DNA from: Paenibacillus sp. FSL H8-0537
Lineage (GTDB): Bacteria; Bacillota; Bacilli; Paenibacillales; Paenibacillaceae
NCBI RefSeq assembly: GCF_038051995.1
Contig: NZ_CP150290.1
Coordinates: 1,103,501 to 1,167,500 of the forward strand
Length of the DNA stretch: 64,000 nt
Direction of reading: 5' to 3'
In this document: positions 1 to 64,000 of the stretch, in pieces
How positions within the stretch are numbered: the stretch's first letter is position 1
Layout of the letters: the number at the start of each line of letters is the position of its first letter
The notes under the pieces: generated by a model
The model's input: the letters and a program-made list of their open reading frames with translations, nothing else
What the model was told of the DNA's origin: nothing
Database searches by the model: none
Translations under genes and position numbers: made by a program

Positions 1-734
1 GGGTGAACCAAATATTGCATCATTCGCAAATTGCTGCGTACACTTTCCAGCAGCTCAGGGCGATCAAGCGACAGCGCTGTATGATACAGGGCAATATCGC
101 TGACAGCATTGTAGATGCCATTGCTGCGCTCGGTCCATTCGCCATCGGCAGTAATATCAATGCCTTCTGCAAGCCATGCATTCGCACGAGCCACAAGCGC
201 CGGATCAGGGAAGGACTTGTTCAGCAGTCCTAAGGCTGCTGTTAGAATCCAGCGGTGATTTGGCGTATGGCAGCCGCCCTCAAGCATGGCTGGCGTTGCC
301 CGCTTCAGAAACAGCGCAAGCAGGGAAACAGCCTTTTCAAAAGCGGGATATTCCACACTTTGCTGCTCCAGTAGCTCATAAAGCTGCGCAAAACCAATCA
401 CGACAAAGCCGGTATCCGGCGGCGAGTGGTAGTTGGTTGAGCCAAGCGTAATCGTTCCGTCGCTATGCTGGCGGTTCAGCATATATTGCAGCGCAAGCTC
501 AAGGCTGGCAAGCAGCTGCTTGTCGCGATAAAACGCCGATTCCGGACTGCACAAGGCAGCAGTCCACTTTGCGATGACAGCGCCTGTTCCGACATGGCTC
601 GGATGAGGCAGGCCTGTAAATGAGTCTATAATGCCTCCGACATTTCGGCTTTCGGAGTCTTTAATTTGAAGGCCAAGAGATTGGGTGACAAGCTGATCAT
701 TTAATTGCACCAAGCGCTGATAGATGGAGTCCAT
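1..734 (-). CDS. Partial gene, probable carbohydrate-acting (alpha/alpha-toroid) protein
   Basis: Minus-strand reading frame open from an ATG at 734 to the window edge, 244 codons visible; the C-terminus lies outside. A strong AAGGAG ribosome site stands about 8 bases upstream of the ATG. The protein has no signal peptide and starts MDSIYQRLVQLNDQL. It is rich in paired helices with short glycine/proline turns, including a QHSDGTITLGSTNYHSPPD stretch. This style is seen in heparinase-, alginate-lyase- and unsaturated glucuronyl hydrolase-type alpha/alpha barrels, so a cytoplasmic glycan-degrading enzyme is my guess. I do not recognise the family firmly. It is divergent from the secretion operon and probably unrelated to it. 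Confidence 0.6.
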   Translation of the reverse strand, partial: MDSIYQRLVQLNDQLVTQSLGLQIKDSESRNVGGIIDSFTGLPHPSHVGTGAVIAKWTAALCSPESAFYRDKQLLASLELALQYMLNRQHSDGTITLGSTNYHSPPDTGFVVIGFAQLYELLEQQSVEYPAFEKAVSLLALFLKRATPAMLEGGCHTPNHRWILTAALGLLNKSFPDPALVARANAWLAEGIDITADGEWTERSNGIYNAVSDIALYHTALSLDRPELLESVRSNLRMMQYLVH

Positions 735-1569
735 GTTGTTGCTCCTTTTTAGGTTTGTGGTTTTTTTGAATGAGGAAAACCCTCGTCATCATTAGAAGTT
801 AACCGCTTTACCTGGCGAGACTGCCCTTCGGATTTGATTCTCGTACAGTTTACCATATTTCTCGCTATTTAGTCGTAGTCTCTTTGTCATATTTTCGCTG
901 GCTTATATATATCCAGCTCATTAAGCATCTACGTGCCGCCAATACCAACCAATGGTCTACTATCCTATATTACAGATGGGAATGTAAAAGAGACGTGTTT
1001 ACACCAAAGTTTTGGAATATGTGGTTCATAACTGATACAGATAGCAAATTCCGTATCACATAAATGTCGAAATAGAGGGAGAATTATGAATTAAAACACC
1101 AATTTTATAAATAGGTTAATTTTCCTATTTTTAATGATTGTTAACAGTCATTTGAATCGGAAAGTCGTTAAATAGGACTAATTCCACCCTCCCTAACTCT
1201 CCTTTTAATTATTCACAAAATAAATGCAGGTATAATGCCTTAATTAAAGTAATTTAAAGGTAATGAAAATTTCAATTAATTTATATTTAAAATCGGTGAT
1301 TTTGAAATTAATCTCATTAGTACAGGAAGTAATTTATTGTATTGAAATTTTCAAAGAATTGGGTGTATAATAAAAACGAAAATTATGTTGGAAATTATCG
1401 AAAAATGTAATGAACTAAAAGAGGGTTTTATGAGAAAAAGTGTTTTTAATTGATCTCATAAAATTTAATGAATCGATAAAAATAATTATAATAATCGTAT
1501 ATTAACATTAATAAATATGATTTTTATTTTATTCCCAATAAAAAAATCTGATAAATGGTGGTAAATAAT
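735..1569. other. AT-rich divergent intergenic region
   Basis: No gene seen in 835 bases. It must hold the promoter of the minus-strand gene and does hold a good sigma-A promoter for the plus-strand secretion operon (listed separately). A 20-base near-perfect palindrome at 1133-1152 centred on GTTAAC could be an operator, but nothing else supports this. The stretch 1240-1560 is extremely A+T rich, which may act as a curved or H-NS/Rok-like-bound upstream region; that is inference only. Confidence 0.5.
1342..1371 (+). promoter_or_regulatory. Sigma-A promoter of the secretion operon
   Basis: TTGAAA at 1342-1347 and TATAAT at 1366-1371 with an 18-base spacer in AT-rich DNA. It is about 200 bases upstream of the EssC-like gene and is the best match in the gap, so it probably drives the long operon ending at 17913. 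Confidence 0.55.
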
Positions 1570-4500
1570 ATGGATGTAAAAAATGATAATGACACGCAAA
1601 TTCAAAGAACACCTAGAATTATGCCTTATTACCCAGAAGGTGAGCTAGTTCTTCAGGATCCTGCAAAACCACTGGGCAAGCCAACATTTGCATGGCTTAC
1701 GATTTTAGTTCCTCCGCTTGCGATGCTTGTTGTTGCTATATTTATGTCAACTCTAACTAAATCACATATTATGTTAATTTCTACAATTGGAATGACGACT
1801 GTGACGGTAGTTGTATCCATACTAAATTACAGATCAACAGTTAAGAAGCATGAAGAGCAAACGAAAAAGCAGGAGAAGAAGTACCTCGATTATCTATTTA
1901 ATATCCGTTATGAATTGTTGGAAGCATCTAATCAGCAACGGGAAGCACTCCGCGTTATATCTCCCTCGATAGATGAATGTATCTCCATTGTTAGACAAAG
2001 ACAGAAGCAATTGTGGGAACGAACGGCAATGGAGACGGACTTTTTAACGATAAGAATAGGGAATGGGATGCAGCCCTTAGCTCTTAATCCTACATACACG
2101 TCTAATACAAAAGCGGTAGATGAAGATAACCCATTAGAAAAAATAGCGAGTACCATTTGTGAAGAATTGGCCTTTGTTCAGGATGTGCCCGTGCAAATTC
2201 CTTTACAGTCGATTAGCACATTGGGGCTCTTCGGGAAAAGGGCAGAAGTTAGCGAGTTTTTGAATGCTATGCTTGTACACTTGACTACTCATCACGGTTT
2301 CGATGATGTCAAAATTGTAGGTCTGTTTGATCAGGCTGAGATGGAGATGTGGGGATGGACAAAGTGGCTGCCGCACACTTGGGATAAAGATCGTGAAATT
2401 CGTTTTTTAGCTAGCAATGAGTATGAAGCTTCTATCCTTGCAGACGTTCTATTACCCGAAATGAAGAGGCGGGAAGAGGACAAGCCCTCCTATGGAACAA
2501 AGACGATTAAGCTGCCGCACTACGTTTTTCTCATGCTTGCTCCCACATTGTGGGAAGATTCCGATCTAATGAAATATATCGTTTCAAACAATGATTCGTT
2601 GGGGATAACGAGCATCTTTATTTCGGAGAGAATTGATGTGGCGCTTCCTTTGAATTCCCAGGTCATTATCGAAGTGAAGAACGGCCAAGGCATGACTAAG
2701 AAAGATTTAAATCATTGTATGGGGCAAAGCACCTATCATTTTTTATCTGATAGCGTAAGCAGCAAAAATGCAGAAGTTTTTGCGAGAATGCTGGCTCCTT
2801 TAACGATTAAAGAGACAAAAAATAATAGCTTTATTCCTCCAATGGTTACTTTTCTAGATAGCTTTAATGTCAAGCTTGTCGAGGAATTGAACATTGCCAA
2901 TCGTTGGGGCACAAATCAGGCTAATCGAACGCTCGCTGTACCACTTGGACAGGCTAGTGCAGGCAAAACCTTGCTGTTTGATATGCATGAGAAAAATTAT
3001 GGGCCCCATGGTCTAGTAGCAGGCACAACGGGCTCGGGGAAAAGTGAGCTTTTGCAATCCTTATTGCTGGCTTTAGCTGTTAATTACCATCCGCATGAAA
3101 TTGCTTTCGTTCTCATTGATTATAAAGGCGGCGGAATGGCAAATGCCTTTGCTGGTTTGCCTCATCTGGTCGGAACGATTACGAATTTAGGCGGTAACCA
3201 AATTAATAGAGCGCTGGCCTCGATCAAAAGTGAGCTTTTGCGTAGACAGCGTTTGTTTGGTGAAGCGGGAGTAACAAGCATTGACGATTACATTGTGTTG
3301 TATCGCGAGCAAAAGGTTCAATTGCCATTGCCTCATTTAATAATCGTTGTGGACGAGTTTGCTGAGCTTAAATCTGATCAGCCTGAGTTTATGAAGGAGC
3401 TTGTTAGTGCGGCTAGGGTTGGCCGAAGCTTAGGCATTCATCTTATTTTAGCGACTCAAAAGCCTTCAGGTGTTGTTGATGATCAAATATGGAGTAACTC
3501 CAGATTTAAATTATGTTTGAAGGTTCAAACGCCATCTGATAGCCAGGAAATGTTAAAGCGTCCTGATGCTGCTGAGATAAAGGAAAAAGGCAGAGGTTAT
3601 TTGCAGGTAGGGAATAATGAAGTGTTCACCCTATTCCAATCCTCGTGGAGTGGTGCTCCTTATAATAATACGGATAGTGAGCAAGAAATTGAAATTAAAG
3701 CCAATGCTCTTGGTTTCAATGGTGAGCGTAAGCGCCTTTTGCCAAAAATCAGTAATAATAATGAGTCTAAACGCTTAAATCAGCTGGAATCAGTAGTGAA
3801 ATATATTAATCAGGTATCTGAGGAGAGAAATATTCGAGAAGCATTCCAATTATGGCTGCCGCCACTGCCGGAATTATTGAGCCTACAGGAACTATTGGTC
3901 AACGAGGAAGGCTGGGATGGACAGCAATGGACGGAGCCGAGTGATTATCTAGTAGCTCCTGTTGGATTAATTGATAACCCTTCACAGCAAGCGCAATACC
4001 AGCTCAAAATTGATTTTGGAAGAGATGGACATCTGCTTATCTATGGTGCGCCAAGCAGTGGGAAAACAACGATGTTAAAAACCATTTTGATGTCGCTTGC
4101 GCTGAAATATAATCCAGACTATGTGCACTTTTATATTTTGGATTTTGGTACGAGAACGTTAGGTGTTTTTAATGATATTCCTCATCTGGGCGACGTTATT
4201 TATCCGGAAGATGAGCAGAAAGTAGATAAATTACTACAACTGCTATTAAACGAATTGGAAGATCGCAAGCGGAAGTTTTCTAAGCTGGGGATTAGCAATC
4301 TGGTAGCTTACCGTTCTTATACAAAAGAAGAGATTCCTTCTATCGTTGTTGCTCTAGATAACTATACGGGGTTCGCGGAAAGTTATGTGGAACAAGTGTT
4401 GGAATTAGGGAAGCTAGTAAGGGAAGGCGGAAATTATGGCATTTATTTTGTTTTTACAGGAAATGCCATAAATACTTTCCCTTACCGAATTGCCCAAAAT

Positions 4501-5562
4501 ATAAAACAATCCATTGTATTTCAGATGGTGGATTCTTCCGATTACTCAAGCATTGTTGGACGTACAGAGGGATTGGAGCCGGCTAAGGTTGTTGGACGGG
4601 GACTTGTGAAAGATCAAATGCCTTTAGAATTCCAAGGAGCTACCCCTGTTGAAGGGGGAAGTGATGATCAGATTGCGGAAGGCATTCGTGTACTATCGGG
4701 GCATATGAAGGATAAGTGGAAAAAGAAACAGGTAAAAACAATTGCTATTATTCCGGATGAGCTTAGCATTAAGGAGTTTATTGCGAATGCAAAAATAAAC
4801 GCCAGTGATCGGGAAGGGAAGAATTATACATTTCCAATCGGGCTGGATTGGGACAATACTCTTCCGTTCGAGGTGGATGTAAGCAGCACGAATAGTCTTC
4901 TCATTTCTTATGCTCCAACGGTAAATGCGGAACTGCTGTTTGCTTCCTTGCTTCACTCCATGAGCGCTTTTCTGGATGCTGAACGGGTGAAAATCAATGT
5001 TTTCGATAGTTCGACCGTTCTTAAGTCAAGTGAAAATGCCCATATGGAAAATGTTCATTATATGCGAACGGAAAGCGAGTTTTCATTATTAACCCACTCT
5101 GTTATAGAACAATTGCAAATTCGAAAAAATGATTCCCGTGAATATGTTGCGAATATGGATGATCCTGATCAGTTTAATGAAAGCGACTATATCCTCAGTC
5201 GATATCCGCTGTTCATTATCTGCCTTCCAGATCTTAAGGCTTCGATCGAGCTGATGGATGGTGACTCACTGCAGCATATGGAGAGGATAGCTCGTTTTGG
5301 TGGGGGCTTGGGAGTCCACTTATTAATTGGCGGGCTTGCGGATGACATAGATCAATTGCAGTTGGTGACATCATTGGTGCCTTTGCTGGCTGAAGGGAAG
5401 TCTAAGATGCTGGCTGGAGGTAAGCCCTTCGAGCATACAACGCTTATTGGAGACAGTTATAAAGGTGATTTCCAAGAATTAAATCGCAAGATGCAAGATG
5501 GGGAAGCAAGGTTCGTATTGGGAAATGAAATTAGAAGATTGAAAATGCCGACCGCATTGTAG
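1570..5562 (+). CDS. EssC/YukB-like type VII secretion ATPase (FtsK/SpoIIIE family)
   Basis: Core motor of a type VII secretion system: a membrane-anchored ATPase that would recognise WXG100 substrates and drive export. The ATG at 1570 has GGTGG 8 bases upstream; an in-frame ATG at 1555 overlaps that site and is less likely, giving 1330 residues. Two membrane segments lie near residues 40-90, followed by a charged helix. The first ATPase domain has Walker A GTTGSGKSE near residue 486 and Walker B IIVVDEF near 590. The second has GAPSSGKTT near 826 with a weakened Walker B (ALDNY). The third, from about 1070 to the end, has no GK[ST] loop and is degenerate. The N-terminal FHA domains of Staphylococcus EssC are absent. 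First gene of the operon. Family confidence is high; no symbol is given because subtype is unclear. Confidence 0.9.
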   Translation: MDVKNDNDTQIQRTPRIMPYYPEGELVLQDPAKPLGKPTFAWLTILVPPLAMLVVAIFMSTLTKSHIMLISTIGMTTVTVVVSILNYRSTVKKHEEQTKKQEKKYLDYLFNIRYELLEASNQQREALRVISPSIDECISIVRQRQKQLWERTAMETDFLTIRIGNGMQPLALNPTYTSNTKAVDEDNPLEKIASTICEELAFVQDVPVQIPLQSISTLGLFGKRAEVSEFLNAMLVHLTTHHGFDDVKIVGLFDQAEMEMWGWTKWLPHTWDKDREIRFLASNEYEASILADVLLPEMKRREEDKPSYGTKTIKLPHYVFLMLAPTLWEDSDLMKYIVSNNDSLGITSIFISERIDVALPLNSQVIIEVKNGQGMTKKDLNHCMGQSTYHFLSDSVSSKNAEVFARMLAPLTIKETKNNSFIPPMVTFLDSFNVKLVEELNIANRWGTNQANRTLAVPLGQASAGKTLLFDMHEKNYGPHGLVAGTTGSGKSELLQSLLLALAVNYHPHEIAFVLIDYKGGGMANAFAGLPHLVGTITNLGGNQINRALASIKSELLRRQRLFGEAGVTSIDDYIVLYREQKVQLPLPHLIIVVDEFAELKSDQPEFMKELVSAARVGRSLGIHLILATQKPSGVVDDQIWSNSRFKLCLKVQTPSDSQEMLKRPDAAEIKEKGRGYLQVGNNEVFTLFQSSWSGAPYNNTDSEQEIEIKANALGFNGERKRLLPKISNNNESKRLNQLESVVKYINQVSEERNIREAFQLWLPPLPELLSLQELLVNEEGWDGQQWTEPSDYLVAPVGLIDNPSQQAQYQLKIDFGRDGHLLIYGAPSSGKTTMLKTILMSLALKYNPDYVHFYILDFGTRTLGVFNDIPHLGDVIYPEDEQKVDKLLQLLLNELEDRKRKFSKLGISNLVAYRSYTKEEIPSIVVALDNYTGFAESYVEQVLELGKLVREGGNYGIYFVFTGNAINTFPYRIAQNIKQSIVFQMVDSSDYSSIVGRTEGLEPAKVVGRGLVKDQMPLEFQGATPVEGGSDDQIAEGIRVLSGHMKDKWKKKQVKTIAIIPDELSIKEFIANAKINASDREGKNYTFPIGLDWDNTLPFEVDVSSTNSLLISYAPTVNAELLFASLLHSMSAFLDAERVKINVFDSSTVLKSSENAHMENVHYMRTESEFSLLTHSVIEQLQIRKNDSREYVANMDDPDQFNESDYILSRYPLFIICLPDLKASIELMDGDSLQHMERIARFGGGLGVHLLIGGLADDIDQLQLVTSLVPLLAEGKSKMLAGGKPFEHTTLIGDSYKGDFQELNRKMQDGEARFVLGNEIRRLKMPTAL

Positions 5563-5609
5563 AAGCAGGATTGCTGAGTGGGGCCAATCGATTTTATAGG
5601 TGGAGAATC

Positions 5610-6302
5610 ATGGATATCATTAGAGAGACTTTTCAATTAAGTGAGTATGAACTTGTTTATCTAACCTCTTTAATCGGGGGAGCGGGTATTCCAGGGGTTA
5701 GCATGAAGCTTGAATTTGCGTCAGATGGAGATATACGCAATGCGATGAACGCGCAACAGCGCTCCTTGGAAAATAAGCAACTCATCGAAATTGATTTTGA
5801 TGGCGTTGCTAAAGTTAATGCTACCTTGCATGAGTTCATAGAGCTGGCGACCTCTTCAGTAAATTATTACAGCCAGTCTATTGAGCTTGGTAGGCGGACC
5901 GAGCGGGAAGTGTTTTATTTTGCAGAGGAGCCCTCTGTTTTTGGTATGCATTATGATGAGGAAACACAATGTTATATCGTTAGAAAGTTTTATAGTTTGC
6001 AAGAAATACAAGTGGAAATAACCGAGCGCTTCTCACTGGATGAGGGAGAAGCGCTCGTGAGTGAATCGAAGAGCTCTGAGGAAGTACAGGAGTGGCTTGT
6101 CGAGGCGATAGAAAAAGATGCGTTTTTAACAAAACTCTGCTTGTTTGAGGTTTCAGGTGAAAACAGCGAGCTTGTAAGCTGGTTTGCTATTTTAAAAGAG
6201 GGAAAACAACTTTGGAGAATTGAGAAGGATGAGCATGAAAATTATGATCGTTCATTATTGAGCTTGCCAGCAGCCATTAACGAAATTTATTCATGGTTCT
6301 AA
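5610..6302 (+). CDS. Unknown protein in the secretion operon, possible EspG-like chaperone
   Basis: A 230-residue soluble acidic protein with no membrane segment or signal. The ATG at 5610 follows AGGTGGAG by about 5 bases; an in-frame start at 5571 has no ribosome site. It sits directly between the EssC-like ATPase and the YukD-like gene. The opening FQLSEYELVYLTSLIGG and the general size and alpha/beta pattern resemble the EspG-type cytoplasmic chaperones of mycobacterial ESX systems, but I can point to no diagnostic residue. Treat this as an untested structural guess; the safe call is a conserved accessory protein of this locus. Confidence 0.75.
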   Translation: MDIIRETFQLSEYELVYLTSLIGGAGIPGVSMKLEFASDGDIRNAMNAQQRSLENKQLIEIDFDGVAKVNATLHEFIELATSSVNYYSQSIELGRRTEREVFYFAEEPSVFGMHYDEETQCYIVRKFYSLQEIQVEITERFSLDEGEALVSESKSSEEVQEWLVEAIEKDAFLTKLCLFEVSGENSELVSWFAILKEGKQLWRIEKDEHENYDRSLLSLPAAINEIYSWF

Positions 6303-6337
6303 CAGCTTAAAGTTGAAACCGTTAGGTGGTAAAACAT

Positions 6338-6592
6338 ATGCAAAGTGCAATCATCACTTTTATTATTAATTCGGGTCAAGCTGAAACCGTGCAAGACTTA
6401 GAAGTTTCGCTTGGCATAACACTAAAGCAATTGCTTGTCATTTTACAAACGGCTTATTTGTTGCCGGATCAGCATCAGTTTAAATGTGAATTTAGCTCTA
6501 CGGGTGAAGAATGGAATAGCCTTGAAGAGGATGAACGACTGTCCAATGTTATTTTCGGAGATGGATCGCTTATCCGTATTATTTTAATTTGA
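6338..6592 (+). CDS. YukD/EsaB-like ubiquitin-fold protein
   Basis: An 84-residue protein with the beta-grasp plan of YukD (Bacillus) and EsaB (Staphylococcus), small cytoplasmic ubiquitin-like accessory proteins of type VII secretion. The N-terminal strand SAIITFII, a central helix (LEVSLGITLKQLLVILQTA), and a C-terminal GSLIRIILI strand match the fold; it ends without a Gly-Gly tail, as YukD does. The ATG at 6338 is preferred because AGGTGG lies 8 bases upstream; the GTG at 6326 is inside that site. It is a key marker that the locus is type VII related. The call rests on fold pattern, size and context. Confidence 0.7.
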   Translation: MQSAIITFIINSGQAETVQDLEVSLGITLKQLLVILQTAYLLPDQHQFKCEFSSTGEEWNSLEEDERLSNVIFGDGSLIRIILI

Positions 6593-6622
6593 ATTTATTT
6601 TGTAGTGGAATGAGGGTTTCTT

Positions 6623-8077
6623 ATTAAAAAGATACATTTAGTCTGCGCTCCTGAGCTCACCATGCTGCTCTCGCGAACGCTAGAAAATGAAGGGTTCGTT
6701 ATTTCAGGCAATCATGATAGCTTGAGTCAGCTTATTCAGGGGTTGCGCTCAAAGGAAGTAGATTCATCGGCGACCATCATTATTCAGGGAGGAGCAGGGC
6801 TGAGAATTCCTGTTAACCCAGATGAGGTTGTAGCATTAATGCAAGCTGTTCGAAAGCGGCTTAAATACACTAGACTTATTGTTCAATTGGATACTGCCTT
6901 GCAAAATGAGGTTGAATTTATAAGGTCCATGGTTAACATGGGTGTGCATGATCTTCAATTTACAATTGAATTTAAAAGCGATGATATTCTAAATTGGATC
7001 AAAGAGAAGAAAACAACCAGAGATTATTACAATATTTTAGGGAAAAAGAAATGGCGAATCCCCTTTATTCGTTCAGCTAATCAAGATCAGGCTGGTCAAG
7101 GAGGGGGAGGCAGTGCTAATCCGCCCCCAGATAACGGCACTTTACAATCTTTAACAAGGCCTCAGCCTTCAAGTGCGCCTGCGTCTGGAGGGAGAGTGAA
7201 TCCGTCTCCGTCTCCGTCACCAACTCCGTCAGGCGGTATAAGAAATGAACAGAGCAGAGCGAATTCAAATATAAGGCCTAGAACAGAAAACCCTTTGCCA
7301 CAGCCAGAGGTGGAGCAAGATGAAGATATAGATGCTGCTCCTATATCCTCTGCAGAAAGAATAATGACAGGGAGTCACCTGCCTCTCATTATAGGGGTGT
7401 GTGGAGTTGGTGGTGAAGAGGATGTTGGTGCGGCGGCCTTTCTAATGGCATCAAGTTTGGCAAAGCTGGGTTGGAAGCCTTTAGTTTGTGGGGATGATCG
7501 ACCTGAAATAAGCTCGCTAGAGGAAGTGGCTTTTGATGGTGAGAAGGAAGATTCCTCTTCAAATATGTTTGAGTATGAAGGGGTTACCTTCTACAGAAGA
7601 GGTTACATTTGGGATATATCAGAGCTAATGACTAGTGGCTTTACTCATATTATTTTGTGGGTGGATATTCATAAGGAACGTAGAGGCATAAGTGCCCTAG
7701 AGTTATGGTGGAATTCTCAAATCCCTATTATGGTGGGAAATGGGGCGATGTGGAAATATGAGCTTTTGAAGGAAAAGCTCAACACGCTGACGCCGCATGA
7801 ACGCAAAAGATGCAGATTGCTTTTGGAAAAGGGACATCAGGATGTGCTGCGAAAGCTGAAGAAGGATTTTGCGGAAATTCAGGCGACGTTGCTTCCTGAT
7901 CATGATGATCCGCTTTACCCAAGTGAAAAAGCAGTAGAATGGGCAAGTGGATTGCTCGGCAGTCAAAAGAAGCTATTCCGTAAGCCGGTTATTAATTGGA
8001 TTATTATCGGATCCGTTATTTTTATTACCTTACTCCTAGTGTTTATGGGAATAGCGATTGTTCCTGAAAGTCAGTAA
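6623..8077 (+). CDS. CpaE/TadZ-like protein with proline-rich linker and C-terminal membrane anchor
   Basis: The ATG usually picked would be 6662, but the frame is open back to a stop at 6611 and the added codons encode IKKIHLVCAPELT, a natural first beta strand of a receiver-like domain. AATGAGG stands about 8 bases before an ATT at 6623, so an ATT start is proposed (485 residues). Residues 1-150 look like the pseudo-receiver domain of TadZ/CpaE. A Pro/Ser/Gly linker of about 80 residues follows. Then comes a ParA/MinD-like domain with a degenerate loop (GVCGVGGEEDVGAAAF, no lysine). One membrane helix lies 15 residues before the end. In Tad systems such proteins position the machine at the membrane. 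If the ATT start is wrong, the coding region begins at 6662. Confidence 0.7.
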   Translation: MKKIHLVCAPELTMLLSRTLENEGFVISGNHDSLSQLIQGLRSKEVDSSATIIIQGGAGLRIPVNPDEVVALMQAVRKRLKYTRLIVQLDTALQNEVEFIRSMVNMGVHDLQFTIEFKSDDILNWIKEKKTTRDYYNILGKKKWRIPFIRSANQDQAGQGGGGSANPPPDNGTLQSLTRPQPSSAPASGGRVNPSPSPSPTPSGGIRNEQSRANSNIRPRTENPLPQPEVEQDEDIDAAPISSAERIMTGSHLPLIIGVCGVGGEEDVGAAAFLMASSLAKLGWKPLVCGDDRPEISSLEEVAFDGEKEDSSSNMFEYEGVTFYRRGYIWDISELMTSGFTHIILWVDIHKERRGISALELWWNSQIPIMVGNGAMWKYELLKEKLNTLTPHERKRCRLLLEKGHQDVLRKLKKDFAEIQATLLPDHDDPLYPSEKAVEWASGLLGSQKKLFRKPVINWIIIGSVIFITLLLVFMGIAIVPESQ

Positions 8078-8129
8078 AGGCTGCAATTACTCGATTCGTG
8101 TATTCATAAAATAAGGGGGAGGATGAACA

Positions 8130-8468
8130 ATGGTTACTTCGATGCAGGTTAGTGGCTATAGTACCCAATGTACGGAGCTAATAAGAAGCGCTCAAGCATG
8201 CAGCAGTGAAATGAGCCAATCGATTAAAGGCATGACCTCCTACTGGAACGAAATGGGTCAAGCTCAATTCGCAGCAGAATGTCAAGGCTGGATTAAAGCT
8301 ATGAATGAGGTTCAGCGGCAGCTTTCGCAAGTGCAGACAAGCCTTAATCAGTATTCTAGCCAATTGAGGCAAGAGGAGCTTGCTAAAGAACGTGAGGCAG
8401 CAAGGCAGCGTGAGCAAGAAGCTGCTGCAAGAAATGCTGCGAAAACAACAACTGTAAAGACTAGGTGA
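8130..8468 (+). CDS. WXG100-like small helical protein
   Basis: A 112-residue all-helical protein. Two helices of about 35 residues flank a YWNEMGQAQF turn near residue 38-47, where WXG100 (ESAT-6-like) proteins carry Trp-X-Gly. Here the motif is WNE followed by MG, a variant. The C-terminal 30 residues form a charged Glu/Arg/Ala coiled coil with no YxxxD/E secretion tail that I can see. The ribosome site GGGGGAGG is very strong. It lies inside the operon between CpaE-like and CpaB-like genes, so it may be a structural or co-secreted partner and not an effector. WXG100 membership is by pattern. Confidence 0.7.
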   Translation: MVTSMQVSGYSTQCTELIRSAQACSSEMSQSIKGMTSYWNEMGQAQFAAECQGWIKAMNEVQRQLSQVQTSLNQYSSQLRQEELAKEREAARQREQEAAARNAAKTTTVKTR

Positions 8469-8518
8469 TTCATCCTATACATAAATAGTTGTCAGACTAT
8501 ATAGATGGAGGTTGTAAA

Positions 8519-9586
8519 TTGGCTGTACGTAGAAATAAGAAGATGATGAAAAATATCATCATTTCGGGAGGACTAGCTGCTCTATTAACATCCGGTGTGT
8601 GGTTTATGAGCTCTCGTTATTACAATGCCAAGCTAATTGATGAAAGATTCGCTTATGAACAACAGCTTGCTGAGCAGAATGAAGTTTTGGACAGGTATCG
8701 CGATCCCTCAAATAAGGCGTTTATTCTAGCTACTATGAAATATGCAGGCGAGGTCATTGAGGAAGATGATTTTATAGAAGATTTTCTTCCTGGGTTTGCT
8801 ACACCGAGTAATTTAATTGTAAAGAAAGAGGATATTGTAGGTAAGCATTTGAAAATAGACGCGGAATATGGGACGGCTGTTACATTGGAAATGGTTAGGG
8901 ATGCTGCGGAGCTCGACCCTTCAGAGCGCAAAGAGGAGACCCAATATATTAAGCTTCCTCTAAAGGCGAAGAAACATGATGTTGTTGATATCCGAATTGT
9001 GTTTCCGAACGGTGAGGATTATATCATTGTAGCGAAAAAGAAATTGGAAGAAATTGATTTAAACAAGCAATATGCTTTCTTTAATGATACGGAAGAAGAA
9101 GCAGTCATGCTGCAAGCTGCACTAGTTGATGCTTATATTAATGATGCTGAATTATATATGAAGCAATATGTGGAGCCTGAGCTCCAACCGAAACCGATTG
9201 CTACTTATATTCCGAATATTGACGTTATTCAGTTAATTAGAACGAATCCAATGATAGTGGATCAAGCAAAATGGGATCTAACCGAAAGCATCCGACTGGA
9301 TTTGGAGAAACGACTGGTACTCATCAAGCCAGACGACCGATTTAGAATAGGGGCTAACGCACCAATCGGAAGTGGTGTAACATCGCGAATTGTGCAAGAA
9401 GGGGCCGTTGAAGTGCAAACGGATGATTCGCAATCCGTTAATGGCATTGTTGAAAGAGTTGACACGGGCAATGGACAGGCAGAATCGTTCGAAAATGGCC
9501 ATTCTATCGATCCAAATGTCGGGAAACCTACTCTAGATGATCAAACTTCTTCAGGGATAGACTCAGATGTATTAGGAGGACAATAA
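8519..9586 (+). CDS. CpaB/RcpC-like SAF-domain pilus assembly protein
   Basis: A 355-residue protein with a short basic N-terminus, one membrane helix (about residues 12-30) and a large extracytoplasmic part. After the helix and a coiled segment comes a SAF-like beta-clip: VIEEDDFIEDF, then VKKEDIVGKHLKIDAEYGTA, the standard order in CpaB/RcpC proteins, which gate or brace the outer part of Tad pili. The C-terminal 60 residues are low-complexity Asp/Ser/Gly. The start is TTG 8519, with GGAGG 8 bases upstream; a TTG at 8489 has no such site. Its presence beside type VII genes is part of the evidence for a mixed machine. Confidence 0.7.
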   Translation: MAVRRNKKMMKNIIISGGLAALLTSGVWFMSSRYYNAKLIDERFAYEQQLAEQNEVLDRYRDPSNKAFILATMKYAGEVIEEDDFIEDFLPGFATPSNLIVKKEDIVGKHLKIDAEYGTAVTLEMVRDAAELDPSERKEETQYIKLPLKAKKHDVVDIRIVFPNGEDYIIVAKKKLEEIDLNKQYAFFNDTEEEAVMLQAALVDAYINDAELYMKQYVEPELQPKPIATYIPNIDVIQLIRTNPMIVDQAKWDLTESIRLDLEKRLVLIKPDDRFRIGANAPIGSGVTSRIVQEGAVEVQTDDSQSVNGIVERVDTGNGQAESFENGHSIDPNVGKPTLDDQTSSGIDSDVLGGQ

Positions 9587-9591
9587 AAAGA

Positions 9592-10164
9592 ATGAATGTT
9601 GTTGTGACTGGTGATTGTCTTAAGCATGACTTTATTCTAGCAGCAGCTGTGATGTTAAAGCTGCATACGGAGAAGCAAGTTGCAATTATTACGGATAACT
9701 CCAGAAACTATGATTATTTTGAAGGTGAAGTATCTGGAGTGATGATTGGAACGGTGGGGCAGCCGATACAGGCAGATATTATTTTATATGATTGGCATAG
9801 GGATATCCCGGAAGAGGCTTCGGATGCCACGATTATCTTCGCCACTACTTACGAACGGAAGTCTATCGAGCATGTGGAGATGCTTTTAAGTAAGCAATTG
9901 ATTCCGAGCGCCTTGCTCGTTATAGAAGAAGATAGCGTCTTAGATGTGAGATTTATTGAAAAGTCCTTTCCAATGATCATGTCCATTATTAGTTATATTG
10001 CAAGCTCCAAGCGAAAGATTGATTGGGTGCATGACGGACATATTACGATGAAGGTTGACTCGGATTTTGCGGATGCTATTAATGAGTTTTTAATTGGATT
10101 TTGTAACGTTCCAAAAGAAGACATAAAGAAGCTTTGGAAGTTTGCACGGAAATGGGGGAAATAA
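9592..10164 (+). CDS. Unknown protein, possible TadZ-like partner
   Basis: A 190-residue protein with no signal or membrane helix. It begins with an alternating strand/helix pattern (MNVVVTGDCLKHDFILAAAVMLK) that resembles a stripped Rossmann or ParA-like fold, with a basic C-terminus (KKLWKFARKWGK). No lysine-bearing P-loop is present. AGGAGG lies upstream and the stop is directly followed by the start of the next gene, so the two are translationally coupled and probably interact. I do not recognise the family; the idea that it is a split half of a CpaE-type protein rests only on its position before the MinD-like gene. Confidence 0.7.
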   Translation: MNVVVTGDCLKHDFILAAAVMLKLHTEKQVAIITDNSRNYDYFEGEVSGVMIGTVGQPIQADIILYDWHRDIPEEASDATIIFATTYERKSIEHVEMLLSKQLIPSALLVIEEDSVLDVRFIEKSFPMIMSIISYIASSKRKIDWVHDGHITMKVDSDFADAINEFLIGFCNVPKEDIKKLWKFARKWGK

Positions 10165-10995
10165 ATGCTTGTAGCTTTCTGGGGACCTGTCCATGGACAG
10201 GTTCGAACTACCTCTAACATGATTGCTGCTGCTACCACTATAGCGCTTGATCATCATTTAAGAATTTTAATGACACATACGCACTTTGAGCGTTCAACCT
10301 TGGAGAAGGCGTATAGCAATTTGAGACAAACGAGCACCTCCTCCATATCCGCTGTTGGAATGGGGGCGATTGAGCGGCTCGTACAATGTGGGATGCTGAC
10401 GGCTGAAGGAGTTAGGGACAATTCGGAGTCTATTTTGAAGGATAGGCTGGATTTAATAGCAGGTCCCTCTAATCGAGATGAGGATTCCTTGCGGCAGGTG
10501 CTTCCTCATATTTTTGAGACCTATAAACAGTTTTATGAATTGTTATTTATGGATGTTTCTTCGGGCACACGCAATGAAATGTCAACGTTAGTGATGCAGC
10601 ATGCCGACCTAATTGTTATTAACTTGAGTCAAAATCGCTCAGTGCTTGATTCCTTTTTTGGAAAAGAAGATTGGCCCTCTGTGTTGAACGAAAAACCGGT
10701 CGTGTATTGTATTGGCTCCTACGAGCGAAACTCCAAAATGACAATAGAACGCATAGCAAGAGAGTATGGCATTAACAAGAAGCAGATTGGTTACGTGCCG
10801 CATAATGTGCGTTATATGGATGCGCAAAACGATCAAAATATTATTAATTATTTGTTGAAAGCAAGGATAGCCAAAAAAAGGTTTCTTGAGTTTAATGAGG
10901 ATGCTTATTTCACTAGTTCTATACGTCATGTAGGGACGCAGATTCTTGGCGCTTTAAATATGTATACAACTGTGGAGGATGACGGCAATGATTAA
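10165..10995 (+). CDS. MinD/ParA-like (CpaE/TadZ-type) ATPase
   Basis: A 276-residue SIMIBI-type ATPase homologue. The first strand LVAFWGPVHGQVRTTSNM matches the modified P-loop seen in CpaE-type proteins of Firmicutes Tad loci, where the signature lysine of KGGxGKT is missing or replaced. A switch-like segment LLFMDVSSGTRNEM (about 127-140) and VVYCIGSYERNSK complete the fold. It would act on the cytoplasmic face, recruiting or placing the CpaF motor. The ATG comes immediately after the previous stop with GGGGG upstream. Its end overlaps the CpaF-like gene by 8 bases, again showing coupling. Confidence 0.75.
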   Translation: MLVAFWGPVHGQVRTTSNMIAAATTIALDHHLRILMTHTHFERSTLEKAYSNLRQTSTSSISAVGMGAIERLVQCGMLTAEGVRDNSESILKDRLDLIAGPSNRDEDSLRQVLPHIFETYKQFYELLFMDVSSGTRNEMSTLVMQHADLIVINLSQNRSVLDSFFGKEDWPSVLNEKPVVYCIGSYERNSKMTIERIAREYGINKKQIGYVPHNVRYMDAQNDQNIINYLLKARIAKKRFLEFNEDAYFTSSIRHVGTQILGALNMYTTVEDDGND

Positions 10996-12835
10996 TTTTA
11001 TTCTGATTGTCATTGTGATTGTAGCTATTATCGGATTTATATATTTCTGGATGACGAGGCGGAACTCAAAGGAAGAGTCGGCTAACTATTTGAAATATGA
11101 CATGAATGAAATTGTGGTGTTCATTAGAAAAGCTTTCGAAGAAATTATCGCTTCATCTTTATATGAAGGCAGTCCAGGAGTAGAAGAATACAACCGTAGG
11201 AAGGCGCGCAGGAGGGAATTGCAGAAGGCGCTGCGTTCCTGTATGCATGGTGACCTGTCAGCGAAGAAATTTGTAAAGCTTTATATGCGCGACCTGCTAT
11301 TGAATACGTATGGTTTAAATGAGACTAATGTGAATACCGTCATTAGATTTGATTATATGGACAAGCTTAGCTCTCAGGATTGCTTTGAGATTTTATTGCA
11401 TGTTTATCAAAAAGACCATCGCCAAGAGGCTTTTAATAAAATCATCGATAAATATAATCTAGACCAGCTCGTAAAGCTGGAGGATGGCTCTAAAGGTTAT
11501 CGTATAACGGAAGAACAAATTCGCAGCATTTATCTGGCGGAAAAACCGAGGCTTACCTTTCAGGATAAAGTCGACATTATCGTACAGAGAGCCTATCAAA
11601 TTTATAAAGGCTTGGGTGCTATTGATGAGCTCCGTGATCAGAATATAGACGGTATTAATGGCGGGACAAGCGGTATGCCTCCAGATGTCGTACAAAATAT
11701 TGATATTAATCATTATGTAAATCAGCAAAGATTTATTGCTCGATCTTATGATGCCATATGGATATTTTATCGGGGGAAATCCTTGCAGCTGGAGTTTCTC
11801 AGCTTCGGCTCCGAGCAAGAATTAAAGCGTGTTTGTCAAAATATTTATGGATTTGGTAATCCGGGACAGCTCAATGAGGCTAGAGGCTACATTATTAACG
11901 ATATGGCGGATGGCAGCCGGGTCGTTGTCGTCAGACCGAAAATGGCGGAAAGCTGGGCCTTTTTCGTTCGTAAATTCAATGATTCGCTTACTGATTTGGA
12001 AGAACAGATTAAGGATGAAGGATCTGAGCTCGTTATTAATATGCTCATTTATCTTATTTTGGGGCATCAGGTCACAGCTATAACCGGTCGGCAGGGTTCC
12101 GGTAAAACCACACTGCTTAAGGCGTTAATCAAATATATTTATGCTAAAAACATTCGGATTCAGGAGACATCGTTTGAAATTTGGGCGCGAAAAATGTATC
12201 CTCACAAAAATATTTTGTCCTTCAGAGAAACGCCAACCGTTAGTGGGCAAGATGGGCTGGATGTTCAGAAAAAGACGGATGGTGCGGTTAACATTGTCGG
12301 TGAGGCGGCTACACATTCTGTCGTTAGTTATGTCATTCAGGCAGCACAGGTTGCTTCCGAATATACCTTATTCACGCATCATGGCAAAACATTAGCGAAT
12401 TTGATTAATGCCCTTCGTAACAGCTTGATTGCTTCGGGCGCATTTTCCAATGAGAAAATAGCTGAAAGTCAGGTCGTTGAGGCATTGGGCTTTAATGTTC
12501 ATTTGGTCCTTCGTTCGGGGAAACGGTTCGTTGAGCGAGTCACGGAAATCATTCCTGTCGATACCCAATATGAATATCCTAAAACGTATAAAGAGGCTGA
12601 AAATGTAACCGATAAGCTGGATGCTTTTATGGATACGATGACCGAATATTTTGGCCGCGTTACGGATCGACAATCCTATCAATATAGAGACGTGATTGTT
12701 TGGGAAAATGATAAGTATGTGGTGAAGGACAGAATAACAGCGCGTAAAGCGGAAGAAATGCTCAAAAATATGGATCATGATGATGCCGAAAGCTTTAAAG
12801 CCTTTTTATTGGCCCATTGGGGGGAAGCGGCATGA
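10988..12835 (+). CDS. CpaF/TadA-like secretion ATPase (T2SE family)
   Basis: Hexameric motor ATPase of the Tad/type II secretion superfamily. The N-terminal membrane helix (residues 2-20) is unusual for CpaF. A helical N-domain follows, then the motor with Walker A GRQGSGKTTLLKALIKYI near residue 366. A downstream basic region (QTSFEIWARKM) and the AATHSVVSYVIQAAQV and FTHHGKTLANLINALRN stretches match the Asp-box and His-box parts of CpaF. The ATG at 10988 is chosen because GTGGAGG lies 10 bases upstream; an ATG at 10979 abuts that site. It overlaps the next gene as ATGA. This is the clearest single marker of the Tad half of the locus. Confidence 0.88.
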   Translation: MINFILIVIVIVAIIGFIYFWMTRRNSKEESANYLKYDMNEIVVFIRKAFEEIIASSLYEGSPGVEEYNRRKARRRELQKALRSCMHGDLSAKKFVKLYMRDLLLNTYGLNETNVNTVIRFDYMDKLSSQDCFEILLHVYQKDHRQEAFNKIIDKYNLDQLVKLEDGSKGYRITEEQIRSIYLAEKPRLTFQDKVDIIVQRAYQIYKGLGAIDELRDQNIDGINGGTSGMPPDVVQNIDINHYVNQQRFIARSYDAIWIFYRGKSLQLEFLSFGSEQELKRVCQNIYGFGNPGQLNEARGYIINDMADGSRVVVVRPKMAESWAFFVRKFNDSLTDLEEQIKDEGSELVINMLIYLILGHQVTAITGRQGSGKTTLLKALIKYIYAKNIRIQETSFEIWARKMYPHKNILSFRETPTVSGQDGLDVQKKTDGAVNIVGEAATHSVVSYVIQAAQVASEYTLFTHHGKTLANLINALRNSLIASGAFSNEKIAESQVVEALGFNVHLVLRSGKRFVERVTEIIPVDTQYEYPKTYKEAENVTDKLDAFMDTMTEYFGRVTDRQSYQYRDVIVWENDKYVVKDRITARKAEEMLKNMDHDDAESFKAFLLAHWGEAA

Positions 12836-14913
12836 GTTTGCAATCCATATTGCTGATCATCATTTTGATTTCAGTTGGTTTGCTTTTAGCCTTATTAGCT
12901 GTTTATGTATGGGTTCAAAACAAGCTGAAGGGCTCGCAATATAAGGAACAGAGAAGATTAAAAGCATTGCTCCCTTCTAAGCCCAAAGAACGCAAATGGC
13001 TGGAGCTTGCGCTTGCTGCTTATCCTATATTGGACGAAATTCCTTTTGTGCGTAATGTGCTTCATCGCATGAGAGTGAGATTGACAGTTATTCATGCAGG
13101 CAATGACACGGTCATAAGAAGCCAAGCGGCTGCTCTGACTATAGGCATAATGGCTTGTGTGCTTTTACTTAGTATTGTTTCTTTTTTATGGACCTCCTCT
13201 TGGTTCAGCCGAATGTCGATTGTGCTGGTCTCCGTTTATTTAAGCGGTGTGCTGAGCGATATTTTTATTGGGCGCTTAAGCAAGCAAATTTTATATGATC
13301 AGTCTTCAATGATTTTGGATATCAGGCATCAGTACCATCAAACCCATATGGTGTTGGTAAGCTTAGAAAATTCGGCTGAGCGTTCGAAGCCGCTTGTTGC
13401 GGAGCATGCGAGGCGAATCGCCAGCATATTAAGTGCTGTCGATCCCCAAGACGAGCTGCAGAAATATTATGATACGGCGCCAAATCGGTACATGAAGCAG
13501 CTAGCGGGTGTCAGCTACAAAATTGGCGAGTATGGCGATGTAGATATACATAAAGGCGAGAAATCCATTTATTTAGCGATGCTCGGAAATATTCGTGAAG
13601 AAATTCATCTGGATATTAATCGCAGAGAGCGAATTGACCGTTTATTGGCTGGGATTGTCTTTGTGGCCGTTTCGCCTATTTTTATGCTAGATCCAATCCG
13701 GAACTGGGCCGAAAGCATGTTTCCGATTGTATCGGATTATTATAATTCTGCCTGGGGCTTGTATTCGCTAATTCTGCTCTACATTATTTTTGCAACCTCC
13801 TTTATTGCCTTGCGAATTTTGAAAGGGGTAGATGGAGATGCGCAGGCTGTTAAAGACGAGGGGAAATGGCTGAATCGTTTACTGAAGATCAAGGGAGTAA
13901 AGCAGTTTGTTGGACGGATTACGCCCGCCGAACACGATTCTCTCCATCTAAAGGCGCTGAATAGACTGAAAGAAGCAAACTCATCGCTTACGATTCACGC
14001 CTATTATCTGCAAAAAATAATCGTCTCTGTAGTCGCCTTTTTGGTCATTATCGTATTCCAGGTTTCCATTCATCAGACGATTAAGCATAACGTGCTGGAG
14101 CCCAATATAGCCATTACTACAGGGGGAAACCAGCCTGAATCGCAAAGATTGCTAAGCGAGGAACGTTACCGGTTTGAAAATTCGCTTGTTGGCGAGCTGG
14201 TAGCTAAAGATGTTTCTACGGATGAAGCATCAGCCTATATTTATAAAAATCTTCAAAATAAAAACTACTTGCCGGAGGGCTTGGATGAAGCTAAATACGC
14301 CGCTGGCCTTATGGAACGGGTAGAGGCATACAAGAGTGAATATTATAAATGGTATGAGTTAATTATTGCCTTTTGCATAGCGCTGGCCTTTTTCTACGCT
14401 CCTGACGTCTACTTGGTTATTCGGAAGCAAATTAGGAAGTGGGAAATGCAAAATGAGGTGGATGGATTTAATACGCTGTCTATGATGCTATCCAATTTCC
14501 CGAATATTAGCGTGTACGAAATCATTGAGTGGCTTCATCGCTATAGTTATATTTTCGAAAGACAATTGCTGCGCTGCATGCTTGATTACGAGGCCGGAGC
14601 ATGGGGAGCAATAGAGCAGCTGAAAGACGATGCGCGCTTTGTGCCATTGGAACGGCTGGCAGATCGTTTGCAGGTTGCAGCAGATTTGATTCCTGTGAAA
14701 GAGGCCTTCGATGATATGGAAGCAGAAAGAGCCTTTGCTATGGATCAGCGCAAGGAACATTATGAGAAAACGATTAGTACGAAGAGCACATTGGGGAAAA
14801 TGTTTGGCTTCCTGCCTATTCAGGCGACATTTGCTTTATATTTATTGCTTCCTTTTGCTTATATGGCATTCCAACAGCTTAGTGATTTAACGATACTAAC
14901 AAGCAAGATGTAG
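12832..14913 (+). CDS. TadB/TadC-like polytopic membrane protein, possibly a fusion
   Basis: A 693-residue membrane protein with about seven or eight helices: one at the N-terminus, a pair near 100-150, further helices near 275-340, one near 400, one near 510 and one close to the C-terminus. Ordinary TadB and TadC are about 300 residues each with T2SF domains. The double length and repeated helix pattern suggest two T2SF-like halves joined in one chain, forming the inner-membrane platform for the CpaF motor. The start ATG overlaps the previous stop as ATGA, with GGGGGGAAG upstream. The T2SF assignment is by topology and neighbour, not by a recognised motif. Confidence 0.7.
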   Translation: MSLQSILLIIILISVGLLLALLAVYVWVQNKLKGSQYKEQRRLKALLPSKPKERKWLELALAAYPILDEIPFVRNVLHRMRVRLTVIHAGNDTVIRSQAAALTIGIMACVLLLSIVSFLWTSSWFSRMSIVLVSVYLSGVLSDIFIGRLSKQILYDQSSMILDIRHQYHQTHMVLVSLENSAERSKPLVAEHARRIASILSAVDPQDELQKYYDTAPNRYMKQLAGVSYKIGEYGDVDIHKGEKSIYLAMLGNIREEIHLDINRRERIDRLLAGIVFVAVSPIFMLDPIRNWAESMFPIVSDYYNSAWGLYSLILLYIIFATSFIALRILKGVDGDAQAVKDEGKWLNRLLKIKGVKQFVGRITPAEHDSLHLKALNRLKEANSSLTIHAYYLQKIIVSVVAFLVIIVFQVSIHQTIKHNVLEPNIAITTGGNQPESQRLLSEERYRFENSLVGELVAKDVSTDEASAYIYKNLQNKNYLPEGLDEAKYAAGLMERVEAYKSEYYKWYELIIAFCIALAFFYAPDVYLVIRKQIRKWEMQNEVDGFNTLSMMLSNFPNISVYEIIEWLHRYSYIFERQLLRCMLDYEAGAWGAIEQLKDDARFVPLERLADRLQVAADLIPVKEAFDDMEAERAFAMDQRKEHYEKTISTKSTLGKMFGFLPIQATFALYLLLPFAYMAFQQLSDLTILTSKM

Positions 14914-14926
14914 AGGAGGGAATTCG

Positions 14927-15427
14927 ATGGAAAATATATCGGTATTCCTGAAAACAACGATATCCATACTTATTACGCTGGCGATTATTACATCCGGCAT
15001 GTTTTTATGGAGTGCCTCGCAGCCGGTGCTGCAGCTTGCCAATGGACAAGCTGCTGCTCAGGCGAGAGAGTTAACAGAGCAGCAATACTCAGCGTATGAC
15101 AATCAACTCGTCAGCGGTTCGCAAATTGTAACCGCCTATCGACGATATGCAACGCATGAGGGGCTTGTCCTGTATGTTCAGTTTTATAAAAATGGGGCAT
15201 ACACCAATTTCGGTATGAGGCCAGATGAAGTATCGAGTGCCTGCAGAAATTTTAATTATTCGTCTGGGCAAGTTACGGAAGGCACCTCCTATAATTGTTA
15301 TGCCGATGAGGATGATTTGACGAGCAGTTACAGCTCGTATTATATCTCTCCCCAGTCTCGGTTCCGGGCGACGCTGATTAAGGATGCGAACAACACGATT
15401 CAGGCTATTTATTTTCGATCGCAATAG
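14927..15427 (+). CDS. Pilin-like single-helix protein A
   Basis: A 166-residue protein with one N-terminal membrane helix (residues about 10-30), then an exported domain rich in Ser, Tyr and Asn. It begins MENIS and carries the motif YDNQLVSGSQIVTAYRRY near residues 57-74, shared with the next gene. Two cysteines (about 101 and 117) could form a disulfide. Such proteins occur as minor pilins or pseudopilins in Firmicutes Tad loci. No clear Gly-x4-Glu prepilin cleavage site is visible, so it may stay as an anchored protein. The ribosome site is GAGGAGGGA. Confidence 0.7.
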   Translation: MENISVFLKTTISILITLAIITSGMFLWSASQPVLQLANGQAAAQARELTEQQYSAYDNQLVSGSQIVTAYRRYATHEGLVLYVQFYKNGAYTNFGMRPDEVSSACRNFNYSSGQVTEGTSYNCYADEDDLTSSYSSYYISPQSRFRATLIKDANNTIQAIYFRSQ

Positions 15428-15495
15428 TGCTTATGCAACAATCGCTTAAATGAAAGAGTAGGTCAAGGCCACTATATTTATAAAGGATGAGTGAA

Positions 15496-16011
15496 ATGGA
15501 AAATATTTCAACAGGGTTAAAGTGGGTTATTGGAGTTATCGTTACGATTCTCATTATAGCTGCGGCTGTCAGTATTTATCTTGTCATTAATGGATATTTC
15601 AACCGGGCACAAGAGCAGACGCTCGCCCAGACGAAGCTGATTAATCAGGCAGAATTCAGCGGTTATGATAATAAAGACGTATCTGGTCAGGATGTTATTA
15701 ATGCTTCTACTCGCTATGGCGGCCGCCCGCAATTTTCTATTTTTATTAAAACGGGTGAAAATACAACAGGATTTTATGCTAAAAATAACTATGATATTTG
15801 TTATGATGCTCCTTATAGCACGACGACTGATTTTACTGTAAAAGTTTCGGGAGAAGTGAAGTGTGCAGCTGGAGAACAAATAGATGTATCTACAATGCAA
15901 GATCAAACTAAAAGTACTAACTATATTAATACTACAGCGGTGTTTACTTCGAAAACATATAGGGATAACAATGGAGAAGTTAGGCTAATATATTTTGATC
16001 AAAAGAAGTAG
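15496..16011 (+). CDS. Pilin-like single-helix protein B, paralogue of the previous gene
   Basis: A 171-residue protein starting MENIS like its neighbour; this shared start and the AAAGGA site 9 bases upstream favour the ATG at 15496 over 15487. A membrane helix spans about residues 10-32, followed by a GYDNKDVSGQDVINASTRYGG motif region equivalent to that of protein A, and two cysteines at about 100 and 120. The pair probably arose by tandem duplication and then diverged. Likely roles are minor pilin subunits or tip proteins of the Tad-like part. Base composition matches the rest of the operon. Confidence 0.7.
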   Translation: MENISTGLKWVIGVIVTILIIAAAVSIYLVINGYFNRAQEQTLAQTKLINQAEFSGYDNKDVSGQDVINASTRYGGRPQFSIFIKTGENTTGFYAKNNYDICYDAPYSTTTDFTVKVSGEVKCAAGEQIDVSTMQDQTKSTNYINTTAVFTSKTYRDNNGEVRLIYFDQKK

Positions 16012-16019
16012 GTTGATCC

Positions 16020-16388
16020 ATGAATACAACACGTCAATTTTTATTTACCTTGTTTGCTTGGATTCTCTTTATGATTGGCGGCTTTATCTTTTTGAAAAAT
16101 GAGAGCAGCCAGCTGGAGCAGCTGCCAATTCTTGACTCCACAACACCTTATGTATCTTCAGCTTTATATAAAGGTACAGGAAACCTGAATCAAATTAGCG
16201 GAGACCAGGTGATAGGCATGGTGCCTTTTGCTCTGAATGGCGAGTACACTTTATCGATTGATGGCATTAGGGTGGATGCTGATACGGATATTGAGGAAAT
16301 CGATCTTCGAGGGGTGTCAGGTTTAAGCTATACCTTATCAGTAACGAGAACGAATGGCAAAATTACAGCAGTTCGCGCCAGTCACTGA
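16020..16388 (+). CDS. Small pilin-like membrane protein
   Basis: A 122-residue protein with a short basic start, one membrane helix (residues 7-25) and a small exported beta-rich domain. The ISGDQVIGMV segment echoes the VSG-x-x-V motif of the two proteins before it, which hints at a shared origin. It is 8 bases behind the previous stop, so it is co-translated. A structural or chaperone role in the pilus-like machine is likely, but no family is recognised. Confidence 0.65.
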   Translation: MNTTRQFLFTLFAWILFMIGGFIFLKNESSQLEQLPILDSTTPYVSSALYKGTGNLNQISGDQVIGMVPFALNGEYTLSIDGIRVDADTDIEEIDLRGVSGLSYTLSVTRTNGKITAVRASH

Positions 16389-16406
16389 TGGAAAGGAGGG
16401 ACAAGT

Positions 16407-16952
16407 GTGGCTGACGCATTAAAGGGAATCGTGGTCGTCATTTTACTTGTATTTGCTTTCATTATATATCCTGCCTATCGTCAGTCGGAAAACGTTGAAG
16501 AGGAAATTAAGCAGCGTGCGAATGCGGCGGCCATTGAATTTGTGGACACGGTACGCTCGAAGGGCTATGTGGACTTGTATGATTATAAATTATTCCTCTC
16601 TTCACTGGACGCATCCTATGGCGTATTTGAGGTTCAGCTTGAATATTACAAAAAAAATCTGCAGCCAAACTATACAGACCCGAATGACTTTTCAACGTTT
16701 CAAAACAGCTTTAACGTTCGGTATGACGGATATTACACAAAAGAAATCTTGAATCAGCTATACGGCAACGCCGCTTTGGCCGAGGACGATCCGAATCGCC
16801 GCTTTAATATGTTCGTCGGAGATTTATTTAATGTGCGTCTGTCCCTTAAAGGGACGACGCTAGCATCTAATTTTCGAACCTTCTTATTTAAGAGTCAAAA
16901 TGTACCCATCAACATCAAGTATGGGGGGATGGTAAGAAATGAGGCCCCTTAG
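16407..16952 (+). CDS. TadE-like pseudopilin
   Basis: A 181-residue protein with an N-terminal membrane helix (about residues 5-22) followed by AAIEFVDTVRSKGYVDLYDY, a pattern typical of TadE-like and clostridial Flp minor pilins, and then FLSSLDASYGVFEVQLEY, which keeps the usual short strand. The start is GTG 16407 with AAAGGAGGG upstream. It overlaps the next gene by 14 bases. It probably forms a minor pilin complex with the following protein. Confidence 0.7.
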   Translation: MADALKGIVVVILLVFAFIIYPAYRQSENVEEEIKQRANAAAIEFVDTVRSKGYVDLYDYKLFLSSLDASYGVFEVQLEYYKKNLQPNYTDPNDFSTFQNSFNVRYDGYYTKEILNQLYGNAALAEDDPNRRFNMFVGDLFNVRLSLKGTTLASNFRTFLFKSQNVPINIKYGGMVRNEAP

Positions 16953-17913
16953 CGTGCTGCTTCTATTTCTTGTGCTTGCAATTCCTCTAGTTGTATTAAA
17001 TGATGCCAAGCAAGATTTAGAGAGCTTTAACAAGGAAATGCATAGGCGATATACGAGCGATTTTCAAGCTGCGGTTGATGACACGGGTGCTTATTTATCC
17101 CGTCTGGAATCACAGCAAACGACGGTATCGGTCAGATATCAGCAGGAAAAGCAATTAGATCTGGATCAAGAGATGATCAATGTTTTTTATGAAAATTTGG
17201 CATTAAAGTTTGGCATTGAAAATAATGCCGTAGCTATTCAAAACCTAAAGCTGCATATTCCTGCCCTAGTCATGATTCGTTATAACGGCTATGTCATGGT
17301 GACGCTGGATGATACGGCTAGCTATGAAGGGGGACAGGAGCTAACTTCGGTTTTCTGGCCTGCACGCTCCTTTCTATATCAGCTGCGAAATGGCAATACC
17401 ATTTATTTCACCATGGACAACAACGCGCTTGTCTACGACAAGGGCCAAAATCGTTTTTATCAGGGCGACTATGAGTCTCTTAGTGCGCAGACGAATCTGG
17501 CCCCGCTTCTTACCATTGAGCAGTTTAAAGAGATCAGGCAAAGCACGATTACATCCTTGATTGAACAAGATATGGCGACGGCGATTAACAGGCATATGGA
17601 GATTGCTAAGCGGCTAGGGCTTTCTGTGCAGTTTACTTTGCCTAAAGGCATTGATCAGCAGTCAATCAAAGATATGGGATTTATGGCGTTTATTCAAGGG
17701 TATCCTCTGCCGGGTGGGGAGCGTTTGGATGCTTATTCATTCGCAGGCAGTGCGGTCGTTCAACGTAAGGCATGGGTAGGCACAATTGCTTCAAGCGGCA
17801 GGCATAATGCGTATCCTGAGCAATGCGTGCCGTCAACTGGAATAACGGTAATTGAAACGATATACGATGCGGAAGAAGCAGTTAGAAAGGGTTATTTTTT
17901 AAATGAATGCTAA
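16939..17913 (+). CDS. Exported TadF-like or anchored envelope protein
   Basis: A 324-residue protein with a signal-anchor helix at residues 1-20, a helical stalk (DLESFNKEMHRRYTSDF) and a large mixed domain. It ends in a cysteine, and a second cysteine (AYPEQCVPS) lies about 30 residues before the end, so a C-terminal disulfide is possible. Overlap with the TadE-like gene and the shared stalk pattern suggest a heterodimer. It is the last gene of the long operon; a 110-base AT-rich gap with a TATAAT at 17976 follows. No family was recognised with confidence. Confidence 0.65.
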   Translation: MRPLSVLLLFLVLAIPLVVLNDAKQDLESFNKEMHRRYTSDFQAAVDDTGAYLSRLESQQTTVSVRYQQEKQLDLDQEMINVFYENLALKFGIENNAVAIQNLKLHIPALVMIRYNGYVMVTLDDTASYEGGQELTSVFWPARSFLYQLRNGNTIYFTMDNNALVYDKGQNRFYQGDYESLSAQTNLAPLLTIEQFKEIRQSTITSLIEQDMATAINRHMEIAKRLGLSVQFTLPKGIDQQSIKDMGFMAFIQGYPLPGGERLDAYSFAGSAVVQRKAWVGTIASSGRHNAYPEQCVPSTGITVIETIYDAEEAVRKGYFLNEC

Positions 17914-18027
17914 AACATAAAGAAAATATTTCAATTAAATATAATAAAAGTGTAGATAAAAATGTGTTTATGTATTATAATACAAAAGAAGTAAAATAAG
18001 TAATTATATGAAAAGGAAGTGTTCATA

Positions 18028-18318
18028 ATGGCAGAGGTTAGATTGAGTTATGACGGTTTGAAAGGTCAAGGCCAAAAGGTACATGGTCAAAAAGAGCAAT
18101 TCGATGCTCTTCTGGCAAGTGTTATGGGCACGATCAATCAATTGGAATCCGTATGGAGCGATAAAGCGGCTAAAGATTTTATGGATCAGGTTCGCGGCAT
18201 GGAGCCAACGTTTAAAAAGTTTGGTGAAGCTCTTGAAGGACTGTCCAAGCATATGATTAACGTTTCGAATAAATACGAAGAGCTTTCCAATAACGTCATC
18301 AGCTCTCAAAAATTCTAA
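18028..18318 (+). CDS. WXG100 (ESAT-6/EsxA-like) protein
   Basis: A 96-residue protein of the WXG100 type: two helices around a VWSDKAAKDF turn near residue 41, where Trp aligns with the WXG motif although the glycine is replaced by aspartate. These small proteins are exported as dimers by type VII machines and are needed for effector export. The ATG at 18028 follows AAAAGGAAG; the GTG at 18019 is not needed. A TATAAT at 17976-17981 and a strong terminator just after the gene suggest a separate, probably abundant transcript. It stands between the machine and the first toxin, as in many type VII loci. Confidence 0.85.
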   Translation: MAEVRLSYDGLKGQGQKVHGQKEQFDALLASVMGTINQLESVWSDKAAKDFMDQVRGMEPTFKKFGEALEGLSKHMINVSNKYEELSNNVISSQKF

Positions 18319-18366
18319 ATACTAGTTTTTTAAAAATAGTGTTTAGACAACTCATGCAGATTATAT

Positions 18367-18401
18367 AAAAATAGCTATGCAAAATTTGCATAGCTATTTT
18401 T
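18367..18401 (+). terminator. Perfect stem-loop terminator after the WXG100 gene
   Basis: A perfect inverted repeat with 13-base arms at 18371-18397 is flanked by AAAA and TTTT that extend the pairing to 17 bases, ending in a T-rich tail. It can act in both directions and separates the WXG100 gene from the toxin gene 30 bases on. Confidence 0.85.
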
Positions 18402-18430
18402 ATACTTAATTTGCTATAAGGAGGGGGAAG

Positions 18431-20608
18431 ATGGCTGGTAAACAGGTCGTATTTAAACCGGATGAAGTGAGAAATTTACAGCGCCGGATGATACAGATCG
18501 GGGCAGATACGGATGAGCTGCGACGGCGGGTAAGCGGAAAGATAGCGAGCTGGGATCGTCCCTTGCCGGTGCTGGGGAGTCTGGAGCAGATTCAGCGTCA
18601 ACTGACGAGTTTGACGCAGGAAGCGGAGCAGATGACGGAAGTGATCAGCAAAGCGCTGAAGGGCATCGAGCGGGTGCAGGCGGAAGCAGCGCAGGAAGCG
18701 AAGCAATTGGCGAAGGGACTCAGCGGACTGGAGCGTTTTGACCTGTTGAAGCGGGTGGGGACGACAGGTGGCGGCAGCTACACGCCCGTGCCGGTCACCT
18801 TCCGCCCGATGGTGACGAATCTTATCGACCGAATATTGCCGCAGGCCAGCCGGGACCGCTGGTCAAGCGATCCGCTGGTGAAGGAGCTGCGGCGGGTCGC
18901 AGGCCTGCAAGGCGCGACCGCGGCGGAGAAGCTGGATGCGGAAATGAAGCTGGAGGCGATATTCGCCGAGCGGGATTTGATTGCGAAGGCGCAAACGGCG
19001 TATGCGGTGTACAAGCAGTTTGGCAATCATCTGCTGATGACGGAGATACATAAACAGGCGGAGATCAGCCGAGAGAAGCTGAAGGCACTTGGGGTAGCGG
19101 AAAGCTATTTTGCACCCAACGTGAATATGACGAGTTATTTCAAGCAGGTGCCGCTGCTGGCGTGTGACTATGATCCGTCCTTTGCGCTGGAAGGGGATCT
19201 GACGACACGGGTGCCGCTGCCGGACAACGCGCGCTATTTGTTTATGGTAATGATGGCGCAAACGCAGGGTCCAATGGGTGAACTGGCGAGGGTGCAGCTA
19301 AAGGAAATTCATGCGCTGCAGCAAACGATTCGAACAGCGGCTGGAGGATTAGTAACGGATGTACAGCAGGGGCAAGTAAAAAGCGGGCTGCTGAACGTGC
19401 TGACGATTTTGCAGAGCATGCAGGCATTAAGCAAATACGATCCCCCACCAAAGGAAGTTATCGTCAAGGAAAAGCCGGGCATGCTGGAGAAGTTTGGGCA
19501 GGATTCGATGCGAAGCCTTGAGATCTACTGGAGCGTGCTAAAAAACCAAGCGTCAGTGGAATGGGCTGCGATTAAGCAAACCGGAAATAGCATAGCTGAA
19601 GTGGGAACGGATTTATACAATGCTCACGTTGATCGAGCGAACAAGAGCAACGACTCGGTCTATGATTTTTTTAACAACGCGACAATGGGCTTGATCAGTG
19701 TACCTGGGGCGCTATGGAAGGAACATGAAGATCGAACGGCGAATCGGAATGAGTCGGTGTCTGCCTATTTGGATTATTTGAGCCTGGGTCTAACGGGGAT
19801 GGTGCAGGGAGCGTTTGCACCGGAAAATCCGAATTCCAAGGAGCATGTGCAGGATGTAATCGGAGTGCTCGGCTTATTGTTCTCGGTTAAAATAAAGGCA
19901 CCAGGAGGGATGGAACCAACGGTACCGAAAAGTCCAGCGGTCAAACCGGAGGATGCAGGAAGTGGCCGTGGATTAGGCTTTGGCAATCAGCTTGTGACCC
20001 CTGAGGGGATACATTTCATGGACTCTTTCCCCAACGATAAGTCGCCTATCCAAGTTCCTAAAACAGACGTGCAGAAGCGATATTTGGAAGAAATGGATCG
20101 ACTGAAGCGAGAGGCTGAGGAGACGGGGAAAGGTGATTTAGATATAATCAGGAAGGATGCCCCAGATTACTACCAGGTATTAATGGATAAGTATGGTGAT
20201 AAGGGTACTTATCATGCTAGAACACCAGATGATTATGAAGATTTGGCAAGAGACCCCGATCATAACTTTAACATTGATGACAAAACTAGAATTGAACGTC
20301 AGGCTGGGATTGAATTAGAAGTTAGAGGAGAACTTACGGGACCAATTATACGTGATCCAGTTAAGGGTCGGGGTGAGTTCATCGATAGAAATGGACAAGT
20401 ATGGGATGTAAAGGGATTCAATTCAAATTACCCTCCAAAGAAAGGCGGCTTTAGATTAGATAGGGCAATGGCAGACATTGAGGATGAATTACGTAAAGGA
20501 GAAAATGTTATTCTTGATACCACCAAGTTATCCCAAGATCACATTGAGCAATTAAGAAATGCTATAAGTATGATGGAATGGAAGGGGAAAATACGTTGGT
20601 GGCCCTGA
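18431..20608 (+). CDS. Polymorphic toxin 1, WXG-like N-terminus with nuclease-like C-terminus
   Basis: A 725-residue modular toxin. Residues 1-110 are a helical hairpin with Trp-Asp-Arg (ASWDRP, about residue 41), resembling a WXG100/LXG targeting domain. Residues 110-560 are a long helical linker nearly identical to the toxin at 27047. After a boundary region ending RLKREAEETG (about residue 565) the sequence switches to a unique toxin tip. There, GIELEVRGEL followed by GQVWDVKGF (Asp and Lys near 658-660) looks like the PD-(D/E)xK nuclease core of CdiA-type tRNA-cutting toxins. No signal peptide is present, consistent with type VII export. AAGGAGGGGG precedes the ATG. The tip is more A+T rich than the body. 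Pentapeptide-repeat and SitI3-like candidates follow as immunity genes. Confidence 0.85.
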   Translation: MAGKQVVFKPDEVRNLQRRMIQIGADTDELRRRVSGKIASWDRPLPVLGSLEQIQRQLTSLTQEAEQMTEVISKALKGIERVQAEAAQEAKQLAKGLSGLERFDLLKRVGTTGGGSYTPVPVTFRPMVTNLIDRILPQASRDRWSSDPLVKELRRVAGLQGATAAEKLDAEMKLEAIFAERDLIAKAQTAYAVYKQFGNHLLMTEIHKQAEISREKLKALGVAESYFAPNVNMTSYFKQVPLLACDYDPSFALEGDLTTRVPLPDNARYLFMVMMAQTQGPMGELARVQLKEIHALQQTIRTAAGGLVTDVQQGQVKSGLLNVLTILQSMQALSKYDPPPKEVIVKEKPGMLEKFGQDSMRSLEIYWSVLKNQASVEWAAIKQTGNSIAEVGTDLYNAHVDRANKSNDSVYDFFNNATMGLISVPGALWKEHEDRTANRNESVSAYLDYLSLGLTGMVQGAFAPENPNSKEHVQDVIGVLGLLFSVKIKAPGGMEPTVPKSPAVKPEDAGSGRGLGFGNQLVTPEGIHFMDSFPNDKSPIQVPKTDVQKRYLEEMDRLKREAEETGKGDLDIIRKDAPDYYQVLMDKYGDKGTYHARTPDDYEDLARDPDHNFNIDDKTRIERQAGIELEVRGELTGPIIRDPVKGRGEFIDRNGQVWDVKGFNSNYPPKKGGFRLDRAMADIEDELRKGENVILDTTKLSQDHIEQLRNAISMMEWKGKIRWWP

Positions 20609-20630
20609 ATAGAAAGAAAGGAGATCATGC

Positions 20631-21254
20631 ATGTTAACTCAACAGGAACTAAATAAAATAATTGAGGATCACCAATTATGGATCACTGAATCAAAATCTA
20701 AGGGCGCACAACTGCATTTAGAGGATGCTACTTTAATAGAATTAGATTTTGTTGATAGAGACTTAACGAATGTGGTACTGGTAAACTCAACATTACAGAA
20801 ATGTTTATTAACCAATACTGACTTCTATTTTTCTAATTTGGCATCAATTAATTTTTCTGAGGTCAGTATGAATAGTGTGAATTTGACAAAGTCAAATTTG
20901 GATTACTCAATATTTAAGAAATGTGATGCATCTTACTCTAAAGTTATAAAAGCTACGTTTTATGAATCCGTAATAGAGGAAGTGAACTTTTCTAACTCTA
21001 GTATGATGAAGGCGGGTTTTATGTATTCTACCCTCAAAAATGTAAAATTTATTAATTGTGATTTATCGAGAGCATCTTTTAGAAAATCCATCCTTAAAGA
21101 TGTAGATTTTACTGGTGCTGATCTATCTGAAGTAGATTTATCGGACGTAGAGATAAACAATGTTATTTTTCAAGGAGCTATTTACAATCATAAAACTATT
21201 TGGTCTAAAGATATAAGTTTGGAACAAATGGGGGCTGTTTTTAAAAACGAGTAA
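20631..21254 (+). CDS. Pentapeptide-repeat protein, candidate immunity factor
   Basis: A 207-residue protein made almost wholly of pentapeptide repeats from about residue 25 to 185 (A/S-x-L/F-x-x pattern, for example LTNVVLVNSTL and SRASFRKSIL). This folds as a right-handed four-sided beta helix. It starts 22 bases after the nuclease toxin with AAAGGAG upstream. Such proteins often protect nucleic-acid enzymes or act as toxin antidotes, so an immunity role is inferred from position. Its A+T richness matches the toxin tip, suggesting that the two travel together. Confidence 0.8.
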   Translation: MLTQQELNKIIEDHQLWITESKSKGAQLHLEDATLIELDFVDRDLTNVVLVNSTLQKCLLTNTDFYFSNLASINFSEVSMNSVNLTKSNLDYSIFKKCDASYSKVIKATFYESVIEEVNFSNSSMMKAGFMYSTLKNVKFINCDLSRASFRKSILKDVDFTGADLSEVDLSDVEINNVIFQGAIYNHKTIWSKDISLEQMGAVFKNE

Positions 21255-21305
21255 TCAGTGTTGTGGTCTTTTTCGACCTCTGATATGAATAGGCGGGTAG
21301 ATGAG

Positions 21306-21773
21306 ATGGACTGTGCATTATTTTTAGTTTCAAATTTGGACATCGAAACATTAAAAAGAACAATTTATAATATTGTATGCGAGATAATTAAAGATAAAGT
21401 AACAGTAACTAACCACGAAAATTTTTCTCGTCTTAGCTGTAAATACTTCACAATGGATATTGAAATTGATGATATTACTAGCATTGATTACATAAGAGAA
21501 GAGTATAAAATGGAAATAAATGCGGAAATAGGAATACAACTGTTTGGGAAAACATTAGAGGAAGGATTAGATGTTTTATTTCAAATTTTCGGAAATATTT
21601 TGATTGAATTTAACCCTGATATGGTGTTTGTGGAAAATGGTACGGATCAATTATTCAGAAAAGAGAATGATAATGTAATCATAAATACAGACTTGGATCA
21701 GTACCAGAAAAAGTATCTTTCAAGCAAGTTAATTAATTACCTCAAAACTCCATTTATTTATAAGGAATTGTAA
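21306..21773 (+). CDS. Small acidic protein, possible SitI3-type immunity protein
   Basis: A 155-residue acidic, soluble alpha/beta protein. The first strand (MDCALFLVSNLDIETLKRTI) and later FSRLSCKYFTMDIEID and NPDMVFVENGT resemble SitI3-like immunity proteins, but the match is by overall pattern. Three starts are possible (GTG 21258, ATG 21285, ATG 21306); none has a strong ribosome site, and 21306 is chosen because the fold begins there. It is the second gene after toxin 1 and may be a second immunity factor or a leftover from an exchanged module. Confidence 0.55.
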   Translation: MDCALFLVSNLDIETLKRTIYNIVCEIIKDKVTVTNHENFSRLSCKYFTMDIEIDDITSIDYIREEYKMEINAEIGIQLFGKTLEEGLDVLFQIFGNILIEFNPDMVFVENGTDQLFRKENDNVIINTDLDQYQKKYLSSKLINYLKTPFIYKEL

Positions 21774-21834
21774 GTGACGAATTGTAATATTAAGTGAGAC
21801 ACATAAAAATGACCCATGTCAGATTCGTGTTTTG

Positions 21835-22040
21835 AATGAAGTTATCAAACTACCTCTACACTGGGGATGGTTCGCTAGAGCCATTGCACGTAAGCTCGGG
21901 AGTCATCCTTCCAGTCTATCCAGCGAGCTCTAATGCTAAGGAATAGAAGAATCTAACGGTGACAATCAGGCCCAAGAGTCGTACATAACCACGCGTGTAA
22001 GTTGTAACCCCTCGAAAAAAAAGGTGGATTGCAAATGTCG
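21835..22040 (+). pseudogene. IS30-family transposase fragment
   Basis: In one frame the DNA at about 21888-21932 encodes AIARKLGSHPSSLSSEL, which matches the helix-turn-helix of IS30-family transposases (usual AIARxLGRSxSTISREL). Stops follow directly. Further on the same frame encodes AQESYITTRVSCNPSKKK, like the next conserved part of the family. No catalytic DDE region or clear ends remain. The relic shows past insertion between toxin modules. Confidence 0.5.
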
Positions 22041-22145
22041 GTTGGTGTAATCATTCTTGATCCGCGAGATGATTTTGAAAAGCACTTTTTTCTTCCAGTG
22101 GCTACAGAAGCCTTTTTTACGGAATTCTGGTTGTCAGAACTTTAA
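22035..22145 (+). CDS. 36-residue ORF, possible truncated immunity gene
   Basis: An ATG at 22035 with AAAGGTGG 8 bases upstream opens a 36-codon frame that starts MSVGVIILDPRDDFEKHFF and ends EFWLSEL. The good ribosome site argues that it is or was a gene start. The phrase FLPVATEAFFTEFW has the feel of the N-terminus of a longer immunity protein. The rest is missing, so it is probably the stub of a lost toxin-immunity module. Confidence 0.35.
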   Translation: MSVGVIILDPRDDFEKHFFLPVATEAFFTEFWLSEL

Positions 22146-22348
22146 CCATAAAAAAGCAGAGCAAATGACTGAATTGTTTATGATCAGACTGTCCAGCCAT
22201 TAAAAGATTTTTCATCAACTAGAGCCTACTCACAAACTTAAGTCAGTATGGCCCAATAGAGCATGCTGGAAAAAGATTTGATGGTATAGGCTCGTTTTTT
22301 ATTTTGTATGGGACATTTCATTAGAGCTCAAAAGGAGAGAACATAACA
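22146..22348. other. Non-coding gap before the SLH gene
   Basis: No gene seen. A 7-base inverted repeat (GAGCCTA at 22222, TAGGCTC at 22287) with a long loop is followed by six T residues at 22295; it may be a terminator remnant. The ribosome site AAAGGAG for the SLH gene is at 22330. Confidence 0.4.
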
Positions 22349-23641
22349 ATGTATAAATACAAATTAAACATAGCAGCAGGGCTGCTAGTAGCAGGAATGC
22401 TTGTCTCAAGTGGAGGCGTCCAAGCTAAAGAACAAGCAATTAGCGATTCAAGTCAGTCAGGTTTAAGACAAACGTATGCAAGTGCGTCTGTCACTCCTGT
22501 TTTTACAGATATAAAGGGGCATTGGGCAGAAGCGACGATTAAGCAGGCGGTAGCAGATGGCTACTTAAAAGGGTATGCAAATGGAACGTTTAAGCCTAAT
22601 GGACTGATTACACGAGCAGAATTAGCTAGCGTATTGGTGCGTATAACGAACAATAAAAATGACGGCAACAAGGTTAGCTTTACGGATGTGCCAAGCAGCT
22701 ACTGGGCAGCCAGTGCGATTAATAGTGCAGTTGGAGCGGGCTTTATTAAAGCCGGTGATGCAACGGGCGGGAAATTTAATCCCAATCAAGCGATGACTAG
22801 ATATGATATGGCGAAGTGGTTCACGCAAGGTCTAGTTCGCAGTGAGGAAAGCTTTGCAACAGCACTAAAGGAAGTGGAAGGTACGCTTTTGCCATTTACG
22901 GAAACGTATAAAGTTGGGATTAGCAAGACTCAAGTACCTTACATAGCGATAGCACGCGGAACGGGTCTGATGAAAGGAAAACCGGATGATAGCTTCGGGC
23001 TAAATGATACGACCACACGTGCGGAAGTGGCTGTAATGATCTATCGATATTTGAAAATAGAGGGAAGCAAGGCTGAGAGTTATAAAGGTTTAAATGAGCT
23101 AAGAGAAGTGGGTGTGTACGGGACGAATGCGATCAGCTTGGGTAAAGCCACAGGCGGGATATCGCTAAGTAAGAAGCCTGCTACCATCTATGATGTCATG
23201 GGGAAAGATTTGGCGTTGAAATATAACAGAGGCACGATGGTTATGAATCGTTTTATTGTTGTGGATAACTTGCAGCCGTTAGGCAGTGAGGATCGGAGTA
23301 TTTTTGCAGATATGTTTACGCGTGTACAAGGGACCTCATTTAGTATTTATACGGAAGTTACAGTCACGGCAAAAGTAGAGTTTGCTGATCCTACCTCCTA
23401 TTCGAACTCATTTGACTGGATAGGAGGATCCCGAATTCATAGTAAGGAAGATTTGTTTGATTTATATGGTTATACAACAGTGCCAAATCGATTCGGGCCT
23501 TTACAGAAACATCAAACGTTTGCAGATTTTTTACCAATAGGTGAACCAGTGAGATTTTGGCAGAAATCGAGTTATCCAGACGGAGCTATTGATATTAAGG
23601 CGGCAGACGGCACATGGGGCATTATACGTCTTAATCGGTAA
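22349..23641 (+). CDS. Exported SLH-domain protein
   Basis: A 430-residue protein with a Sec signal peptide ending near residue 26 (SGGVQAKEQ). Three surface-layer-homology domains follow: FTDIKGHWAEATIKQAV (about 53), FTDVPSSYWAASAINSAV (about 111) and the weaker third ending TTTRAEVAVMIYRYL (about 229). SLH trios bind pyruvylated secondary cell-wall polymer and hold proteins at the surface. Residues 240-430 are a unique domain without known motif. It is directly followed by the large exported gene with a 15-base gap, so they form one transcript. Whether the pair belongs to the toxin array or was inserted between modules is not known. Confidence 0.88.
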   Translation: MYKYKLNIAAGLLVAGMLVSSGGVQAKEQAISDSSQSGLRQTYASASVTPVFTDIKGHWAEATIKQAVADGYLKGYANGTFKPNGLITRAELASVLVRITNNKNDGNKVSFTDVPSSYWAASAINSAVGAGFIKAGDATGGKFNPNQAMTRYDMAKWFTQGLVRSEESFATALKEVEGTLLPFTETYKVGISKTQVPYIAIARGTGLMKGKPDDSFGLNDTTTRAEVAVMIYRYLKIEGSKAESYKGLNELREVGVYGTNAISLGKATGGISLSKKPATIYDVMGKDLALKYNRGTMVMNRFIVVDNLQPLGSEDRSIFADMFTRVQGTSFSIYTEVTVTAKVEFADPTSYSNSFDWIGGSRIHSKEDLFDLYGYTTVPNRFGPLQKHQTFADFLPIGEPVRFWQKSSYPDGAIDIKAADGTWGIIRLNR

Positions 23642-23656
23642 TGAAGGATGAAAACT

Positions 23657-26600
23657 ATGAATTTAAAAAAGACTATTCAGGTTTTGTTTCTTTTTAGTTT
23701 TCTAATTACTGGGGTATGGGTACTGCAGGAATGGAGGGCTGCAGCAGCAGAAGCTCAAATCACTGCTAGTTCAGTAGCTCCTACAGCTGGACCTCCTACG
23801 GTAAGCCCGGCTGGCCCAGTTCGCAAACAGACCAAAACTTATCCTGTCATCAATTTTCAAGATGTCCATCCTAAAGTGGCATGGTCTCAATTGGATAATG
23901 GCTTTTTCAGGGCGGAATCTGAGGAGGCGGGAAGGGCTGGTTATGCACCCTATGTGGATGCTAGAAATATTGGATCAACCAATAATCCTTATCCCGCCAT
24001 CACCAGCTTTACAGGAGTAACGGATATGGAACCATATGCTCCTACTGTCTTTAGAGATGCCAATGATAATCAACATGCTCAAAATGATTTGGAGAAATGG
24101 TATATATCAGGAAATAGAGACGAGCATGTTTTTGTGAATGATGAAAATGATGATGCTTATGAGGGGATAAGCTTGTACCCAAATGGAGATTTGAGCAAAA
24201 AACTAGTGTATAAGGTAAAAACGGGTGGACCTAGCTATACGAGGCAGATCCCTTTTGCGGTGACTACGCCAGGCACACCAACTAAATATACCGTCGAATA
24301 TGAATTTAGAGCAAAAATAACATGGCGAGGCGAGGACAAGCAAACGAAAGAAATACGAATCGTAGGGGATGAAATTACCCAGGTCGGTGAAAGTACCTTG
24401 CTGCGAGGAGAAGTGTTGACGCAAGGCTTCGAGGGCTCAGATACGTGGTATGCAGTTAATCCCCCTGCGGCGGTCTGGAGTTCAGATCGTTCCGCTGTTG
24501 TTAGTGTGACCCCAAGCGGAACGATTGAAGCACATCGTGAGGGGACAGCAAAAATAACCGTACGCTGGCAAAAGGATGGATATGACCTCATTGCCAGTCG
24601 TGTCATTAGAGTGGGCTGCGCCGGAGATAGCTGCGAGGCTTCTGACATGTGCGTTCCGCAGCCAGGCCAAAGCCTTAGCCAAACCTCCATTACGCCGGAT
24701 GCTCGAGGCGAGATTCGGGCAGATGCGCGAGGAGCGGAGCAATTCGATGTAAGCAAGGGGATTCCGAGCAGTGATGCGCTGTATGCCAATGTATTCGGCA
24801 AAGCGTATCTCTTTGACTATACGTTTGATCAAGAAATCGGCACCTGTACGTTTAAAATACCCGTGTCCAAAACATATACGTTGAAGTGGGAAACCGAGGA
24901 ATCGGATGGTGAAGATGCGGACGGCAATCCGAGAACGAGAACGGTCCGTCATCAGGAAACCGAAACGGTAACGAATATATATGACGTGGAACGGCCGTTT
25001 GCCTACTGGGAAATCACGACGTTCGATGCGTGGGGACTGAAGCAAGCGACGCTGAATCAATATGCACTGCCTTATGGGGCGATTACGCTTTTGCCTAACG
25101 GCTATACCGCGCCGGATGTACAAGGGGGCGTGACGGCTGAGCATATGGAGAAGCCGCCATACAGTGCGAAAGTGTTGGCGGGCGAAACGCTTGATGGCGG
25201 CAGCGAGCGTCCGAGCGTGCCGTCGGAGGACTGGACCGAAGAGGCAGAAGGACAGGTTGGACGAATTAAAGTATGGAACGATCGTCTGGATTTCGACGGC
25301 TCCGTGATCATGGACGACGTGCAGCAGGACGATGAAACCCCAGAGCCGATCGACATCGTAGAAGCCGAGGAGATCGGGGAAGATGTGCTCTACGAGAGCG
25401 GCTTGATCATACCCGGCACCCGGGCGAACAGCCGGGATGAGCCAAGTGATGGCATCCTGTCGTACGAGAGCCTGCTGAGCATCAATGGCGAAGGGGATGT
25501 TCAAACGTTTCCGATTGAAGGGCTCAATACAGTGACCGTCCATACCCCAGTGGTTAATGATTCCGAAGCACCGGATGAAAACCGCGGCTTTGACCAGAGC
25601 GTCATCCCGAATATGGCGCGAACGGTGCTTGTACTGGGGCGGGAGTTTTCCGTCGACTTTGACGAGACGGCGCCGCATTTGAACCAACTCGGATACGGCA
25701 ACCGGGACTATGCGAGATATACGCGAAACAAACGGATTGTATTCCCATTTGATGTCTATCACGGCAGCACCTTCTACCCGGCGCAAACGTGGATCGATTA
25801 TCCCGTCGGAGCAGCCAAACAAACGTACCGGATTCCGGTCTGGGTACCGGAAGGGAACTACGATGCGGTGACGCAGGCGTGGGCGATTAATACGCCAGAG
25901 GGCTCATCGGCGTATCAGACCGACTTCAATGGGGATCTCGCGAACTACGGAGCGAGCCGGACGCTGCTCTTCACAGTGCAAGGCCGGATTTCGGATTTCA
26001 CCATCACGGACATTGGCGACCTGCGCTATGAATCGGTGTTTCGCACTGCGAAAGGCTCGAAGCAGCATTCGGGTTATGTCTATGAATCCGGTGGACGGAC
26101 GAAGGACCGAGAAGAAACGAATCTAGCGAGCCAGCCCTCACGGCTATTGCCGATTCGGCCAGGCTCGCATCCAAGAGAAGCGGCTACGGTGCCGCATAAT
26201 GGCTATCCCATCTCGTTCTACTTTGAAACCATCGGGAGCTATAGTGGCAAAGACGCAGGCATCCAAATCCAGCCAAGCTTCTGGTTTGTGAGCAAGCAGG
26301 GAGGAAACGCGCAGGAGGTGGACTTGTACTATGATGTATCCGGTCCACGGAATAAGCTGATTAAAGTCGGCTCGGCGCGCGATCAGGAGCTGTACAGCCG
26401 AACGTATCAGCTTGCTGATCTGCTACGCGGGGTGACGACGACCTCGCTGAGCCAAACGGCGAGCTATGAATATGATTATCTGTTATCCCCAGCGAATCGA
26501 TTTGGTGCTTCGTGGGAGAAGTTCTGGAAGCACTACATTACGCGGAAAACGGTCATCAGTGCAGGTTACAGCTTGGAAGAGCTATCGTATGCGTCCCGCA

Positions 26601-27022
26601 CGTTAGTGGGCCCAAGCGGCTCGCAGGTACCGGCAAGTGTGAATACGGTGCAAGCGCTGCGGAGTGTGCAGCGATGGTATGGGGAGTACAGTCTGCCGAT
26701 CGCGCCGTATGTGCTGCCGAAGGGCACGAATATTTTAGAGGTGGCAAGGCAAAACGGCGGGGCACTGAATGGCAGTGAGGCAGCGTTTTTGAAAAATGGC
26801 TACCTGATGGTTCATTTTGACCTGAGTGCGTACCAGCAGGAGCGGAAGGCGAATCCGGAAATCCGGTATGACGCGCCAATGGCGAATATGTGGGAAATTG
26901 AAGGACAGCCGCTCAGCAGTGTGAGCTATAGCGGTCAGACGTACCGCTTTCAATACGGGGATATCGCGATGTTTGAATCAAGCTTCTCGGTGCGCAATGA
27001 CTTCCAAGGCACGGGGAGATAG
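23657..27022 (+). CDS. Large exported protein with Ig-like (Big2-type) domain
   Basis: A 1121-residue protein. The ATG at 23657 is 9 bases after AAGGA and gives a signal peptide (KKTIQVLFLFSFLITGVWVL, cut near AAAEA). Residues about 235-325 look like a bacterial Ig-like Big2 domain (WSSDRSAVVSVTPSGTIEAH). The rest is beta-rich with no motif I can name, though the layout resembles large Paenibacillus proteins that carry DUF-type domains and lie next to SLH proteins. No LPxTG or SLH anchor is seen, so it may be held by the SLH partner. The first 500 bases are A+T richer than the G+C-rich remainder, a possible mosaic. It ends 24 bases before toxin 2. Confidence 0.8.
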   Translation: MNLKKTIQVLFLFSFLITGVWVLQEWRAAAAEAQITASSVAPTAGPPTVSPAGPVRKQTKTYPVINFQDVHPKVAWSQLDNGFFRAESEEAGRAGYAPYVDARNIGSTNNPYPAITSFTGVTDMEPYAPTVFRDANDNQHAQNDLEKWYISGNRDEHVFVNDENDDAYEGISLYPNGDLSKKLVYKVKTGGPSYTRQIPFAVTTPGTPTKYTVEYEFRAKITWRGEDKQTKEIRIVGDEITQVGESTLLRGEVLTQGFEGSDTWYAVNPPAAVWSSDRSAVVSVTPSGTIEAHREGTAKITVRWQKDGYDLIASRVIRVGCAGDSCEASDMCVPQPGQSLSQTSITPDARGEIRADARGAEQFDVSKGIPSSDALYANVFGKAYLFDYTFDQEIGTCTFKIPVSKTYTLKWETEESDGEDADGNPRTRTVRHQETETVTNIYDVERPFAYWEITTFDAWGLKQATLNQYALPYGAITLLPNGYTAPDVQGGVTAEHMEKPPYSAKVLAGETLDGGSERPSVPSEDWTEEAEGQVGRIKVWNDRLDFDGSVIMDDVQQDDETPEPIDIVEAEEIGEDVLYESGLIIPGTRANSRDEPSDGILSYESLLSINGEGDVQTFPIEGLNTVTVHTPVVNDSEAPDENRGFDQSVIPNMARTVLVLGREFSVDFDETAPHLNQLGYGNRDYARYTRNKRIVFPFDVYHGSTFYPAQTWIDYPVGAAKQTYRIPVWVPEGNYDAVTQAWAINTPEGSSAYQTDFNGDLANYGASRTLLFTVQGRISDFTITDIGDLRYESVFRTAKGSKQHSGYVYESGGRTKDREETNLASQPSRLLPIRPGSHPREAATVPHNGYPISFYFETIGSYSGKDAGIQIQPSFWFVSKQGGNAQEVDLYYDVSGPRNKLIKVGSARDQELYSRTYQLADLLRGVTTTSLSQTASYEYDYLLSPANRFGASWEKFWKHYITRKTVISAGYSLEELSYASRTLVGPSGSQVPASVNTVQALRSVQRWYGEYSLPIAPYVLPKGTNILEVARQNGGALNGSEAAFLKNGYLMVHFDLSAYQQERKANPEIRYDAPMANMWEIEGQPLSSVSYSGQTYRFQYGDIAMFESSFSVRNDFQGTGR

Positions 27023-27046
27023 AGCGGATAAGCGAGGAGGTGTACA

Positions 27047-29173
27047 ATGGCTGGAAAGCAGGTTGTCTTTAAACCGGATGAAGTGAGGCGCCTGCAGCAG
27101 CAGATGGTTCGAATCGGAGCAGACACGGATGAACTACGGCGGCGGGTGAGCGGGAAGATAGCGAGTTGGGATCGCCCCTTGCCAGTGCTTGGGAGCATGG
27201 AGCAAATCCAAAGGCAGTTGACGAGTTTGACGCAGGAAGCGGAGCAGATGACGGAAGTGATCAGCAAAGCGCTGAAGGGCATCGAGCGGGTGCAGGCGGA
27301 AGCGGCGCAGGAAGCGAAGCAACTGGCGAAGGGGCTCAGCGGACTGGAGCGTTTTGATCTGTTGAAGCGGGTAGGGACGACAGGCGGTGGCAGCTACACG
27401 CCCGTACCCGTCACCTTCCGTCCGATGGTAACAAACCTAATCGACCGGATTTTGCCGCAGGCCAGCCGGGACCGCTGGTCGAGCGATCCGTTGGTGAAGG
27501 AGCTGCGGAGGGTCGCTGGTCTGCAAGGCGCGACGGCGGCGGAAAAGCTGGATGCGGAAATGAAGCTGGAGGCGATATTCGCCGAGAGGGATCTGATTGC
27601 GAAGGCGCAAACGGCGTATGCGGTGTATAAGCAGTTTGGCAATCATCTGCTGATGACGGAGATGCAAAAACAGGCGGAAATCAGCCGAGAGAAGCTGAAG
27701 GAGCTTGGTGTAGCAGAGAGCTATTTTGCCCCCAACGTGAATATGACGAGCTATTTCAAGCAGGTGCCGCTGCTGGCGTGTGACTATGATCCATCGTTTG
27801 CGCTGGAAGGGGATATGACGACGCGGGTGCCGCTGCCGGACAACGCTCGTTACTTATTTATGGTGATGATGGCGCAAACACAGGGTCCAATGGGAGAACT
27901 GGCGAGGGTGCAATTGAAGGAAATTCATGCGCTGCAGCAAACGATTCGAACCGCTGCGGGAGGATTAGTCTCGGATGTGCAGCAGGGGCAAGTGAAAAGC
28001 GGGCTGCTGAACGTGCTGACGATTTTACATAGCATGCAGGCATTAAGCAAATACGATCCTCCACCAAAGGAAGTCGTCGTCGAGGAAAAGCCGGGTATGC
28101 TGGAGAAGTTTGGGCAGGATGCGATGCGAACCCTTGAGATCAACTGGAGTGTATTGAAAAACCAAGCGGCAGTAGAATGGGCTGCGATCAAGAAGACGGG
28201 AAATAGCATAGCTGAAATTGCAACGGATTTATACAATGCTCACGTTGATCGAGCGAACAAGAGCAACGACTCGGTCTATGATTTTTTTAACAACGCGACG
28301 ATGGGCTTGATCAGTGTACCCGGAGCGCTATGGGAGGAACATGTTGATCGGACGGCGAATCGGAATGAGTCGGTGTCTGCGTATTTGGATTATTTGAGCT
28401 TGGGTTTAACGGGGATGGTGCAGGGAGCCTTTGCCCCAGAAAATCCGAATTCCAAAGAGCATGTGCAGGATGTAATCGGAGTGCTCGGCTTATTGTTCTC
28501 GGTTAAGATAAAGGGGCCAGGAGGAATAGAACCGACGGTTCCGAAAAGTCCAGAGGTCAAACCGGAGGGTGCAGGAAGTGGCCGTGGACTAGGATTTGGT
28601 AATCAACTTGTGACCCCTGATGGGATACATTTCATGGACTCTTTCCCCAACGATAAGTCGCCTATCGAAGTTCCTAAAACAGACGTGCAGAAACGATATC
28701 TGGAAGAGATGGATCGGCTGAAGCGAGAGACTGAGGGGACGGGACATGTTAAACCTGTTCAACAAATCAACAATAGGTTTCCTGAGGATATTCAAACTGG
28801 AAAAGAGTTTTCTTTCAATATCGAAAATGGATACTTGAAAAATACCAATGGTCTTACCGAGGTGGATTTTGTTGTAGACTTGAATGGAAAACTTCATATT
28901 GGGAGAGGACATTCCTTTTTAGCAAACGGTGAGTCTGTTCAAGCGGCAGGAAAGCTAAAGATTAATGGCCAAGGACAGGTCAGAAGTATATCTAATTTAT
29001 CCGGTCACTATACTCCTACAGTTGACCAAGCAAAACTTTTTCCACAAGTTCTTGAGCAAGCAGGGATAAAAACTAAGAACGCTTGGCTTGAAATTTACAC
29101 CATAGAGACCACTCCTTCGGGTTACGTTAACACTAACGAACTTGTTAAGGTTTCTAGTATTAAGATAAAGTAG
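27047..29173 (+). CDS. Polymorphic toxin 2, same body as toxin 1 with a different tip
   Basis: A 708-residue toxin whose first 1698 bases align without gaps to those of toxin 1, from the WXG-like N-terminus (ASWDRP) through the helical linker to RLKRETEGTG. The last 142 residues differ completely. They include ENGYLKNTNGLTEVDFVVD, then GKLHIGRGHSFLANGESVQAAG and ISNLSGHYTP. That GHSFL...AAG...SGHYxP arrangement recurs at the ends of several polymorphic toxins, but I cannot name its activity. The start has GAGGAGG upstream. The next gene, 0 bases away, is its candidate immunity gene. The tip is A+T rich while the body is G+C rich. Confidence 0.85.
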   Translation: MAGKQVVFKPDEVRRLQQQMVRIGADTDELRRRVSGKIASWDRPLPVLGSMEQIQRQLTSLTQEAEQMTEVISKALKGIERVQAEAAQEAKQLAKGLSGLERFDLLKRVGTTGGGSYTPVPVTFRPMVTNLIDRILPQASRDRWSSDPLVKELRRVAGLQGATAAEKLDAEMKLEAIFAERDLIAKAQTAYAVYKQFGNHLLMTEMQKQAEISREKLKELGVAESYFAPNVNMTSYFKQVPLLACDYDPSFALEGDMTTRVPLPDNARYLFMVMMAQTQGPMGELARVQLKEIHALQQTIRTAAGGLVSDVQQGQVKSGLLNVLTILHSMQALSKYDPPPKEVVVEEKPGMLEKFGQDAMRTLEINWSVLKNQAAVEWAAIKKTGNSIAEIATDLYNAHVDRANKSNDSVYDFFNNATMGLISVPGALWEEHVDRTANRNESVSAYLDYLSLGLTGMVQGAFAPENPNSKEHVQDVIGVLGLLFSVKIKGPGGIEPTVPKSPEVKPEGAGSGRGLGFGNQLVTPDGIHFMDSFPNDKSPIEVPKTDVQKRYLEEMDRLKRETEGTGHVKPVQQINNRFPEDIQTGKEFSFNIENGYLKNTNGLTEVDFVVDLNGKLHIGRGHSFLANGESVQAAGKLKINGQGQVRSISNLSGHYTPTVDQAKLFPQVLEQAGIKTKNAWLEIYTIETTPSGYVNTNELVKVSSIKIK

Positions 29174-29593
29174 GTGAATATCTTGGAAGAATTAAAACAG
29201 ATGAATAAAGAAATTTTTAGAGGGAATTTGTTGAAAACTATTGAGGAGTTTTCGAAAAAGGGGGGAGTGACTTTTACCGATTGCAGATTTGTTATAGAGC
29301 CTGTGAAAGAAAAAGACAAGCCTTTAAACGGTGCAGATGATATGATGAGACTAAACATTTTAAGCGAAGATAATATAGGAAACAAGCAACTAACATTGAA
29401 TAACACTGTAAATATACTTTGTGGATTGCAACCATTAGTACCAATATGGATAGATGTACTTTTTGTCGAGATGAATGAAAATACAGCTATTTTTAAGTTG
29501 CGATCTAGTCTAAGGTTTAGAAAGCCAACTTTATTGAGGAATGTAGAAACTGGACACGCTCCTTTTAAGTCCATAATAGATGAAACCTCCTAA
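29174..29593 (+). CDS. Candidate immunity protein for toxin 2
   Basis: A 139-residue soluble protein directly after the stop of toxin 2. GTG 29174 follows the stop with no space; TTG 29183 has AGGTG 6 bases before it and is an equally good start. The fold appears alpha then beta: a helical start (EELKQMNKEIFRGNLLKTIEEF) and strands such as VTFTDCRFVIEPV and IDVLFVEMNENTAIFKL. No family is recognised. Position and size are those of immunity proteins, and the A+T richness equals that of the toxin tip. Confidence 0.65.
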   Translation: MNILEELKQMNKEIFRGNLLKTIEEFSKKGGVTFTDCRFVIEPVKEKDKPLNGADDMMRLNILSEDNIGNKQLTLNNTVNILCGLQPLVPIWIDVLFVEMNENTAIFKLRSSLRFRKPTLLRNVETGHAPFKSIIDETS

Positions 29594-30123
29594 GTAACTC
29601 TCAGACTTCTACTTTTGGTGGGCTGCCCAGTGTCGAATGAACTCATCATACAATCAAGAAGAGAACACGCATCATCATAAAATGTAAGGATTTTCAAAAG
29701 TACATGGGGATTACTAGGGCCTGTACGCAAACCTATTTGAGCCATAAACGAATCGAAAGCAGCGTCAAAAAAAGCCATAAACATGTTCGGACTGATTCTC
29801 CTGTGTAAGTGGTGGGTGGTAGCTTCATTTTGTACGAATCAGGCACGAGCTGTTCTTTTATTTGTCGCACTTCATATTACAGTCCGTCGTTTACAACTCA
29901 ACAATAAATCAACTTTAAAGATACTTAATAAACTTTTAAAAGCTTGTTCCAACTTGAACCACAAGTTAGGAACGAGCTTCTTTGTATACTCAAAATCAAA
30001 CAGAGAAGAAAACCATTGTAAAGAAGATAGACGTTCTAAGCCGGATAAAAGGTAAATAAATAGCGGAGCGTGTTTATATGTTGAACTTACAATCAAGTAA
30101 AATCTGCAATCATCAAGTTGATG
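29594..30123. other. Non-coding spacer with a hairpin between toxin modules
   Basis: No convincing gene in 530 bases. An open minus-strand stretch at 29590-29784 (AFFDAAFDSFMAQIGLRTG) could be a decayed transposase but I cannot assign it. The join to the truncated toxin copy lies at 30124, where unrelated DNA meets toxin homology without a promoter or ribosome site. Confidence 0.5.
29940..29979 (+). terminator. Stem-loop, possible terminator
   Basis: Arms AAGCTTGTTCC with AACTTG and CAAGTT with GGAACGAGCTT pair around an AACCA loop, with one G-T pair and one bulge. The tail CTTCTTTGT is only moderately T-rich, so termination is plausible, not certain. It would end transcripts from the toxin 2 module. 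Confidence 0.5.
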
Positions 30124-31333
30124 ATTCATGCGCTGCAGCAAACGATTCGAACAGCGGCGGGAGGATTAGTAACGGATGTACAGCAGGGGCAAGTAAAAAG
30201 CGGGCTGCTGAACGTGCTGACGATTTTGCAGAGCATGCAGGCATTAAGTAAGTATGATCCCCCGGCAAAGGAAGTCGTCGTCGAGGAAAAGCCGGGCGTG
30301 CTGGAGAAGTTTGGGCAGGATGCCATGCGAACCCTTGAGATCAACTGGAGTGTATTGAAAAACCAAGCGGCAGTGGAATGGGCTGCGATCAAGAAGACGG
30401 GAAATAGCATAGCTGAAGTGGCAACGGATTTATACAATGCCCATGCGGATAGAGCAGCGAAGAGCAACGACTCGGTCTATGATTTTTTTAACAATGCGAC
30501 GATGGGCTTGATCAGTGTACCCGGAGCGCTATGGGAGGAACATGTTGATCGAACGGCGAATCGGAATGAGTCAGTGTCTGCATATTTGGATTATTTGAGC
30601 TTGGGTCTAACGGGGATGGTACAGGGAGCCTTTGCCCCAGAAGATCCGAATTCCAAGGAGCATATGCAGGATGTAATCGGAGTGCTCGGCTTATTGTTCT
30701 CGGTTAAAATAAAGGGGTCAGGAGGAATGGAACCGACGGTTCCGAAAAGCCCAGAGGTCAAACCGGAGGGTGCAGGAAGTGGACGTGGACTAGGATTTGA
30801 CAATCAGCTTGTGACCCCTGATGGAATACATTTCATGGACTCTTTCCCCAACGATAAGTCGCCTATCGAAGTTCCTAAAACAGACGTGCAGAAGCGATAT
30901 TTGGAAGAGATGGATCGACTGAAGCGAGAGGCTGAGGGGACGGGGCATATTGGCAATACAGTCAATCATAAAAATATAGATGATTTTATTAATGGCATAA
31001 AGAAATTTGATGAGGTCATTGAAGACTATGCCAAAATCTACAAAGAATGCATTGACTCCAATAAGCCTTGGTCTTGGGATGATACCATCCCAAATGGAGA
31101 TAGCTTATCTGCTTCTCAAAAAAGAAAAATAAAGGAATTGGCAGTGTCAAAAGGCCTTATACCTGATATTAAAGTAAATAAAGTAGATGGAATGAGATAT
31201 GGATTTGCTGATTTTGCAGGAGCAGGCGTTGTTGAAAAAACAGTCCATATGCCAGAAAGTTTTTGGAAGCTATCTGACAAAGAGCAGTTATGGTGGAAGA
31301 ACAGCAGGCATGTGGGCAGATGCCCCAAGGTAA
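30124..31333 (+). pseudogene. Truncated polymorphic toxin 3 with WHH-type nuclease tip and internal deletion
   Basis: Homology to toxins 1 and 2 starts abruptly at 30124 (ATTCATGCG), equal to codon 293 of the full genes, so the WXG-like secretion domain is absent. No ribosome site precedes the first ATG (30118). The body runs to about 30945, followed by a new tip containing VDGMRYGFADFAGAGVVE and FWKLSDKEQ, the usual lead-in to HNH/Endo VII-type nucleases of the WHH group. There the frame breaks: the familiar last residues GGRTAGMWADAPR and a TAA stop at 31331 are present in a shifted frame from 31292. The WHH catalytic stretch between is deleted. The remnant is therefore probably inactive and unexported, kept as a recombination cassette or by chance. 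Confidence 0.8.
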
Positions 31334-31354
31334 ATAATTTCGGGAGGTATAGGT

Positions 31355-31828
31355 ATGGAATTTAAGGATGGGTTTATCATTTATCCATTGCCAGATAATA
31401 CTTTACTAGCTGAAAAAGAGCGTAAATGGAGAATTGAATTACCAGAAGCATATAAACAATTTATTTCAAAATATAATGGTTCTTCTCCAATAAAAGATAG
31501 CTTTGTATGTAATGGTCATAGTTATACGATTGATAGGTTTTTGTGCATACTAAAGGTAACCGGGGATAGAGATGATGAGTTTTATGATATTGGTGTAGTT
31601 AGAACCCAGTTGGATGAACGAATTGTTTCAGATGAGGATTTAGTAGGTACCGAGTTGTTGCCGATTGCGGTTTTATTTGCAGGTGATTTTGTATGTTTAG
31701 ACTATCGTGATAATGCTAAGGAGCCTTCTGTATGTGTTTGGAATCATGAAGAATCAGCAGACTTAGAACCGGTCACATATTTTACTAGTGCGAGTTTCGA
31801 AGAGTTTCTAGCAATGTTAACCGAATAA
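31355..31828 (+). CDS. SUKH (SMI1/KNR4) family immunity protein
   Basis: A 157-residue protein with the SUKH signature: WRIELPEAYKQFISKYNGSSP near residues 28-48, a helix-turn of the SMI1/KNR4 type, then LLPIAVLFAGDFVCLDYRD and a C-terminal SASFEEFLAMLTE helix. SUKH proteins bind and block nuclease toxins, and WHH-type toxins commonly pair with them. It is 21 bases after the original toxin stop (31331), with GGGAGG upstream. The gene looks intact even though its toxin is broken, which would still protect against kin that carry an active version. Confidence 0.85.
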   Translation: MEFKDGFIIYPLPDNTLLAEKERKWRIELPEAYKQFISKYNGSSPIKDSFVCNGHSYTIDRFLCILKVTGDRDDEFYDIGVVRTQLDERIVSDEDLVGTELLPIAVLFAGDFVCLDYRDNAKEPSVCVWNHEESADLEPVTYFTSASFEEFLAMLTE

Positions 31829-31851
31829 AATATAGCATCAGTTTATAAATT

Positions 31852-31905
31852 AAAAAACAGGTTGAATATGGTCAGGTATTGCTTGCCATGTTTGATCTGT
31901 TTTTT
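31852..31905 (+). terminator. Terminator after the SUKH gene
   Basis: AAAAAACAG at 31852 pairs with CTGTTTTTT at 31897, and the stem continues inward with G-T pairs (GGTTGAATATGG with CCATGTTTGATC). The run of T residues ends the toxin array transcript. Confidence 0.7.
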
Positions 31906-32131
31906 GGTTTCCTATAAGGGGACGGGTAAAGGTAGCTCTATTTCCTCCGCTTCCTTTTTCATAAATTAATGAAATTTACATTCGTACTGTGTTATTCTGC
32001 GGAGGCCTTGAAAACCCTCTCTACAAATAAGCAGGGCCCTGCGAATATTCCTCCCATAAATCCACTTCACTTATAGCTGTCTGCGCGTAATCCCGAGTAG
32101 ATTCCTGTCATATTATGATATTTTACCTGCC

Positions 32132-32177
32132 AAAAACGAACTTTAATAAAAGCTACTCTTTTCAACGTTCGTATTTT
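32132..32177 (+). promoter_or_regulatory. Paired PurR boxes (PurBox1 and PurBox2)
   Basis: AAAAACGAACTTTA at 32132-32145 and its inverted counterpart AACGTTCGTATTTT at 32164-32177 match the CGAA-core PurBox pair of Bacillus, in opposite orientation with about 18 bases between. The second box touches the -35 element at 32179. PurR with no bound PRPP would repress the purine operon here. Confidence 0.8.
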
Positions 32178-32178
32178 G

Positions 32179-32207
32179 TTGACAGCCCCGTGGGGATTAG
32201 ATAAACT
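32179..32207 (+). promoter_or_regulatory. Sigma-A promoter of the purine operon
   Basis: TTGACA at 32179-32184, 17-base spacer, TAAACT at 32202-32207. It lies directly behind the PurR boxes and about 45 bases before the guanine riboswitch, the arrangement known for Bacillus purE operons. Confidence 0.8.
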
Positions 32208-32250
32208 GGAAGAGGTCAGTAGCGGAGCAATCCGTTTATTATAGTGTTGG

Positions 32251-32317
32251 TCTCGTATAATCTCGGGGATTGGCCCGAAAGTTTCTACCCGAAAACCACA
32301 ATTTTCGGACTACGAGC
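32251..32317 (+). ncRNA. Guanine-sensing purine riboswitch aptamer
   Basis: The P1 arms CTCGTA (32252) and TACGAG (32311) enclose the conserved purine aptamer core: TATAATC, the J2/3 stretch GTTTCTACC and the closing GGACTAC. The base that decides specificity is C in GGACTA, which pairs with guanine; adenine types have T there. The following 35 bases end in six T residues at 32347-32352, but the terminator stem I can draw is weak (CAAGC with GCTTG). It would lower purE operon transcription when guanine is high. Confidence 0.85.
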
Positions 32318-32357
32318 AAGCTTGAAGCTGGTATGCTTGAGCTGCCTTTTTTGAACA

Positions 32358-32460
32358 AGAAGCAAATATAAGTAGTATAAGTATTACACTTATATTCGGC
32401 TTCTGGTTCTCCGCGAAACGAAGCTTGCCGTTCAAGGACGGCGACAGCCGTTTCACCTTA
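32358..32460 (+). repeat. Composite hairpin repeat, copy A
   Basis: Two parts. First comes an AT-rich hairpin: AATATAAGT with ACTTATATT, framed by AGAAGC and GCTTCT. Second comes a module opening with GAAACG at 32415 and closing with CCGTTTCACCTT at 32448, with an inner GCCGT-TCAAGG-ACGGC hairpin. Copies B and C share this plan. It sits in the purE leader, after the riboswitch. Confidence 0.75.
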
Positions 32461-32556
32461 AAATATAGGCAGGGATATCATTTCGTTATCCTTTCTCTAT
32501 ATTTCTCGGAATGAAACGCGCCGCGCCGCCAAGGATGGCGTCTGCCGTTTCACCTT
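32461..32556 (+). repeat. Composite hairpin repeat, copy B
   Basis: Directly abuts copy A. The AT-rich hairpin pairs AAATATAG at 32461 with CTATATTT at 32497, with inner GGATA/TTATCC pairing. TCTCGG follows, then the module GAAACG (32513) ... AAGGATGGC ... GCCGTTTCACCTT (ends 32556). The module is closest to copy C. Confidence 0.75.
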
Positions 32557-32828
32557 AGGGCAGCCTTGTGCTACTTTGTGCCTTGTATTTTGCAAGGTTG
32601 CGGAAGTGGCGGCTTACTTCAGGCATAAAGAGCGCCAAGCGGTTCCCGGAAGTCGGGAGGCTGCGCTGTGCGCTCGGCTCGGGTCCCGCAGCATACGTAT
32701 GATTAATACTCTTACGGTAGCTGTCGGGATTTTTCTGTTGAAATCGGGCAGTTTAGAGGGTAAGGAAAGCATCAAGTTACGGTTTTATATGGTTTACCTA
32801 TTATATAGATGAAAGAAGGTTTGAACGC
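32557..32828. other. Distal part of the purE leader
   Basis: No credible gene. A 78-codon open frame from 32576 has no ribosome site and low-complexity translation, so I leave it out. AGAAGG before the purE ATG at 32829 is the ribosome site. Confidence 0.5.
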
Positions 32829-33314
32829 ATGTCTGCGAAGGTAGGCGTCATCATGGGCAGCAAGTCGGATTGGGATACAATGAAACTGGCTTGCGATGTG
32901 CTGGAAGAGCTTCAAATTCCTTATGAGAAAAAGGTTGTGTCGGCGCACAGAACGCCCGATTTAATGTTTGAATATGCGGAAACGGCAGTGGAGCGCGGAC
33001 TTAAGGTCATTATCGCGGGGGCTGGCGGAGCTGCACATCTTCCCGGCATGGTCGCCGCCAAAACGGTGCTGCCGGTTATTGGCGTTCCTGTCAAATCTTC
33101 GAATCTAAGCGGTCTCGACTCGCTGCTGTCTATCGTTCAAATGCCGGGCGGCATTCCTGTAGCTACAGTAGCAATCGGCAATGCTGGCGGCACGAATGCT
33201 GGACTGCTGGCGGCACAGATGCTGGGCGCGTTCGATCCGGACATTCAGGCACGCGTGATCGCAAGGCGCGAGCGCGTCAAGCAGGAAGTGCTGGAAAGCA
33301 GTGAGACGCTATGA
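32829..33314 (+). CDS. purE: N5-carboxyaminoimidazole ribonucleotide mutase PurE
   Basis: Class I PurE, 161 residues, moves the carboxyl group from N5-CAIR to give CAIR in purine synthesis, acting after PurK. The N-terminal [16 protein letters not shown] and [19 protein letters not shown] motifs carry the active-site Ser, His and Gly-rich loop. First gene of the operon, 500 bases downstream of the riboswitch. The TGA stop overlaps the ATG of purK. Confidence 0.97.
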
Positions 33315-34498
33315 TGGTCGAAGCGGACAAGCAGCGGCCGGATAATATCCGGACGCTGCTGCCAGGCAGCACAATCGGCGTGCTCGGCGGCGGGCAATTG
33401 GGCCGGATGATGGCGCTCGCAGGCAGCGCGATGGGCTACAAATTCGTCGCGCTTGATCCAGCGGTGGATTCGCCTTGCGGACAAGTCGCAGATCAAGTGG
33501 TCGGCGCCTATGACAATCATGAGGCAGCGCGCGAGCTGGCGCAGCGTTCAGATATCATTACGTATGAATTTGAAAATGTGAATGCCGAAGTTGCCGCGAT
33601 GCTGATGAAGGAATCCTACGTGCCGCAAGGCAGCAAGCTGCTTTATACGACGCAGCATCGGCTGCGGGAGAAGCGGGCGATTGAGGCGGCTGGCGTGAAG
33701 GTTGCGCCTTACAGCGAAATTCGCAGCAGCGCGGAGCTTCATATAGAAGCAGAACGTTTAGGCCTGCCATGCGTATTAAAAACAGCGACTGGCGGCTACG
33801 ACGGCAAAGGGCAATGGGTCATCCGCGCCGCGGAGGAGATCGACGAGGCGTACGAAACGCTGAGCCGGGCTGGAACCGAGCTTGTGCTGGAGAAATTCAT
33901 CTCCTTTGAAAAAGAGCTGTCGGTCATTGCGGCGCGCAGCCCGCAGGGCGAGGTCAAAGCATTCCCGGCGGCGGAAAATATCCATATTGACAATATTCTT
34001 CATTTGTCGATTGTGCCGGCCCGGATCGAGGAAGGCATTCAGCGCCGAGCGGAGCAGCTGGCGATGCAAATCGCCGAAGGGCTGGGCGCGGTCGGATTAA
34101 TCGCCGTTGAGCTGTTTTTGACGGCTGACGGAGAGCTGTATGTGAATGAGCTGGCACCAAGGCCGCATAACAGCGGGCATTACACGATGGAAGCGGCACA
34201 TACGTCGCAGTTCGAGCAGCATGTGCGGGCGGTATGCAATTTGCCGCTTGGTCGTACGGAGCTGCTGACGCCAGTCGTGATGGTGAATGTGCTCGGCCAG
34301 CATGTAGAGCCGGTCATTCAGCGTTTTGGAACCCGGGATGAAGCGGCAGTGCGCCTCGGCGTAACACCGAAGCTGCATCTGTACGGCAAGAAGGACGCCG
34401 TTCACAAAAGAAAAATGGGCCACATTAACGTGCTTGCTCCCGATGTGGAAGCAGCGCTGCAATGGATAGATGAAACAACAATTTGGAAGGTGGAGTAG
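33311..34498 (+). CDS. purK: N5-carboxyaminoimidazole ribonucleotide synthase PurK
   Basis: ATP-grasp enzyme, 395 residues, which makes N5-CAIR from AIR, bicarbonate and ATP. The N-terminal [10 protein letters not shown] nucleotide-binding loop, [13 protein letters not shown] in the ATP-grasp B region, and [14 protein letters not shown] with metal ligands are all present. It begins as ATGATGG within the purE stop, so the pair are translationally coupled. Length is usual for the family, with a short N-terminal extension of about 15 residues. Confidence 0.97.
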
Positions 34499-34502
34499 CT
34501 AC

Positions 34503-35798
34503 ATGTTAGAGCGTTACAGCAGACCGGAAATGAGAGCAATTTGGACCGAGGAGAATAAGTTCCAAGCATGGCTGGAGGTTGAGCTTTGCGCATGCGAGGC
34601 TTGGTCGGAGCTGGGCATTATTCCGAAGGAAGACGTAGAAGAGCTTCGTAAAAACGCCAGCTTCAACATCGACCGCATTTATGAAATCGAGCAGGATACA
34701 CGCCATGACGTAATCGCCTTTACGCGCGCTGTATCCGAGACAGTTGGCCCTGAGCGCAAATGGGTGCACTACGGCCTGACATCGACGGATGTTGTAGATA
34801 CGGCAACGGGCTACCTGCTGCTGCAAGCCAATGCGATTTTGCAAAAGGATATTGAGCGTTTCATCTCGATTTTGCGCGAGAAAGCGATTCAGTACAAGGA
34901 TACGCCGATGATGGGACGTACGCATGGCGTTCATGCTGAGCCAACTACTTTCGGCCTCAAAATGGCACTGTGGCATGAAGAGATGAAGCGCAACCTGGAG
35001 CGTTTCCTGCATGCAGCTGACGGCGTGCAATACGGCAAAATTTCCGGTGCTGTCGGCACTTACGCGAATATCGACCCATTCGTAGAAGAATTTGTCTGCA
35101 ACAAGCTCGGCACGAAGGCTGCGCCAATCTCGACGCAAACGCTGCAGCGTGACCGCCATGCTGAATACATGGGCACACTGGCACTCGTTGCTTCGTCGCT
35201 GGACAAGTTCGCTACGGAAATCCGCGCTTTGCAGAAGAGCGAATTCCGCGAGGTGGAAGAGCCTTTCGCTAAAGGTCAAAAAGGTTCATCGGCTATGCCG
35301 CACAAGCGCAACCCAATCGGCTGCGAGAACATTTCAGGTCTGTCACGCGTCATTCGTGGACATATGCTGACGGCTTATGAGAACATTCCGCTGTGGCATG
35401 AGCGCGATATTAGCCACTCGTCCGCAGAGCGCGTCATTTTGCCAGATGCAACGATGCTGCTGAACTACATGCTGAACCGTCTGGGCAACATCATTAATAA
35501 TCTGCAAGTATTCCCTGAAAATATGAAGCGTAACATGCAGCGTACGTTCGGCGTGCCGTTCTCCGGCCGCGTCATGACGAAGCTGATCGACAAAGGCTTC
35601 AGCCGCGAGCAGGCTTATGACACTGTTCAGCCGCGCGCCATGCAAGCTTGGGAAGAGCAGCGCCAATTCCGCGACATTATTGAATCGACGAAGGAAATTA
35701 CCGAGCTTCTGTCGACGGAAGACATCGACGATTGCTTTAACCCAACATGGCATCTGAAGCATGTGGATACGATTTTCACCCGTCTTGGATTGAACTAA
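34503..35798 (+). CDS. purB: Adenylosuccinate lyase PurB
   Basis: A 431-residue fumarase/aspartase superfamily lyase that acts twice in purine synthesis: SAICAR to AICAR, and adenylosuccinate to AMP. The start [14 protein letters not shown] is standard, so ATG 34503 with GGTGGAG before it is chosen over 34470. The signature [15 protein letters not shown] near residue 262 holds the mobile catalytic loop, and [13 protein letters not shown] carries the active-site His. It is 4 bases behind purK. Confidence 0.97.
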
Positions 35799-35814
35799 GG
35801 AGGCTTACTGGCGA

Positions 35815-36714
35815 ATGACTGCATCATCTCAAAGCTTGTCTACTGCTGCTCCATATGTAAAAGCGCCCCTTCTATACAAGGGGAAGGTTAGAGAGCTTTA
35901 TGATCTGGGCGAGCATTTTCTCATCGTTGTAACGGATCGCATCTCGGCGTTCGATTATGTGCTTGATCCGGCTGTGCCGGAGAAGGGCAATGTGCTTAAC
36001 CGCCTGTCGGCGTTCTGGTTTGAGCAGACGGCTTCGATCCAGACGAACCACGTCGTGCATACCGATGTGGACAAGCTGGGCGAGCTCATTACCGAGCCTG
36101 AGCTGCTGCGGAACCGAATTATGGTGACTCTTAAAGCAGAGCGTATTGACATTGAATGCGTCGTGCGCGGCTATATCACAGGCGGCGGCTGGAGACAATA
36201 TCAGCAGACGTCTGCGATCAATGGCATTGAGCTGCCGGCAGGCCTGCGCAAAAATGAACGTTTTCCGCAGCCGATCTTTACGCCAGCGGCGAAAAACGAC
36301 GTCGGCCATGATGAGGATATCCCGTTCGAGCGGATGCAGGAGCTGGTTGGCGCTGAGCTTTCCGAAGAGCTGCGCGACCGCAGCATTAAGCTTTATGAGT
36401 TCGCTCACGCTTATTGCGCCGAGCGCGGCATCATTCTCGCCGATTGCAAATTTGAATTTGGCCTGATTGATGGCAAGGTTATTCTCATTGACGAGATTTT
36501 CACGCCGGATTCCTCGCGTTTCTGGGCAGAGGGCAATTTCGCCTATGACATTGAGATCGACAGCATGGACAAGGAGCCGGTGCGCACCTATTTGCTCGGC
36601 TCAGATTGGGACAAAAACAGCAAGCCGGACCCGCTGCCGGAAGCGGTTGTTGCAGAGACGACGAAGCGGTATCAGGATATTTACCGCCGCTTGACCGGTT
36701 CGGAAAGCTACTAG
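35815..36714 (+). CDS. purC: SAICAR synthase PurC
   Basis: A 299-residue enzyme that joins CAIR to aspartate with ATP to form SAICAR. LLYKGKVRELYDLGEHFLIVVTDRISAFD is the N-terminal nucleotide-binding part, and FTPDSSRFW is in the C-terminal signature. The N-terminus is about 17 residues longer than that of Bacillus (MTASSQSLSTAAP), perhaps a natural extension. AAGGAGG precedes. A 159-base gap without features I recognise follows before purS. Confidence 0.95.
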   Translation: MTASSQSLSTAAPYVKAPLLYKGKVRELYDLGEHFLIVVTDRISAFDYVLDPAVPEKGNVLNRLSAFWFEQTASIQTNHVVHTDVDKLGELITEPELLRNRIMVTLKAERIDIECVVRGYITGGGWRQYQQTSAINGIELPAGLRKNERFPQPIFTPAAKNDVGHDEDIPFERMQELVGAELSEELRDRSIKLYEFAHAYCAERGIILADCKFEFGLIDGKVILIDEIFTPDSSRFWAEGNFAYDIEIDSMDKEPVRTYLLGSDWDKNSKPDPLPEAVVAETTKRYQDIYRRLTGSESY

Positions 36715-36873
36715 CTATTTCGTGCACTTAGAGATATAGATCAACGATTCAAGCACAACGATAAAAGCAAAGCGATTTTGCTGGAGGGAGCCTGTGGGGT
36801 GCTCGCCAAAAGCAGAAGAAAAGCGAAGCAGCGTTAACGCTACACTATTATTTTCATTATCAGGAGGCCAACA

Positions 36874-37116
36874 ATGAAAGCAACCGTCTACGTAACAATC
36901 AAGGAAAATGTACTTGATCCACAAGGAACAGCTGTACAAGGAGCTTTGCACTCGATGGGCTTTGCCGAAGTGGAAAAGGTTCGGATCGGCAAATATTTGG
37001 AGCTTGAGCTGGGCGATATTGACCGCAGCGAGGCAGAGAAGCGCATCAAGGAAATGTGCGAGAAGCTGCTTGCGAACACGGTCGTAGAAGATTACCGTTT
37101 TGAGCTGGAGGGATAG
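36874..37116 (+). CDS. purS: FGAM synthase subunit PurS
   Basis: An 80-residue small subunit of the three-part formylglycinamidine ribonucleotide synthase. It bridges PurL and PurQ so that ammonia can pass between them. VTIKENVLDPQGTAVQGAL is the family start and the protein forms a compact alpha/beta dimer. TCAGGAGG lies upstream. The stop is 3 bases before purQ. Confidence 0.95.
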   Translation: MKATVYVTIKENVLDPQGTAVQGALHSMGFAEVEKVRIGKYLELELGDIDRSEAEKRIKEMCEKLLANTVVEDYRFELEG

Positions 37117-37119
37117 GCG

Positions 37120-37815
37120 ATGAAGTTTGCGGTTCTGGTTTTTCCAGGTTCCAACTGTGATATTGATTGTTACAAGGCGGTAGAGGAAGCGATTGGCCAA
37201 AAGGTAGAGTATGTATGGCATACATCGACGGATCTTTCCGGTTATGACGCGATTTTGGTGCCAGGAGGCTTCTCCTATGGCGATTACCTGCGCTGCGGCG
37301 CGATTTCCCGTTTCGCTCCTGTTATGAATGAAGTGAAGAAAGCAGCGGAGGAAGGCAAGTTCATCCTCGGCATTTGCAACGGGTTCCAAATTCTTACGGA
37401 AGCGGGCCTGCTGCCAGGCGCTTTGATTCGCAACAGCGGCCTCAAATTCCGCTGCCATCAGACGCCGCTGGAGGTCGTGAACAACGGCAATCCGTTCACG
37501 AACCAGTATGCGGAAGGCGATATCATCAACATTCCGATCGCCCACGGCGAAGGCAACTACTATTGCGACGACGCGACGCTGGCACAGCTGGAAGCGAACA
37601 AGCAAATTATTTTCCGCTATGCGGGCGACACCAATCCGAACGGATCGGTATCGAACATCGCGGGCGTGAGCAACGAGCGTGGCAACGTAGTCGGCATGAT
37701 GCCGCATCCAGAGCGTGCAATTAACCAATTGTTCGGCTCAGAGGACGGCAAAAAAATGTTTACATCGATTTTGAATGCATGGAGGGAACAGCATGGCGCA
37801 GCAGTTAACAGCTAA
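37120..37815 (+). CDS. purQ: FGAM synthase glutaminase subunit PurQ
   Basis: A 231-residue class I glutamine amidotransferase. It starts [14 protein letters not shown]; the nucleophile Cys is in ILGICNGFQ (about residue 86) and the His/Glu pair is in MMPHPERA near residue 195. It supplies ammonia to PurL. Its 3' end overlaps purL by 23 bases, which couples their translation. Confidence 0.96.
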
Positions 37816-40036
37816 GGAACCGACAGCGGAACAAATCGCGGATCAGCGGATTTATACGCAGTTCGGCGTAACGGATTATGAATATGAGCTGATTTGCGGA
37901 TTTCTTGGCCGCCAGCCAAACTATACGGAGATTGGCGTATTCAGCGTCATGTGGTCGGAGCATTGCTCCTACAAAAACTCCAAGCCGATTTTGAAAAAAT
38001 TCCCGATCACTGGACCTAAAGTTCTAATGGGACCAGGCGAAGGCGCAGGTATCGTAGATATTGGCGACAATCAAGCGGTCGTATTCAAAATCGAATCGCA
38101 TAACCATCCCTCCGCGGTTGAGCCTTACCAAGGCGCAGCTACAGGTGTAGGCGGCATTATCCGCGATATTTTCTCGATGGGCGCACGTCCTGTTGCTTTG
38201 ATGAACAGCTTGCGTTTTGGCCGTCTTGAAAATGATCGCGTTAAATATTTGTTTGAAAATGTCGTTAGCGGCATCGCTGGCTACGGCAACTGTATCGGCA
38301 TCCCGACTGTCGGCGGTGAAGTTATGTTCGACGAGAGCTACGAGGGCAATCCGCTCGTTAACGCGATGTGCGTAGGCCTCATCGACCATGATAAAATCCA
38401 ACGCGGCGTCGCTAAAGGCGTAGGCAACCCGGTATTTTATGTCGGTCCGGCAACTGGCCGCGACGGCATCCACGGCGCAACCTTCGCTTCGGTCGAGCTG
38501 TCTGAGGAATCCGAAGAGAAGCGTACGGCGGTTCAAGTCGGCGATCCATTTATGGAGAAGCTGGTTATGGAAGCGACGCTTGAGCTGATCGATTCCGGCA
38601 TTGTGCTTGGGATTCAGGATATGGGCGCAGCTGGCCTGACTTGCTCCAGCGCCGAGATGGCATCGAAAGCCGGCAACGGTCTTGAGCTATATCTCGATGA
38701 AGTACCGCAGCGCGAAACAGGCATGACGCCTTACGAAATGATGCTGTCTGAATCGCAAGAGCGCATGCTCTTCGTTGTAGAGCCGCAGCATGAAGCGCAG
38801 GCGAAAGAAATTTTCGAGCGTTGGGGCATTATTTGCGCCAAAGTCGGCAAAGTAACGGATGACGGACGTCTCCGCTTGTTCCACCAAGGCGAGCAAGTGG
38901 CCGATATGCCGGTAACAGCACTCGTTGACGAGTGTCCGGTTTATGACAAGCCCTCGCAGGAGCCTGCATATTACAGTGCGAATGCGGCAATCGACACAAC
39001 GGCTTATCCGGAAGTAACGGATTTGACGGCTGCGCTTGAGAAAGTACTCGCTTCGCCAACGGTGGCCAGCAAAGAGTGGGTTTACAATCAGTACGACTAT
39101 ATGGTGCGTACGTCGACAGCGGTACAACCGGGTTCGGACGCAGCAGTCGTTACTATTAACGGTACACGCAAGGCACTCGCGATGACAACGGACTGCAACA
39201 GCCGTTATGTATACCTTGATCCAGAAGTGGGCGGACGCATTGCTGTAGCGGAAGCTGCGCGCAACATCGTTTGTTCCGGCGCAGAGCCGCTGGCCATTAC
39301 GGACAACCTGAACTTCGGCAGCCCAGAGAAGCCGGATGTATTCTGGCAGATCGAGAAATCGGCAGACGGCATGTCCGAGGCTTGCCGCGTACTGGAAACG
39401 CCCGTTATCGGCGGCAACGTCAGCTTGTACAATGAAAATGCAAAAGGTGCGATTTACCCGACGCCGGTTATCGGCATGGTAGGTCTCGTTCATGATATCG
39501 ATCATATTACGACTCAAGGCTTCAAAAACGAAGGCGACGTCATCATTCTCGTCGGCGAAACGAAAGCCGAAATGGGCGGAAGCGAGCTGCAATACGTGCT
39601 GCAAGGCGTGAATGAAGGCCGTCCTCCGGTTATTGATCTAGCTGTTGAGAAAAAGATGCTTGGCGCTGTGCTGAGCGCGATTCAAAGCGGCCTGGTCGCT
39701 TCGGCGCATGACTTGTCCGAAGGCGGTATTGCGGTTGCACTGGCAGAATCCTGCATAAGCGGCAAGCTTGGTGCAGAAGTTAATGTAAATACAGAGCTGC
39801 GCGCCGATCATGCATTGTTCAGCGAGTCGCAATCGCGTATTTTGCTATCAGCGAAGCCGGAGCAAGCAGCAGCGCTGCAAGCATTGCTGGCTGAGCAAGG
39901 CGTTGCCCATGCGGCAATTGGTTCGGTTAAAGGAGCTGCTCTTTCGATCAGCATCAATGGCAAATCCGGCATTCAGGCGCCGGTACAACAACTGGAGAAG
40001 GTCTGGAAGGATGCGATTCCATGTCTGATGAAATAA
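37793..40036 (+). CDS. purL: FGAM synthase large subunit PurL
   Basis: The short PurL form of Gram-positives, 747 residues, that needs PurS and PurQ. It converts FGAR to FGAM with [17 protein letters not shown] near 45, and [23 protein letters not shown] near 95, hold the substrate site. [11 protein letters not shown] and ISLYNE-type turns follow. The ATG at 37793 has TGGAGG 9 bases before and is preferred over 37775. The end overlaps purF by 16 bases. Confidence 0.96.
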
Positions 40037-41499
40037 AGCAGCCTAAGCTTTGGTCAGGCGATTATTATAATCAAGGCGGCGGTCGGGAGGATTTCTTCGA
40101 CAAGCTGCGCGAGGAATGCGGCGTGTTCGGCGTCTTCAATCATGCAGACGCAGCATCGCTTTCCTACTATGGCCTTCATGCGTTGCAGCATCGCGGCGAG
40201 GAATCTGCGGGCATTTGCACCGTCGACACGACGGACCGCAATCGTTTCAGCTATCACCGCGGCATGGGACTCGTCAAGGAAGTTTTCGACAAGGAGCGCC
40301 TAGCGGGGCTCCCTGGCGATCGCTCTATCGGGCATGTGCGCTATTCGACAGCAGGAGAGAGCAAGCTGGCAAATGCGCAGCCGCTGATCTTCCGCTATCG
40401 GGATGGCGATCTTGCGGTAGCGACGAACGGCAATATCGTAAATGCGCCGGAAATCCGCAAGGAGCTGGAGAACCTGGGCTCTATTTTCCAGACGACGAGC
40501 GATACCGAGGTTATTGCGCATTTGATCGCCCGTTCGCCGAAGGATTTTGTGACGGCAGCGAAAGAAGCGCTTCAGCGTATCGTTGGAGGCTTCGCTTTCC
40601 TGATTATGACAAACGACAAGCTGCTGGTCGCTTCCGATCCGAACGGACTTCGTCCGCTCGTGGTGGGCCGCATCGGCGAGGGCTATGTTTTTTCTTCCGA
40701 GTCGTGCGCGTTTGAATCGATTGGTGCCCAGTATTTGCGTGACGTTCAGCCGGGCGAGCTGCTTATTTTCGATCAGGATGGCATGAAAGAGGATCGTTAT
40801 GCGGAAGTAACGCGCCGGGCGACCTGCGCGATGGAATACATTTATTTTGCCCGTCCCGACAGTGACATTCATGAGATCAACATTCATTCCGCGCGCAAGC
40901 GGATGGGCAAGCAGCTCGCGATGGAATCGTTCGTCGATGCTGATATCGTAACGGGTGTGCCGGACTCCAGTATATCCGCGGCAATCGGTTACGCGGAGCA
41001 GACGGGTATTCCGTATGAGCTTGGACTTATCAAAAATAAATACACCGGCCGTACGTTCATCCAGCCTTCGCAGGAGCTGCGTGAGCAGGGCGTAAAGATG
41101 AAGCTGTCCGCCGTGCGCAAAGTCGTAGAAGGCAAACGCGTCGTCATGATTGACGACTCGATCGTTCGCGGCACAACGTCGCGCCGGATCGTCAATATGC
41201 TGCGTGAAGCGGGAGCAACGGAAGTGCATGTGCGGATTACATCGCCGCCTTTCAAAAACCCTTGCTACTACGGCATTGATACGCCGAGCCGCGATGAGCT
41301 TATTGCATCTTCCCGCACGGTGCAGGAAATTTGCGAGCTGATTAATGCGGATTCGCTGACCTTCCTTAGCGACAGCGGCTTTATTGATTCGGTTGGCGGC
41401 AATGACGGCGCTTATAACCGGGGCATGTGCCTCGGCTGCTTTGATAATGATTACCCGACGCCTGTTGATGAGGAATCGGACAAAAGCTGCAGCTGCTAG
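40021..41499 (+). CDS. purF: Amidophosphoribosyltransferase PurF
   Basis: First committed step of purine synthesis: PRPP plus glutamine gives phosphoribosylamine. The N-terminal nucleophile is Cys33 in EECGVFGVF, after a propeptide of 32 residues, longer than the 11 in Bacillus subtilis. [18 protein letters not shown] is the PRPP site. The four [4Fe-4S] cysteines are visible: [18 protein letters not shown] and MCLGCFDND. The start overlaps purL. Feedback control by nucleotides is typical for the family. Confidence 0.97.
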
Positions 41500-41570
41500 A
41501 CTTTAGCAGTCTGGCTGCAGCATGAAGCTGTAATAGTGCAAGTTAGAAATAATAGTGCTGCCTGCCATTT

Positions 41571-41591
41571 GCGCGCCTGATTCAGGCGCGC
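41571..41591 (+). promoter_or_regulatory. Perfect GC-rich hairpin between purF and purM
   Basis: GCGCGCCTGA and its exact complement TCAGGCGCGC are separated by one T. Real folding would give about 8 pairs with a small loop. There is no T-run, so it is not an intrinsic terminator. It may protect or process the mRNA, or slow reading into purM, 35 bases on. Confidence 0.7.
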
Positions 41592-41625
41592 CAGCTTGGC
41601 GGCTACGATAAAGGGGTTGAACGAT

Positions 41626-42669
41626 GTGGCAGAAGCGTATAAAAAAGCTGGCGTCGATATAGCGGCTGGCAACGAAGCGGTCGAAAGAATGAAGAAGCAT
41701 GTCAAGAAAACGTTCCGTCCTGAGGTACTGACAGATCTTGGCGGCTTTGGCGGCCTGTTCGGCCTAAACAAGGATAAATATGATGAGCCGGTGCTCGTAT
41801 CGGGTACAGACGGCGTTGGCACGAAGCTGAAGCTGGCTTTTGCAATGGATAAGCATGACACGATCGGTATCGATGCGGTTGCCATGTGTGTCAATGACAT
41901 CATTGTACAAGGCGCTGAGCCTTTGTTCTTCCTCGATTACCTCGCTTGCGGCAAAGTCGTGCCTGAGAAAATCGAAGCGGTCGTTAAAGGCATCGCAGAC
42001 GGCTGCGTTCAAGCTGGCTGTGCACTGATTGGCGGCGAGACAGCGGAAATGCCAGGTATGTACCAAGGCGACGAATACGATATCGCGGGCTTTACGGTCG
42101 GCGTTGTCGATAAGAAAAAAATCATCGATGGCACGACCATTGCGCCCGGAGACGCAGTAATTGGACTTGCGTCAAGCGGCATTCACAGCAATGGCTATTC
42201 GCTCGTTCGCAGATTGCTTCTGGAAGAGAGCGGCTATGCGCTGGATCAGGAGCTGGCAGAGCTTGATGGCGCGAAGCTTGGCGATGTATTGATCGAGCCA
42301 ACGCGTATTTATGTGAAATCAGCGCTTAAGCTGATTGAGCAAGTGAAGGTGAAAGGCATGGCGCATATTACAGGCGGCGGCTTCATTGAGAACATTCCGC
42401 GCGTATTGCCGGAAGGCGTGAACGTGAATGTGGAATACGGCTCTTGGCCGATCCACAACATTTTTGGCCTCATGCAGGAAAAAGGTTCGATTACGAATCG
42501 TGATATGTTCACGACGTTTAATATGGGTATTGGCCTCGTAGTCGTTGTACCGGCTGATGAAGCGGAAGAAGCGCTTCGCGTAGCAAGTGGGCTTGGCGAG
42601 AAAGCTTACCGCATTGGAACAGTAACGGAAGGCAGCCGCATCGTCACGTTTACAGGAGCGACGGTGTAA
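41626..42669 (+). CDS. purM: AIR synthase PurM
   Basis: Cyclises FGAM to aminoimidazole ribonucleotide using ATP; 347 residues. The true start is GTG 41626 ([19 protein letters not shown] after initiation), because Bacillus PurM starts in this way and AAGGGG lies 9 bases upstream. The TTG at 41596 gives an odd extension. [26 protein letters not shown] and [11 protein letters not shown] are family motifs. The TAA stop shares its last A with the purN ATG. Confidence 0.95.
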
Positions 42670-43295
42670 TGGCAGCGAAGCGTATAGCCGTATTTGCATC
42701 AGGTCAAGGCACCAATTTTCAAGCCTTGGCCGATGCGGCATGGCAGGGGGAGCTCGATGCAACTATCGAGCTTCTTGTTTGTGATAAGCCGTCTGCTCCG
42801 GTTATCGAGCGGGCGCGCAAGGCTGGCGTAGAAACGTTTATTTTTAAACCGAAGGACTATCCGTCCCGCGAAGCGCATGACAGCGTTATTTTGGCGGAGC
42901 TTGAGCGCCGCGGCATTGAGCTGATTGTGCTGGCAGGCTATATGCGCATCATTACGCCGGTGCTGGTGGAGCCTTTCTATGGTCGAATGATCAATATCCA
43001 TCCTTCACTGCTGCCAGCGTTTCCCGGCATAAATGCGATTCGCCAGGCACTTGATTACGGCGTGAAGCTGACGGGTGTCACCGTGCATTATGTGGACGGC
43101 GGTCTCGACAGCGGCCCGATTATTGCCCAGCAGGCGGTCGGGGTTGCAGACGGCGAGACGGAGGATGAGCTTGCGGTACGCATCCAAGCGGCGGAGCAGC
43201 TGCTGCTTCCGCAGGTCGTGCGGCAAATTGCTGGTGGACGGGTACAGCTGGACGGACGCTTGGTGCAGATTGATGTGAGCAAGCAAGCTGAATGA
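42669..43295 (+). CDS. purN: GAR transformylase PurN
   Basis: Folate-dependent glycinamide ribonucleotide formyltransferase, 208 residues. AVFASGQGTNFQAL is the phosphate-binding start, and the signature runs INIHPSLLPAFPG (catalytic Asn, His) with HYVDGGLDSGPII carrying the catalytic Asp. The start overlaps the purM stop as TAATG. Confidence 0.96.
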   Translation: MAAKRIAVFASGQGTNFQALADAAWQGELDATIELLVCDKPSAPVIERARKAGVETFIFKPKDYPSREAHDSVILAELERRGIELIVLAGYMRIITPVLVEPFYGRMINIHPSLLPAFPGINAIRQALDYGVKLTGVTVHYVDGGLDSGPIIAQQAVGVADGETEDELAVRIQAAEQLLLPQVVRQIAGGRVQLDGRLVQIDVSKQAE

Positions 43296-43364
43296 TTGGG
43301 CATTCATAACGATAAAGCGGTTAGAGCGTAACAGGGTTAAGACAAATAAGGAGGGCTTTGTGGA

Positions 43365-44915
43365 ATGGCTATTCGTAGAGCATTAATCAGCGTATCCGAT
43401 AAGACGGGTATTGTGGAGTTTTCGCGTGAGCTGGCAAGCCAAGGCGTGGAAATTATTTCGACAGGCGGAACATTCAGCTTATTGGAAAAAGAGGGCATTC
43501 CGGTTATCGGCATTTCCGATGTAACGGGCTTCCCGGAAATTTTGGATGGACGCGTCAAAACGCTGCACCCTGCTGTACATAGCGGCCTGCTCGCTGTGCG
43601 CGACGATGCAGAGCACCAGAAGGTGATGGAAGAGCTGGGCCTCAGCTACATCGACCTCGTTGTCGTAAATCTGTATCCGTTCAAGCAGACGATTGCTAAG
43701 CCGGATGTGGAATACGCAGATGCGATTGAAAACATCGATATCGGCGGTCCAACGATGCTGCGCTCTGCTGCGAAGAACCATGCATTCGTTACGGTTGTCG
43801 TAGACGCTGCGGATTACGCGGCTGTGCTGGAGGAAGTAAAAGCGGGCGGCGACACGACGCTTGAAACACGCAAGCGCTTGACGGCGAAAGTATTCCGTCA
43901 TACAGCAGCTTACGATACGCTGATTGCTGAATATTTGTCCAAGCAGACAGGCGAAGAGCTTCCAGAAAGCTACACCGTTACTTATGAAAAAGTACAGGAT
44001 CTCCGCTATGGCGAGAACCCGCATCAGAAGGCTGCTTTCTACAGCAAGCCGCTTGCTTCGACAGGCAACATTACGACAGCTGAGCAATTGCACGGCAAAG
44101 AGCTGTCCTACAATAACATTAATGATGCAAACGCAGCGCTTGCGATTGTTAAGGAATTTGATGAGCCAGCGGTTGTTGCCGTTAAGCATATGAATCCTTG
44201 CGGCGTAGGCACGGGCGCTGACATTCATGAAGCGTATCAAAAAGCGTATGCGGCTGATCCGACCTCGATCTTTGGCGGCATCGTTGCGGCGAACCGCGTA
44301 ATCGGCGCAGACACAGCTGAGCTGCTGGGCCAAATTTTCCTTGAAATTATTATTGCGCCGGACTTTACGCCGGAAGCGCTGGATATTTTGACGAAAAAGA
44401 AAAACATTCGCCTCATGAAGCTCGGCGAGCTTTCCGTTGCTGCGGCTGACCGCAAGCCTGAGCTGCTCGTGACGACGGTTGACGGCGGCATGCTCGTACA
44501 GGAAAGCGATGTTCGCAGCCTGACGGAAGCAGACCTGCAATTCGTAACTGACCGCAAGCCGACTGAGGAAGAGCTGAAGCAATTGCTGTTTGGCTGGAAA
44601 GTCGTGAAGCATGTGAAATCGAATGCGATTTTGCTGGCGAAAAATAATATGACGATTGGCGTAGGCGCAGGCCAAATGAACCGTGTAGGCGCTGCTCGCA
44701 TCGCAATCGAGCAGGCTGGTGCGCAGTCCGCTGGCGCTGTACTGGCGTCGGATGCCTTTTTCCCAATGGGCGATACGGTTGAGCTGGCAGCTAAAGCTGG
44801 CATTACGGCGATTATCCAAACGGGCGGCTCCATTAAGGATGCCGAATCGATTGCCGCAGCAAATGCCAACAACATTGCCATGGTACTGACTGGCGTTCGT
44901 CATTTCAAGCATTAA
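43365..44915 (+). CDS. purH: Bifunctional AICAR transformylase/IMP cyclohydrolase PurH
   Basis: Last two steps to IMP, 516 residues. The N-terminal cyclohydrolase domain starts with [14 protein letters not shown] and has [10 protein letters not shown]. The C-terminal transformylase domain holds [12 protein letters not shown] and [24 protein letters not shown]. Length is normal for the family. A 70-base gap separates it from purN; AGGAGGG stands before the ATG. No internal terminator is seen. Confidence 0.97.
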
Positions 44916-44930
44916 GAGGGAGCTGACAAG

Positions 44931-46196
44931 ATGCGAATTTTAGTAGTAGGCGGCGGTGGCCGCGAGCATGCGATCGTATGGGCGCTGAAAAAAAGCGAGA
45001 AGGTCCGCAGCATCTATTGTGCGCCGGGCAATGCAGGCATCGCGCAGCTGGCAGAATGCGTGCCGCTGGCTGTCAATCAATTTGACGAGCTGGTAGAGTT
45101 CGCTAAAGATGCGGCTATCGATCTCGTATTTATCGGCCCAGATGATCCGCTGGCGGACGGCATCGTTGATGCGTTCGAAGCACATCAAATTCCGGTATAC
45201 GGTCCGAATAAAGCGGCAGCGGAAATTGAAGGCAGCAAAATTTTTATGAAAAATTTGCTCAAGAAATACAATATTCCGACGGCTAAATATGAGACGTTTA
45301 CCGAATATGAGGCGGCTTCCGCTTATTTGCAGGCACAGCAGACGCCTATCGTCATTAAAGCGGATGGACTTGCGGCAGGCAAGGGTGTAACCGTGGCCTT
45401 TACGATGGAAGAAGCACAGCAGGCGCTGAAAGAAGCGATGCTGGATAAAGTGTTTGGCGATGCGGGCAACCAAATCGTAATTGAGGAGTTTTTGGAAGGA
45501 CAGGAAATGTCCATCCTTGCGTTCGTAGATGGCGAGACGGTGCGGGCCATGGTGCCGGCACAGGATCACAAGCCGATTTTCGACGGCGATAAAGGTCCGA
45601 ATACGGGCGGTATGGGCACGTATACGCCGCTGCCGCATATTGATCAGGCGATTATCGACGAGTCGATTGCGAACATCATTATTCCAACGGCAAAAGCGAT
45701 GGTTAGCGAAGGCCGCCCGTTCCGCGGCGTATTGTTCGCAGGTCTGATGATTACGAAGGATGGCCCGAAAACGATTGAGTTCAATGCGCGTATGGGCGAT
45801 CCGGAAACACAGGTTGTGCTTCCGCGTCTGGAAACCGATCTTGTCGACATCGTATTGGCCTCGCTGAACGGCAGGCTGGAGCAGCTTGATATTACTTGGA
45901 GTGATGAGGCAGCGGTCTGCGTCATTATGGCTTCCGAGGGTTATCCGGCCTCGTATCCGAAGGGCCGCGTCATTGAAGGGCTGGCGAAAGCCGAAGCGCA
46001 AGGCGCGCTTGTGTTCCATGCGGGAACAGCTGAGAAGGACGGCCAGTTCGTAACAAGTGGCGGACGTGTGCTAGGTGTTGTCGGCCGCGGCCGTGACATC
46101 GCGCAGGCACGTGCTCGTGCTTATGATGCGGTAGGCGTTATCCATTTCGATGGTATGCAGAGCCGTTCGGATATTGCGGCGAAAGCACTGGTGTAA
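44931..46196 (+). CDS. purD: Phosphoribosylamine-glycine ligase PurD
   Basis: ATP-grasp enzyme making GAR from phosphoribosylamine and glycine, 421 residues. The start RILVVGGGGREHAIVWAL, the ATP-grasp loop IKADGLAAGKGVTVA, and PNTGGMGTYTP with EFNARMGDPE (metal ligands) are present. It is the last gene of the purine operon, followed by two hairpins. The DNA just after its stop also resembles DNA at 46866, where part of a tandem duplication begins. Confidence 0.97.
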   Translation: MRILVVGGGGREHAIVWALKKSEKVRSIYCAPGNAGIAQLAECVPLAVNQFDELVEFAKDAAIDLVFIGPDDPLADGIVDAFEAHQIPVYGPNKAAAEIEGSKIFMKNLLKKYNIPTAKYETFTEYEAASAYLQAQQTPIVIKADGLAAGKGVTVAFTMEEAQQALKEAMLDKVFGDAGNQIVIEEFLEGQEMSILAFVDGETVRAMVPAQDHKPIFDGDKGPNTGGMGTYTPLPHIDQAIIDESIANIIIPTAKAMVSEGRPFRGVLFAGLMITKDGPKTIEFNARMGDPETQVVLPRLETDLVDIVLASLNGRLEQLDITWSDEAAVCVIMASEGYPASYPKGRVIEGLAKAEAQGALVFHAGTAEKDGQFVTSGGRVLGVVGRGRDIAQARARAYDAVGVIHFDGMQSRSDIAAKALV

Positions 46197-46248
46197 GAAG
46201 TATCTTTTAGCTAGAAAGCGATCTTTATTTGATCAGAGTATGAAAAAA

Positions 46249-46290
46249 ACAGGTATGATTTCTCTTTAATAGCGAGAGATCATACCTGTT
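46249..46290 (+). terminator. Hairpin after purD (first of a duplicated pair)
   Basis: AACAGGTATGATTTCTC pairs with GAGAGATCATACCTGTT with one mismatch. It is preceded by AAAAAA, so it can also act as a terminator for the minus strand. A diverged copy lies at 46925-46958. Confidence 0.65.
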
Positions 46291-46310
46291 AGTCTATCAA
46301 ATGTATTGAT

Positions 46311-46350
46311 AAACGCAGTAAAGCCGCCAATGTGCGGCTTTACTGCGTTT
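46311..46350. terminator. Bidirectional terminator between purD and the minus-strand gene
   Basis: A perfect 17-base-pair stem (AAACGCAGTAAAGCCGC and its complement) with a CAATGT loop. The GTTT ending on both strands is only a short T-run, but the strong stem between convergent genes fits a shared terminator. Confidence 0.75.
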
Positions 46351-46357
46351 ATTAACA

Positions 46358-46816
46358 TCATGACTTTACTTCTATAATGAGAGCTTTAGAAGTTCCTTTT
46401 AGTACACGAATCGTGCTGCTTGGTGTAAGTTCGATTATGCCAAAGGGTTTATAGGTGAAAGCACTGAAATCATAAATGTAATCATATACAAACTTACCTT
46501 GATTAACGAAAACAATTCTGCGTCTATGATCCGTTTCTAACCTATCTAAGTGAGTGGTGACCCCGACAATTTCATCTATTGCTTGCCCATTGTAGAAAGG
46601 ATTATCAAGTACATAAGCCTTATCCCAAACAAACGGAGTCAACTCAGTGAATGGGACAGAGCGATTGTCTTCCTTCAACTTCATCATATTCTGATTAATA
46701 ATATGAGTATTTTCAGGGAGTCTTTCATACGTAATAAGGAAGAACACTAAAACTGCTATAACCGCTATAGCGATTAGACCAACTGCTATCCATCTACTTT
46801 TTATGTTATTTTTCAT
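46358..46816 (-). CDS. Membrane-anchored protein, duplicate 1
   Basis: A 152-residue protein with a basic N-terminus, one membrane helix (about residues 9-29) and an exported or cytoplasmic domain. The exported part contains LPENTHIINQNMMKL, PFVWDKAYVLD and RRRIVFVNQGKFVYDY. GGAGGAG precedes the ATG at 46816 on the minus strand. It is about 60 percent identical by eye to the next minus-strand gene, and both carry the same intergenic hairpin, so a tandem duplication is clear. No family or function is recognised. Confidence 0.8.
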   Translation of the reverse strand: MKNNIKSRWIAVGLIAIAVIAVLVFFLITYERLPENTHIINQNMMKLKEDNRSVPFTELTPFVWDKAYVLDNPFYNGQAIDEIVGVTTHLDRLETDHRRRIVFVNQGKFVYDYIYDFSAFTYKPFGIIELTPSSTIRVLKGTSKALIIEVKS

Positions 46817-46924
46817 ATGCTCCTCCTATTTGCTAAGTCTGTGTTTGAGACAGCTAAGGTACCTGTGTAAGAGGCATCGCTTTACTTTAAAGTGATCTTT
46901 ATACTCTTTAAGCATACCAAAACA

Positions 46925-46958
46925 GGTATGATTCCTTTTGAAAGCGAGGAATCATACC
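46925..46958. terminator. Duplicated hairpin between the two minus-strand paralogues
   Basis: GGTATGATTCCT pairs with AGGAATCATACC around a 10-base loop. The arm bases match the hairpin after purD, showing that the intergenic DNA was duplicated with the gene. It would end transcripts of the minus-strand gene at 47033. Confidence 0.65.
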
Positions 46959-47032
46959 GTCAGTCAGTCTATCATCTATTTTTTAATGCTGGAAGCCATC
47001 TATAGACGACTTTGTTAATCAACATGGTGGCT

Positions 47033-47482
47033 CTACGGCTCTACTTGTACGATTAAAGCTTTCGATGTTCCAACTGCTATACGAATCGTGTCACTTGTCG
47101 TCAGCTCTAGTGTCCCAAAAGGTCTGAAGGTGAACTCACTAATGTTATAAATATAATCGTATACAAACTTCCCTTGATTCACAAAAACAATTCGGCGTCT
47201 AACTTCCGTCTCTAGTCTTTTCAGATTGGTTTCAGCCCCGACAATTTTATCTATGGCTCCCCCATCATAGTAAGGATCTTCAAGGATGTAGGCTCTATCC
47301 CAAACAAATGGAGTGACATCAGAAAACGGAGTAGAACGGTTTTCGCCCTTTAGCTTCAACATATTTTGATTTATAATTTTTGTGTTTTCCGGAATGGTCT
47401 CAAAAGTAATGAGGAAAAATGCCAAAGCTGCTATAGCAATTATCAGGACTGCGGTTAGTGCTATAATTATTTTCTTTTTCAT
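47033..47482 (-). CDS. Membrane-anchored protein, duplicate 2
   Basis: A 149-residue paralogue of the previous gene with the same plan: basic start MKKKII, membrane helix about 4-24, then PENTKIINQNMLKL, PFVWDRAYILED and RRRIVFVNQGKFVYDY. The ATG at 47482 is chosen because the in-frame ATG at 47494 forms part of the ribosome site (GGAGGAG). The exported domain is better conserved than the membrane helix, which suggests that both copies are under selection. Function unknown. Confidence 0.8.
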   Translation of the reverse strand: MKKKIIIALTAVLIIAIAALAFFLITFETIPENTKIINQNMLKLKGENRSTPFSDVTPFVWDRAYILEDPYYDGGAIDKIVGAETNLKRLETEVRRRIVFVNQGKFVYDYIYNISEFTFRPFGTLELTTSDTIRIAVGTSKALIVQVEP

Positions 47483-47661
47483 ATACTCCTCCATTTGGGT
47501 ATTTGGTATTTAAGTGTAGTATATGATTGTGAAAATCGTTTAAAATATTTACATTAATTAATTTTAAAATAAATGTAAGTAATCATTTAACCGAAATAAT
47601 CATTTCGTTATTATCTATTTTTGTTTGTACTCTATTTGCTAAGTCTGTATTTGTGAAGCAG

Positions 47662-48037
47662 ACAGAACAGATAGCACAATAGCTTTTGTTAATAACTTTT
47701 CCTCAATTTTACTACTCCCCTTCCAAGTTATGATACTATTAAAAATTACCATAATATTAAATGGTGATCAATAGTTTTATTTTGAAAGATTTTAAATGGA
47801 ATAATTACATAAAAAGGTGTTATAGAAACAGAATATTGGTTTGAGTGATACAGTCTTATTCTTAAAAAACTCAAAATTAAAAAGGGGGAATTAGTTTTCA
47901 TATTAATTAAGTAGTGACGATTAAGCGCCTCGTTTTCGCTGTCAAATGCCGGCGAAAGGTGTAACTAATTTGTAACGCACTCCGTCTATGAATGCGATAA
48001 GATAAATCTATCAGCAGGGAATAGAAGGGTGAATCGG
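47662..48037. other. AT-rich intergenic region before the deacetylase
   Basis: No gene seen. It has several A+T-rich stretches and must hold the divergent promoters. I could not fix a -35/-10 pair. GAAGGG at 48026 is the ribosome site for the deacetylase ATG at 48038. Confidence 0.45.
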
Positions 48038-49153
48038 ATGAAGTATAACACACGAACTAGAGTTAGCAGCATGAAGACGCGCAAAAGAACAAAACGAAAA
48101 CTAGCAGTAGCAAGCTTTCTACTTGTGGCACTAGCCTTATGGCTTGGTGGCTGCGGGACTAAGGCTTCTTCGAGCCTTGAGGCGCTTATGCCAGGCAAAG
48201 AGGGAATCGCAAACATCCAGCAGGGAGCTTCATCCGAGGACACTATCCATATTAACCATCCGGCATTGTCGGAAGGGACAAACAGCGGTACGGACACGGC
48301 AAGTCACCCAGCGAGCACCGATGCTTCCCATTCCCCTCAGAAAGGAACGGATGGTGCATCCGGTTCGGCAAATGGTTCTAGTACCTCCGGTGCATCCGGT
48401 ACAAACGGTGGAACTGGCGGGAAAACACAAAGCGGAGGTTCCAAAATAGGAACGAGCGTAACGAACAGCACTTATACAAATAAACCTGCAAGCTCACCAA
48501 CACCAACAAGCAAGCCGGCTCCCACAGCAACGCCTTCGGCATCTCCGAAAGGAGAGAATGGTGCGAGCAAGCCGGATAAGGAGCAGAAGCTTGTCGCGTT
48601 AACCTTTGATGATGGACCGGATAGCCGTTATACACCAGCTATTTTGGATATCCTGAAAAAGAAGGGCGTTAAAGCGACTTTCTTCGTAGTCGGCGTTCAG
48701 GTGAAGAAGGACCCGGATGTGCTTAAGCGCATCGTGGACGAAGGCCATGAGATCGGCAATCATACGACCCATCATAAAGATTTGACGAAGCTGACCAAGA
48801 GCCAAATTTGGGAAGAAATCACCACAACGGATAAGTTGATTAAAGATGCAGTCGGCTTTACTCCCAACCTGGTGCGTGCACCATATGGAGCTGTGAACAG
48901 TACGGTTAAGCAGCTAATGAAGGAAAAAGGAAGAGAATTGGTAAGCTGGAATGTGGATACCCGTGACTGGGCTGGAACGTCTATAGCTGTGATGAAGCAG
49001 AACATTAGCGAGCATACGAAGCCGGGTGGTATAATATTGATGCATTCTTTTGGAGGCAAAGGTATTAAAAACACGGTAGACATGCTGCCAGACGTCATTG
49101 ATAGCTTGCATAAGAAGGGCTATACGTTCGTCACGATTGACGAAATGCCTTGA
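48038..49153 (+). CDS. Polysaccharide deacetylase lipoprotein (NodB/CE4)
   Basis: A 371-residue lipoprotein that would remove acetyl groups from peptidoglycan or another cell-wall glycan outside the membrane. The N-terminal basic stretch, membrane segment and lipobox LGGC (about residue 38) are followed by a Ser/Thr/Gly-rich linker of about 130 residues. The NodB domain then has the five motifs: LTFDDGPDSR, GNHTTHHKDL (metal His), VRAPYGAVN, DTRDWAGTS and IILMHSFGG. The ATG at 48038 has AGAAGGG upstream. It is followed 42 bases on by another lipoprotein gene on the same strand. Confidence 0.93.
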   Translation: MKYNTRTRVSSMKTRKRTKRKLAVASFLLVALALWLGGCGTKASSSLEALMPGKEGIANIQQGASSEDTIHINHPALSEGTNSGTDTASHPASTDASHSPQKGTDGASGSANGSSTSGASGTNGGTGGKTQSGGSKIGTSVTNSTYTNKPASSPTPTSKPAPTATPSASPKGENGASKPDKEQKLVALTFDDGPDSRYTPAILDILKKKGVKATFFVVGVQVKKDPDVLKRIVDEGHEIGNHTTHHKDLTKLTKSQIWEEITTTDKLIKDAVGFTPNLVRAPYGAVNSTVKQLMKEKGRELVSWNVDTRDWAGTSIAVMKQNISEHTKPGGIILMHSFGGKGIKNTVDMLPDVIDSLHKKGYTFVTIDEMP

Positions 49154-49195
49154 TTCCGGTCTGCTTTCGAACCGTAAGTAAGGGGGCTTAAGCGA

Positions 49196-50614
49196 TTGTT
49201 TATATCAAAAATAAGCGGGGCGCTGCTTGCAGCCGCCTTGCTTTGTTTATTAGCAACCGGCTGCCGCTATACAGCGGCTCCTGCGGATTTGCTTGAAAAG
49301 CCTACTATCGCCTCGGACAAGCAGGCGCTCGTTCAGGCCGTGCAGAAAGCTTTGCCGCCTCATGCGCAGCTGGCGCTTCCGATGCGCGATGACAAGCTTG
49401 GCGCCGTGCGTCTGCTCGATGTAGATGGCGACGGTGTAGACGAGGCGCTCGTTTCTTTTAACAATGAATACAACTCTCCTGAGCTGATGCTGCTCCGGTA
49501 TCGGGGCAACACCTGGAAGCCCTATTATACGATTCAGCAGCCTTTATCCATGCGAATGGACTGGATGAAGGTAAGCGACTTTGACAAGGATGGCAAGCTG
49601 GATCTGGCAGTCGGCTGGATTGGCTCCTATGATGGCTCCAATATGGTCGAGCTGTATTCGCTTGGAAAAACGCCAGTACGCAATGAGGATGGAAAGCTTG
49701 TGCTTGAGCCGGAGGATTCCCTGCCTTATTTGTATGCGGAAGCGGGCGATCTGAACGGAGATGGCAAGCTGGAGCTGGCGGTCGTCACGGGGGATTGGGC
49801 GAATCAGGAGGTACAGCTGCCGAACTATAAGCTGACGGTATATGAGTGGACAAAGGGCAAGTTTCATGCGCTGCAGCAGCTCGATCTTAGCAATGATGTC
49901 ATTAACTACGACCGGCTGTTGATTGGCAAAGTTTCCGAGCGGCAGACAGGTGTCGTATTGGAGGCTGCGGTAGGCGCCCATTCGATGTATACGTTTATGT
50001 ATGTGTGGGAGAAAGGTAAACTGCGGCCAGTTGCGTTATCCGAGCAGGGCGAGTATGAAAATGCGCTCGTGTCTGGAACGCCGACGCAAAATGAGGATAT
50101 TAACGGAGATGGCATAATCGAGCTATCTCGGCCCAAAGAGCCTGCAGGCTATCCGGATCTGCCTTATGCCGGAATGCTCTGGGTAAATGAGTGGCTGCAG
50201 TGGGATGGCGATAAGGCGTTTAAGCTGGTCAAGGAAGAGTATTCGAATTACAGCTACCAGATCAGCTTTACGATTCCGGATCAGTGGAAGGGCCGCTATA
50301 CGCTGAGAAGCCCGGACGTCGATCAAGAATATGGCGTCGTCACCTTTGAGTATTGGAATGAAGATACCGGCTACAAGTCTGAGCTGGGCACGTTATATGC
50401 TATTCCAGCAACCAAGTGGGGCAGTGTTCAGGAAGAGTGGAAGGAATCAGACCGCGCTTACAATGTCGTGCTCAACTATGCGGGCTTGGTGTACATTTAT
50501 GCGCAGCAGCTTACTCCTCCAGGGACGATGGATATCAGTGATCGCCAGCCGTTTTATGCGATGCAGCTGAACAAGGAGCAACTGCAGGAATTGCTGGTGC
50601 CGAAGCCGGACTAA
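49196..50614 (+). CDS. FG-GAP/VCBS-like lipoprotein
   Basis: A 472-residue lipoprotein starting at TTG 49196, with GGGGG about 10 bases before. The signal ends in LATGC (Cys near residue 23). Repeated Asp-rich loops, DVDGDGVDEALV, DFDKDGKLDLAV, DLNGDGKLELAV and DINGDGIIELS, are typical calcium-binding FG-GAP/VCBS blades of a beta-propeller. It probably binds a surface ligand. It overlaps the ORF around the response-regulator start, so the three genes up to 52802 form an operon; it may sense a signal for the two-component pair. Confidence 0.85.
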   Translation: MFISKISGALLAAALLCLLATGCRYTAAPADLLEKPTIASDKQALVQAVQKALPPHAQLALPMRDDKLGAVRLLDVDGDGVDEALVSFNNEYNSPELMLLRYRGNTWKPYYTIQQPLSMRMDWMKVSDFDKDGKLDLAVGWIGSYDGSNMVELYSLGKTPVRNEDGKLVLEPEDSLPYLYAEAGDLNGDGKLELAVVTGDWANQEVQLPNYKLTVYEWTKGKFHALQQLDLSNDVINYDRLLIGKVSERQTGVVLEAAVGAHSMYTFMYVWEKGKLRPVALSEQGEYENALVSGTPTQNEDINGDGIIELSRPKEPAGYPDLPYAGMLWVNEWLQWDGDKAFKLVKEEYSNYSYQISFTIPDQWKGRYTLRSPDVDQEYGVVTFEYWNEDTGYKSELGTLYAIPATKWGSVQEEWKESDRAYNVVLNYAGLVYIYAQQLTPPGTMDISDRQPFYAMQLNKEQLQELLVPKPD

Positions 50615-50634
50615 TGGAAAAAGTGGGTGGATCT

Positions 50635-51396
50635 ATGCGTATTTTGCTGCTGGAAGATGAAGAAGCGATTCGCGGCTTTGTCCGCATTAATTTAAAACGC
50701 AACGAGATGGAAGTGACGGAAGCAGGCGACGGTGAAACGGCGCTCGCTCTGGCTGATTCGGAGGGGCCGTTCGATATTGCGCTGCTTGATGTCATGCTGC
50801 CGACAATTAGCGGATTTGAAGTATGCGAGCAGCTGCGCAGCAAATTTCCGAGCATGGGCATTATTATGCTGACTGCGAAGTCGCAGGAAGAGGATAAAAT
50901 TCACGGGCTGGAGCTTGGAGCAGACGATTATGTGCAGAAGCCGTTCAGCCCCGGCGAGCTGATTGCCCGAATCAAGTCGCTCTACCGGAGAATGCAGCCG
51001 AGTGCTGCGCTGCTTCAGGCGGCGGCAGCCCAAGAGGCAGCGGCTGGTCTTATGACGCAGGCTGCACAAGCAGCACAAGCGGATGATGAGCTGAAAATTG
51101 GGCCATTCCGCCTGTCGGTATCAGCGCGCAAGCTTTGGAAAAACGATGAGGAAATTATTTTGACCCCAACCGAATGGACGCTGGTGCGGCTTTTAATGGA
51201 GCGGGAGGGCAAAAGTGTCAGCCGCGATGATATTTTGAGCGAGGTTTGGGGCCGTTATTATGTGGGCGACCTTAAGGTTGTTGACGTTAACATTAGGCGG
51301 GTGCGCCAAAAAATCGAAGACAATTCCTCTGAGCCTGCTTTCATCGAAACGGTGTGGGGCTTCGGCTACCGCTGGAGAAGGGGCAGCAGCGGATGA
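50635..51396 (+). CDS. OmpR/PhoB-family response regulator
   Basis: A 253-residue regulator. The receiver domain has the acidic pair LLLEDEE, the phosphate-accepting Asp52 in IALLDVML, and the switch Lys in YVQKPF. An unusual Ala/Gln-rich linker of about 40 residues (residues 120-160) leads to a winged helix (WTLVRLLMEREGKSVSRDDIL, VDVNIRRVRQKIED). The ATG at 50635 with GGTGG upstream is preferred over 50614. The stop overlaps the kinase start as ATGA, so the pair are coupled. Confidence 0.93.
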   Translation: MRILLLEDEEAIRGFVRINLKRNEMEVTEAGDGETALALADSEGPFDIALLDVMLPTISGFEVCEQLRSKFPSMGIIMLTAKSQEEDKIHGLELGADDYVQKPFSPGELIARIKSLYRRMQPSAALLQAAAAQEAAAGLMTQAAQAAQADDELKIGPFRLSVSARKLWKNDEEIILTPTEWTLVRLLMEREGKSVSRDDILSEVWGRYYVGDLKVVDVNIRRVRQKIEDNSSEPAFIETVWGFGYRWRRGSSG

Positions 51397-52802
51397 ACAG
51401 TCTCAAGACGAGAATCGTGTGGAGCTATTTGCTCCTGATTGCGCTCGTTGTCGTCGTGCTCGGTGGACTTTTTGCCACGCTGATTACCAACTATTATTAT
51501 GGCAGCGCACAAAGCTCGGTTAAACAGCGGGCTGTATCAGCCCTTGCCACGCATAATCGGACGATGGCCTCCCTGAAAATGCATGATCAAGCTGATTATA
51601 TGCTGCAATATATGGTGGAGGGCGATACGCGGCTCCAACTGCTTGATGTGTACGGAAAGGTGCGCATGGACTCGGACGGGCTGGTCGAAAATGTACAGTA
51701 CAACACGCTGGACGTGCAGGCCGCGATGAACGGGCAGACGGACATTTGGCAGGGCAATGATCCTTATTATAAGGAGCGGGTTACGTCAATTACGATACCG
51801 GTCTGGAACGATACGCATGTGGTATCTCTGCTGCGTTATTCGGCCTCCATCAGTGCCGTGGATGATATGGTTAGTCAACTGCTGCGCATGACGGCGTTTG
51901 TGGGGCTGGCGGTCATTTTGCTGTTCCTTGGGTTAAGCCTATGGCTGGCGCAGCGTATTGTCCGCCCCATTCGCGAGCTGACGCGTGCAGCGAGGTATAT
52001 GGCTGATGGCGATTGGACAAGGCGGGCGACGAAGCGAAGCAATGATGAAATTGGCCAGCTGGCGGAAACGTTCAACACGATGGTTGTGGAGCTGAATCAC
52101 CGCGAGAAGCTCAAAAATGATTTTATCTCCTCCATTTCCCATGAGCTGCGAACCCCGCTTACGTCGATCAGAGGCTGGAGCGAGACGTTGAAGGAAGGCG
52201 ACCCGGCCGACAATGAGGAAATGAAGCTGGGGCTGCAAATTATTAGCCACGAAACGCTGCGCCTGTCGGGGCTTGTAGAGGATTTGCTCGATTTCTCCAA
52301 GCTGTCGGCAGGAAGCATGGAGCTTCATGCCGAGCTGCTGGATCTCAACAGCCCGGTGAAAGAGACGGTCGCCCAGCTTGGTGTCCGGCAGGATCAGACA
52401 GGCGTAAAGCTGCTTGTGACGCTAGGCAAGTCACCAGTGATGGTGTATGCAGATGCGAACCGCTTGAAGCAGGTCATCATTAATTTGATTGACAATGCGT
52501 TCAAGTTCACGCCAGCAGGTGGCACGATTCGAGTATCGATCTCCATTACGCCTGACGAAGACTATGCGCTGCTGACCGTTGCCGATACCGGCTGCGGCAT
52601 CGAAGCCGAGGACATTCCCCATGTGACGGAGAAGTTCTATAAGGGAAATACAGGGCAGGGCGGAAGCGGGCTAGGGCTCGCGATCTGCAGGGAAATTACC
52701 GAGCTGCATGCTGGCGAGATGAAAATAGACAGCGAGCGTGGAGCTGGAACAGTGATTACGATCAAGCTGCCGATCAGCCATCAGGATAAACCAACAACTT
52801 AA
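51393..52802 (+). CDS. Membrane histidine kinase, partner of the regulator
   Basis: A 469-residue sensor kinase. Two membrane helices (about 8-32 and 168-190) enclose an extracytoplasmic sensor of about 130 residues, followed by HAMP, a HisKA with the phospho-accepting His250 in SISHELRTPLTS, and an HATPase with NLIDNAFKFTP, DTGCGI and GSGLGLAI. It acts on the regulator encoded before it. The stimulus is unknown; the lipoprotein upstream is a candidate partner. ATG 51393 is used, overlapping the previous stop. Confidence 0.94.
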   Translation: MNSLKTRIVWSYLLLIALVVVVLGGLFATLITNYYYGSAQSSVKQRAVSALATHNRTMASLKMHDQADYMLQYMVEGDTRLQLLDVYGKVRMDSDGLVENVQYNTLDVQAAMNGQTDIWQGNDPYYKERVTSITIPVWNDTHVVSLLRYSASISAVDDMVSQLLRMTAFVGLAVILLFLGLSLWLAQRIVRPIRELTRAARYMADGDWTRRATKRSNDEIGQLAETFNTMVVELNHREKLKNDFISSISHELRTPLTSIRGWSETLKEGDPADNEEMKLGLQIISHETLRLSGLVEDLLDFSKLSAGSMELHAELLDLNSPVKETVAQLGVRQDQTGVKLLVTLGKSPVMVYADANRLKQVIINLIDNAFKFTPAGGTIRVSISITPDEDYALLTVADTGCGIEAEDIPHVTEKFYKGNTGQGGSGLGLAICREITELHAGEMKIDSERGAGTVITIKLPISHQDKPTT

Positions 52803-52856
52803 CCTGTATGTATGAAGGCAGATGAATGTATGGCATATGCGCAGAGGAACGAAATC

Positions 52857-52876
52857 AGCCGCCCGAGAGGGCGGCT
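52857..52876. terminator. Shared terminator after the kinase and the small minus-strand gene
   Basis: AGCCGCCC-GAGA-GGGCGGCT is followed on the plus strand by AATTTTTATT. The stop of the small minus-strand gene lies in its right edge, so it may serve both sides. Confidence 0.85.
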
Positions 52877-52994
52877 AATTTTTATTGAACAGCAGATTGC
52901 GGTTGAAAAATACCCAGACGACAGCAACGACGACACCAAACGTAAGCATAACGGAAAGCCAGTGATCGGTAAGCCATACGATCCATGGAGGCAT
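52875..52994 (-). CDS. 39-residue membrane protein
   Basis: A small gene on the minus strand: ATG at 52994 with AAAGGAG about 10 bases upstream and a second GGAG nearer the start, and TAG at 52875. The product has a short amphipathic start (PPWIVWLTDHW), one membrane helix (VMLTFGVVVAVVWVFF) and a basic/polar end (NRNLLFNKN). Such small single-pass proteins are common near envelope genes. The strong ribosome site, membrane helix and terminator at its end support it. Function unknown. Confidence 0.6.
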   Translation of the reverse strand: MPPWIVWLTDHWLSVMLTFGVVVAVVWVFFNRNLLFNKN

Positions 52995-53163
52995 ATAAGC
53001 TCCACTCCTTTCTTGGCGGCATCATAAGCAGCCTATATAAGTTGAATCATGATTAGCGGCTTTAATTAATATGTCCGAAGCACTCCCGGGCCATCAAAAA
53101 AAGCTTTGCCTAATTGTGGTATAATTATAGGTGATGGTCATTTCATACTGGGAGGGATTTATA
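52995..53163. other. Gap with promoters for the flanking divergent genes
   Basis: No gene seen. A TATAAT at 53120-53125 is a likely -10 for the thioredoxin-fold gene; no clear -35 is found 17 bases before it. Confidence 0.4.
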
Positions 53164-53745
53164 ATGTCTTTCACTGTTCAGATTGGTCAGCAAGCACCGG
53201 ATTTCACGCTTCCGGCGACGGATGGCAAGAGCTATTCGCTGCAGGATTTTGCCGAAGCGGACACGCTGGTTGTATTTTTCACCTGTAATCATTGTCCTTA
53301 TGTCGTCGGATCGGACGAGCTCACGCGCAAGACTGCCATCAAGTTCAAGGAGAAGGGCGTTGCTTTCGTCGGCATTAATGCGAACAGCATCCATACGAAG
53401 CCGGATGATTCCTTTGAGCATATGGTGGAGCGAATGAATGAGCTGAAGTTCCCTTGGACGTATTTGCGCGATGATACGCAGGAGGTAGCGAAAGCTTATG
53501 GGGCGCTGCGTACGCCGCATTTTTATGTTTTTGATAAAGAGCGCAAGCTCGTTTATACGGGCCGGGGAGTTGACCAGCCGAGGGACGCAGGCAAAGTGAC
53601 GGTTTATGATTTGGAGCGCGCACTTACCGAGCATACGCTGGGCAAGGAGATTTCGGTGCCTTATACCAACCCGATTGGCTGCAACGTGAAGTGGGATGGA
53701 CAGGATGAGCACTGGATGCCGGTTGAAGCTTGCGATCTTGTATAA
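53164..53745 (+). CDS. Thioredoxin-fold (AhpC/TSA, TlpA-type) protein
   Basis: A 193-residue cytoplasmic protein with a thioredoxin fold. The start [16 protein letters not shown] is the AhpC/TSA lead. The redox motif is CNHC (about residues 42-45) in [32 protein letters not shown] completes the fold. It lacks a signal, so it works inside the cell. The ATG at 53164 is chosen because GGGAGG is 8 bases before; earlier starts are unlikely. It may be a peroxiredoxin-like reductase, but the substrate is unknown. Confidence 0.88.
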
Positions 53746-53754
53746 AATAACGGA

Positions 53755-53783
53755 TTGACAGCGGCATCTGCGGGTGCTATTAT
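53755..53783 (+). promoter_or_regulatory. Strong sigma-A promoter of the hydrolase gene
   Basis: TTGACA at 53755-53760 and TATTAT at 53778-53783 with a 17-base spacer, 80 bases before the hydrolase ATG. Confidence 0.75.
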
Positions 53784-53862
53784 GACTTTAACAAATTCAA
53801 AGTATTCGGGTAGGAATTAATATAATTAAGACGCTGTATGGAAACGGCAGGAGGTTTTGGAC

Positions 53863-54684
53863 ATGGAGAAGCATCTGGTATTGCGCCATGAAGGCTTGGA
53901 GCTGGCAGCTACGCTGCATTATCCGACGGATGAGAAGAAGAACGACGACTGCAAACGGCAGGCGATCATTATTTGCCATGGATTTGTTGGCAGCCGCATC
54001 GGGGTGGACCGCTTGTTTGTGAAAGCAGCCCGCGCTCTTGCTGCCAAAGGCTCGTATGTGCTGCGCTTCGATTATGGCGGCTGCGGCGAGAGCAATGGCG
54101 ATTATGGCTCGCTCGGCTTCGACAGCATGGTCGATCAGACGCGCACAGCACTTGATTACATCACGAGCATGGAATGCGTAGATCCGCGCAAGATTGTATT
54201 GCTCGGTCATAGTCTGGGCGGAGCGGTATCGATTATGACAGCCGTTAAGGATAAACGGGTCAAGCGCCTTCTTTTATGGTCGCCAGTTGCTTATCCCTTC
54301 AATGACATTGTCCGAATTGTCGGCAGGAAGGGCTATGATGAAGCAGTCCAATCCGGCAGTGTTGATTATTCCGGCTTTACGCTGAAGCCCGCCTTCTTCG
54401 ACTCGCTGCTGGAGCATCAGCCTTTCCAGGCAGCTACGCGCTTCTCCGGCGACGTTCTGCTCGTCCATGGCACGAGTGATGAGCTTATACCGGTCGATTA
54501 CAGCTTCCTTTATCAGAAGGTATTCTGGACCCGCAGCGAGGGGCTGTGCGACAAGGAGATTATTTTTCAGGCGATGCATACGTATTCCAACCGCCAGCAT
54601 CAGGAGGAAGCGATTCGCATCAGCTCTGAATGGCTGGAGGGTCTGGATAAGAAGCAGCAGGAATGGCATCATTGGAGCATTTAA
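53863..54684 (+). CDS. Alpha/beta hydrolase
   Basis: A 273-residue cytoplasmic serine hydrolase. The oxyanion region IIICHGFVGSR, the nucleophile elbow GHSLGGAV (Ser near residue 114), the acid in LLVHGTSDELIPVDY, and a late His (AMHTYSN) give the triad. Length and layout match esterase or acyl-peptide-type hydrolases. The ATG at 53863 follows GGAGG by 8 bases. Substrate unknown. Confidence 0.88.
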   Translation: MEKHLVLRHEGLELAATLHYPTDEKKNDDCKRQAIIICHGFVGSRIGVDRLFVKAARALAAKGSYVLRFDYGGCGESNGDYGSLGFDSMVDQTRTALDYITSMECVDPRKIVLLGHSLGGAVSIMTAVKDKRVKRLLLWSPVAYPFNDIVRIVGRKGYDEAVQSGSVDYSGFTLKPAFFDSLLEHQPFQAATRFSGDVLLVHGTSDELIPVDYSFLYQKVFWTRSEGLCDKEIIFQAMHTYSNRQHQEEAIRISSEWLEGLDKKQQEWHHWSI

Positions 54685-54730
54685 ACTGGAAAAAAGGGAG
54701 TGCCGCTTACGGCGGCATCCGGCTTTATGG

Positions 54731-54775
54731 CAGGACCTGTTACGCGGGACTCACGCGTGAGCAGGTCCTGTTTTT
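54731..54775 (+). terminator. Terminator after the hydrolase gene
   Basis: CAGGACCTG at 54731-54739 pairs with CAGGTCCTG at 54762-54770, followed by TTTTT. The loop holds a second small hairpin (ACGCG with CGCGT). Confidence 0.85.
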
Positions 54776-54912
54776 GCTTAATCTGTTACTCCTTCTATCA
54801 TCCTGTGGTATAGTAGAAAGGTAGAAAAGGTAGCAAAGCTGCTTTTGCGAGCTTTTTGCTGCGTAAATTGTCATGTTATCTATCATGCTAGAGGATAGAT
54901 TTGAAATTATAA

Positions 54913-55009
54913 AAATATACGCATGTATAAGTTTCAACTTATAAATGCGTATATTTCTCGGATTGAAACGCGCCGCGCCTCAAAAGGATGGCCACAGCCG
55001 TTTCACCTT
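54913..55009 (+). repeat. Composite hairpin repeat, copy C
   Basis: An AT-rich hairpin with 20-base arms (54913-54932 and 54937-54956, one mismatch, TTCA loop) runs into TCTCGG. Then comes the module GAAACGCGCCGCGCC at 54965, AAAAGGATGGC, and AGCCGTTTCACCTT ending at 55009. It is closest to copy B at 32461. It sits in the leader of the DUF3048 gene. Confidence 0.75.
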
Positions 55010-55039
55010 GGATCATTCAGATAAAGGCGGGTATCATTC

Positions 55040-56098
55040 ATGAAATTGGGAAAAAGAATCGGTTTATCGTCCAGCATTCTGCTGCTGCTTGTGCTGCTTG
55101 CAGCTTGTGCGGGAGGCACTAAAGGGGAAGCGGTTCCAACCGCATCACCAGAGCCAAGCGCTTTGCCAAGCCCTAGCGTGTCACCGGAGGCATTGCCGTA
55201 TCAAGCACCACTAACGGGAGTTGGACGGCAGACAGAAGCCTTAGAGCGGCCGATTGCCGTCATGATCAACAACCTGAAGCCGGCTCGCCCGCAATCGGGA
55301 TTGTCGAATGCCGACGTCGTGTGGGAGGTGCTTGCCGAAGGCGGCATTACGAGGCTCGTTGCGCTGTTCCAAAGCACGGACGCCTTGACCGATTCGATTG
55401 GCCCGATTCGCAGCATTCGGCCTTATTTAATTAATATTGGCGAAAGCTACGGCGCTGTGCTAGCCCATGCGGGCGGCAGCAATGACGCATATGCGATTTT
55501 GCAGCAGCAGAAGAAGCCGTATTTGGATGAAATTTCGAATGCGGGCGCATACTTCTGGCGCAGCAAGGAGCGCAAGGCGCCGCATAATCTGTATTCCGAT
55601 CTGGAGAAGCTTCGTTCCGGAGCGGAGAAGAAAAATTACAAGCAGGATACAGCGGTGCCGGCCTATGTGTTTGCCGAGAACGGCGCAGCGGAGGCAACGA
55701 CGCCTGCGACGGCGGTCACGATTCATTTTACGCTGAAGGATTATAAGGTATCTTACGCCTATGATGAGGCGAGCAAGCTATATAAGCGTTCCATCAACGA
55801 TGAAGCGCATATTGATCTCAACAATAATGAGCAGCTAGCAGCAACCAATTTGGTTGTACTCGCTGCAAGCCATAAGACGCTGGACAATGAAGGCCGGCTC
55901 GCGGTCGATTTGCAATCGGGTGGAGATGCGATGCTGTTTCAGCAGGGCCGGATGACGGAGGCGTCATGGGTACGGGCGCCGGACCATATGATTCGGATCG
56001 TGAAGGATGGCAAGGAGCTTGCTCTGGTGCCGGGCAAAACCTTTTTCCACATCGTCCCGAATACAAAAACGATTGCCGATCATCTGATGTATGGGTAA
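55040..56098 (+). CDS. DUF3048 (YerB-like) lipoprotein
   Basis: A 352-residue lipoprotein. The signal ends in the lipobox LLAAC (Cys near residue 23), followed by a Pro/Ser/Ala linker. The domain starts RPIAVMINNLKPARPQSGLSNADVVWEV, the DUF3048 signature, and EGGITRLVALFQS follows. YerB-type proteins lie on the outer face of the membrane; their role is not settled. AAAGGCGGG precedes the ATG. The gene lies behind repeat copy C. Confidence 0.9.
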   Translation: MKLGKRIGLSSSILLLLVLLAACAGGTKGEAVPTASPEPSALPSPSVSPEALPYQAPLTGVGRQTEALERPIAVMINNLKPARPQSGLSNADVVWEVLAEGGITRLVALFQSTDALTDSIGPIRSIRPYLINIGESYGAVLAHAGGSNDAYAILQQQKKPYLDEISNAGAYFWRSKERKAPHNLYSDLEKLRSGAEKKNYKQDTAVPAYVFAENGAAEATTPATAVTIHFTLKDYKVSYAYDEASKLYKRSINDEAHIDLNNNEQLAATNLVVLAASHKTLDNEGRLAVDLQSGGDAMLFQQGRMTEASWVRAPDHMIRIVKDGKELALVPGKTFFHIVPNTKTIADHLMYG

Positions 56099-56170
56099 AA
56101 TAAGCGCGGTTCGGAAACACTTTTAGCAGGTGAAGAGTGCTTTCCGCGTCCGCAATAATAGCTAGCTATG

Positions 56171-56204
56171 ACGCTGTCTCTTTAGGAGGCGGCGTTTTGT
56201 TTTG
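56171..56204 (+). terminator. Terminator after the DUF3048 gene
   Basis: ACGCTGTCT pairs with AGGCGGCGT (two G-T pairs), followed by TTTTGTTTT. Confidence 0.7.
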
Positions 56205-56267
56205 GAAGCGGAGGAAATGAACGGAGTGTCGGCATAGAGTGAAAAAAAGAAATTTTTTTCATAAACG

Positions 56268-56306
56268 TTAATATTCCGTTAACAATTTTAAAGTAAACTG
56301 TGTTAA
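56268..56306 (+). promoter_or_regulatory. Candidate PhoP box before the DUF47-Pit genes
   Basis: TTAATA at 56268 and TTAACA at 56279 are 11 bases apart, the helical spacing of PhoP TT(A/C)ACA repeats. AAAGTA at 56290 and TGTTAA at 56301 continue the rhythm with weaker matches. The downstream genes handle phosphate, which makes Pho control plausible. Confidence 0.5.
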
Positions 56307-56390
56307 GATATTCTGGGCTTATCCACCAAAGGTCACCATAGGTCGACAAAATGCCCAAACAAAACATCCAGCCGGGTAAAGGGGATTACG

Positions 56391-57002
56391 ATGTTCAAGA
56401 AAAAAGATATTTTCTTTAAAACGTTTGAAGAAATGGCCGATGCGCTCGTTGTTGCTGTTGAGTATTTCTCGAACGGATTGTCGGATTTGTCCGATGTCTC
56501 TACTTTTGCCAAGACGATGAAGGAATACGAAAGCCAGTGCGACCAGTATGTGCACACGATTTTGAAGGAATTGAACAAAACGTTCATCACTCCGATTGAA
56601 CGAGAAGATATTATGGCGCTGACAAGCTCGCTTGACGATGTGCTGGATGGAATTGAAGCTTGCGCTTCGCGTTTCGAAATGTACAACATCAAGGAGAAGG
56701 ATGAGTACATTCAGCTGTTTGGCGACATTTTGCTGCGCTGCGCGCATCAGATCAAGAAAGCCATTTATTTGCTGACGCAGAAGAAGCTGCTGGCTATTCG
56801 TGAGCCGAACATTGCGCTCAATGAGCTGGAAAATCAAGCCGATGATCTGCTTCGCGTATGTATTACAAGCTTGTTCGCGAACGTAAGCGATCCGATTGAG
56901 CTGATGAAACGCAAGGAAATTTATGAAATGCTGGAGCAAACGACCGACTATTGCGAAGATGTTGCCAATACGCTGGAATCGATTATTATGCGCAATAGCT
57001 AA
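56391..57002 (+). CDS. DUF47 family PhoU-like Pit accessory protein
   Basis: A 203-residue all-helical protein of the DUF47/PhoU-like group, which commonly precedes pit genes and helps set transporter activity. It has conserved acidic helices: EYESQCDQYVHTILKEL and TPIEREDIMALTSSLDDVLDGIE. The second half has ENQADDLLR and EQTTDYCEDVANTLESI. These acidic clusters bind metal in PhoU relatives. The ATG at 56391 follows AAAGGGG. It is 24 bases ahead of pit. Confidence 0.9.
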   Translation: MFKKKDIFFKTFEEMADALVVAVEYFSNGLSDLSDVSTFAKTMKEYESQCDQYVHTILKELNKTFITPIEREDIMALTSSLDDVLDGIEACASRFEMYNIKEKDEYIQLFGDILLRCAHQIKKAIYLLTQKKLLAIREPNIALNELENQADDLLRVCITSLFANVSDPIELMKRKEIYEMLEQTTDYCEDVANTLESIIMRNS

Positions 57003-57026
57003 CGCGGAAAGTGGGAGTCAACTCGA

Positions 57027-58022
57027 ATGGATTCATATATTTTATGGACGGTTGTCATTCTGGCACTCGGTTTTGATTTTATTAACGGCTTCCATGATAC
57101 CGCGAATGCGATTGCGACGTCGGTATCTACCCGTGCGCTCAAGCCTCGCGTAGCCATTATGATGGCTGCGGTGATGAACTTCCTCGGTGCGATTATGTTT
57201 ACCGGGGTAGCCAAAACGATCGGAAGCGGCGTAGCGAATCCTGCTGATTTGCCGAATGGTGTCGAAGTCGTTATCGCTGCGCTCATATCGGCTATAATCT
57301 GGAATCTGGTTACGTGGTGGTTCGGAATTCCGTCCTCCTCGTCTCATGCGCTCATCGGCTCGTTGGCTGGTGCGGTTATTGCAGGTTCAGGAATGGGCGC
57401 GATTAATGCGTCGGGCTTTACGGATATTGTTAAAGCTCTCATTTTATCGCCGCTTATTGCGTTCTCGGCTGGTTTCATCATTATGTGGCTGCTCAAGCGG
57501 ATTTTCGCCAAATCGAGCCCGCATCAGGTGAATAAAGGCTTCCGTTTCAGCCAAATCATTACGGCGGCCTTCCAATCGTTCTCGCATGGTACGAATGATG
57601 CGCAGAAGGCGATGGGGATTATCACGTTTGCGCTCGTTGCTGCGGGAGTTCAGGATAACTTGGATGTGCCGCTATGGGTTAAGTTGTCCGCTGCTCTGGC
57701 GATGGCGCTTGGTACGTCCGTCGGGGGCTACAAAATCATTAAAACGATGGGTACGAAGATTTTCAAAATCGAACCGATCAATGGCTTTGCTGCCGATGTA
57801 GGCTCGGCTGTCGTTATTTTGACGGCTACCGTGCTGCATTTGCCAGTCAGTACGACACATGTTATCACGTCTTCGATTCTCGGTGTAGGCAGCGCGAAGC
57901 GCTTCTCCAGCGTGAAATGGTCGATGGCGGGCCGGATCTTGGTCGCTTGGGTCATTACGATTCCGATCACGGTACTGATGGCAATGGCTGTCTACTGGGC
58001 AATAGATTGGTTGTTCATTTAA
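57027..58022 (+). CDS. pit: Inorganic phosphate transporter, Pit family
   Basis: A 331-residue membrane protein with about ten helices, moving phosphate (as metal phosphate) with protons. GFDFINGFHDTANAIATSVSTRAL near residue 15, and SFSHGTNDAQKAMGI near 192, are the paired Pit signatures (the inverted GANDxAN-like repeats). It forms an operon with the DUF47 gene. Confidence 0.93.
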   Translation: MDSYILWTVVILALGFDFINGFHDTANAIATSVSTRALKPRVAIMMAAVMNFLGAIMFTGVAKTIGSGVANPADLPNGVEVVIAALISAIIWNLVTWWFGIPSSSSHALIGSLAGAVIAGSGMGAINASGFTDIVKALILSPLIAFSAGFIIMWLLKRIFAKSSPHQVNKGFRFSQIITAAFQSFSHGTNDAQKAMGIITFALVAAGVQDNLDVPLWVKLSAALAMALGTSVGGYKIIKTMGTKIFKIEPINGFAADVGSAVVILTATVLHLPVSTTHVITSSILGVGSAKRFSSVKWSMAGRILVAWVITIPITVLMAMAVYWAIDWLFI

Positions 58023-58041
58023 GCTTGCATAGCGTTTTGAG

Positions 58042-58072
58042 GCCCGGTCCGTTAGTGGACGCGGGCTTTTTT
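58042..58072 (+). terminator. Terminator after pit
   Basis: GCCCG with TCC pairs with GGA and CGGGC around GTTAGT, followed by TTTTTT. Confidence 0.85.
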
Positions 58073-58098
58073 ATTGCGCGGGGATGGGTGGACGGTGA

Positions 58099-58139
58099 AA
58101 AATAAAGCTTCTGCCAGCAAGGCTTGCTGCTGGCAGAAG
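58099..58139 (-). terminator. Terminator of the YqfQ-like gene
   Basis: CTTCTGCCAGCA at 58108 pairs perfectly with TGCTGGCAGAAG at 58128. On the minus strand the stem is followed by CTTTATTTTT. Confidence 0.8.
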
Positions 58140-58222
58140 GGAAGGAAAGTGCGCCGGTTACCGCGCTTTAGTTGCTGCGGAGGCAGGCAGAGTTTGCGGC
58201 GCTGCTCTCCGCTGCTTGTGGC

Positions 58223-58792
58223 TTAGCGCCGGCGTTTTCTTCTGCGTCTGCGGTTAGCGGGACCTGTGGCTGAGCCGCTGCCGGACTTGCGGCGCCTGCG
58301 TTTAGGGATGAACTCTTCCACGTCATCGGTGGCGTCATCCGCGGCCCCTTTTTTCCCAAAGGAGCCCATGATCACCTTCACAAGCGGAGCCATCTGGGAG
58401 ACGCTGCTCATGACCTTCTGAACCTTCGTCACGGTGGACAAAATCCCATCAATGCCGCCTATACGGTCGACGAAGCCTTTAATCTCTCCTAAATTGGCGA
58501 GCGAGAAGGCGCCGCTTTTGGCGGGGGCTACGGATTCAGCAAGCTCGGCTGCGGTAGCTGGGACTATGGTTTGGGATTCCGGCTGTACGGCTTGAACCGA
58601 TTGAAGCGGCGGCTGGAACTCTGGGATCGCATTTTCATTCAGTAAGCCGGATACGCTGGCCTTATGGTTAACGGCGGGGCTGAGCTGGCTTTGCCCTTGA
58701 CGGCTGCTGCGATGCTGGAATTGCTGCGGCTGCTGAGCATGCGGGTAGCGGGGATATTGGGGATAGCCGCCGGGATTATTGCGATAGTTCAC
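58223..58792 (-). CDS. YqfQ/VrrA-like protein
   Basis: A 189-residue protein. GTG 58792 is the likely start, with AAAAGGG 8 bases upstream; longer frames to 58936 have no ribosome site. Residues 1-45 are Asn/Gly/Pro/Tyr/Gln-rich (NYRNNPGGYPQYPRYPHAQ). A helical part then holds GEIKGFVDRIGGIDGILSTVTKVQKVM, similar to the helix of YqfQ. The C-terminus is very basic (RRRRRKRRR), suggesting binding to nucleic acid or polyanions. Function is unknown. Confidence 0.65.
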   Translation of the reverse strand: MNYRNNPGGYPQYPRYPHAQQPQQFQHRSSRQGQSQLSPAVNHKASVSGLLNENAIPEFQPPLQSVQAVQPESQTIVPATAAELAESVAPAKSGAFSLANLGEIKGFVDRIGGIDGILSTVTKVQKVMSSVSQMAPLVKVIMGSFGKKGAADDATDDVEEFIPKRRRRKSGSGSATGPANRRRRRKRRR

Positions 58793-59060
58793 GCTGATCA
58801 CCCTTTTATTTTTTATAGTCGAATCGCCGTGCTTCATGGTGGAATGCTCTGCTCGTGGGAGACGAGGCGCGTTGTGCAAAGCGGTCTTAGTGAAGCGCGG
58901 GCTCCTCCGCCAGAGCGGCGGTGAAGTGGTGTACACTTGGTATTAGTCTATGGCATAGGCAAACGTAAGGATTGGACGAATGTCACGGGTCTTGCAGAAA
59001 AATAACGGCAGATGTCCCCCATTTTCTCTTCTGTTCTGTAAAGCGTGAATACGGTAATGC
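58793..59060. other. Divergent gap between the YqfQ-like gene and yerC
   Basis: No gene seen. It holds the minus-strand promoter of the YqfQ-like gene (not fixed) and ends at the yerC promoter. Confidence 0.45.
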
Positions 59061-59089
59061 TTGAAAAAAACGGTTAAAAAAGCTACAAT
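59061..59089 (+). promoter_or_regulatory. Sigma-A promoter of yerC
   Basis: TTGAAA at 59061-59066 and TACAAT at 59084-59089 with a 17-base spacer, 45 bases before the yerC ATG. Confidence 0.75.
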
Positions 59090-59133
59090 GTGAGCATTGG
59101 AAGTCCGGTTCGAAGACTAGAGGAGTGAAGAAT

Positions 59134-59424
59134 ATGCAGCTCAAAAAGCTGAACGATAAAGCAGTAGATCAATTGTTTGAGGCCATCCTAACTTTAAAAT
59201 CCGTTGAGGAATGTTATGTGTTTTTTGATGATTTGTGCACGGTCAATGAAATTCAGTCGCTGTCGCAGCGTCTGGAGGTAGCGCGCATGCTCGGAAAGGG
59301 CAGCACGTACAATCAGATTGAAGCGGAGACAGGCGCGAGCACGGCTACAATCTCGCGGGTGAAGCGCTGTTTGAATTATGGCAACGACGGGTATAAAATG
59401 GCTTTAGAACGTTTAGGACGATAG
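59134..59424 (+). CDS. yerC: YerC/TrpR-like DNA-binding protein
   Basis: A 96-residue helical protein of the YerC/YecD group of TrpR-like regulators. The helix-turn-helix lies in SLSQRLEVARMLGKG and TYNQIEAETGASTATISRVKRCL, and the DDLCTVNEI part is typical. No tryptophan pocket is implied. The ATG at 59134 is 7 bases after GAGGAG. Target genes are not known. Confidence 0.85.
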   Translation: MQLKKLNDKAVDQLFEAILTLKSVEECYVFFDDLCTVNEIQSLSQRLEVARMLGKGSTYNQIEAETGASTATISRVKRCLNYGNDGYKMALERLGR

Positions 59425-59437
59425 GTGCGTGAAAGCC

Positions 59438-60232
59438 ATGAAAAAACCCGGTATTCTCGTTATAAGCCACGGCTCGCGCGATGCGCAGTGGGTGCGGCTT
59501 GTAGATGAAGCAGTAAAGCGGGCAACAGAGACGATGCAGCGGGCCGAGGTGCCCGTGTATTCGTCTTTTCTTGAAATTGTAGAGGGCCGGCTTATACAGG
59601 ACGGCATTGACGAGCTGGAGGCACAGGGCGTAACCGAGCTGTATGTGCTACCGCTGTTTATTTCATCAGGCAGTACGCATATCGATGAGATTGGACAGGC
59701 TTTTGGCTTTGCGCCGATCTCGGATTTTGAGGGCGATCTCGGCATTTTTCGGGTGAACGCGCATGTCCATATGGGGATGCCGATTAATGATGATCCCGAA
59801 ATTGCGGAGCTGCTGCTGGAAAATTTAAAGCCGCTTAGCGCGGACCCGAGCCGCGAAGCGCTGCTATTAATTGGCCACGGCAGCAAGGAGCCGGTGTTCC
59901 ATGAGCGCTGGCAGCAAGGCCTCGATGCGCTAGCTGGTCGTATACGCGAACTGGGCGGTTTCGCGCGCGCGGAAACGGCTATGCTGCTGCCTGATCAGGC
60001 CGCTGAGCGGTTGAAGGGCATGCAGGTGGAACGGCCGGAGGAAGCGGTTATCGTCGTGCCGTTATTTTTGAGCAACGGCTATTTCACGAATGAGGTCATT
60101 CCGGAGCGGTTGTCGGGACTTGACTATCGCTATAACGGCAGGCCAATGCTGCCTGATCCGGCGATTGAGCGCTGGCTGGTGCGGAATATGGTGGATTGGC
60201 TGGCGGGTTTGGAGCGGACTGAAGTGAATTGA
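59438..60232 (+). CDS. Two-domain CbiX-family sirohydrochlorin chelatase
   Basis: A 264-residue protein with two CbiX domains. The first has GILVISHGSRDAQW with the metal His, and LYVLPLFISSGSTHIDEIG with the second His. The second has ALLLIGHGSKEPVFHERW and VIVVPLFLSNGYFTNEVIP. These enzymes insert cobalt, nickel or iron into sirohydrochlorin. No siroheme or cobalamin genes are near, so the metal is not fixed here. The ATG at 59438 lies 13 bases after the yerC stop; GTG 59429 is less likely. Confidence 0.88.
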   Translation: MKKPGILVISHGSRDAQWVRLVDEAVKRATETMQRAEVPVYSSFLEIVEGRLIQDGIDELEAQGVTELYVLPLFISSGSTHIDEIGQAFGFAPISDFEGDLGIFRVNAHVHMGMPINDDPEIAELLLENLKPLSADPSREALLLIGHGSKEPVFHERWQQGLDALAGRIRELGGFARAETAMLLPDQAAERLKGMQVERPEEAVIVVPLFLSNGYFTNEVIPERLSGLDYRYNGRPMLPDPAIERWLVRNMVDWLAGLERTEVN

Positions 60233-60515
60233 TGTGAAAAAAAGTGTAATGAAGTATAGTGAATTGGATTGGATGGAAATAAAGTTCAGTTCATTGAAGT
60301 GCAGTGCATTGAAATGAATTGGATTGAAGGGTGCAAGGATGGAGTAAAATAGATGGTTGGTAAATGAAATGAACACCTGGGTAGGCGGGTAATCGTATAA
60401 TAGTGGAACGTGAATATTTGGAAGTGGAAAGCAAAACACGAATTACGCATGCGCGAAGGCGATAGGTAGGCCTGCCGACACATGAGAAATTGCAAATGGC
60501 TTGGAGGTCACGCTG
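60233..60515. repeat. Low-complexity GAATTGGATTG-rich spacer
   Basis: No gene. About 110 bases (60225-60335) consist of short related words, GTGAATTGATG, GTGAATTGGATTGGATGG, GTGCAGTGCATTGAAATG and AATTGGATTGAAG, which look like a decayed 10-12 base tandem repeat. GGAGG at 60502 serves dagK. Confidence 0.5.
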
Positions 60516-61433
60516 ATGTCAGCATATAAAAGAGCAAGATTGATCTATAATCCTTCTTCCGGCAGGGAAGAAATGAAGCGCAGGCTTCCAGATATTTTGC
60601 AGCGGCTGGAGCGCGGCGGCATTGAGACGAGCTGCCACGCGACGATAGGCGAGGGCGATGCGACGCTTGCGGCTGCCGAAGCTGCGGAGCGCGGCTACGA
60701 CCTGATTATTGCGGCGGGCGGCGACGGAACGCTGTATGAGGTTATTAATGGGCTGGCGGAAAAGCCGAATTTGCCACCGCTGGGCATTTTGCCGTTAGGG
60801 ACGACGAATGATTTCGCTAGGGCGCTTGGCATTCCGAAGCATTGGGAATATGCGGTCGATCTGATCATTCAGCAGTATACGCGCCCGATTGATGTCGGCA
60901 AGGCGAATGAGCGTTATTTTATTAATATTGCGGGTGGCGGCTCGTTGACGGAGCTGACGTATGATGTGCCGAGCAAGCTCAAGACGATGATTGGGCAGCT
61001 GGCGTATTATATGAAGGGCATGGAGAAAATGACGCGCCTCAGCCCGACCGAGCTGAAAATCCAGGCCGCAGGCGTAGGCGATTTTCATGAGGAATTTATG
61101 CTTTTTCTCATCTGCAACAGCAACTCGGTTGGCGGGTTTGAGAAGCTGGCTCCAGACTCGAAGCTCGACGATGGATTGTTTGACGTGATTTTGCTGCGAA
61201 AATGCAATTTGCCAGAGTTTATCCGCCTCGTGTCGCTTGCGCTGCGCGGGGAGCATATGAATGATCCGCATATTATCCATTTCCGCACGAATGAGATGAA
61301 GGTCACGACGCCAGACTACGTGCAGATTAATCTCGACGGCGAGTACGGCGGCAAGCTGCCGTTTACGTTCTCGGTGCTGCCTTCTCATTTGCGAATTTTT
61401 GCCGATGAGATGGGCGAGTCGACCTATCGGTAG
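60516..61433 (+). CDS. dagK: Diacylglycerol kinase DagK
   Basis: A 305-residue lipid kinase that phosphorylates diacylglycerol to phosphatidic acid, returning the lipid left from lipoteichoic acid synthesis. The N-terminal IYNPSSGREEMKRRLPDIL and the catalytic loop AAGGDGTLYEVINGLA (about residue 70) with GTTNDFARALGIP are DAGK motifs. IQAAGVGDFHEEF and DDGLFDVILLRK finish the fold. The start ATG 60516 follows GGAGG by 8 bases. Confidence 0.92.
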   Translation: MSAYKRARLIYNPSSGREEMKRRLPDILQRLERGGIETSCHATIGEGDATLAAAEAAERGYDLIIAAGGDGTLYEVINGLAEKPNLPPLGILPLGTTNDFARALGIPKHWEYAVDLIIQQYTRPIDVGKANERYFINIAGGGSLTELTYDVPSKLKTMIGQLAYYMKGMEKMTRLSPTELKIQAAGVGDFHEEFMLFLICNSNSVGGFEKLAPDSKLDDGLFDVILLRKCNLPEFIRLVSLALRGEHMNDPHIIHFRTNEMKVTTPDYVQINLDGEYGGKLPFTFSVLPSHLRIFADEMGESTYR

Positions 61434-61701
61434 TATAATGGATTTATGTGAGCGTAAGAGCGAAGGACGATGAACAAAGTACGAAGAGCTAAGAGCGAAA
61501 AATGATGGATGGCTATCCGCAAAACAGCATAGGCTGCTATTGGTGATTTAAGCGAAGCGCTGGTTGCGCTGAACTGGATAGGAAAGATCAGGGATTCGTG
61601 TATGATGGCGAGTCATTTTGTGAAAAAGAATAAGAGCAGAAAGTTGGCCGCTTAGCGGCCTGCTTGCGTTAATGGCGATATAGAGCGGAGCGGGTAGAGC
61701 A
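61434..61701. other. Intergenic spacer before the methyltransferase
   Basis: No gene seen; several purine-rich stretches. The short inverted repeat GGCCGCTTAGCGGCC at 61644-61658 is a candidate terminator or regulator but lacks a T-run. Confidence 0.45.
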
Positions 61702-63231
61702 ATGAACAGAAGGAATAACAGAGGTGGCGGCGGACGTGGGCGCAGCAATTCCCAGTCTAAGCCGCCGGAAAATGTGCCGGTAAGCAAAAATGAAGAGGTC
61801 GTCCTCGATATTATCGGACTGACGCATGACGGGGAAGGGGTAGGCCGCGCTGATGGCTATACCCTTTTTGTGCAGGGCGCACTCCCTGGTGAGCGCGTGC
61901 GCGCGAAGGTCATGAAGACGAAGAAGCAGTATGGCTATGCGCGCTTGCAGGAGCTGCTGGTCGCGAGCGACGACCGCGTCGAGCCGCCATGCGATATTTA
62001 TAAGCAATGCGGCGGCTGCCAGCTTCAGCATATGGGCTATGAAGCCCAGCTGAGCTGGAAACGCCAGCATGTGGTGGACAATCTGGTGCGGATCGGGAAG
62101 CTGAGTGTCGCTGGGGAAGCGGAGAAGGCACAGGCAGGTGGATCGGCGGAAAATAAAGCGGCGGAAGCTGCTGTTATTGTGCATCCGACCATTGGGATGG
62201 ACGAGCCTTGGCGCTATCGGAATAAGGCACAGGTGCCGATTGGCATGATGACAGGCGGTCATGCTAATGACGGTGATGGTGCGGAAAGTAAGCTGATTGC
62301 TGGTTTTTATGCGCGTGGCAGCCATCGGATTATAGACATGGACGATTGCCTAATTCAGCATGACCGCAATGATGAGATTGTGCGGGCAGTGAAGGCGATT
62401 GGGCGCGAGCTAGGCGTAACTGGCTATGATGAGGAGAGCGGACGCGGCGTGCTGCGCCATGTGATGGCGCGTACGGGCTTTGTAACGGGCGAGATGATGG
62501 TCGTGCTTGTGACGAACGGACGCAAGCTCCTGCAGGCTGAGCGCTGGGTGGAGCGCATCCGTGAGGAGCTGCCAGGTGTGACGAGTATCGTTCAAAATGT
62601 GAATGAGCGGAACACGAATGTGATTTTTGGCGATGAGACGAAGGTGCTGTGGGGCAGCGATGTTATTTATGATGAGCTCGACGGTATTCGCTTCGCGATA
62701 TCGGCGAGATCGTTCTATCAGGTGAACCCGCTGCAGACGGTGGCCCTGTACCGCAAAGCGGTGGAATATGCGGCGCTGACCGGGACAGAGTCCGTCATTG
62801 ACGCATATTGCGGGATCGGGACGATATCGCTGTTTCTGGCACGGCAAGCTGGGCGCGTCTACGGCGTAGAAATCGTGCCGGAGGCGATTGAGGATGCGAA
62901 GCGTAATGCGGAGCTGAATGGGATCGGGAATGCGACGTTCGAGGCTGGACCTGCCGAGGTCGTCATTCCGCGCTGGCGCGAGGAGGGCGGAATTGTGCCC
63001 GACGTCATCGTCGTCGACCCGCCGCGTAAAGGCTGCGATCCTGAGCTGCTGGAGACGATTCTGGCAATGCAGCCGGATAGAGTTGTTTATGTTAGCTGTA
63101 ATCCGTCGACATTGGCGCGGGATTTGCGGGTGTTGGAGGATGGCGGGTATCAGACGGTTGAGGTGCAGCCGGTAGATATGTTTCCGTGGACTACGCATGT
63201 GGAAGTGGTCGTGTGGTTGAAACAAGTGTAG
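61702..63231 (+). CDS. rlmCD: 23S rRNA (uracil-5-)-methyltransferase, RlmCD type
   Basis: A 509-residue TrmA/RumA-family enzyme using S-adenosylmethionine to form m5U in 23S rRNA. After a Gly/Arg-rich tail (RNNRGGGGRGR), the TRAM domain (EEVVLDIIGLTHDGEGVG) is followed by the [4Fe-4S] cysteines in PPCDIYKQCGGCQLQH. The methyltransferase domain has VIDAYCGIGTISLFLA, the SAM loop, and the catalytic Cys in VVYVSCNPSTLARDL. The extra 40-residue insertion after the cluster (KAQAGGSAENKAAEA) is low-complexity. In Firmicutes one enzyme often handles both positions, hence RlmCD. Confidence 0.9.
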   Translation: MNRRNNRGGGGRGRSNSQSKPPENVPVSKNEEVVLDIIGLTHDGEGVGRADGYTLFVQGALPGERVRAKVMKTKKQYGYARLQELLVASDDRVEPPCDIYKQCGGCQLQHMGYEAQLSWKRQHVVDNLVRIGKLSVAGEAEKAQAGGSAENKAAEAAVIVHPTIGMDEPWRYRNKAQVPIGMMTGGHANDGDGAESKLIAGFYARGSHRIIDMDDCLIQHDRNDEIVRAVKAIGRELGVTGYDEESGRGVLRHVMARTGFVTGEMMVVLVTNGRKLLQAERWVERIREELPGVTSIVQNVNERNTNVIFGDETKVLWGSDVIYDELDGIRFAISARSFYQVNPLQTVALYRKAVEYAALTGTESVIDAYCGIGTISLFLARQAGRVYGVEIVPEAIEDAKRNAELNGIGNATFEAGPAEVVIPRWREEGGIVPDVIVVDPPRKGCDPELLETILAMQPDRVVYVSCNPSTLARDLRVLEDGGYQTVEVQPVDMFPWTTHVEVVVWLKQV

Positions 63232-63468
63232 TACAGGTGGGTGGAATCTCTTGTTTGATATATGCCTTGTTGGCGATTATAAGCGAGGATATTCTGCAGG
63301 ACTTTGAAGTTTAGTAATAAGGAAATGAGAGAGCGCTCGATGCTTTTTCCAAAACCTATACTCGACGAAGATCCAAAGCAAGCAGCTGGATCTTCTTCAG
63401 GTATCACCTTGACCCGTGTCACATATTGTCCGATACTGGAAGAAAATATGTGATATGGGGGAACCATT
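63232..63468. other. Spacer with an inverted repeat
   Basis: No gene seen. GAAGATCC at 63367 and GGATCTTC at 63388 form an 8-base stem, followed by TTC rather than a T-run. GGGGGAA before 63469 is the ribosome site of the next gene. Confidence 0.4.
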
Positions 63469-63735
63469 ATGGAATGTCTGGATTGGATTGTTTGGCTGCT
63501 TGGGATTGGGGGATTATTAATATCTACAAGAGGGACCTGGCTTCTTTTTAAAGGAACGCCGCTTGACCAAATAGGCATACCAACTTATGTGGATGCTCAT
63601 GTAGCACAGGACGAATTTGAGAAGGCATACGAGGAGCTTCATCGGAGAAAGGGCTTCACAAAGACAGGGATAAAACTTATTGGATGGGGTTTCGGTATTC
63701 AACTCATTGCGCAAATATTAAATGGACCATGGTAA
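63469..63735 (+). CDS. Small membrane protein of unknown function
   Basis: An 88-residue protein with two membrane helices: one near the start (DWIVWLLGIGGLLISTRGTWLLF) and one at the end (GIKLIGWGFGIQLIAQIL). A charged loop (QDEFEKAYEELHRRKG) lies between. GGGGGAA stands 8 bases before the ATG, and a terminator follows. No family recognised. Confidence 0.75.
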   Translation: MECLDWIVWLLGIGGLLISTRGTWLLFKGTPLDQIGIPTYVDAHVAQDEFEKAYEELHRRKGFTKTGIKLIGWGFGIQLIAQILNGPW

Positions 63736-63759
63736 CCACTCAATCGAGTGGTTTTTTAT
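63734..63759 (+). terminator. Terminator after the small membrane protein gene
   Basis: AACCACTC and GAGTGGTT pair around AATC, followed by TTTT. The first base overlaps the stop codon of the gene. Confidence 0.85.
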
Positions 63760-63775
63760 TGAGAGGAGCATTTAG

Positions 63776-64000
63776 GTGGATATTAGGACGATAATAGCAA
63801 ATCAAATAAATGCTGCATCCTATAACGCGCGCATCAATCTACAGCGGGGAGATCAGGAATATGAAAAGCTCCGCCGCAGCAGTGAATTGTTTTGTTATGT
63901 GGAGCCGATCGTTTGGAAGGAGCTTGCCGGAAACATGGTGGGCGGCCATCAGAGGTATAAGATCATAGTTAACGAGCTTGGCCACACGGAACTGAGGTTA
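63776..64000 (+). CDS. Partial ParB-like N-terminal domain protein
   Basis: A frame from GTG 63776 (GAGGAG 8 bases before) stays open to the window edge, 75 codons. The product has YNARINLQRGDQEYEKLRRS, CYVEPIVWKELAGNMVGG and HQRYKIIVNELGHTEL. The matching pattern in ParB-like proteins of phages and conjugative elements is xNPRxxL, PIVWN, GNxVGGHQR and LGHTEV. ParB-type domains bind DNA or act as CTP-linked clamps. A prophage or integrated element could start here. The C-terminus is outside the window. Confidence 0.75.
   Translation, partial: MDIRTIIANQINAASYNARINLQRGDQEYEKLRRSSELFCYVEPIVWKELAGNMVGGHQRYKIIVNELGHTELRL

Follow-up and report, generated by a model that had tools for sequence, protein, structure and literature searches.

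A Paenibacillus operon that combines type VII secretion genes with a Tad-like gene block

The window, a stretch of 64,000 nucleotides from Paenibacillus sp. FSL H8-0537, holds an operon in which genes for a type VII secretion ATPase and its partners are interleaved with a Tad-like gene block. This coupling of the two gene sets is real and conserved, and it is probably functional. On balance, we lean towards a type VII lineage without EssB, EssA and EsaA that has become integrated with a Tad-like envelope machine of the type IV filament superfamily. In this family of soil bacteria, a toxin exporter without its usual envelope parts repeatedly shares an operon with pilus-motor genes, which hints at a possibly borrowed pilus engine for crossing the thick cell wall.

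Two gene sets in one operon

On the type VII side, the plus-strand run at 1555–18318 encodes an EssC, two WXG100 proteins and a YukD-like protein; on the Tad-like side it encodes a CpaF-type ATPase, a membrane protein resembling a platform, and five small proteins, each with a single transmembrane (TM) segment. An earlier note on this DNA had placed both gene sets in one operon, and recomputed gaps and overlaps bear out this claim together with its gene order, strand and spacing. Intergenic gaps between EssC and TadBC are 0–69 bp, and the pairs CpaE/CpaF and CpaF/TadBC overlap. Downstream of TadBC, the pilin-like genes are separated by 8–59 bp with one overlap, and 105 bp lie between the end of p5 and the last WXG100 gene. 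The promoter-like and terminator-like sites given below are consensus matches from scans that return 43 promoter-like sites (47.4 in shuffles) and 20 terminator-like sites (15.3 in shuffles). The features are:

1342–1371, plus strand: sigma-70-like promoter-like site ahead of the operon (consensus match only, at 11 of 12 positions)
1555–5562, plus strand: EssC-type ATPase of 1335 aa with two TM segments close to its N terminus (TIGR03928)
5571–6302, plus strand: gB, EspG-fold chaperone-like protein (fold search)
6326–6592, plus strand: YukD-like (ubiquitin-like) protein (relatives match PF08817)
6662–8077, plus strand: gD, member of the Tad-like block with a C-terminal TM segment, CpaE/MinD-like by eye (relatives adjoin CpaB in several other loci)
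8130–8468, plus strand: WXG100 protein between gD and CpaB (PF06013, 31.1 bits, above the Pfam cut-off)
8489–9586, plus strand: CpaB-like protein (SAF family by relatives, PF08666)
9592–10164, plus strand: gG, conserved block protein without a named family (no Pfam match)
10165–10995, plus strand: CpaE-like protein (by position and eye)
10979–12835, plus strand: CpaF-type motor ATPase whose N terminus carries a hydrophobic anchor (profile, structure match, Walker A)
12817–14913, plus strand: TadB-TadC-like platform of putative homology, apparently two units in one chain (hydrophobic-segment spacing)
14927–15427, plus strand: p1, pilin-like, one N-terminal TM segment (topology, alignment)
15487–16011, plus strand: p2, pilin-like (topology, alignment, AlphaFold model examined)
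16020–16388, plus strand: p3, pilin-like (topology)
16407–16952, plus strand: p4, pilin-like (topology, alignment)
16939–17913, plus strand: p5, pilin-like, 324 aa (topology)
18019–18318, plus strand: second WXG100 protein (PF06013, 38.2 bits, above the Pfam cut-off)
18364–18404, plus strand: terminator-like hairpin of 19 pairs (consensus scan only)
18431–20608, plus strand: polymorphic toxin-like substrate candidate, 725 aa (compared with 27047–29173)
22349–23641, plus strand: S-layer-homology (SLH) protein that recurs as a partner of the Tad-like block (PF00395)
23648–27022, plus strand: DUF5704 protein, 1124 aa, likewise a recurring partner of this block (PF18964, 4e-57)

The NCBIfam model TIGR03928 recognizes EssC as full length (1272 bits against a cut-off of 778; profile positions 5–1295 of 1296); together with the PF06013 matches above cut-off, this confirms the names first given to EssC and the WXG100 proteins. 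At 1335 aa this EssC is shorter than classical EssC frames (1454–1514 aa in intact rows), and the 25 Pfam families listed, out of 29, do not include FHA. The name YukD-like stands through relatives, with PF08817 matched by five of seven aligned members and not by the protein at 6326–6592 itself. The protein encoded between EssC and YukD, overlooked in the earlier note, has the EspG fold, an ESX hallmark; its likeness to EspG comes from the fold search alone, a profile of the gene family having no match among PDB sequences.

Among the Tad labels, that of CpaF holds by profile. The protein matches TIGR03819 with an E-value of 5.3e-10, yet far under the model's cut-off; its family profile matches the solved CpaF structure 8rkd (E = 1.9e-33), and it carries a Walker A motif (GRQGSGKTT) and a hydrophobic stretch at 3–21. 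The CpaB-like label is carried by relatives (9 of 11 aligned members match SAF), whereas the protein itself has no match. The names CpaE-, TadB/C- and pilin-like derive from position and membrane topology. T2SSF is matched by none of 16 TadBC members, an hhalign comparison of TadBC with T2SSF is not significant, and TadBC is missed when the whole genome is searched for T2SSF; that search does pass at another Tad locus, of canonical appearance, at 5.32 Mb, where TadA-, TadE- and TadG-like genes can be read by eye. The spacing of hydrophobic segments in TadBC resembles that of TadB2 and TadC2 in a second gene layout described below, and a TadC2 relative (locus L225) aligns over most of the T2SSF model with an E-value of 0.07, under the cut-off. 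A Pfam search with gD gave no match of weight; with a profile built under strict inclusion, its relatives outside the layout match over about 40–55% of the model, at E-values between 1e-6 and 1e-17.

Each of p1–p5 has a single TM segment, at the N terminus. The prepilin leader motif, G-x4-E, is not visible by eye in the alignments of p1, p2 and p4, and no protein of the operon has a Pfam match to prepilin peptidase. A Foldseek search of the PDB with the AlphaFold model of p2 found no significant match; pilin folds may lie outside the list that Foldseek returned.

The toxin-like protein at 18431–20608 is 94.5% identical to that at 27047–29173 across the first 566 residues, while the C termini differ, and its relatives are found in loci of both main layouts. 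Relatives of the SLH protein occur in 16 fetched loci and those of the DUF5704 protein in 22, including beside blocks without a linked EssC. These surface partners in the same region, together with the leader that is not seen, would fit a reversed dependence in which EssC, EspG and WXG100 proteins export or place the parts of a Tad-like fibre and the toxins are passengers. We consider this improbable: the pilin-like proteins have relatives in genomes free of EssC, and their export therefore needs no EssC in general. Matches to the p3 profile are confined to window-type loci and a sister block (L131) in a genome where no EssC exceeds the cut-off.

The linkage among relatives

The layout of the window (I) is kept in ten species, one of them with a variant, with type VII genes interleaved with Tad genes; its EssCs form one clade (SH-aLRT 100) with identity down to 46%. 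The WXG100 gene sits between gD and CpaB, which adjoin in blocks uninterrupted by type VII genes, and in one locus (L092) EssC, EspG and two WXG genes all lie at this point. A second layout (II) runs CpaB2-ParA2-CpaF2-TadB2-TadC2, two pilin-like genes, YukD-DUF5050-EssC-WXG-WXG. Its Tad-like set is distantly related to that of the window. Of 394 genomes searched, 40 have TadB2, and in 39 of these the set lies ahead of EssC; a divergent block of this kind without EssC is found in L225. Clear Pfam passes in layout II are confined to CpaF2 (T2SSE, 1.2e-32), YukD (PF08817) and the DUF5050 protein. The earlier note had asked whether both motors co-occur in relatives, and in these two layouts their co-occurrence is conserved. 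Three rarer layouts (III–V) exist, one of them also in Tumebacillus; there EssC lies downstream of the block in two of three species (T. lacus and T. flagellatus) and scores 644–668 bits, under the 778-bit cut-off of TIGR03928.

In the CpaF tree, EssC-linked rows require six changes and occupy four distinct positions, one of them in Tumebacillus; on the EssC side, too, the linkage is conserved in several separate lineages. EssC-CpaF pairs no more than 20 kb apart number 11 against 0.37 expected; kinship inflates such counts and the independent events are few, the Poisson tail being 6e-4 if there were four. In a sample of 148 Paenibacillaceae genomes, 46 of 50 with EssC carry either block, as do 40 of the 98 without it (z = 4.97 when stratified by genus), and in the host's own genus EssC and a block occur in the same 3 of 15 genomes. 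A chance neighbourhood or an artefact of annotation, which the sparse sequence matches behind the TadBC and pilin labels might favour, is accordingly rejected as extremely improbable, given the excess of pairs and a gene order conserved in 39 genomes and ten species.

The block does not always accompany EssC; for the window type this idea is rejected. Separation of the CpaF block from EssC in relatives, named by the earlier note as evidence against its proposal, is what is seen here: of 80 genomes with a window-type block, 69 have no EssC within 20 kb of it, and among 39 clostridial assemblies that carry such a block, many of them small MAGs, 33 have no EssC match at all. Since most hosts have the block away from any EssC, it is able to work without it. 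Conversely, 31 of 56 EssC places in the Paenibacillaceae sample lack a linked block. A kinase gene is nearby at all 31 of these and at all six places in layouts III–V, and at none of the 19 in layouts I and II. This kinase-or-motor pattern fails outside the family, because the 15 divergent EssC loci there (L172–L186) comprise eight with a kinase, one with a block and six with neither (one on a short stretch).

These distributions bear on whether two complete, mechanically separate systems merely share a transcript, the Tad-like set forming a surface pilus or S-layer-linked fibre and EssC secreting toxins, with linkage owed only to a shared role in neighbour contact and to joint switching-on. 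Blocks that are common without EssC and keep their SLH and DUF5704 partners there, and the many EssC places without a block, speak for such an arrangement. The interleaving of type VII genes between gD and CpaB argues against it, as do the single EssC-free genome among the 40 with the second block and the kinase gene unseen in the family sample where the motor is present in layouts I and II. We regard separate systems as a possible but doubtful explanation.

Envelope parts and the putative role of the Tad-like block

The earlier note proposed that a CpaF/TadBC engine replaces EssB and EsaA, and allowed that these might be found elsewhere. They were not: EssB (PF10140, E-value 1e-5) was found in none of the 148 Paenibacillaceae genomes, the host included, by a search that detects it in the B. 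subtilis control, and no EsaA match (TIGR03929) exceeds the cut-off in any of them. Matches to EsaA below the cut-off occur in 143 of the 148 genomes (three in the host, the one listed at 5.41 Mb); we take these to be EsaA relatives of the YhgE/Pip type outside the type VII locus. EssC is present in 50 of these same genomes. EssA (PF10661) was searched in the host genome alone, with no match. The lack of EssB and EsaA thus agrees with the proposal, whereas the block's occurrence apart from EssC in 69 of 80 genomes does not fit it as worded; because the block is separable, replacement is to be read in an evolutionary sense, with a putative mechanism.

Within the preferred reading of an integrated lineage, a piston or conduit role of the Tad-like machine is tentative. 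The EspG-like, YukD-like and WXG100 proteins would pass polymorphic toxins to EssC, which would transport them through the membrane. The CpaF ATPase may rotate the TadBC platform, and the five pilin-like proteins may build a short pseudopilus or an anchored conduit that would stand in for EssB/EsaA and bring cargo through the thick wall. Such a single composite nanomachine, in which EssC and an EspG-type chaperone would load the toxins and a leaderless pseudopilus with its Tad-like rotary motor would move them across the wall, is a speculative extension that we put forward with low confidence; it includes several independent uptakes of a motor by EssB-less EssC lineages.

To our knowledge, the route of cargo from the membrane to the outside in type VII systems of thick-walled bacteria is an open question. 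Here a type VII membrane ATPase is coupled in evolution to relatives of a force-generating machine, where the standard envelope parts are not found. This points to a type VII family that, in Bacillota, extends beyond the EssB/EsaA model and has EspG-fold proteins in common with ESX. If the composite nanomachine were real, a type VII system would have a type IV filament engine as its outer half.

Comparison with known systems

The type VIIb system of Bacilli consists of EssC, EssB, EssA, EsaA, YukD and WXG100. The operon resembles it in an EssC that exceeds the curated cut-off, in its WXG100 and YukD-like proteins and in the toxin-like genes downstream, but differs in the absence of EssB/EsaA in the family sample and of EssA in the host genome, in a shorter EssC, and in the inclusion of an EspG-fold protein and CpaF, TadBC and pilin-like genes. 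Mycobacterial ESX systems (type VIIa) have the EspG chaperone, and EccB, EccD, EccE and MycP as further components. The operon's EssC reaches a far higher score against the Firmicutes model than against the EccCa and EccCb models, and it remains under the cut-off of both of the latter.

With the Tad (Flp) pilus the operon shares a CpaF-type ATPase, CpaB/SAF-like and CpaE-like proteins and a platform-like topology. It differs from that pilus in having no T2SSF match, no visible leader, an anchored CpaF and a single-chain platform. The kinase-type EssC loci of Paenibacillaceae share with the operon a divergent EssC, YukD-like and WXG100 proteins, often an EspG-fold protein, and no EssB, which in locus-level surveys was sought with a single-sequence model (from an L149 protein) that may overlook divergent forms. 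These loci have a TM kinase-like protein, which passes Pkinase in L113 but not in L103, and in most cases VWA- and PP2C-like genes as judged by eye, whereas the operon has the linked Tad-like block.

Gene content of the operon

The genome is a single contig of 7.0 Mb, of which the window covers 1,103,501-1,167,500. Between its positions 1555 and 18318 the window carries 16 genes, all on the plus strand and closely spaced up to p5. Their order is EssC, an EspG-fold protein, a YukD-like protein, gD, WXG100, a CpaB-like protein, gG, a CpaE-like protein, CpaF, a TadBC-like protein, the pilin-like proteins p1-p5 and a second WXG100.

Operon genes referred to by name
6662-8077, plus strand: gD
9592-10164, plus strand: gG
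10979-12835, plus strand: CpaF
12817-14913, plus strand: TadBC
14927-17913, plus strand: p1-p5

The Firmicutes EssC model is matched full length by the window EssC (1272 bits), and the CpaF family profile matches the solved CpaF (E 1.9e-33); the nearest relatives of the window's CpaF are from Paenibacillus. CpaF has a hydrophobic anchor at its N terminus, by eye common to 11 of 13 aligned rows (one of the 13 was cut) and missing from layout II, an arrangement tabulated below; to our knowledge such an anchor is unusual for this ATPase family. Eight hydrophobic segments were seen in TadBC, with a spacing resembling that of layout II TadB2 followed by TadC2, and sequence comparisons with T2SSF gave no demonstrable link. 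Each of p1-p5 has a single N-terminal hydrophobic segment; the predicted model of p2 (pLDDT 77.6) combines a few strands with a long helix at the N terminus, and a fold search with it against the PDB gave no significant match. A separate, canonical-looking Tad locus lies at 5.324-5.326 Mb of the same genome (L169, L170), with two T2SSF proteins and neighbours that are TadA-, TadE- and TadG-like by eye.

Standard type VII parts and EssC layouts

EssC scored over the cut-off in 50 of 148 Paenibacillaceae genomes, at 56 places. EssB was found in none of the 148 (the B. subtilis control was detected), EsaA over the cut-off in none of the 148, and EssA was absent from the window's genome, the scope of that search. 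A phylum sample of 199 genomes held EssC in nine and EssB in one. In a class sample of 299 genomes, intact EssC scores split into classical (at least 1512 bits) and divergent (at most 1300 bits). With a single-sequence EssB model, EssB adjoins EssC in 6 of 6 loci (the five fetched classical ones and L164) and was found in none of the 15 divergent loci outside Paenibacillaceae (L172-L186), which show a kinase in eight cases, a block in one and neither in view in six. No EssB, kinase or Tad-like block was recognised in the stretches of the divergent loci L177, L178, L180, L181, L184 and L185.

Profiles built in this analysis were used to type the gene surroundings of each of the 56 EssC places (55 fetched and the window), and 25 of the places are linked to a Tad-like block.

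EssC-Tad layouts in Paenibacillaceae, with number of EssC places
Layout I: window type (CpaB-gG-CpaE-CpaF-TadBC-pilin-like block); 5 of 56
Layout II: CpaB2-ParA2-CpaF2-TadB2-TadC2-two pilin-like genes-YukD-DUF5050 propeller-EssC-WXG-WXG; 14 of 56
Layout III: block immediately upstream of EssC; 3 of 56
Layout IV: block some kilobases upstream, long EssC (1540-1599 aa); 2 of 56
Layout V: block further upstream, CpaF at 17 kb in G116; 1 of 56

A kinase gene is present in the stretch at each of the 31 places without a linked block, in most cases accompanied by VWA- and PP2C-like genes (the latter two named by eye). The kinase gene also occurs in 6/6 places of layouts III-V, counting added downstream stretches of layout IV, but the stretches seen for layouts I and II show it at 0/19 places. 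For layout II, clear Pfam passes were CpaF (T2SSE), YukD and the DUF5050 protein; the labels CpaB2, TadB2, TadC2 and pilin-like come from position and topology, and the YukD profile did not recognise every YukD-size ORF. Nearly every layout II operon has the DUF5050 propeller-like gene placed after YukD and before EssC (e.g. L101:11551-12375).

Conservation of the linkage and the block without EssC

Besides the window, G039 and G036, the ten species with layout I comprise seven Paenibacillus records (L001-L007); two of these records are the same DNA as G060 and G021, which represent L004 and L007 in the trees. The ten EssC form one clade (SH-aLRT 100), and linkage is kept down to 46% identity to the window's EssC. 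TadB2 searches gave 14 of 148 genomes in the first sample, all layout II EssC places, and 40 of 394 in the second, those 14 included; 25 of the 26 new genomes have EssC downstream in identical gene order, the L209 stretch holding only the first 241 EssC residues. One layout II operon (L208) contains an ORF on the opposite strand, and in another (L213, G701) the frames of EssC and CpaF are both broken. A distant TadB2 relative (L225, G724; E 7e-29) belongs to a layout II-type Tad block without EssC; the neighbours of this block are a secreted-looking protein of 1356 aa and a gene judged by eye to be ParM/actin-like. Outside the family, Tumebacillus lacus (L186, L228) and T. flagellatus (L227) have EssC downstream of the block, at 644-668 bits and so under the cut-off; in T. 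permanentifrigoris (G617) it is on another contig.

As regards INDEPENDENCE and chance, the distribution of linkage on the CpaF tree (49 rows, built by a quick method) takes 6 changes to explain, and the linked members fall into four separate places: layout I; layouts III and V together (V being that of G116); layout IV; and Tumebacillus. Layout II CpaF is a different lineage, with 22% identity to the window's CpaF in the alignment. In the EssC tree, with 69 rows, a single branch separates each of layouts I, II, III and IV from all other rows. Among 40 genomes with both genes, 11 of 57 pairs of EssC and window-type CpaF lie within 20 kb, against 0.37 expected (Poisson tail 3e-13 uncorrected, 6e-4 counting only four events). 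Either block is present in 46/50 EssC genomes versus 40/98 without EssC (genus-stratified z 4.97); within the window's genus, EssC and block occur together in the same 3 of 15 and neither in 12. The coupling of type VII and Tad genes is real, conserved and recurrent.

Of the 148 genomes, 80 have the window-type block, and in 69 of these 80 no EssC lies within 20 kb of it; the block's nearest EssC-free sister (L131, G093) has even p3. Its SLH and DUF5704 proteins are the block's own surface partners, present also where EssC is absent. That the block is frequent without EssC and has its own surface partners counts against a single machine. The window has an SLH protein and a 1124-aa DUF5704 protein at 22349-27022, and both recur beside the block whether or not EssC is linked to it. 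Clostridia assemblies very often contain the block; there were at least 540 CpaF relatives, of which 80 loci were kept (L001-L080). Fifty genomes behind these loci were asked for and 49 were searchable, 10 named Paenibacillus, Cohnella or Tumebacillus records and 39 clostridial; EssC was found at E 1e-60 or better in 6 of the 39, the block-bearing Clostridia assemblies among those searched being mostly without it.

Interleaving, candidate cargo and overall reading

For INTERLEAVING, a gD relative lies immediately 5' of CpaB in L017 (= L135), L136, L142, L143, L114 and L120, and one gene separates the two in L144, the matches covering about 40-55% of the gD profile; L017, L136, L142, L143, L114, L120 and L144 are blocks without type VII genes in between. 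In layout I a WXG100 gene is placed between gD and CpaB, and in the variant order of G036 (L092; gD-EssC-EspG-WXG-WXG-CpaB, no YukD recognised) EssC, the EspG-fold gene and two WXG100 genes all are. This interleaved order is unlike that of two adjacent but separate clusters.

The genes at 18431-20608 and 27047-29173 encode proteins 94.5% identical over 566 residues, the remainder differing, and 30118-31365 is an incomplete copy without the first part, followed by a SUKH-type immunity-like gene (31355-31828). Judged from sequence, this array has the pattern of polymorphic toxins, with a shared N-terminal part and different C termini. A pentapeptide-repeat gene at 20631-21254 is a candidate immunity gene. 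Counting the window, 13 of the fetched loci (from 12 genomes) have relatives of the toxin-like protein, and every one of these loci belongs to layout I or II; downstream coverage of kinase-type loci is shorter, so that toxin absence there means little.

The earlier note had proposed a CpaF/TadBC engine standing in for EssB and EsaA. The best reading is an EssB-less type VII system and a Tad-like machine in functional partnership, within which motor-driven export is a possibility. In the kinase-type loci, which are a second kind of EssB-less EssC locus within the family (L102, L103, L109-L112, L115-L118, L121-L123, L125, L127-L130, L150-L162) VWA- and PP2C-like genes are usual and the kinase-like protein carries a TM segment, an arrangement that we take to resemble the pseudokinase plus TM of EssB.
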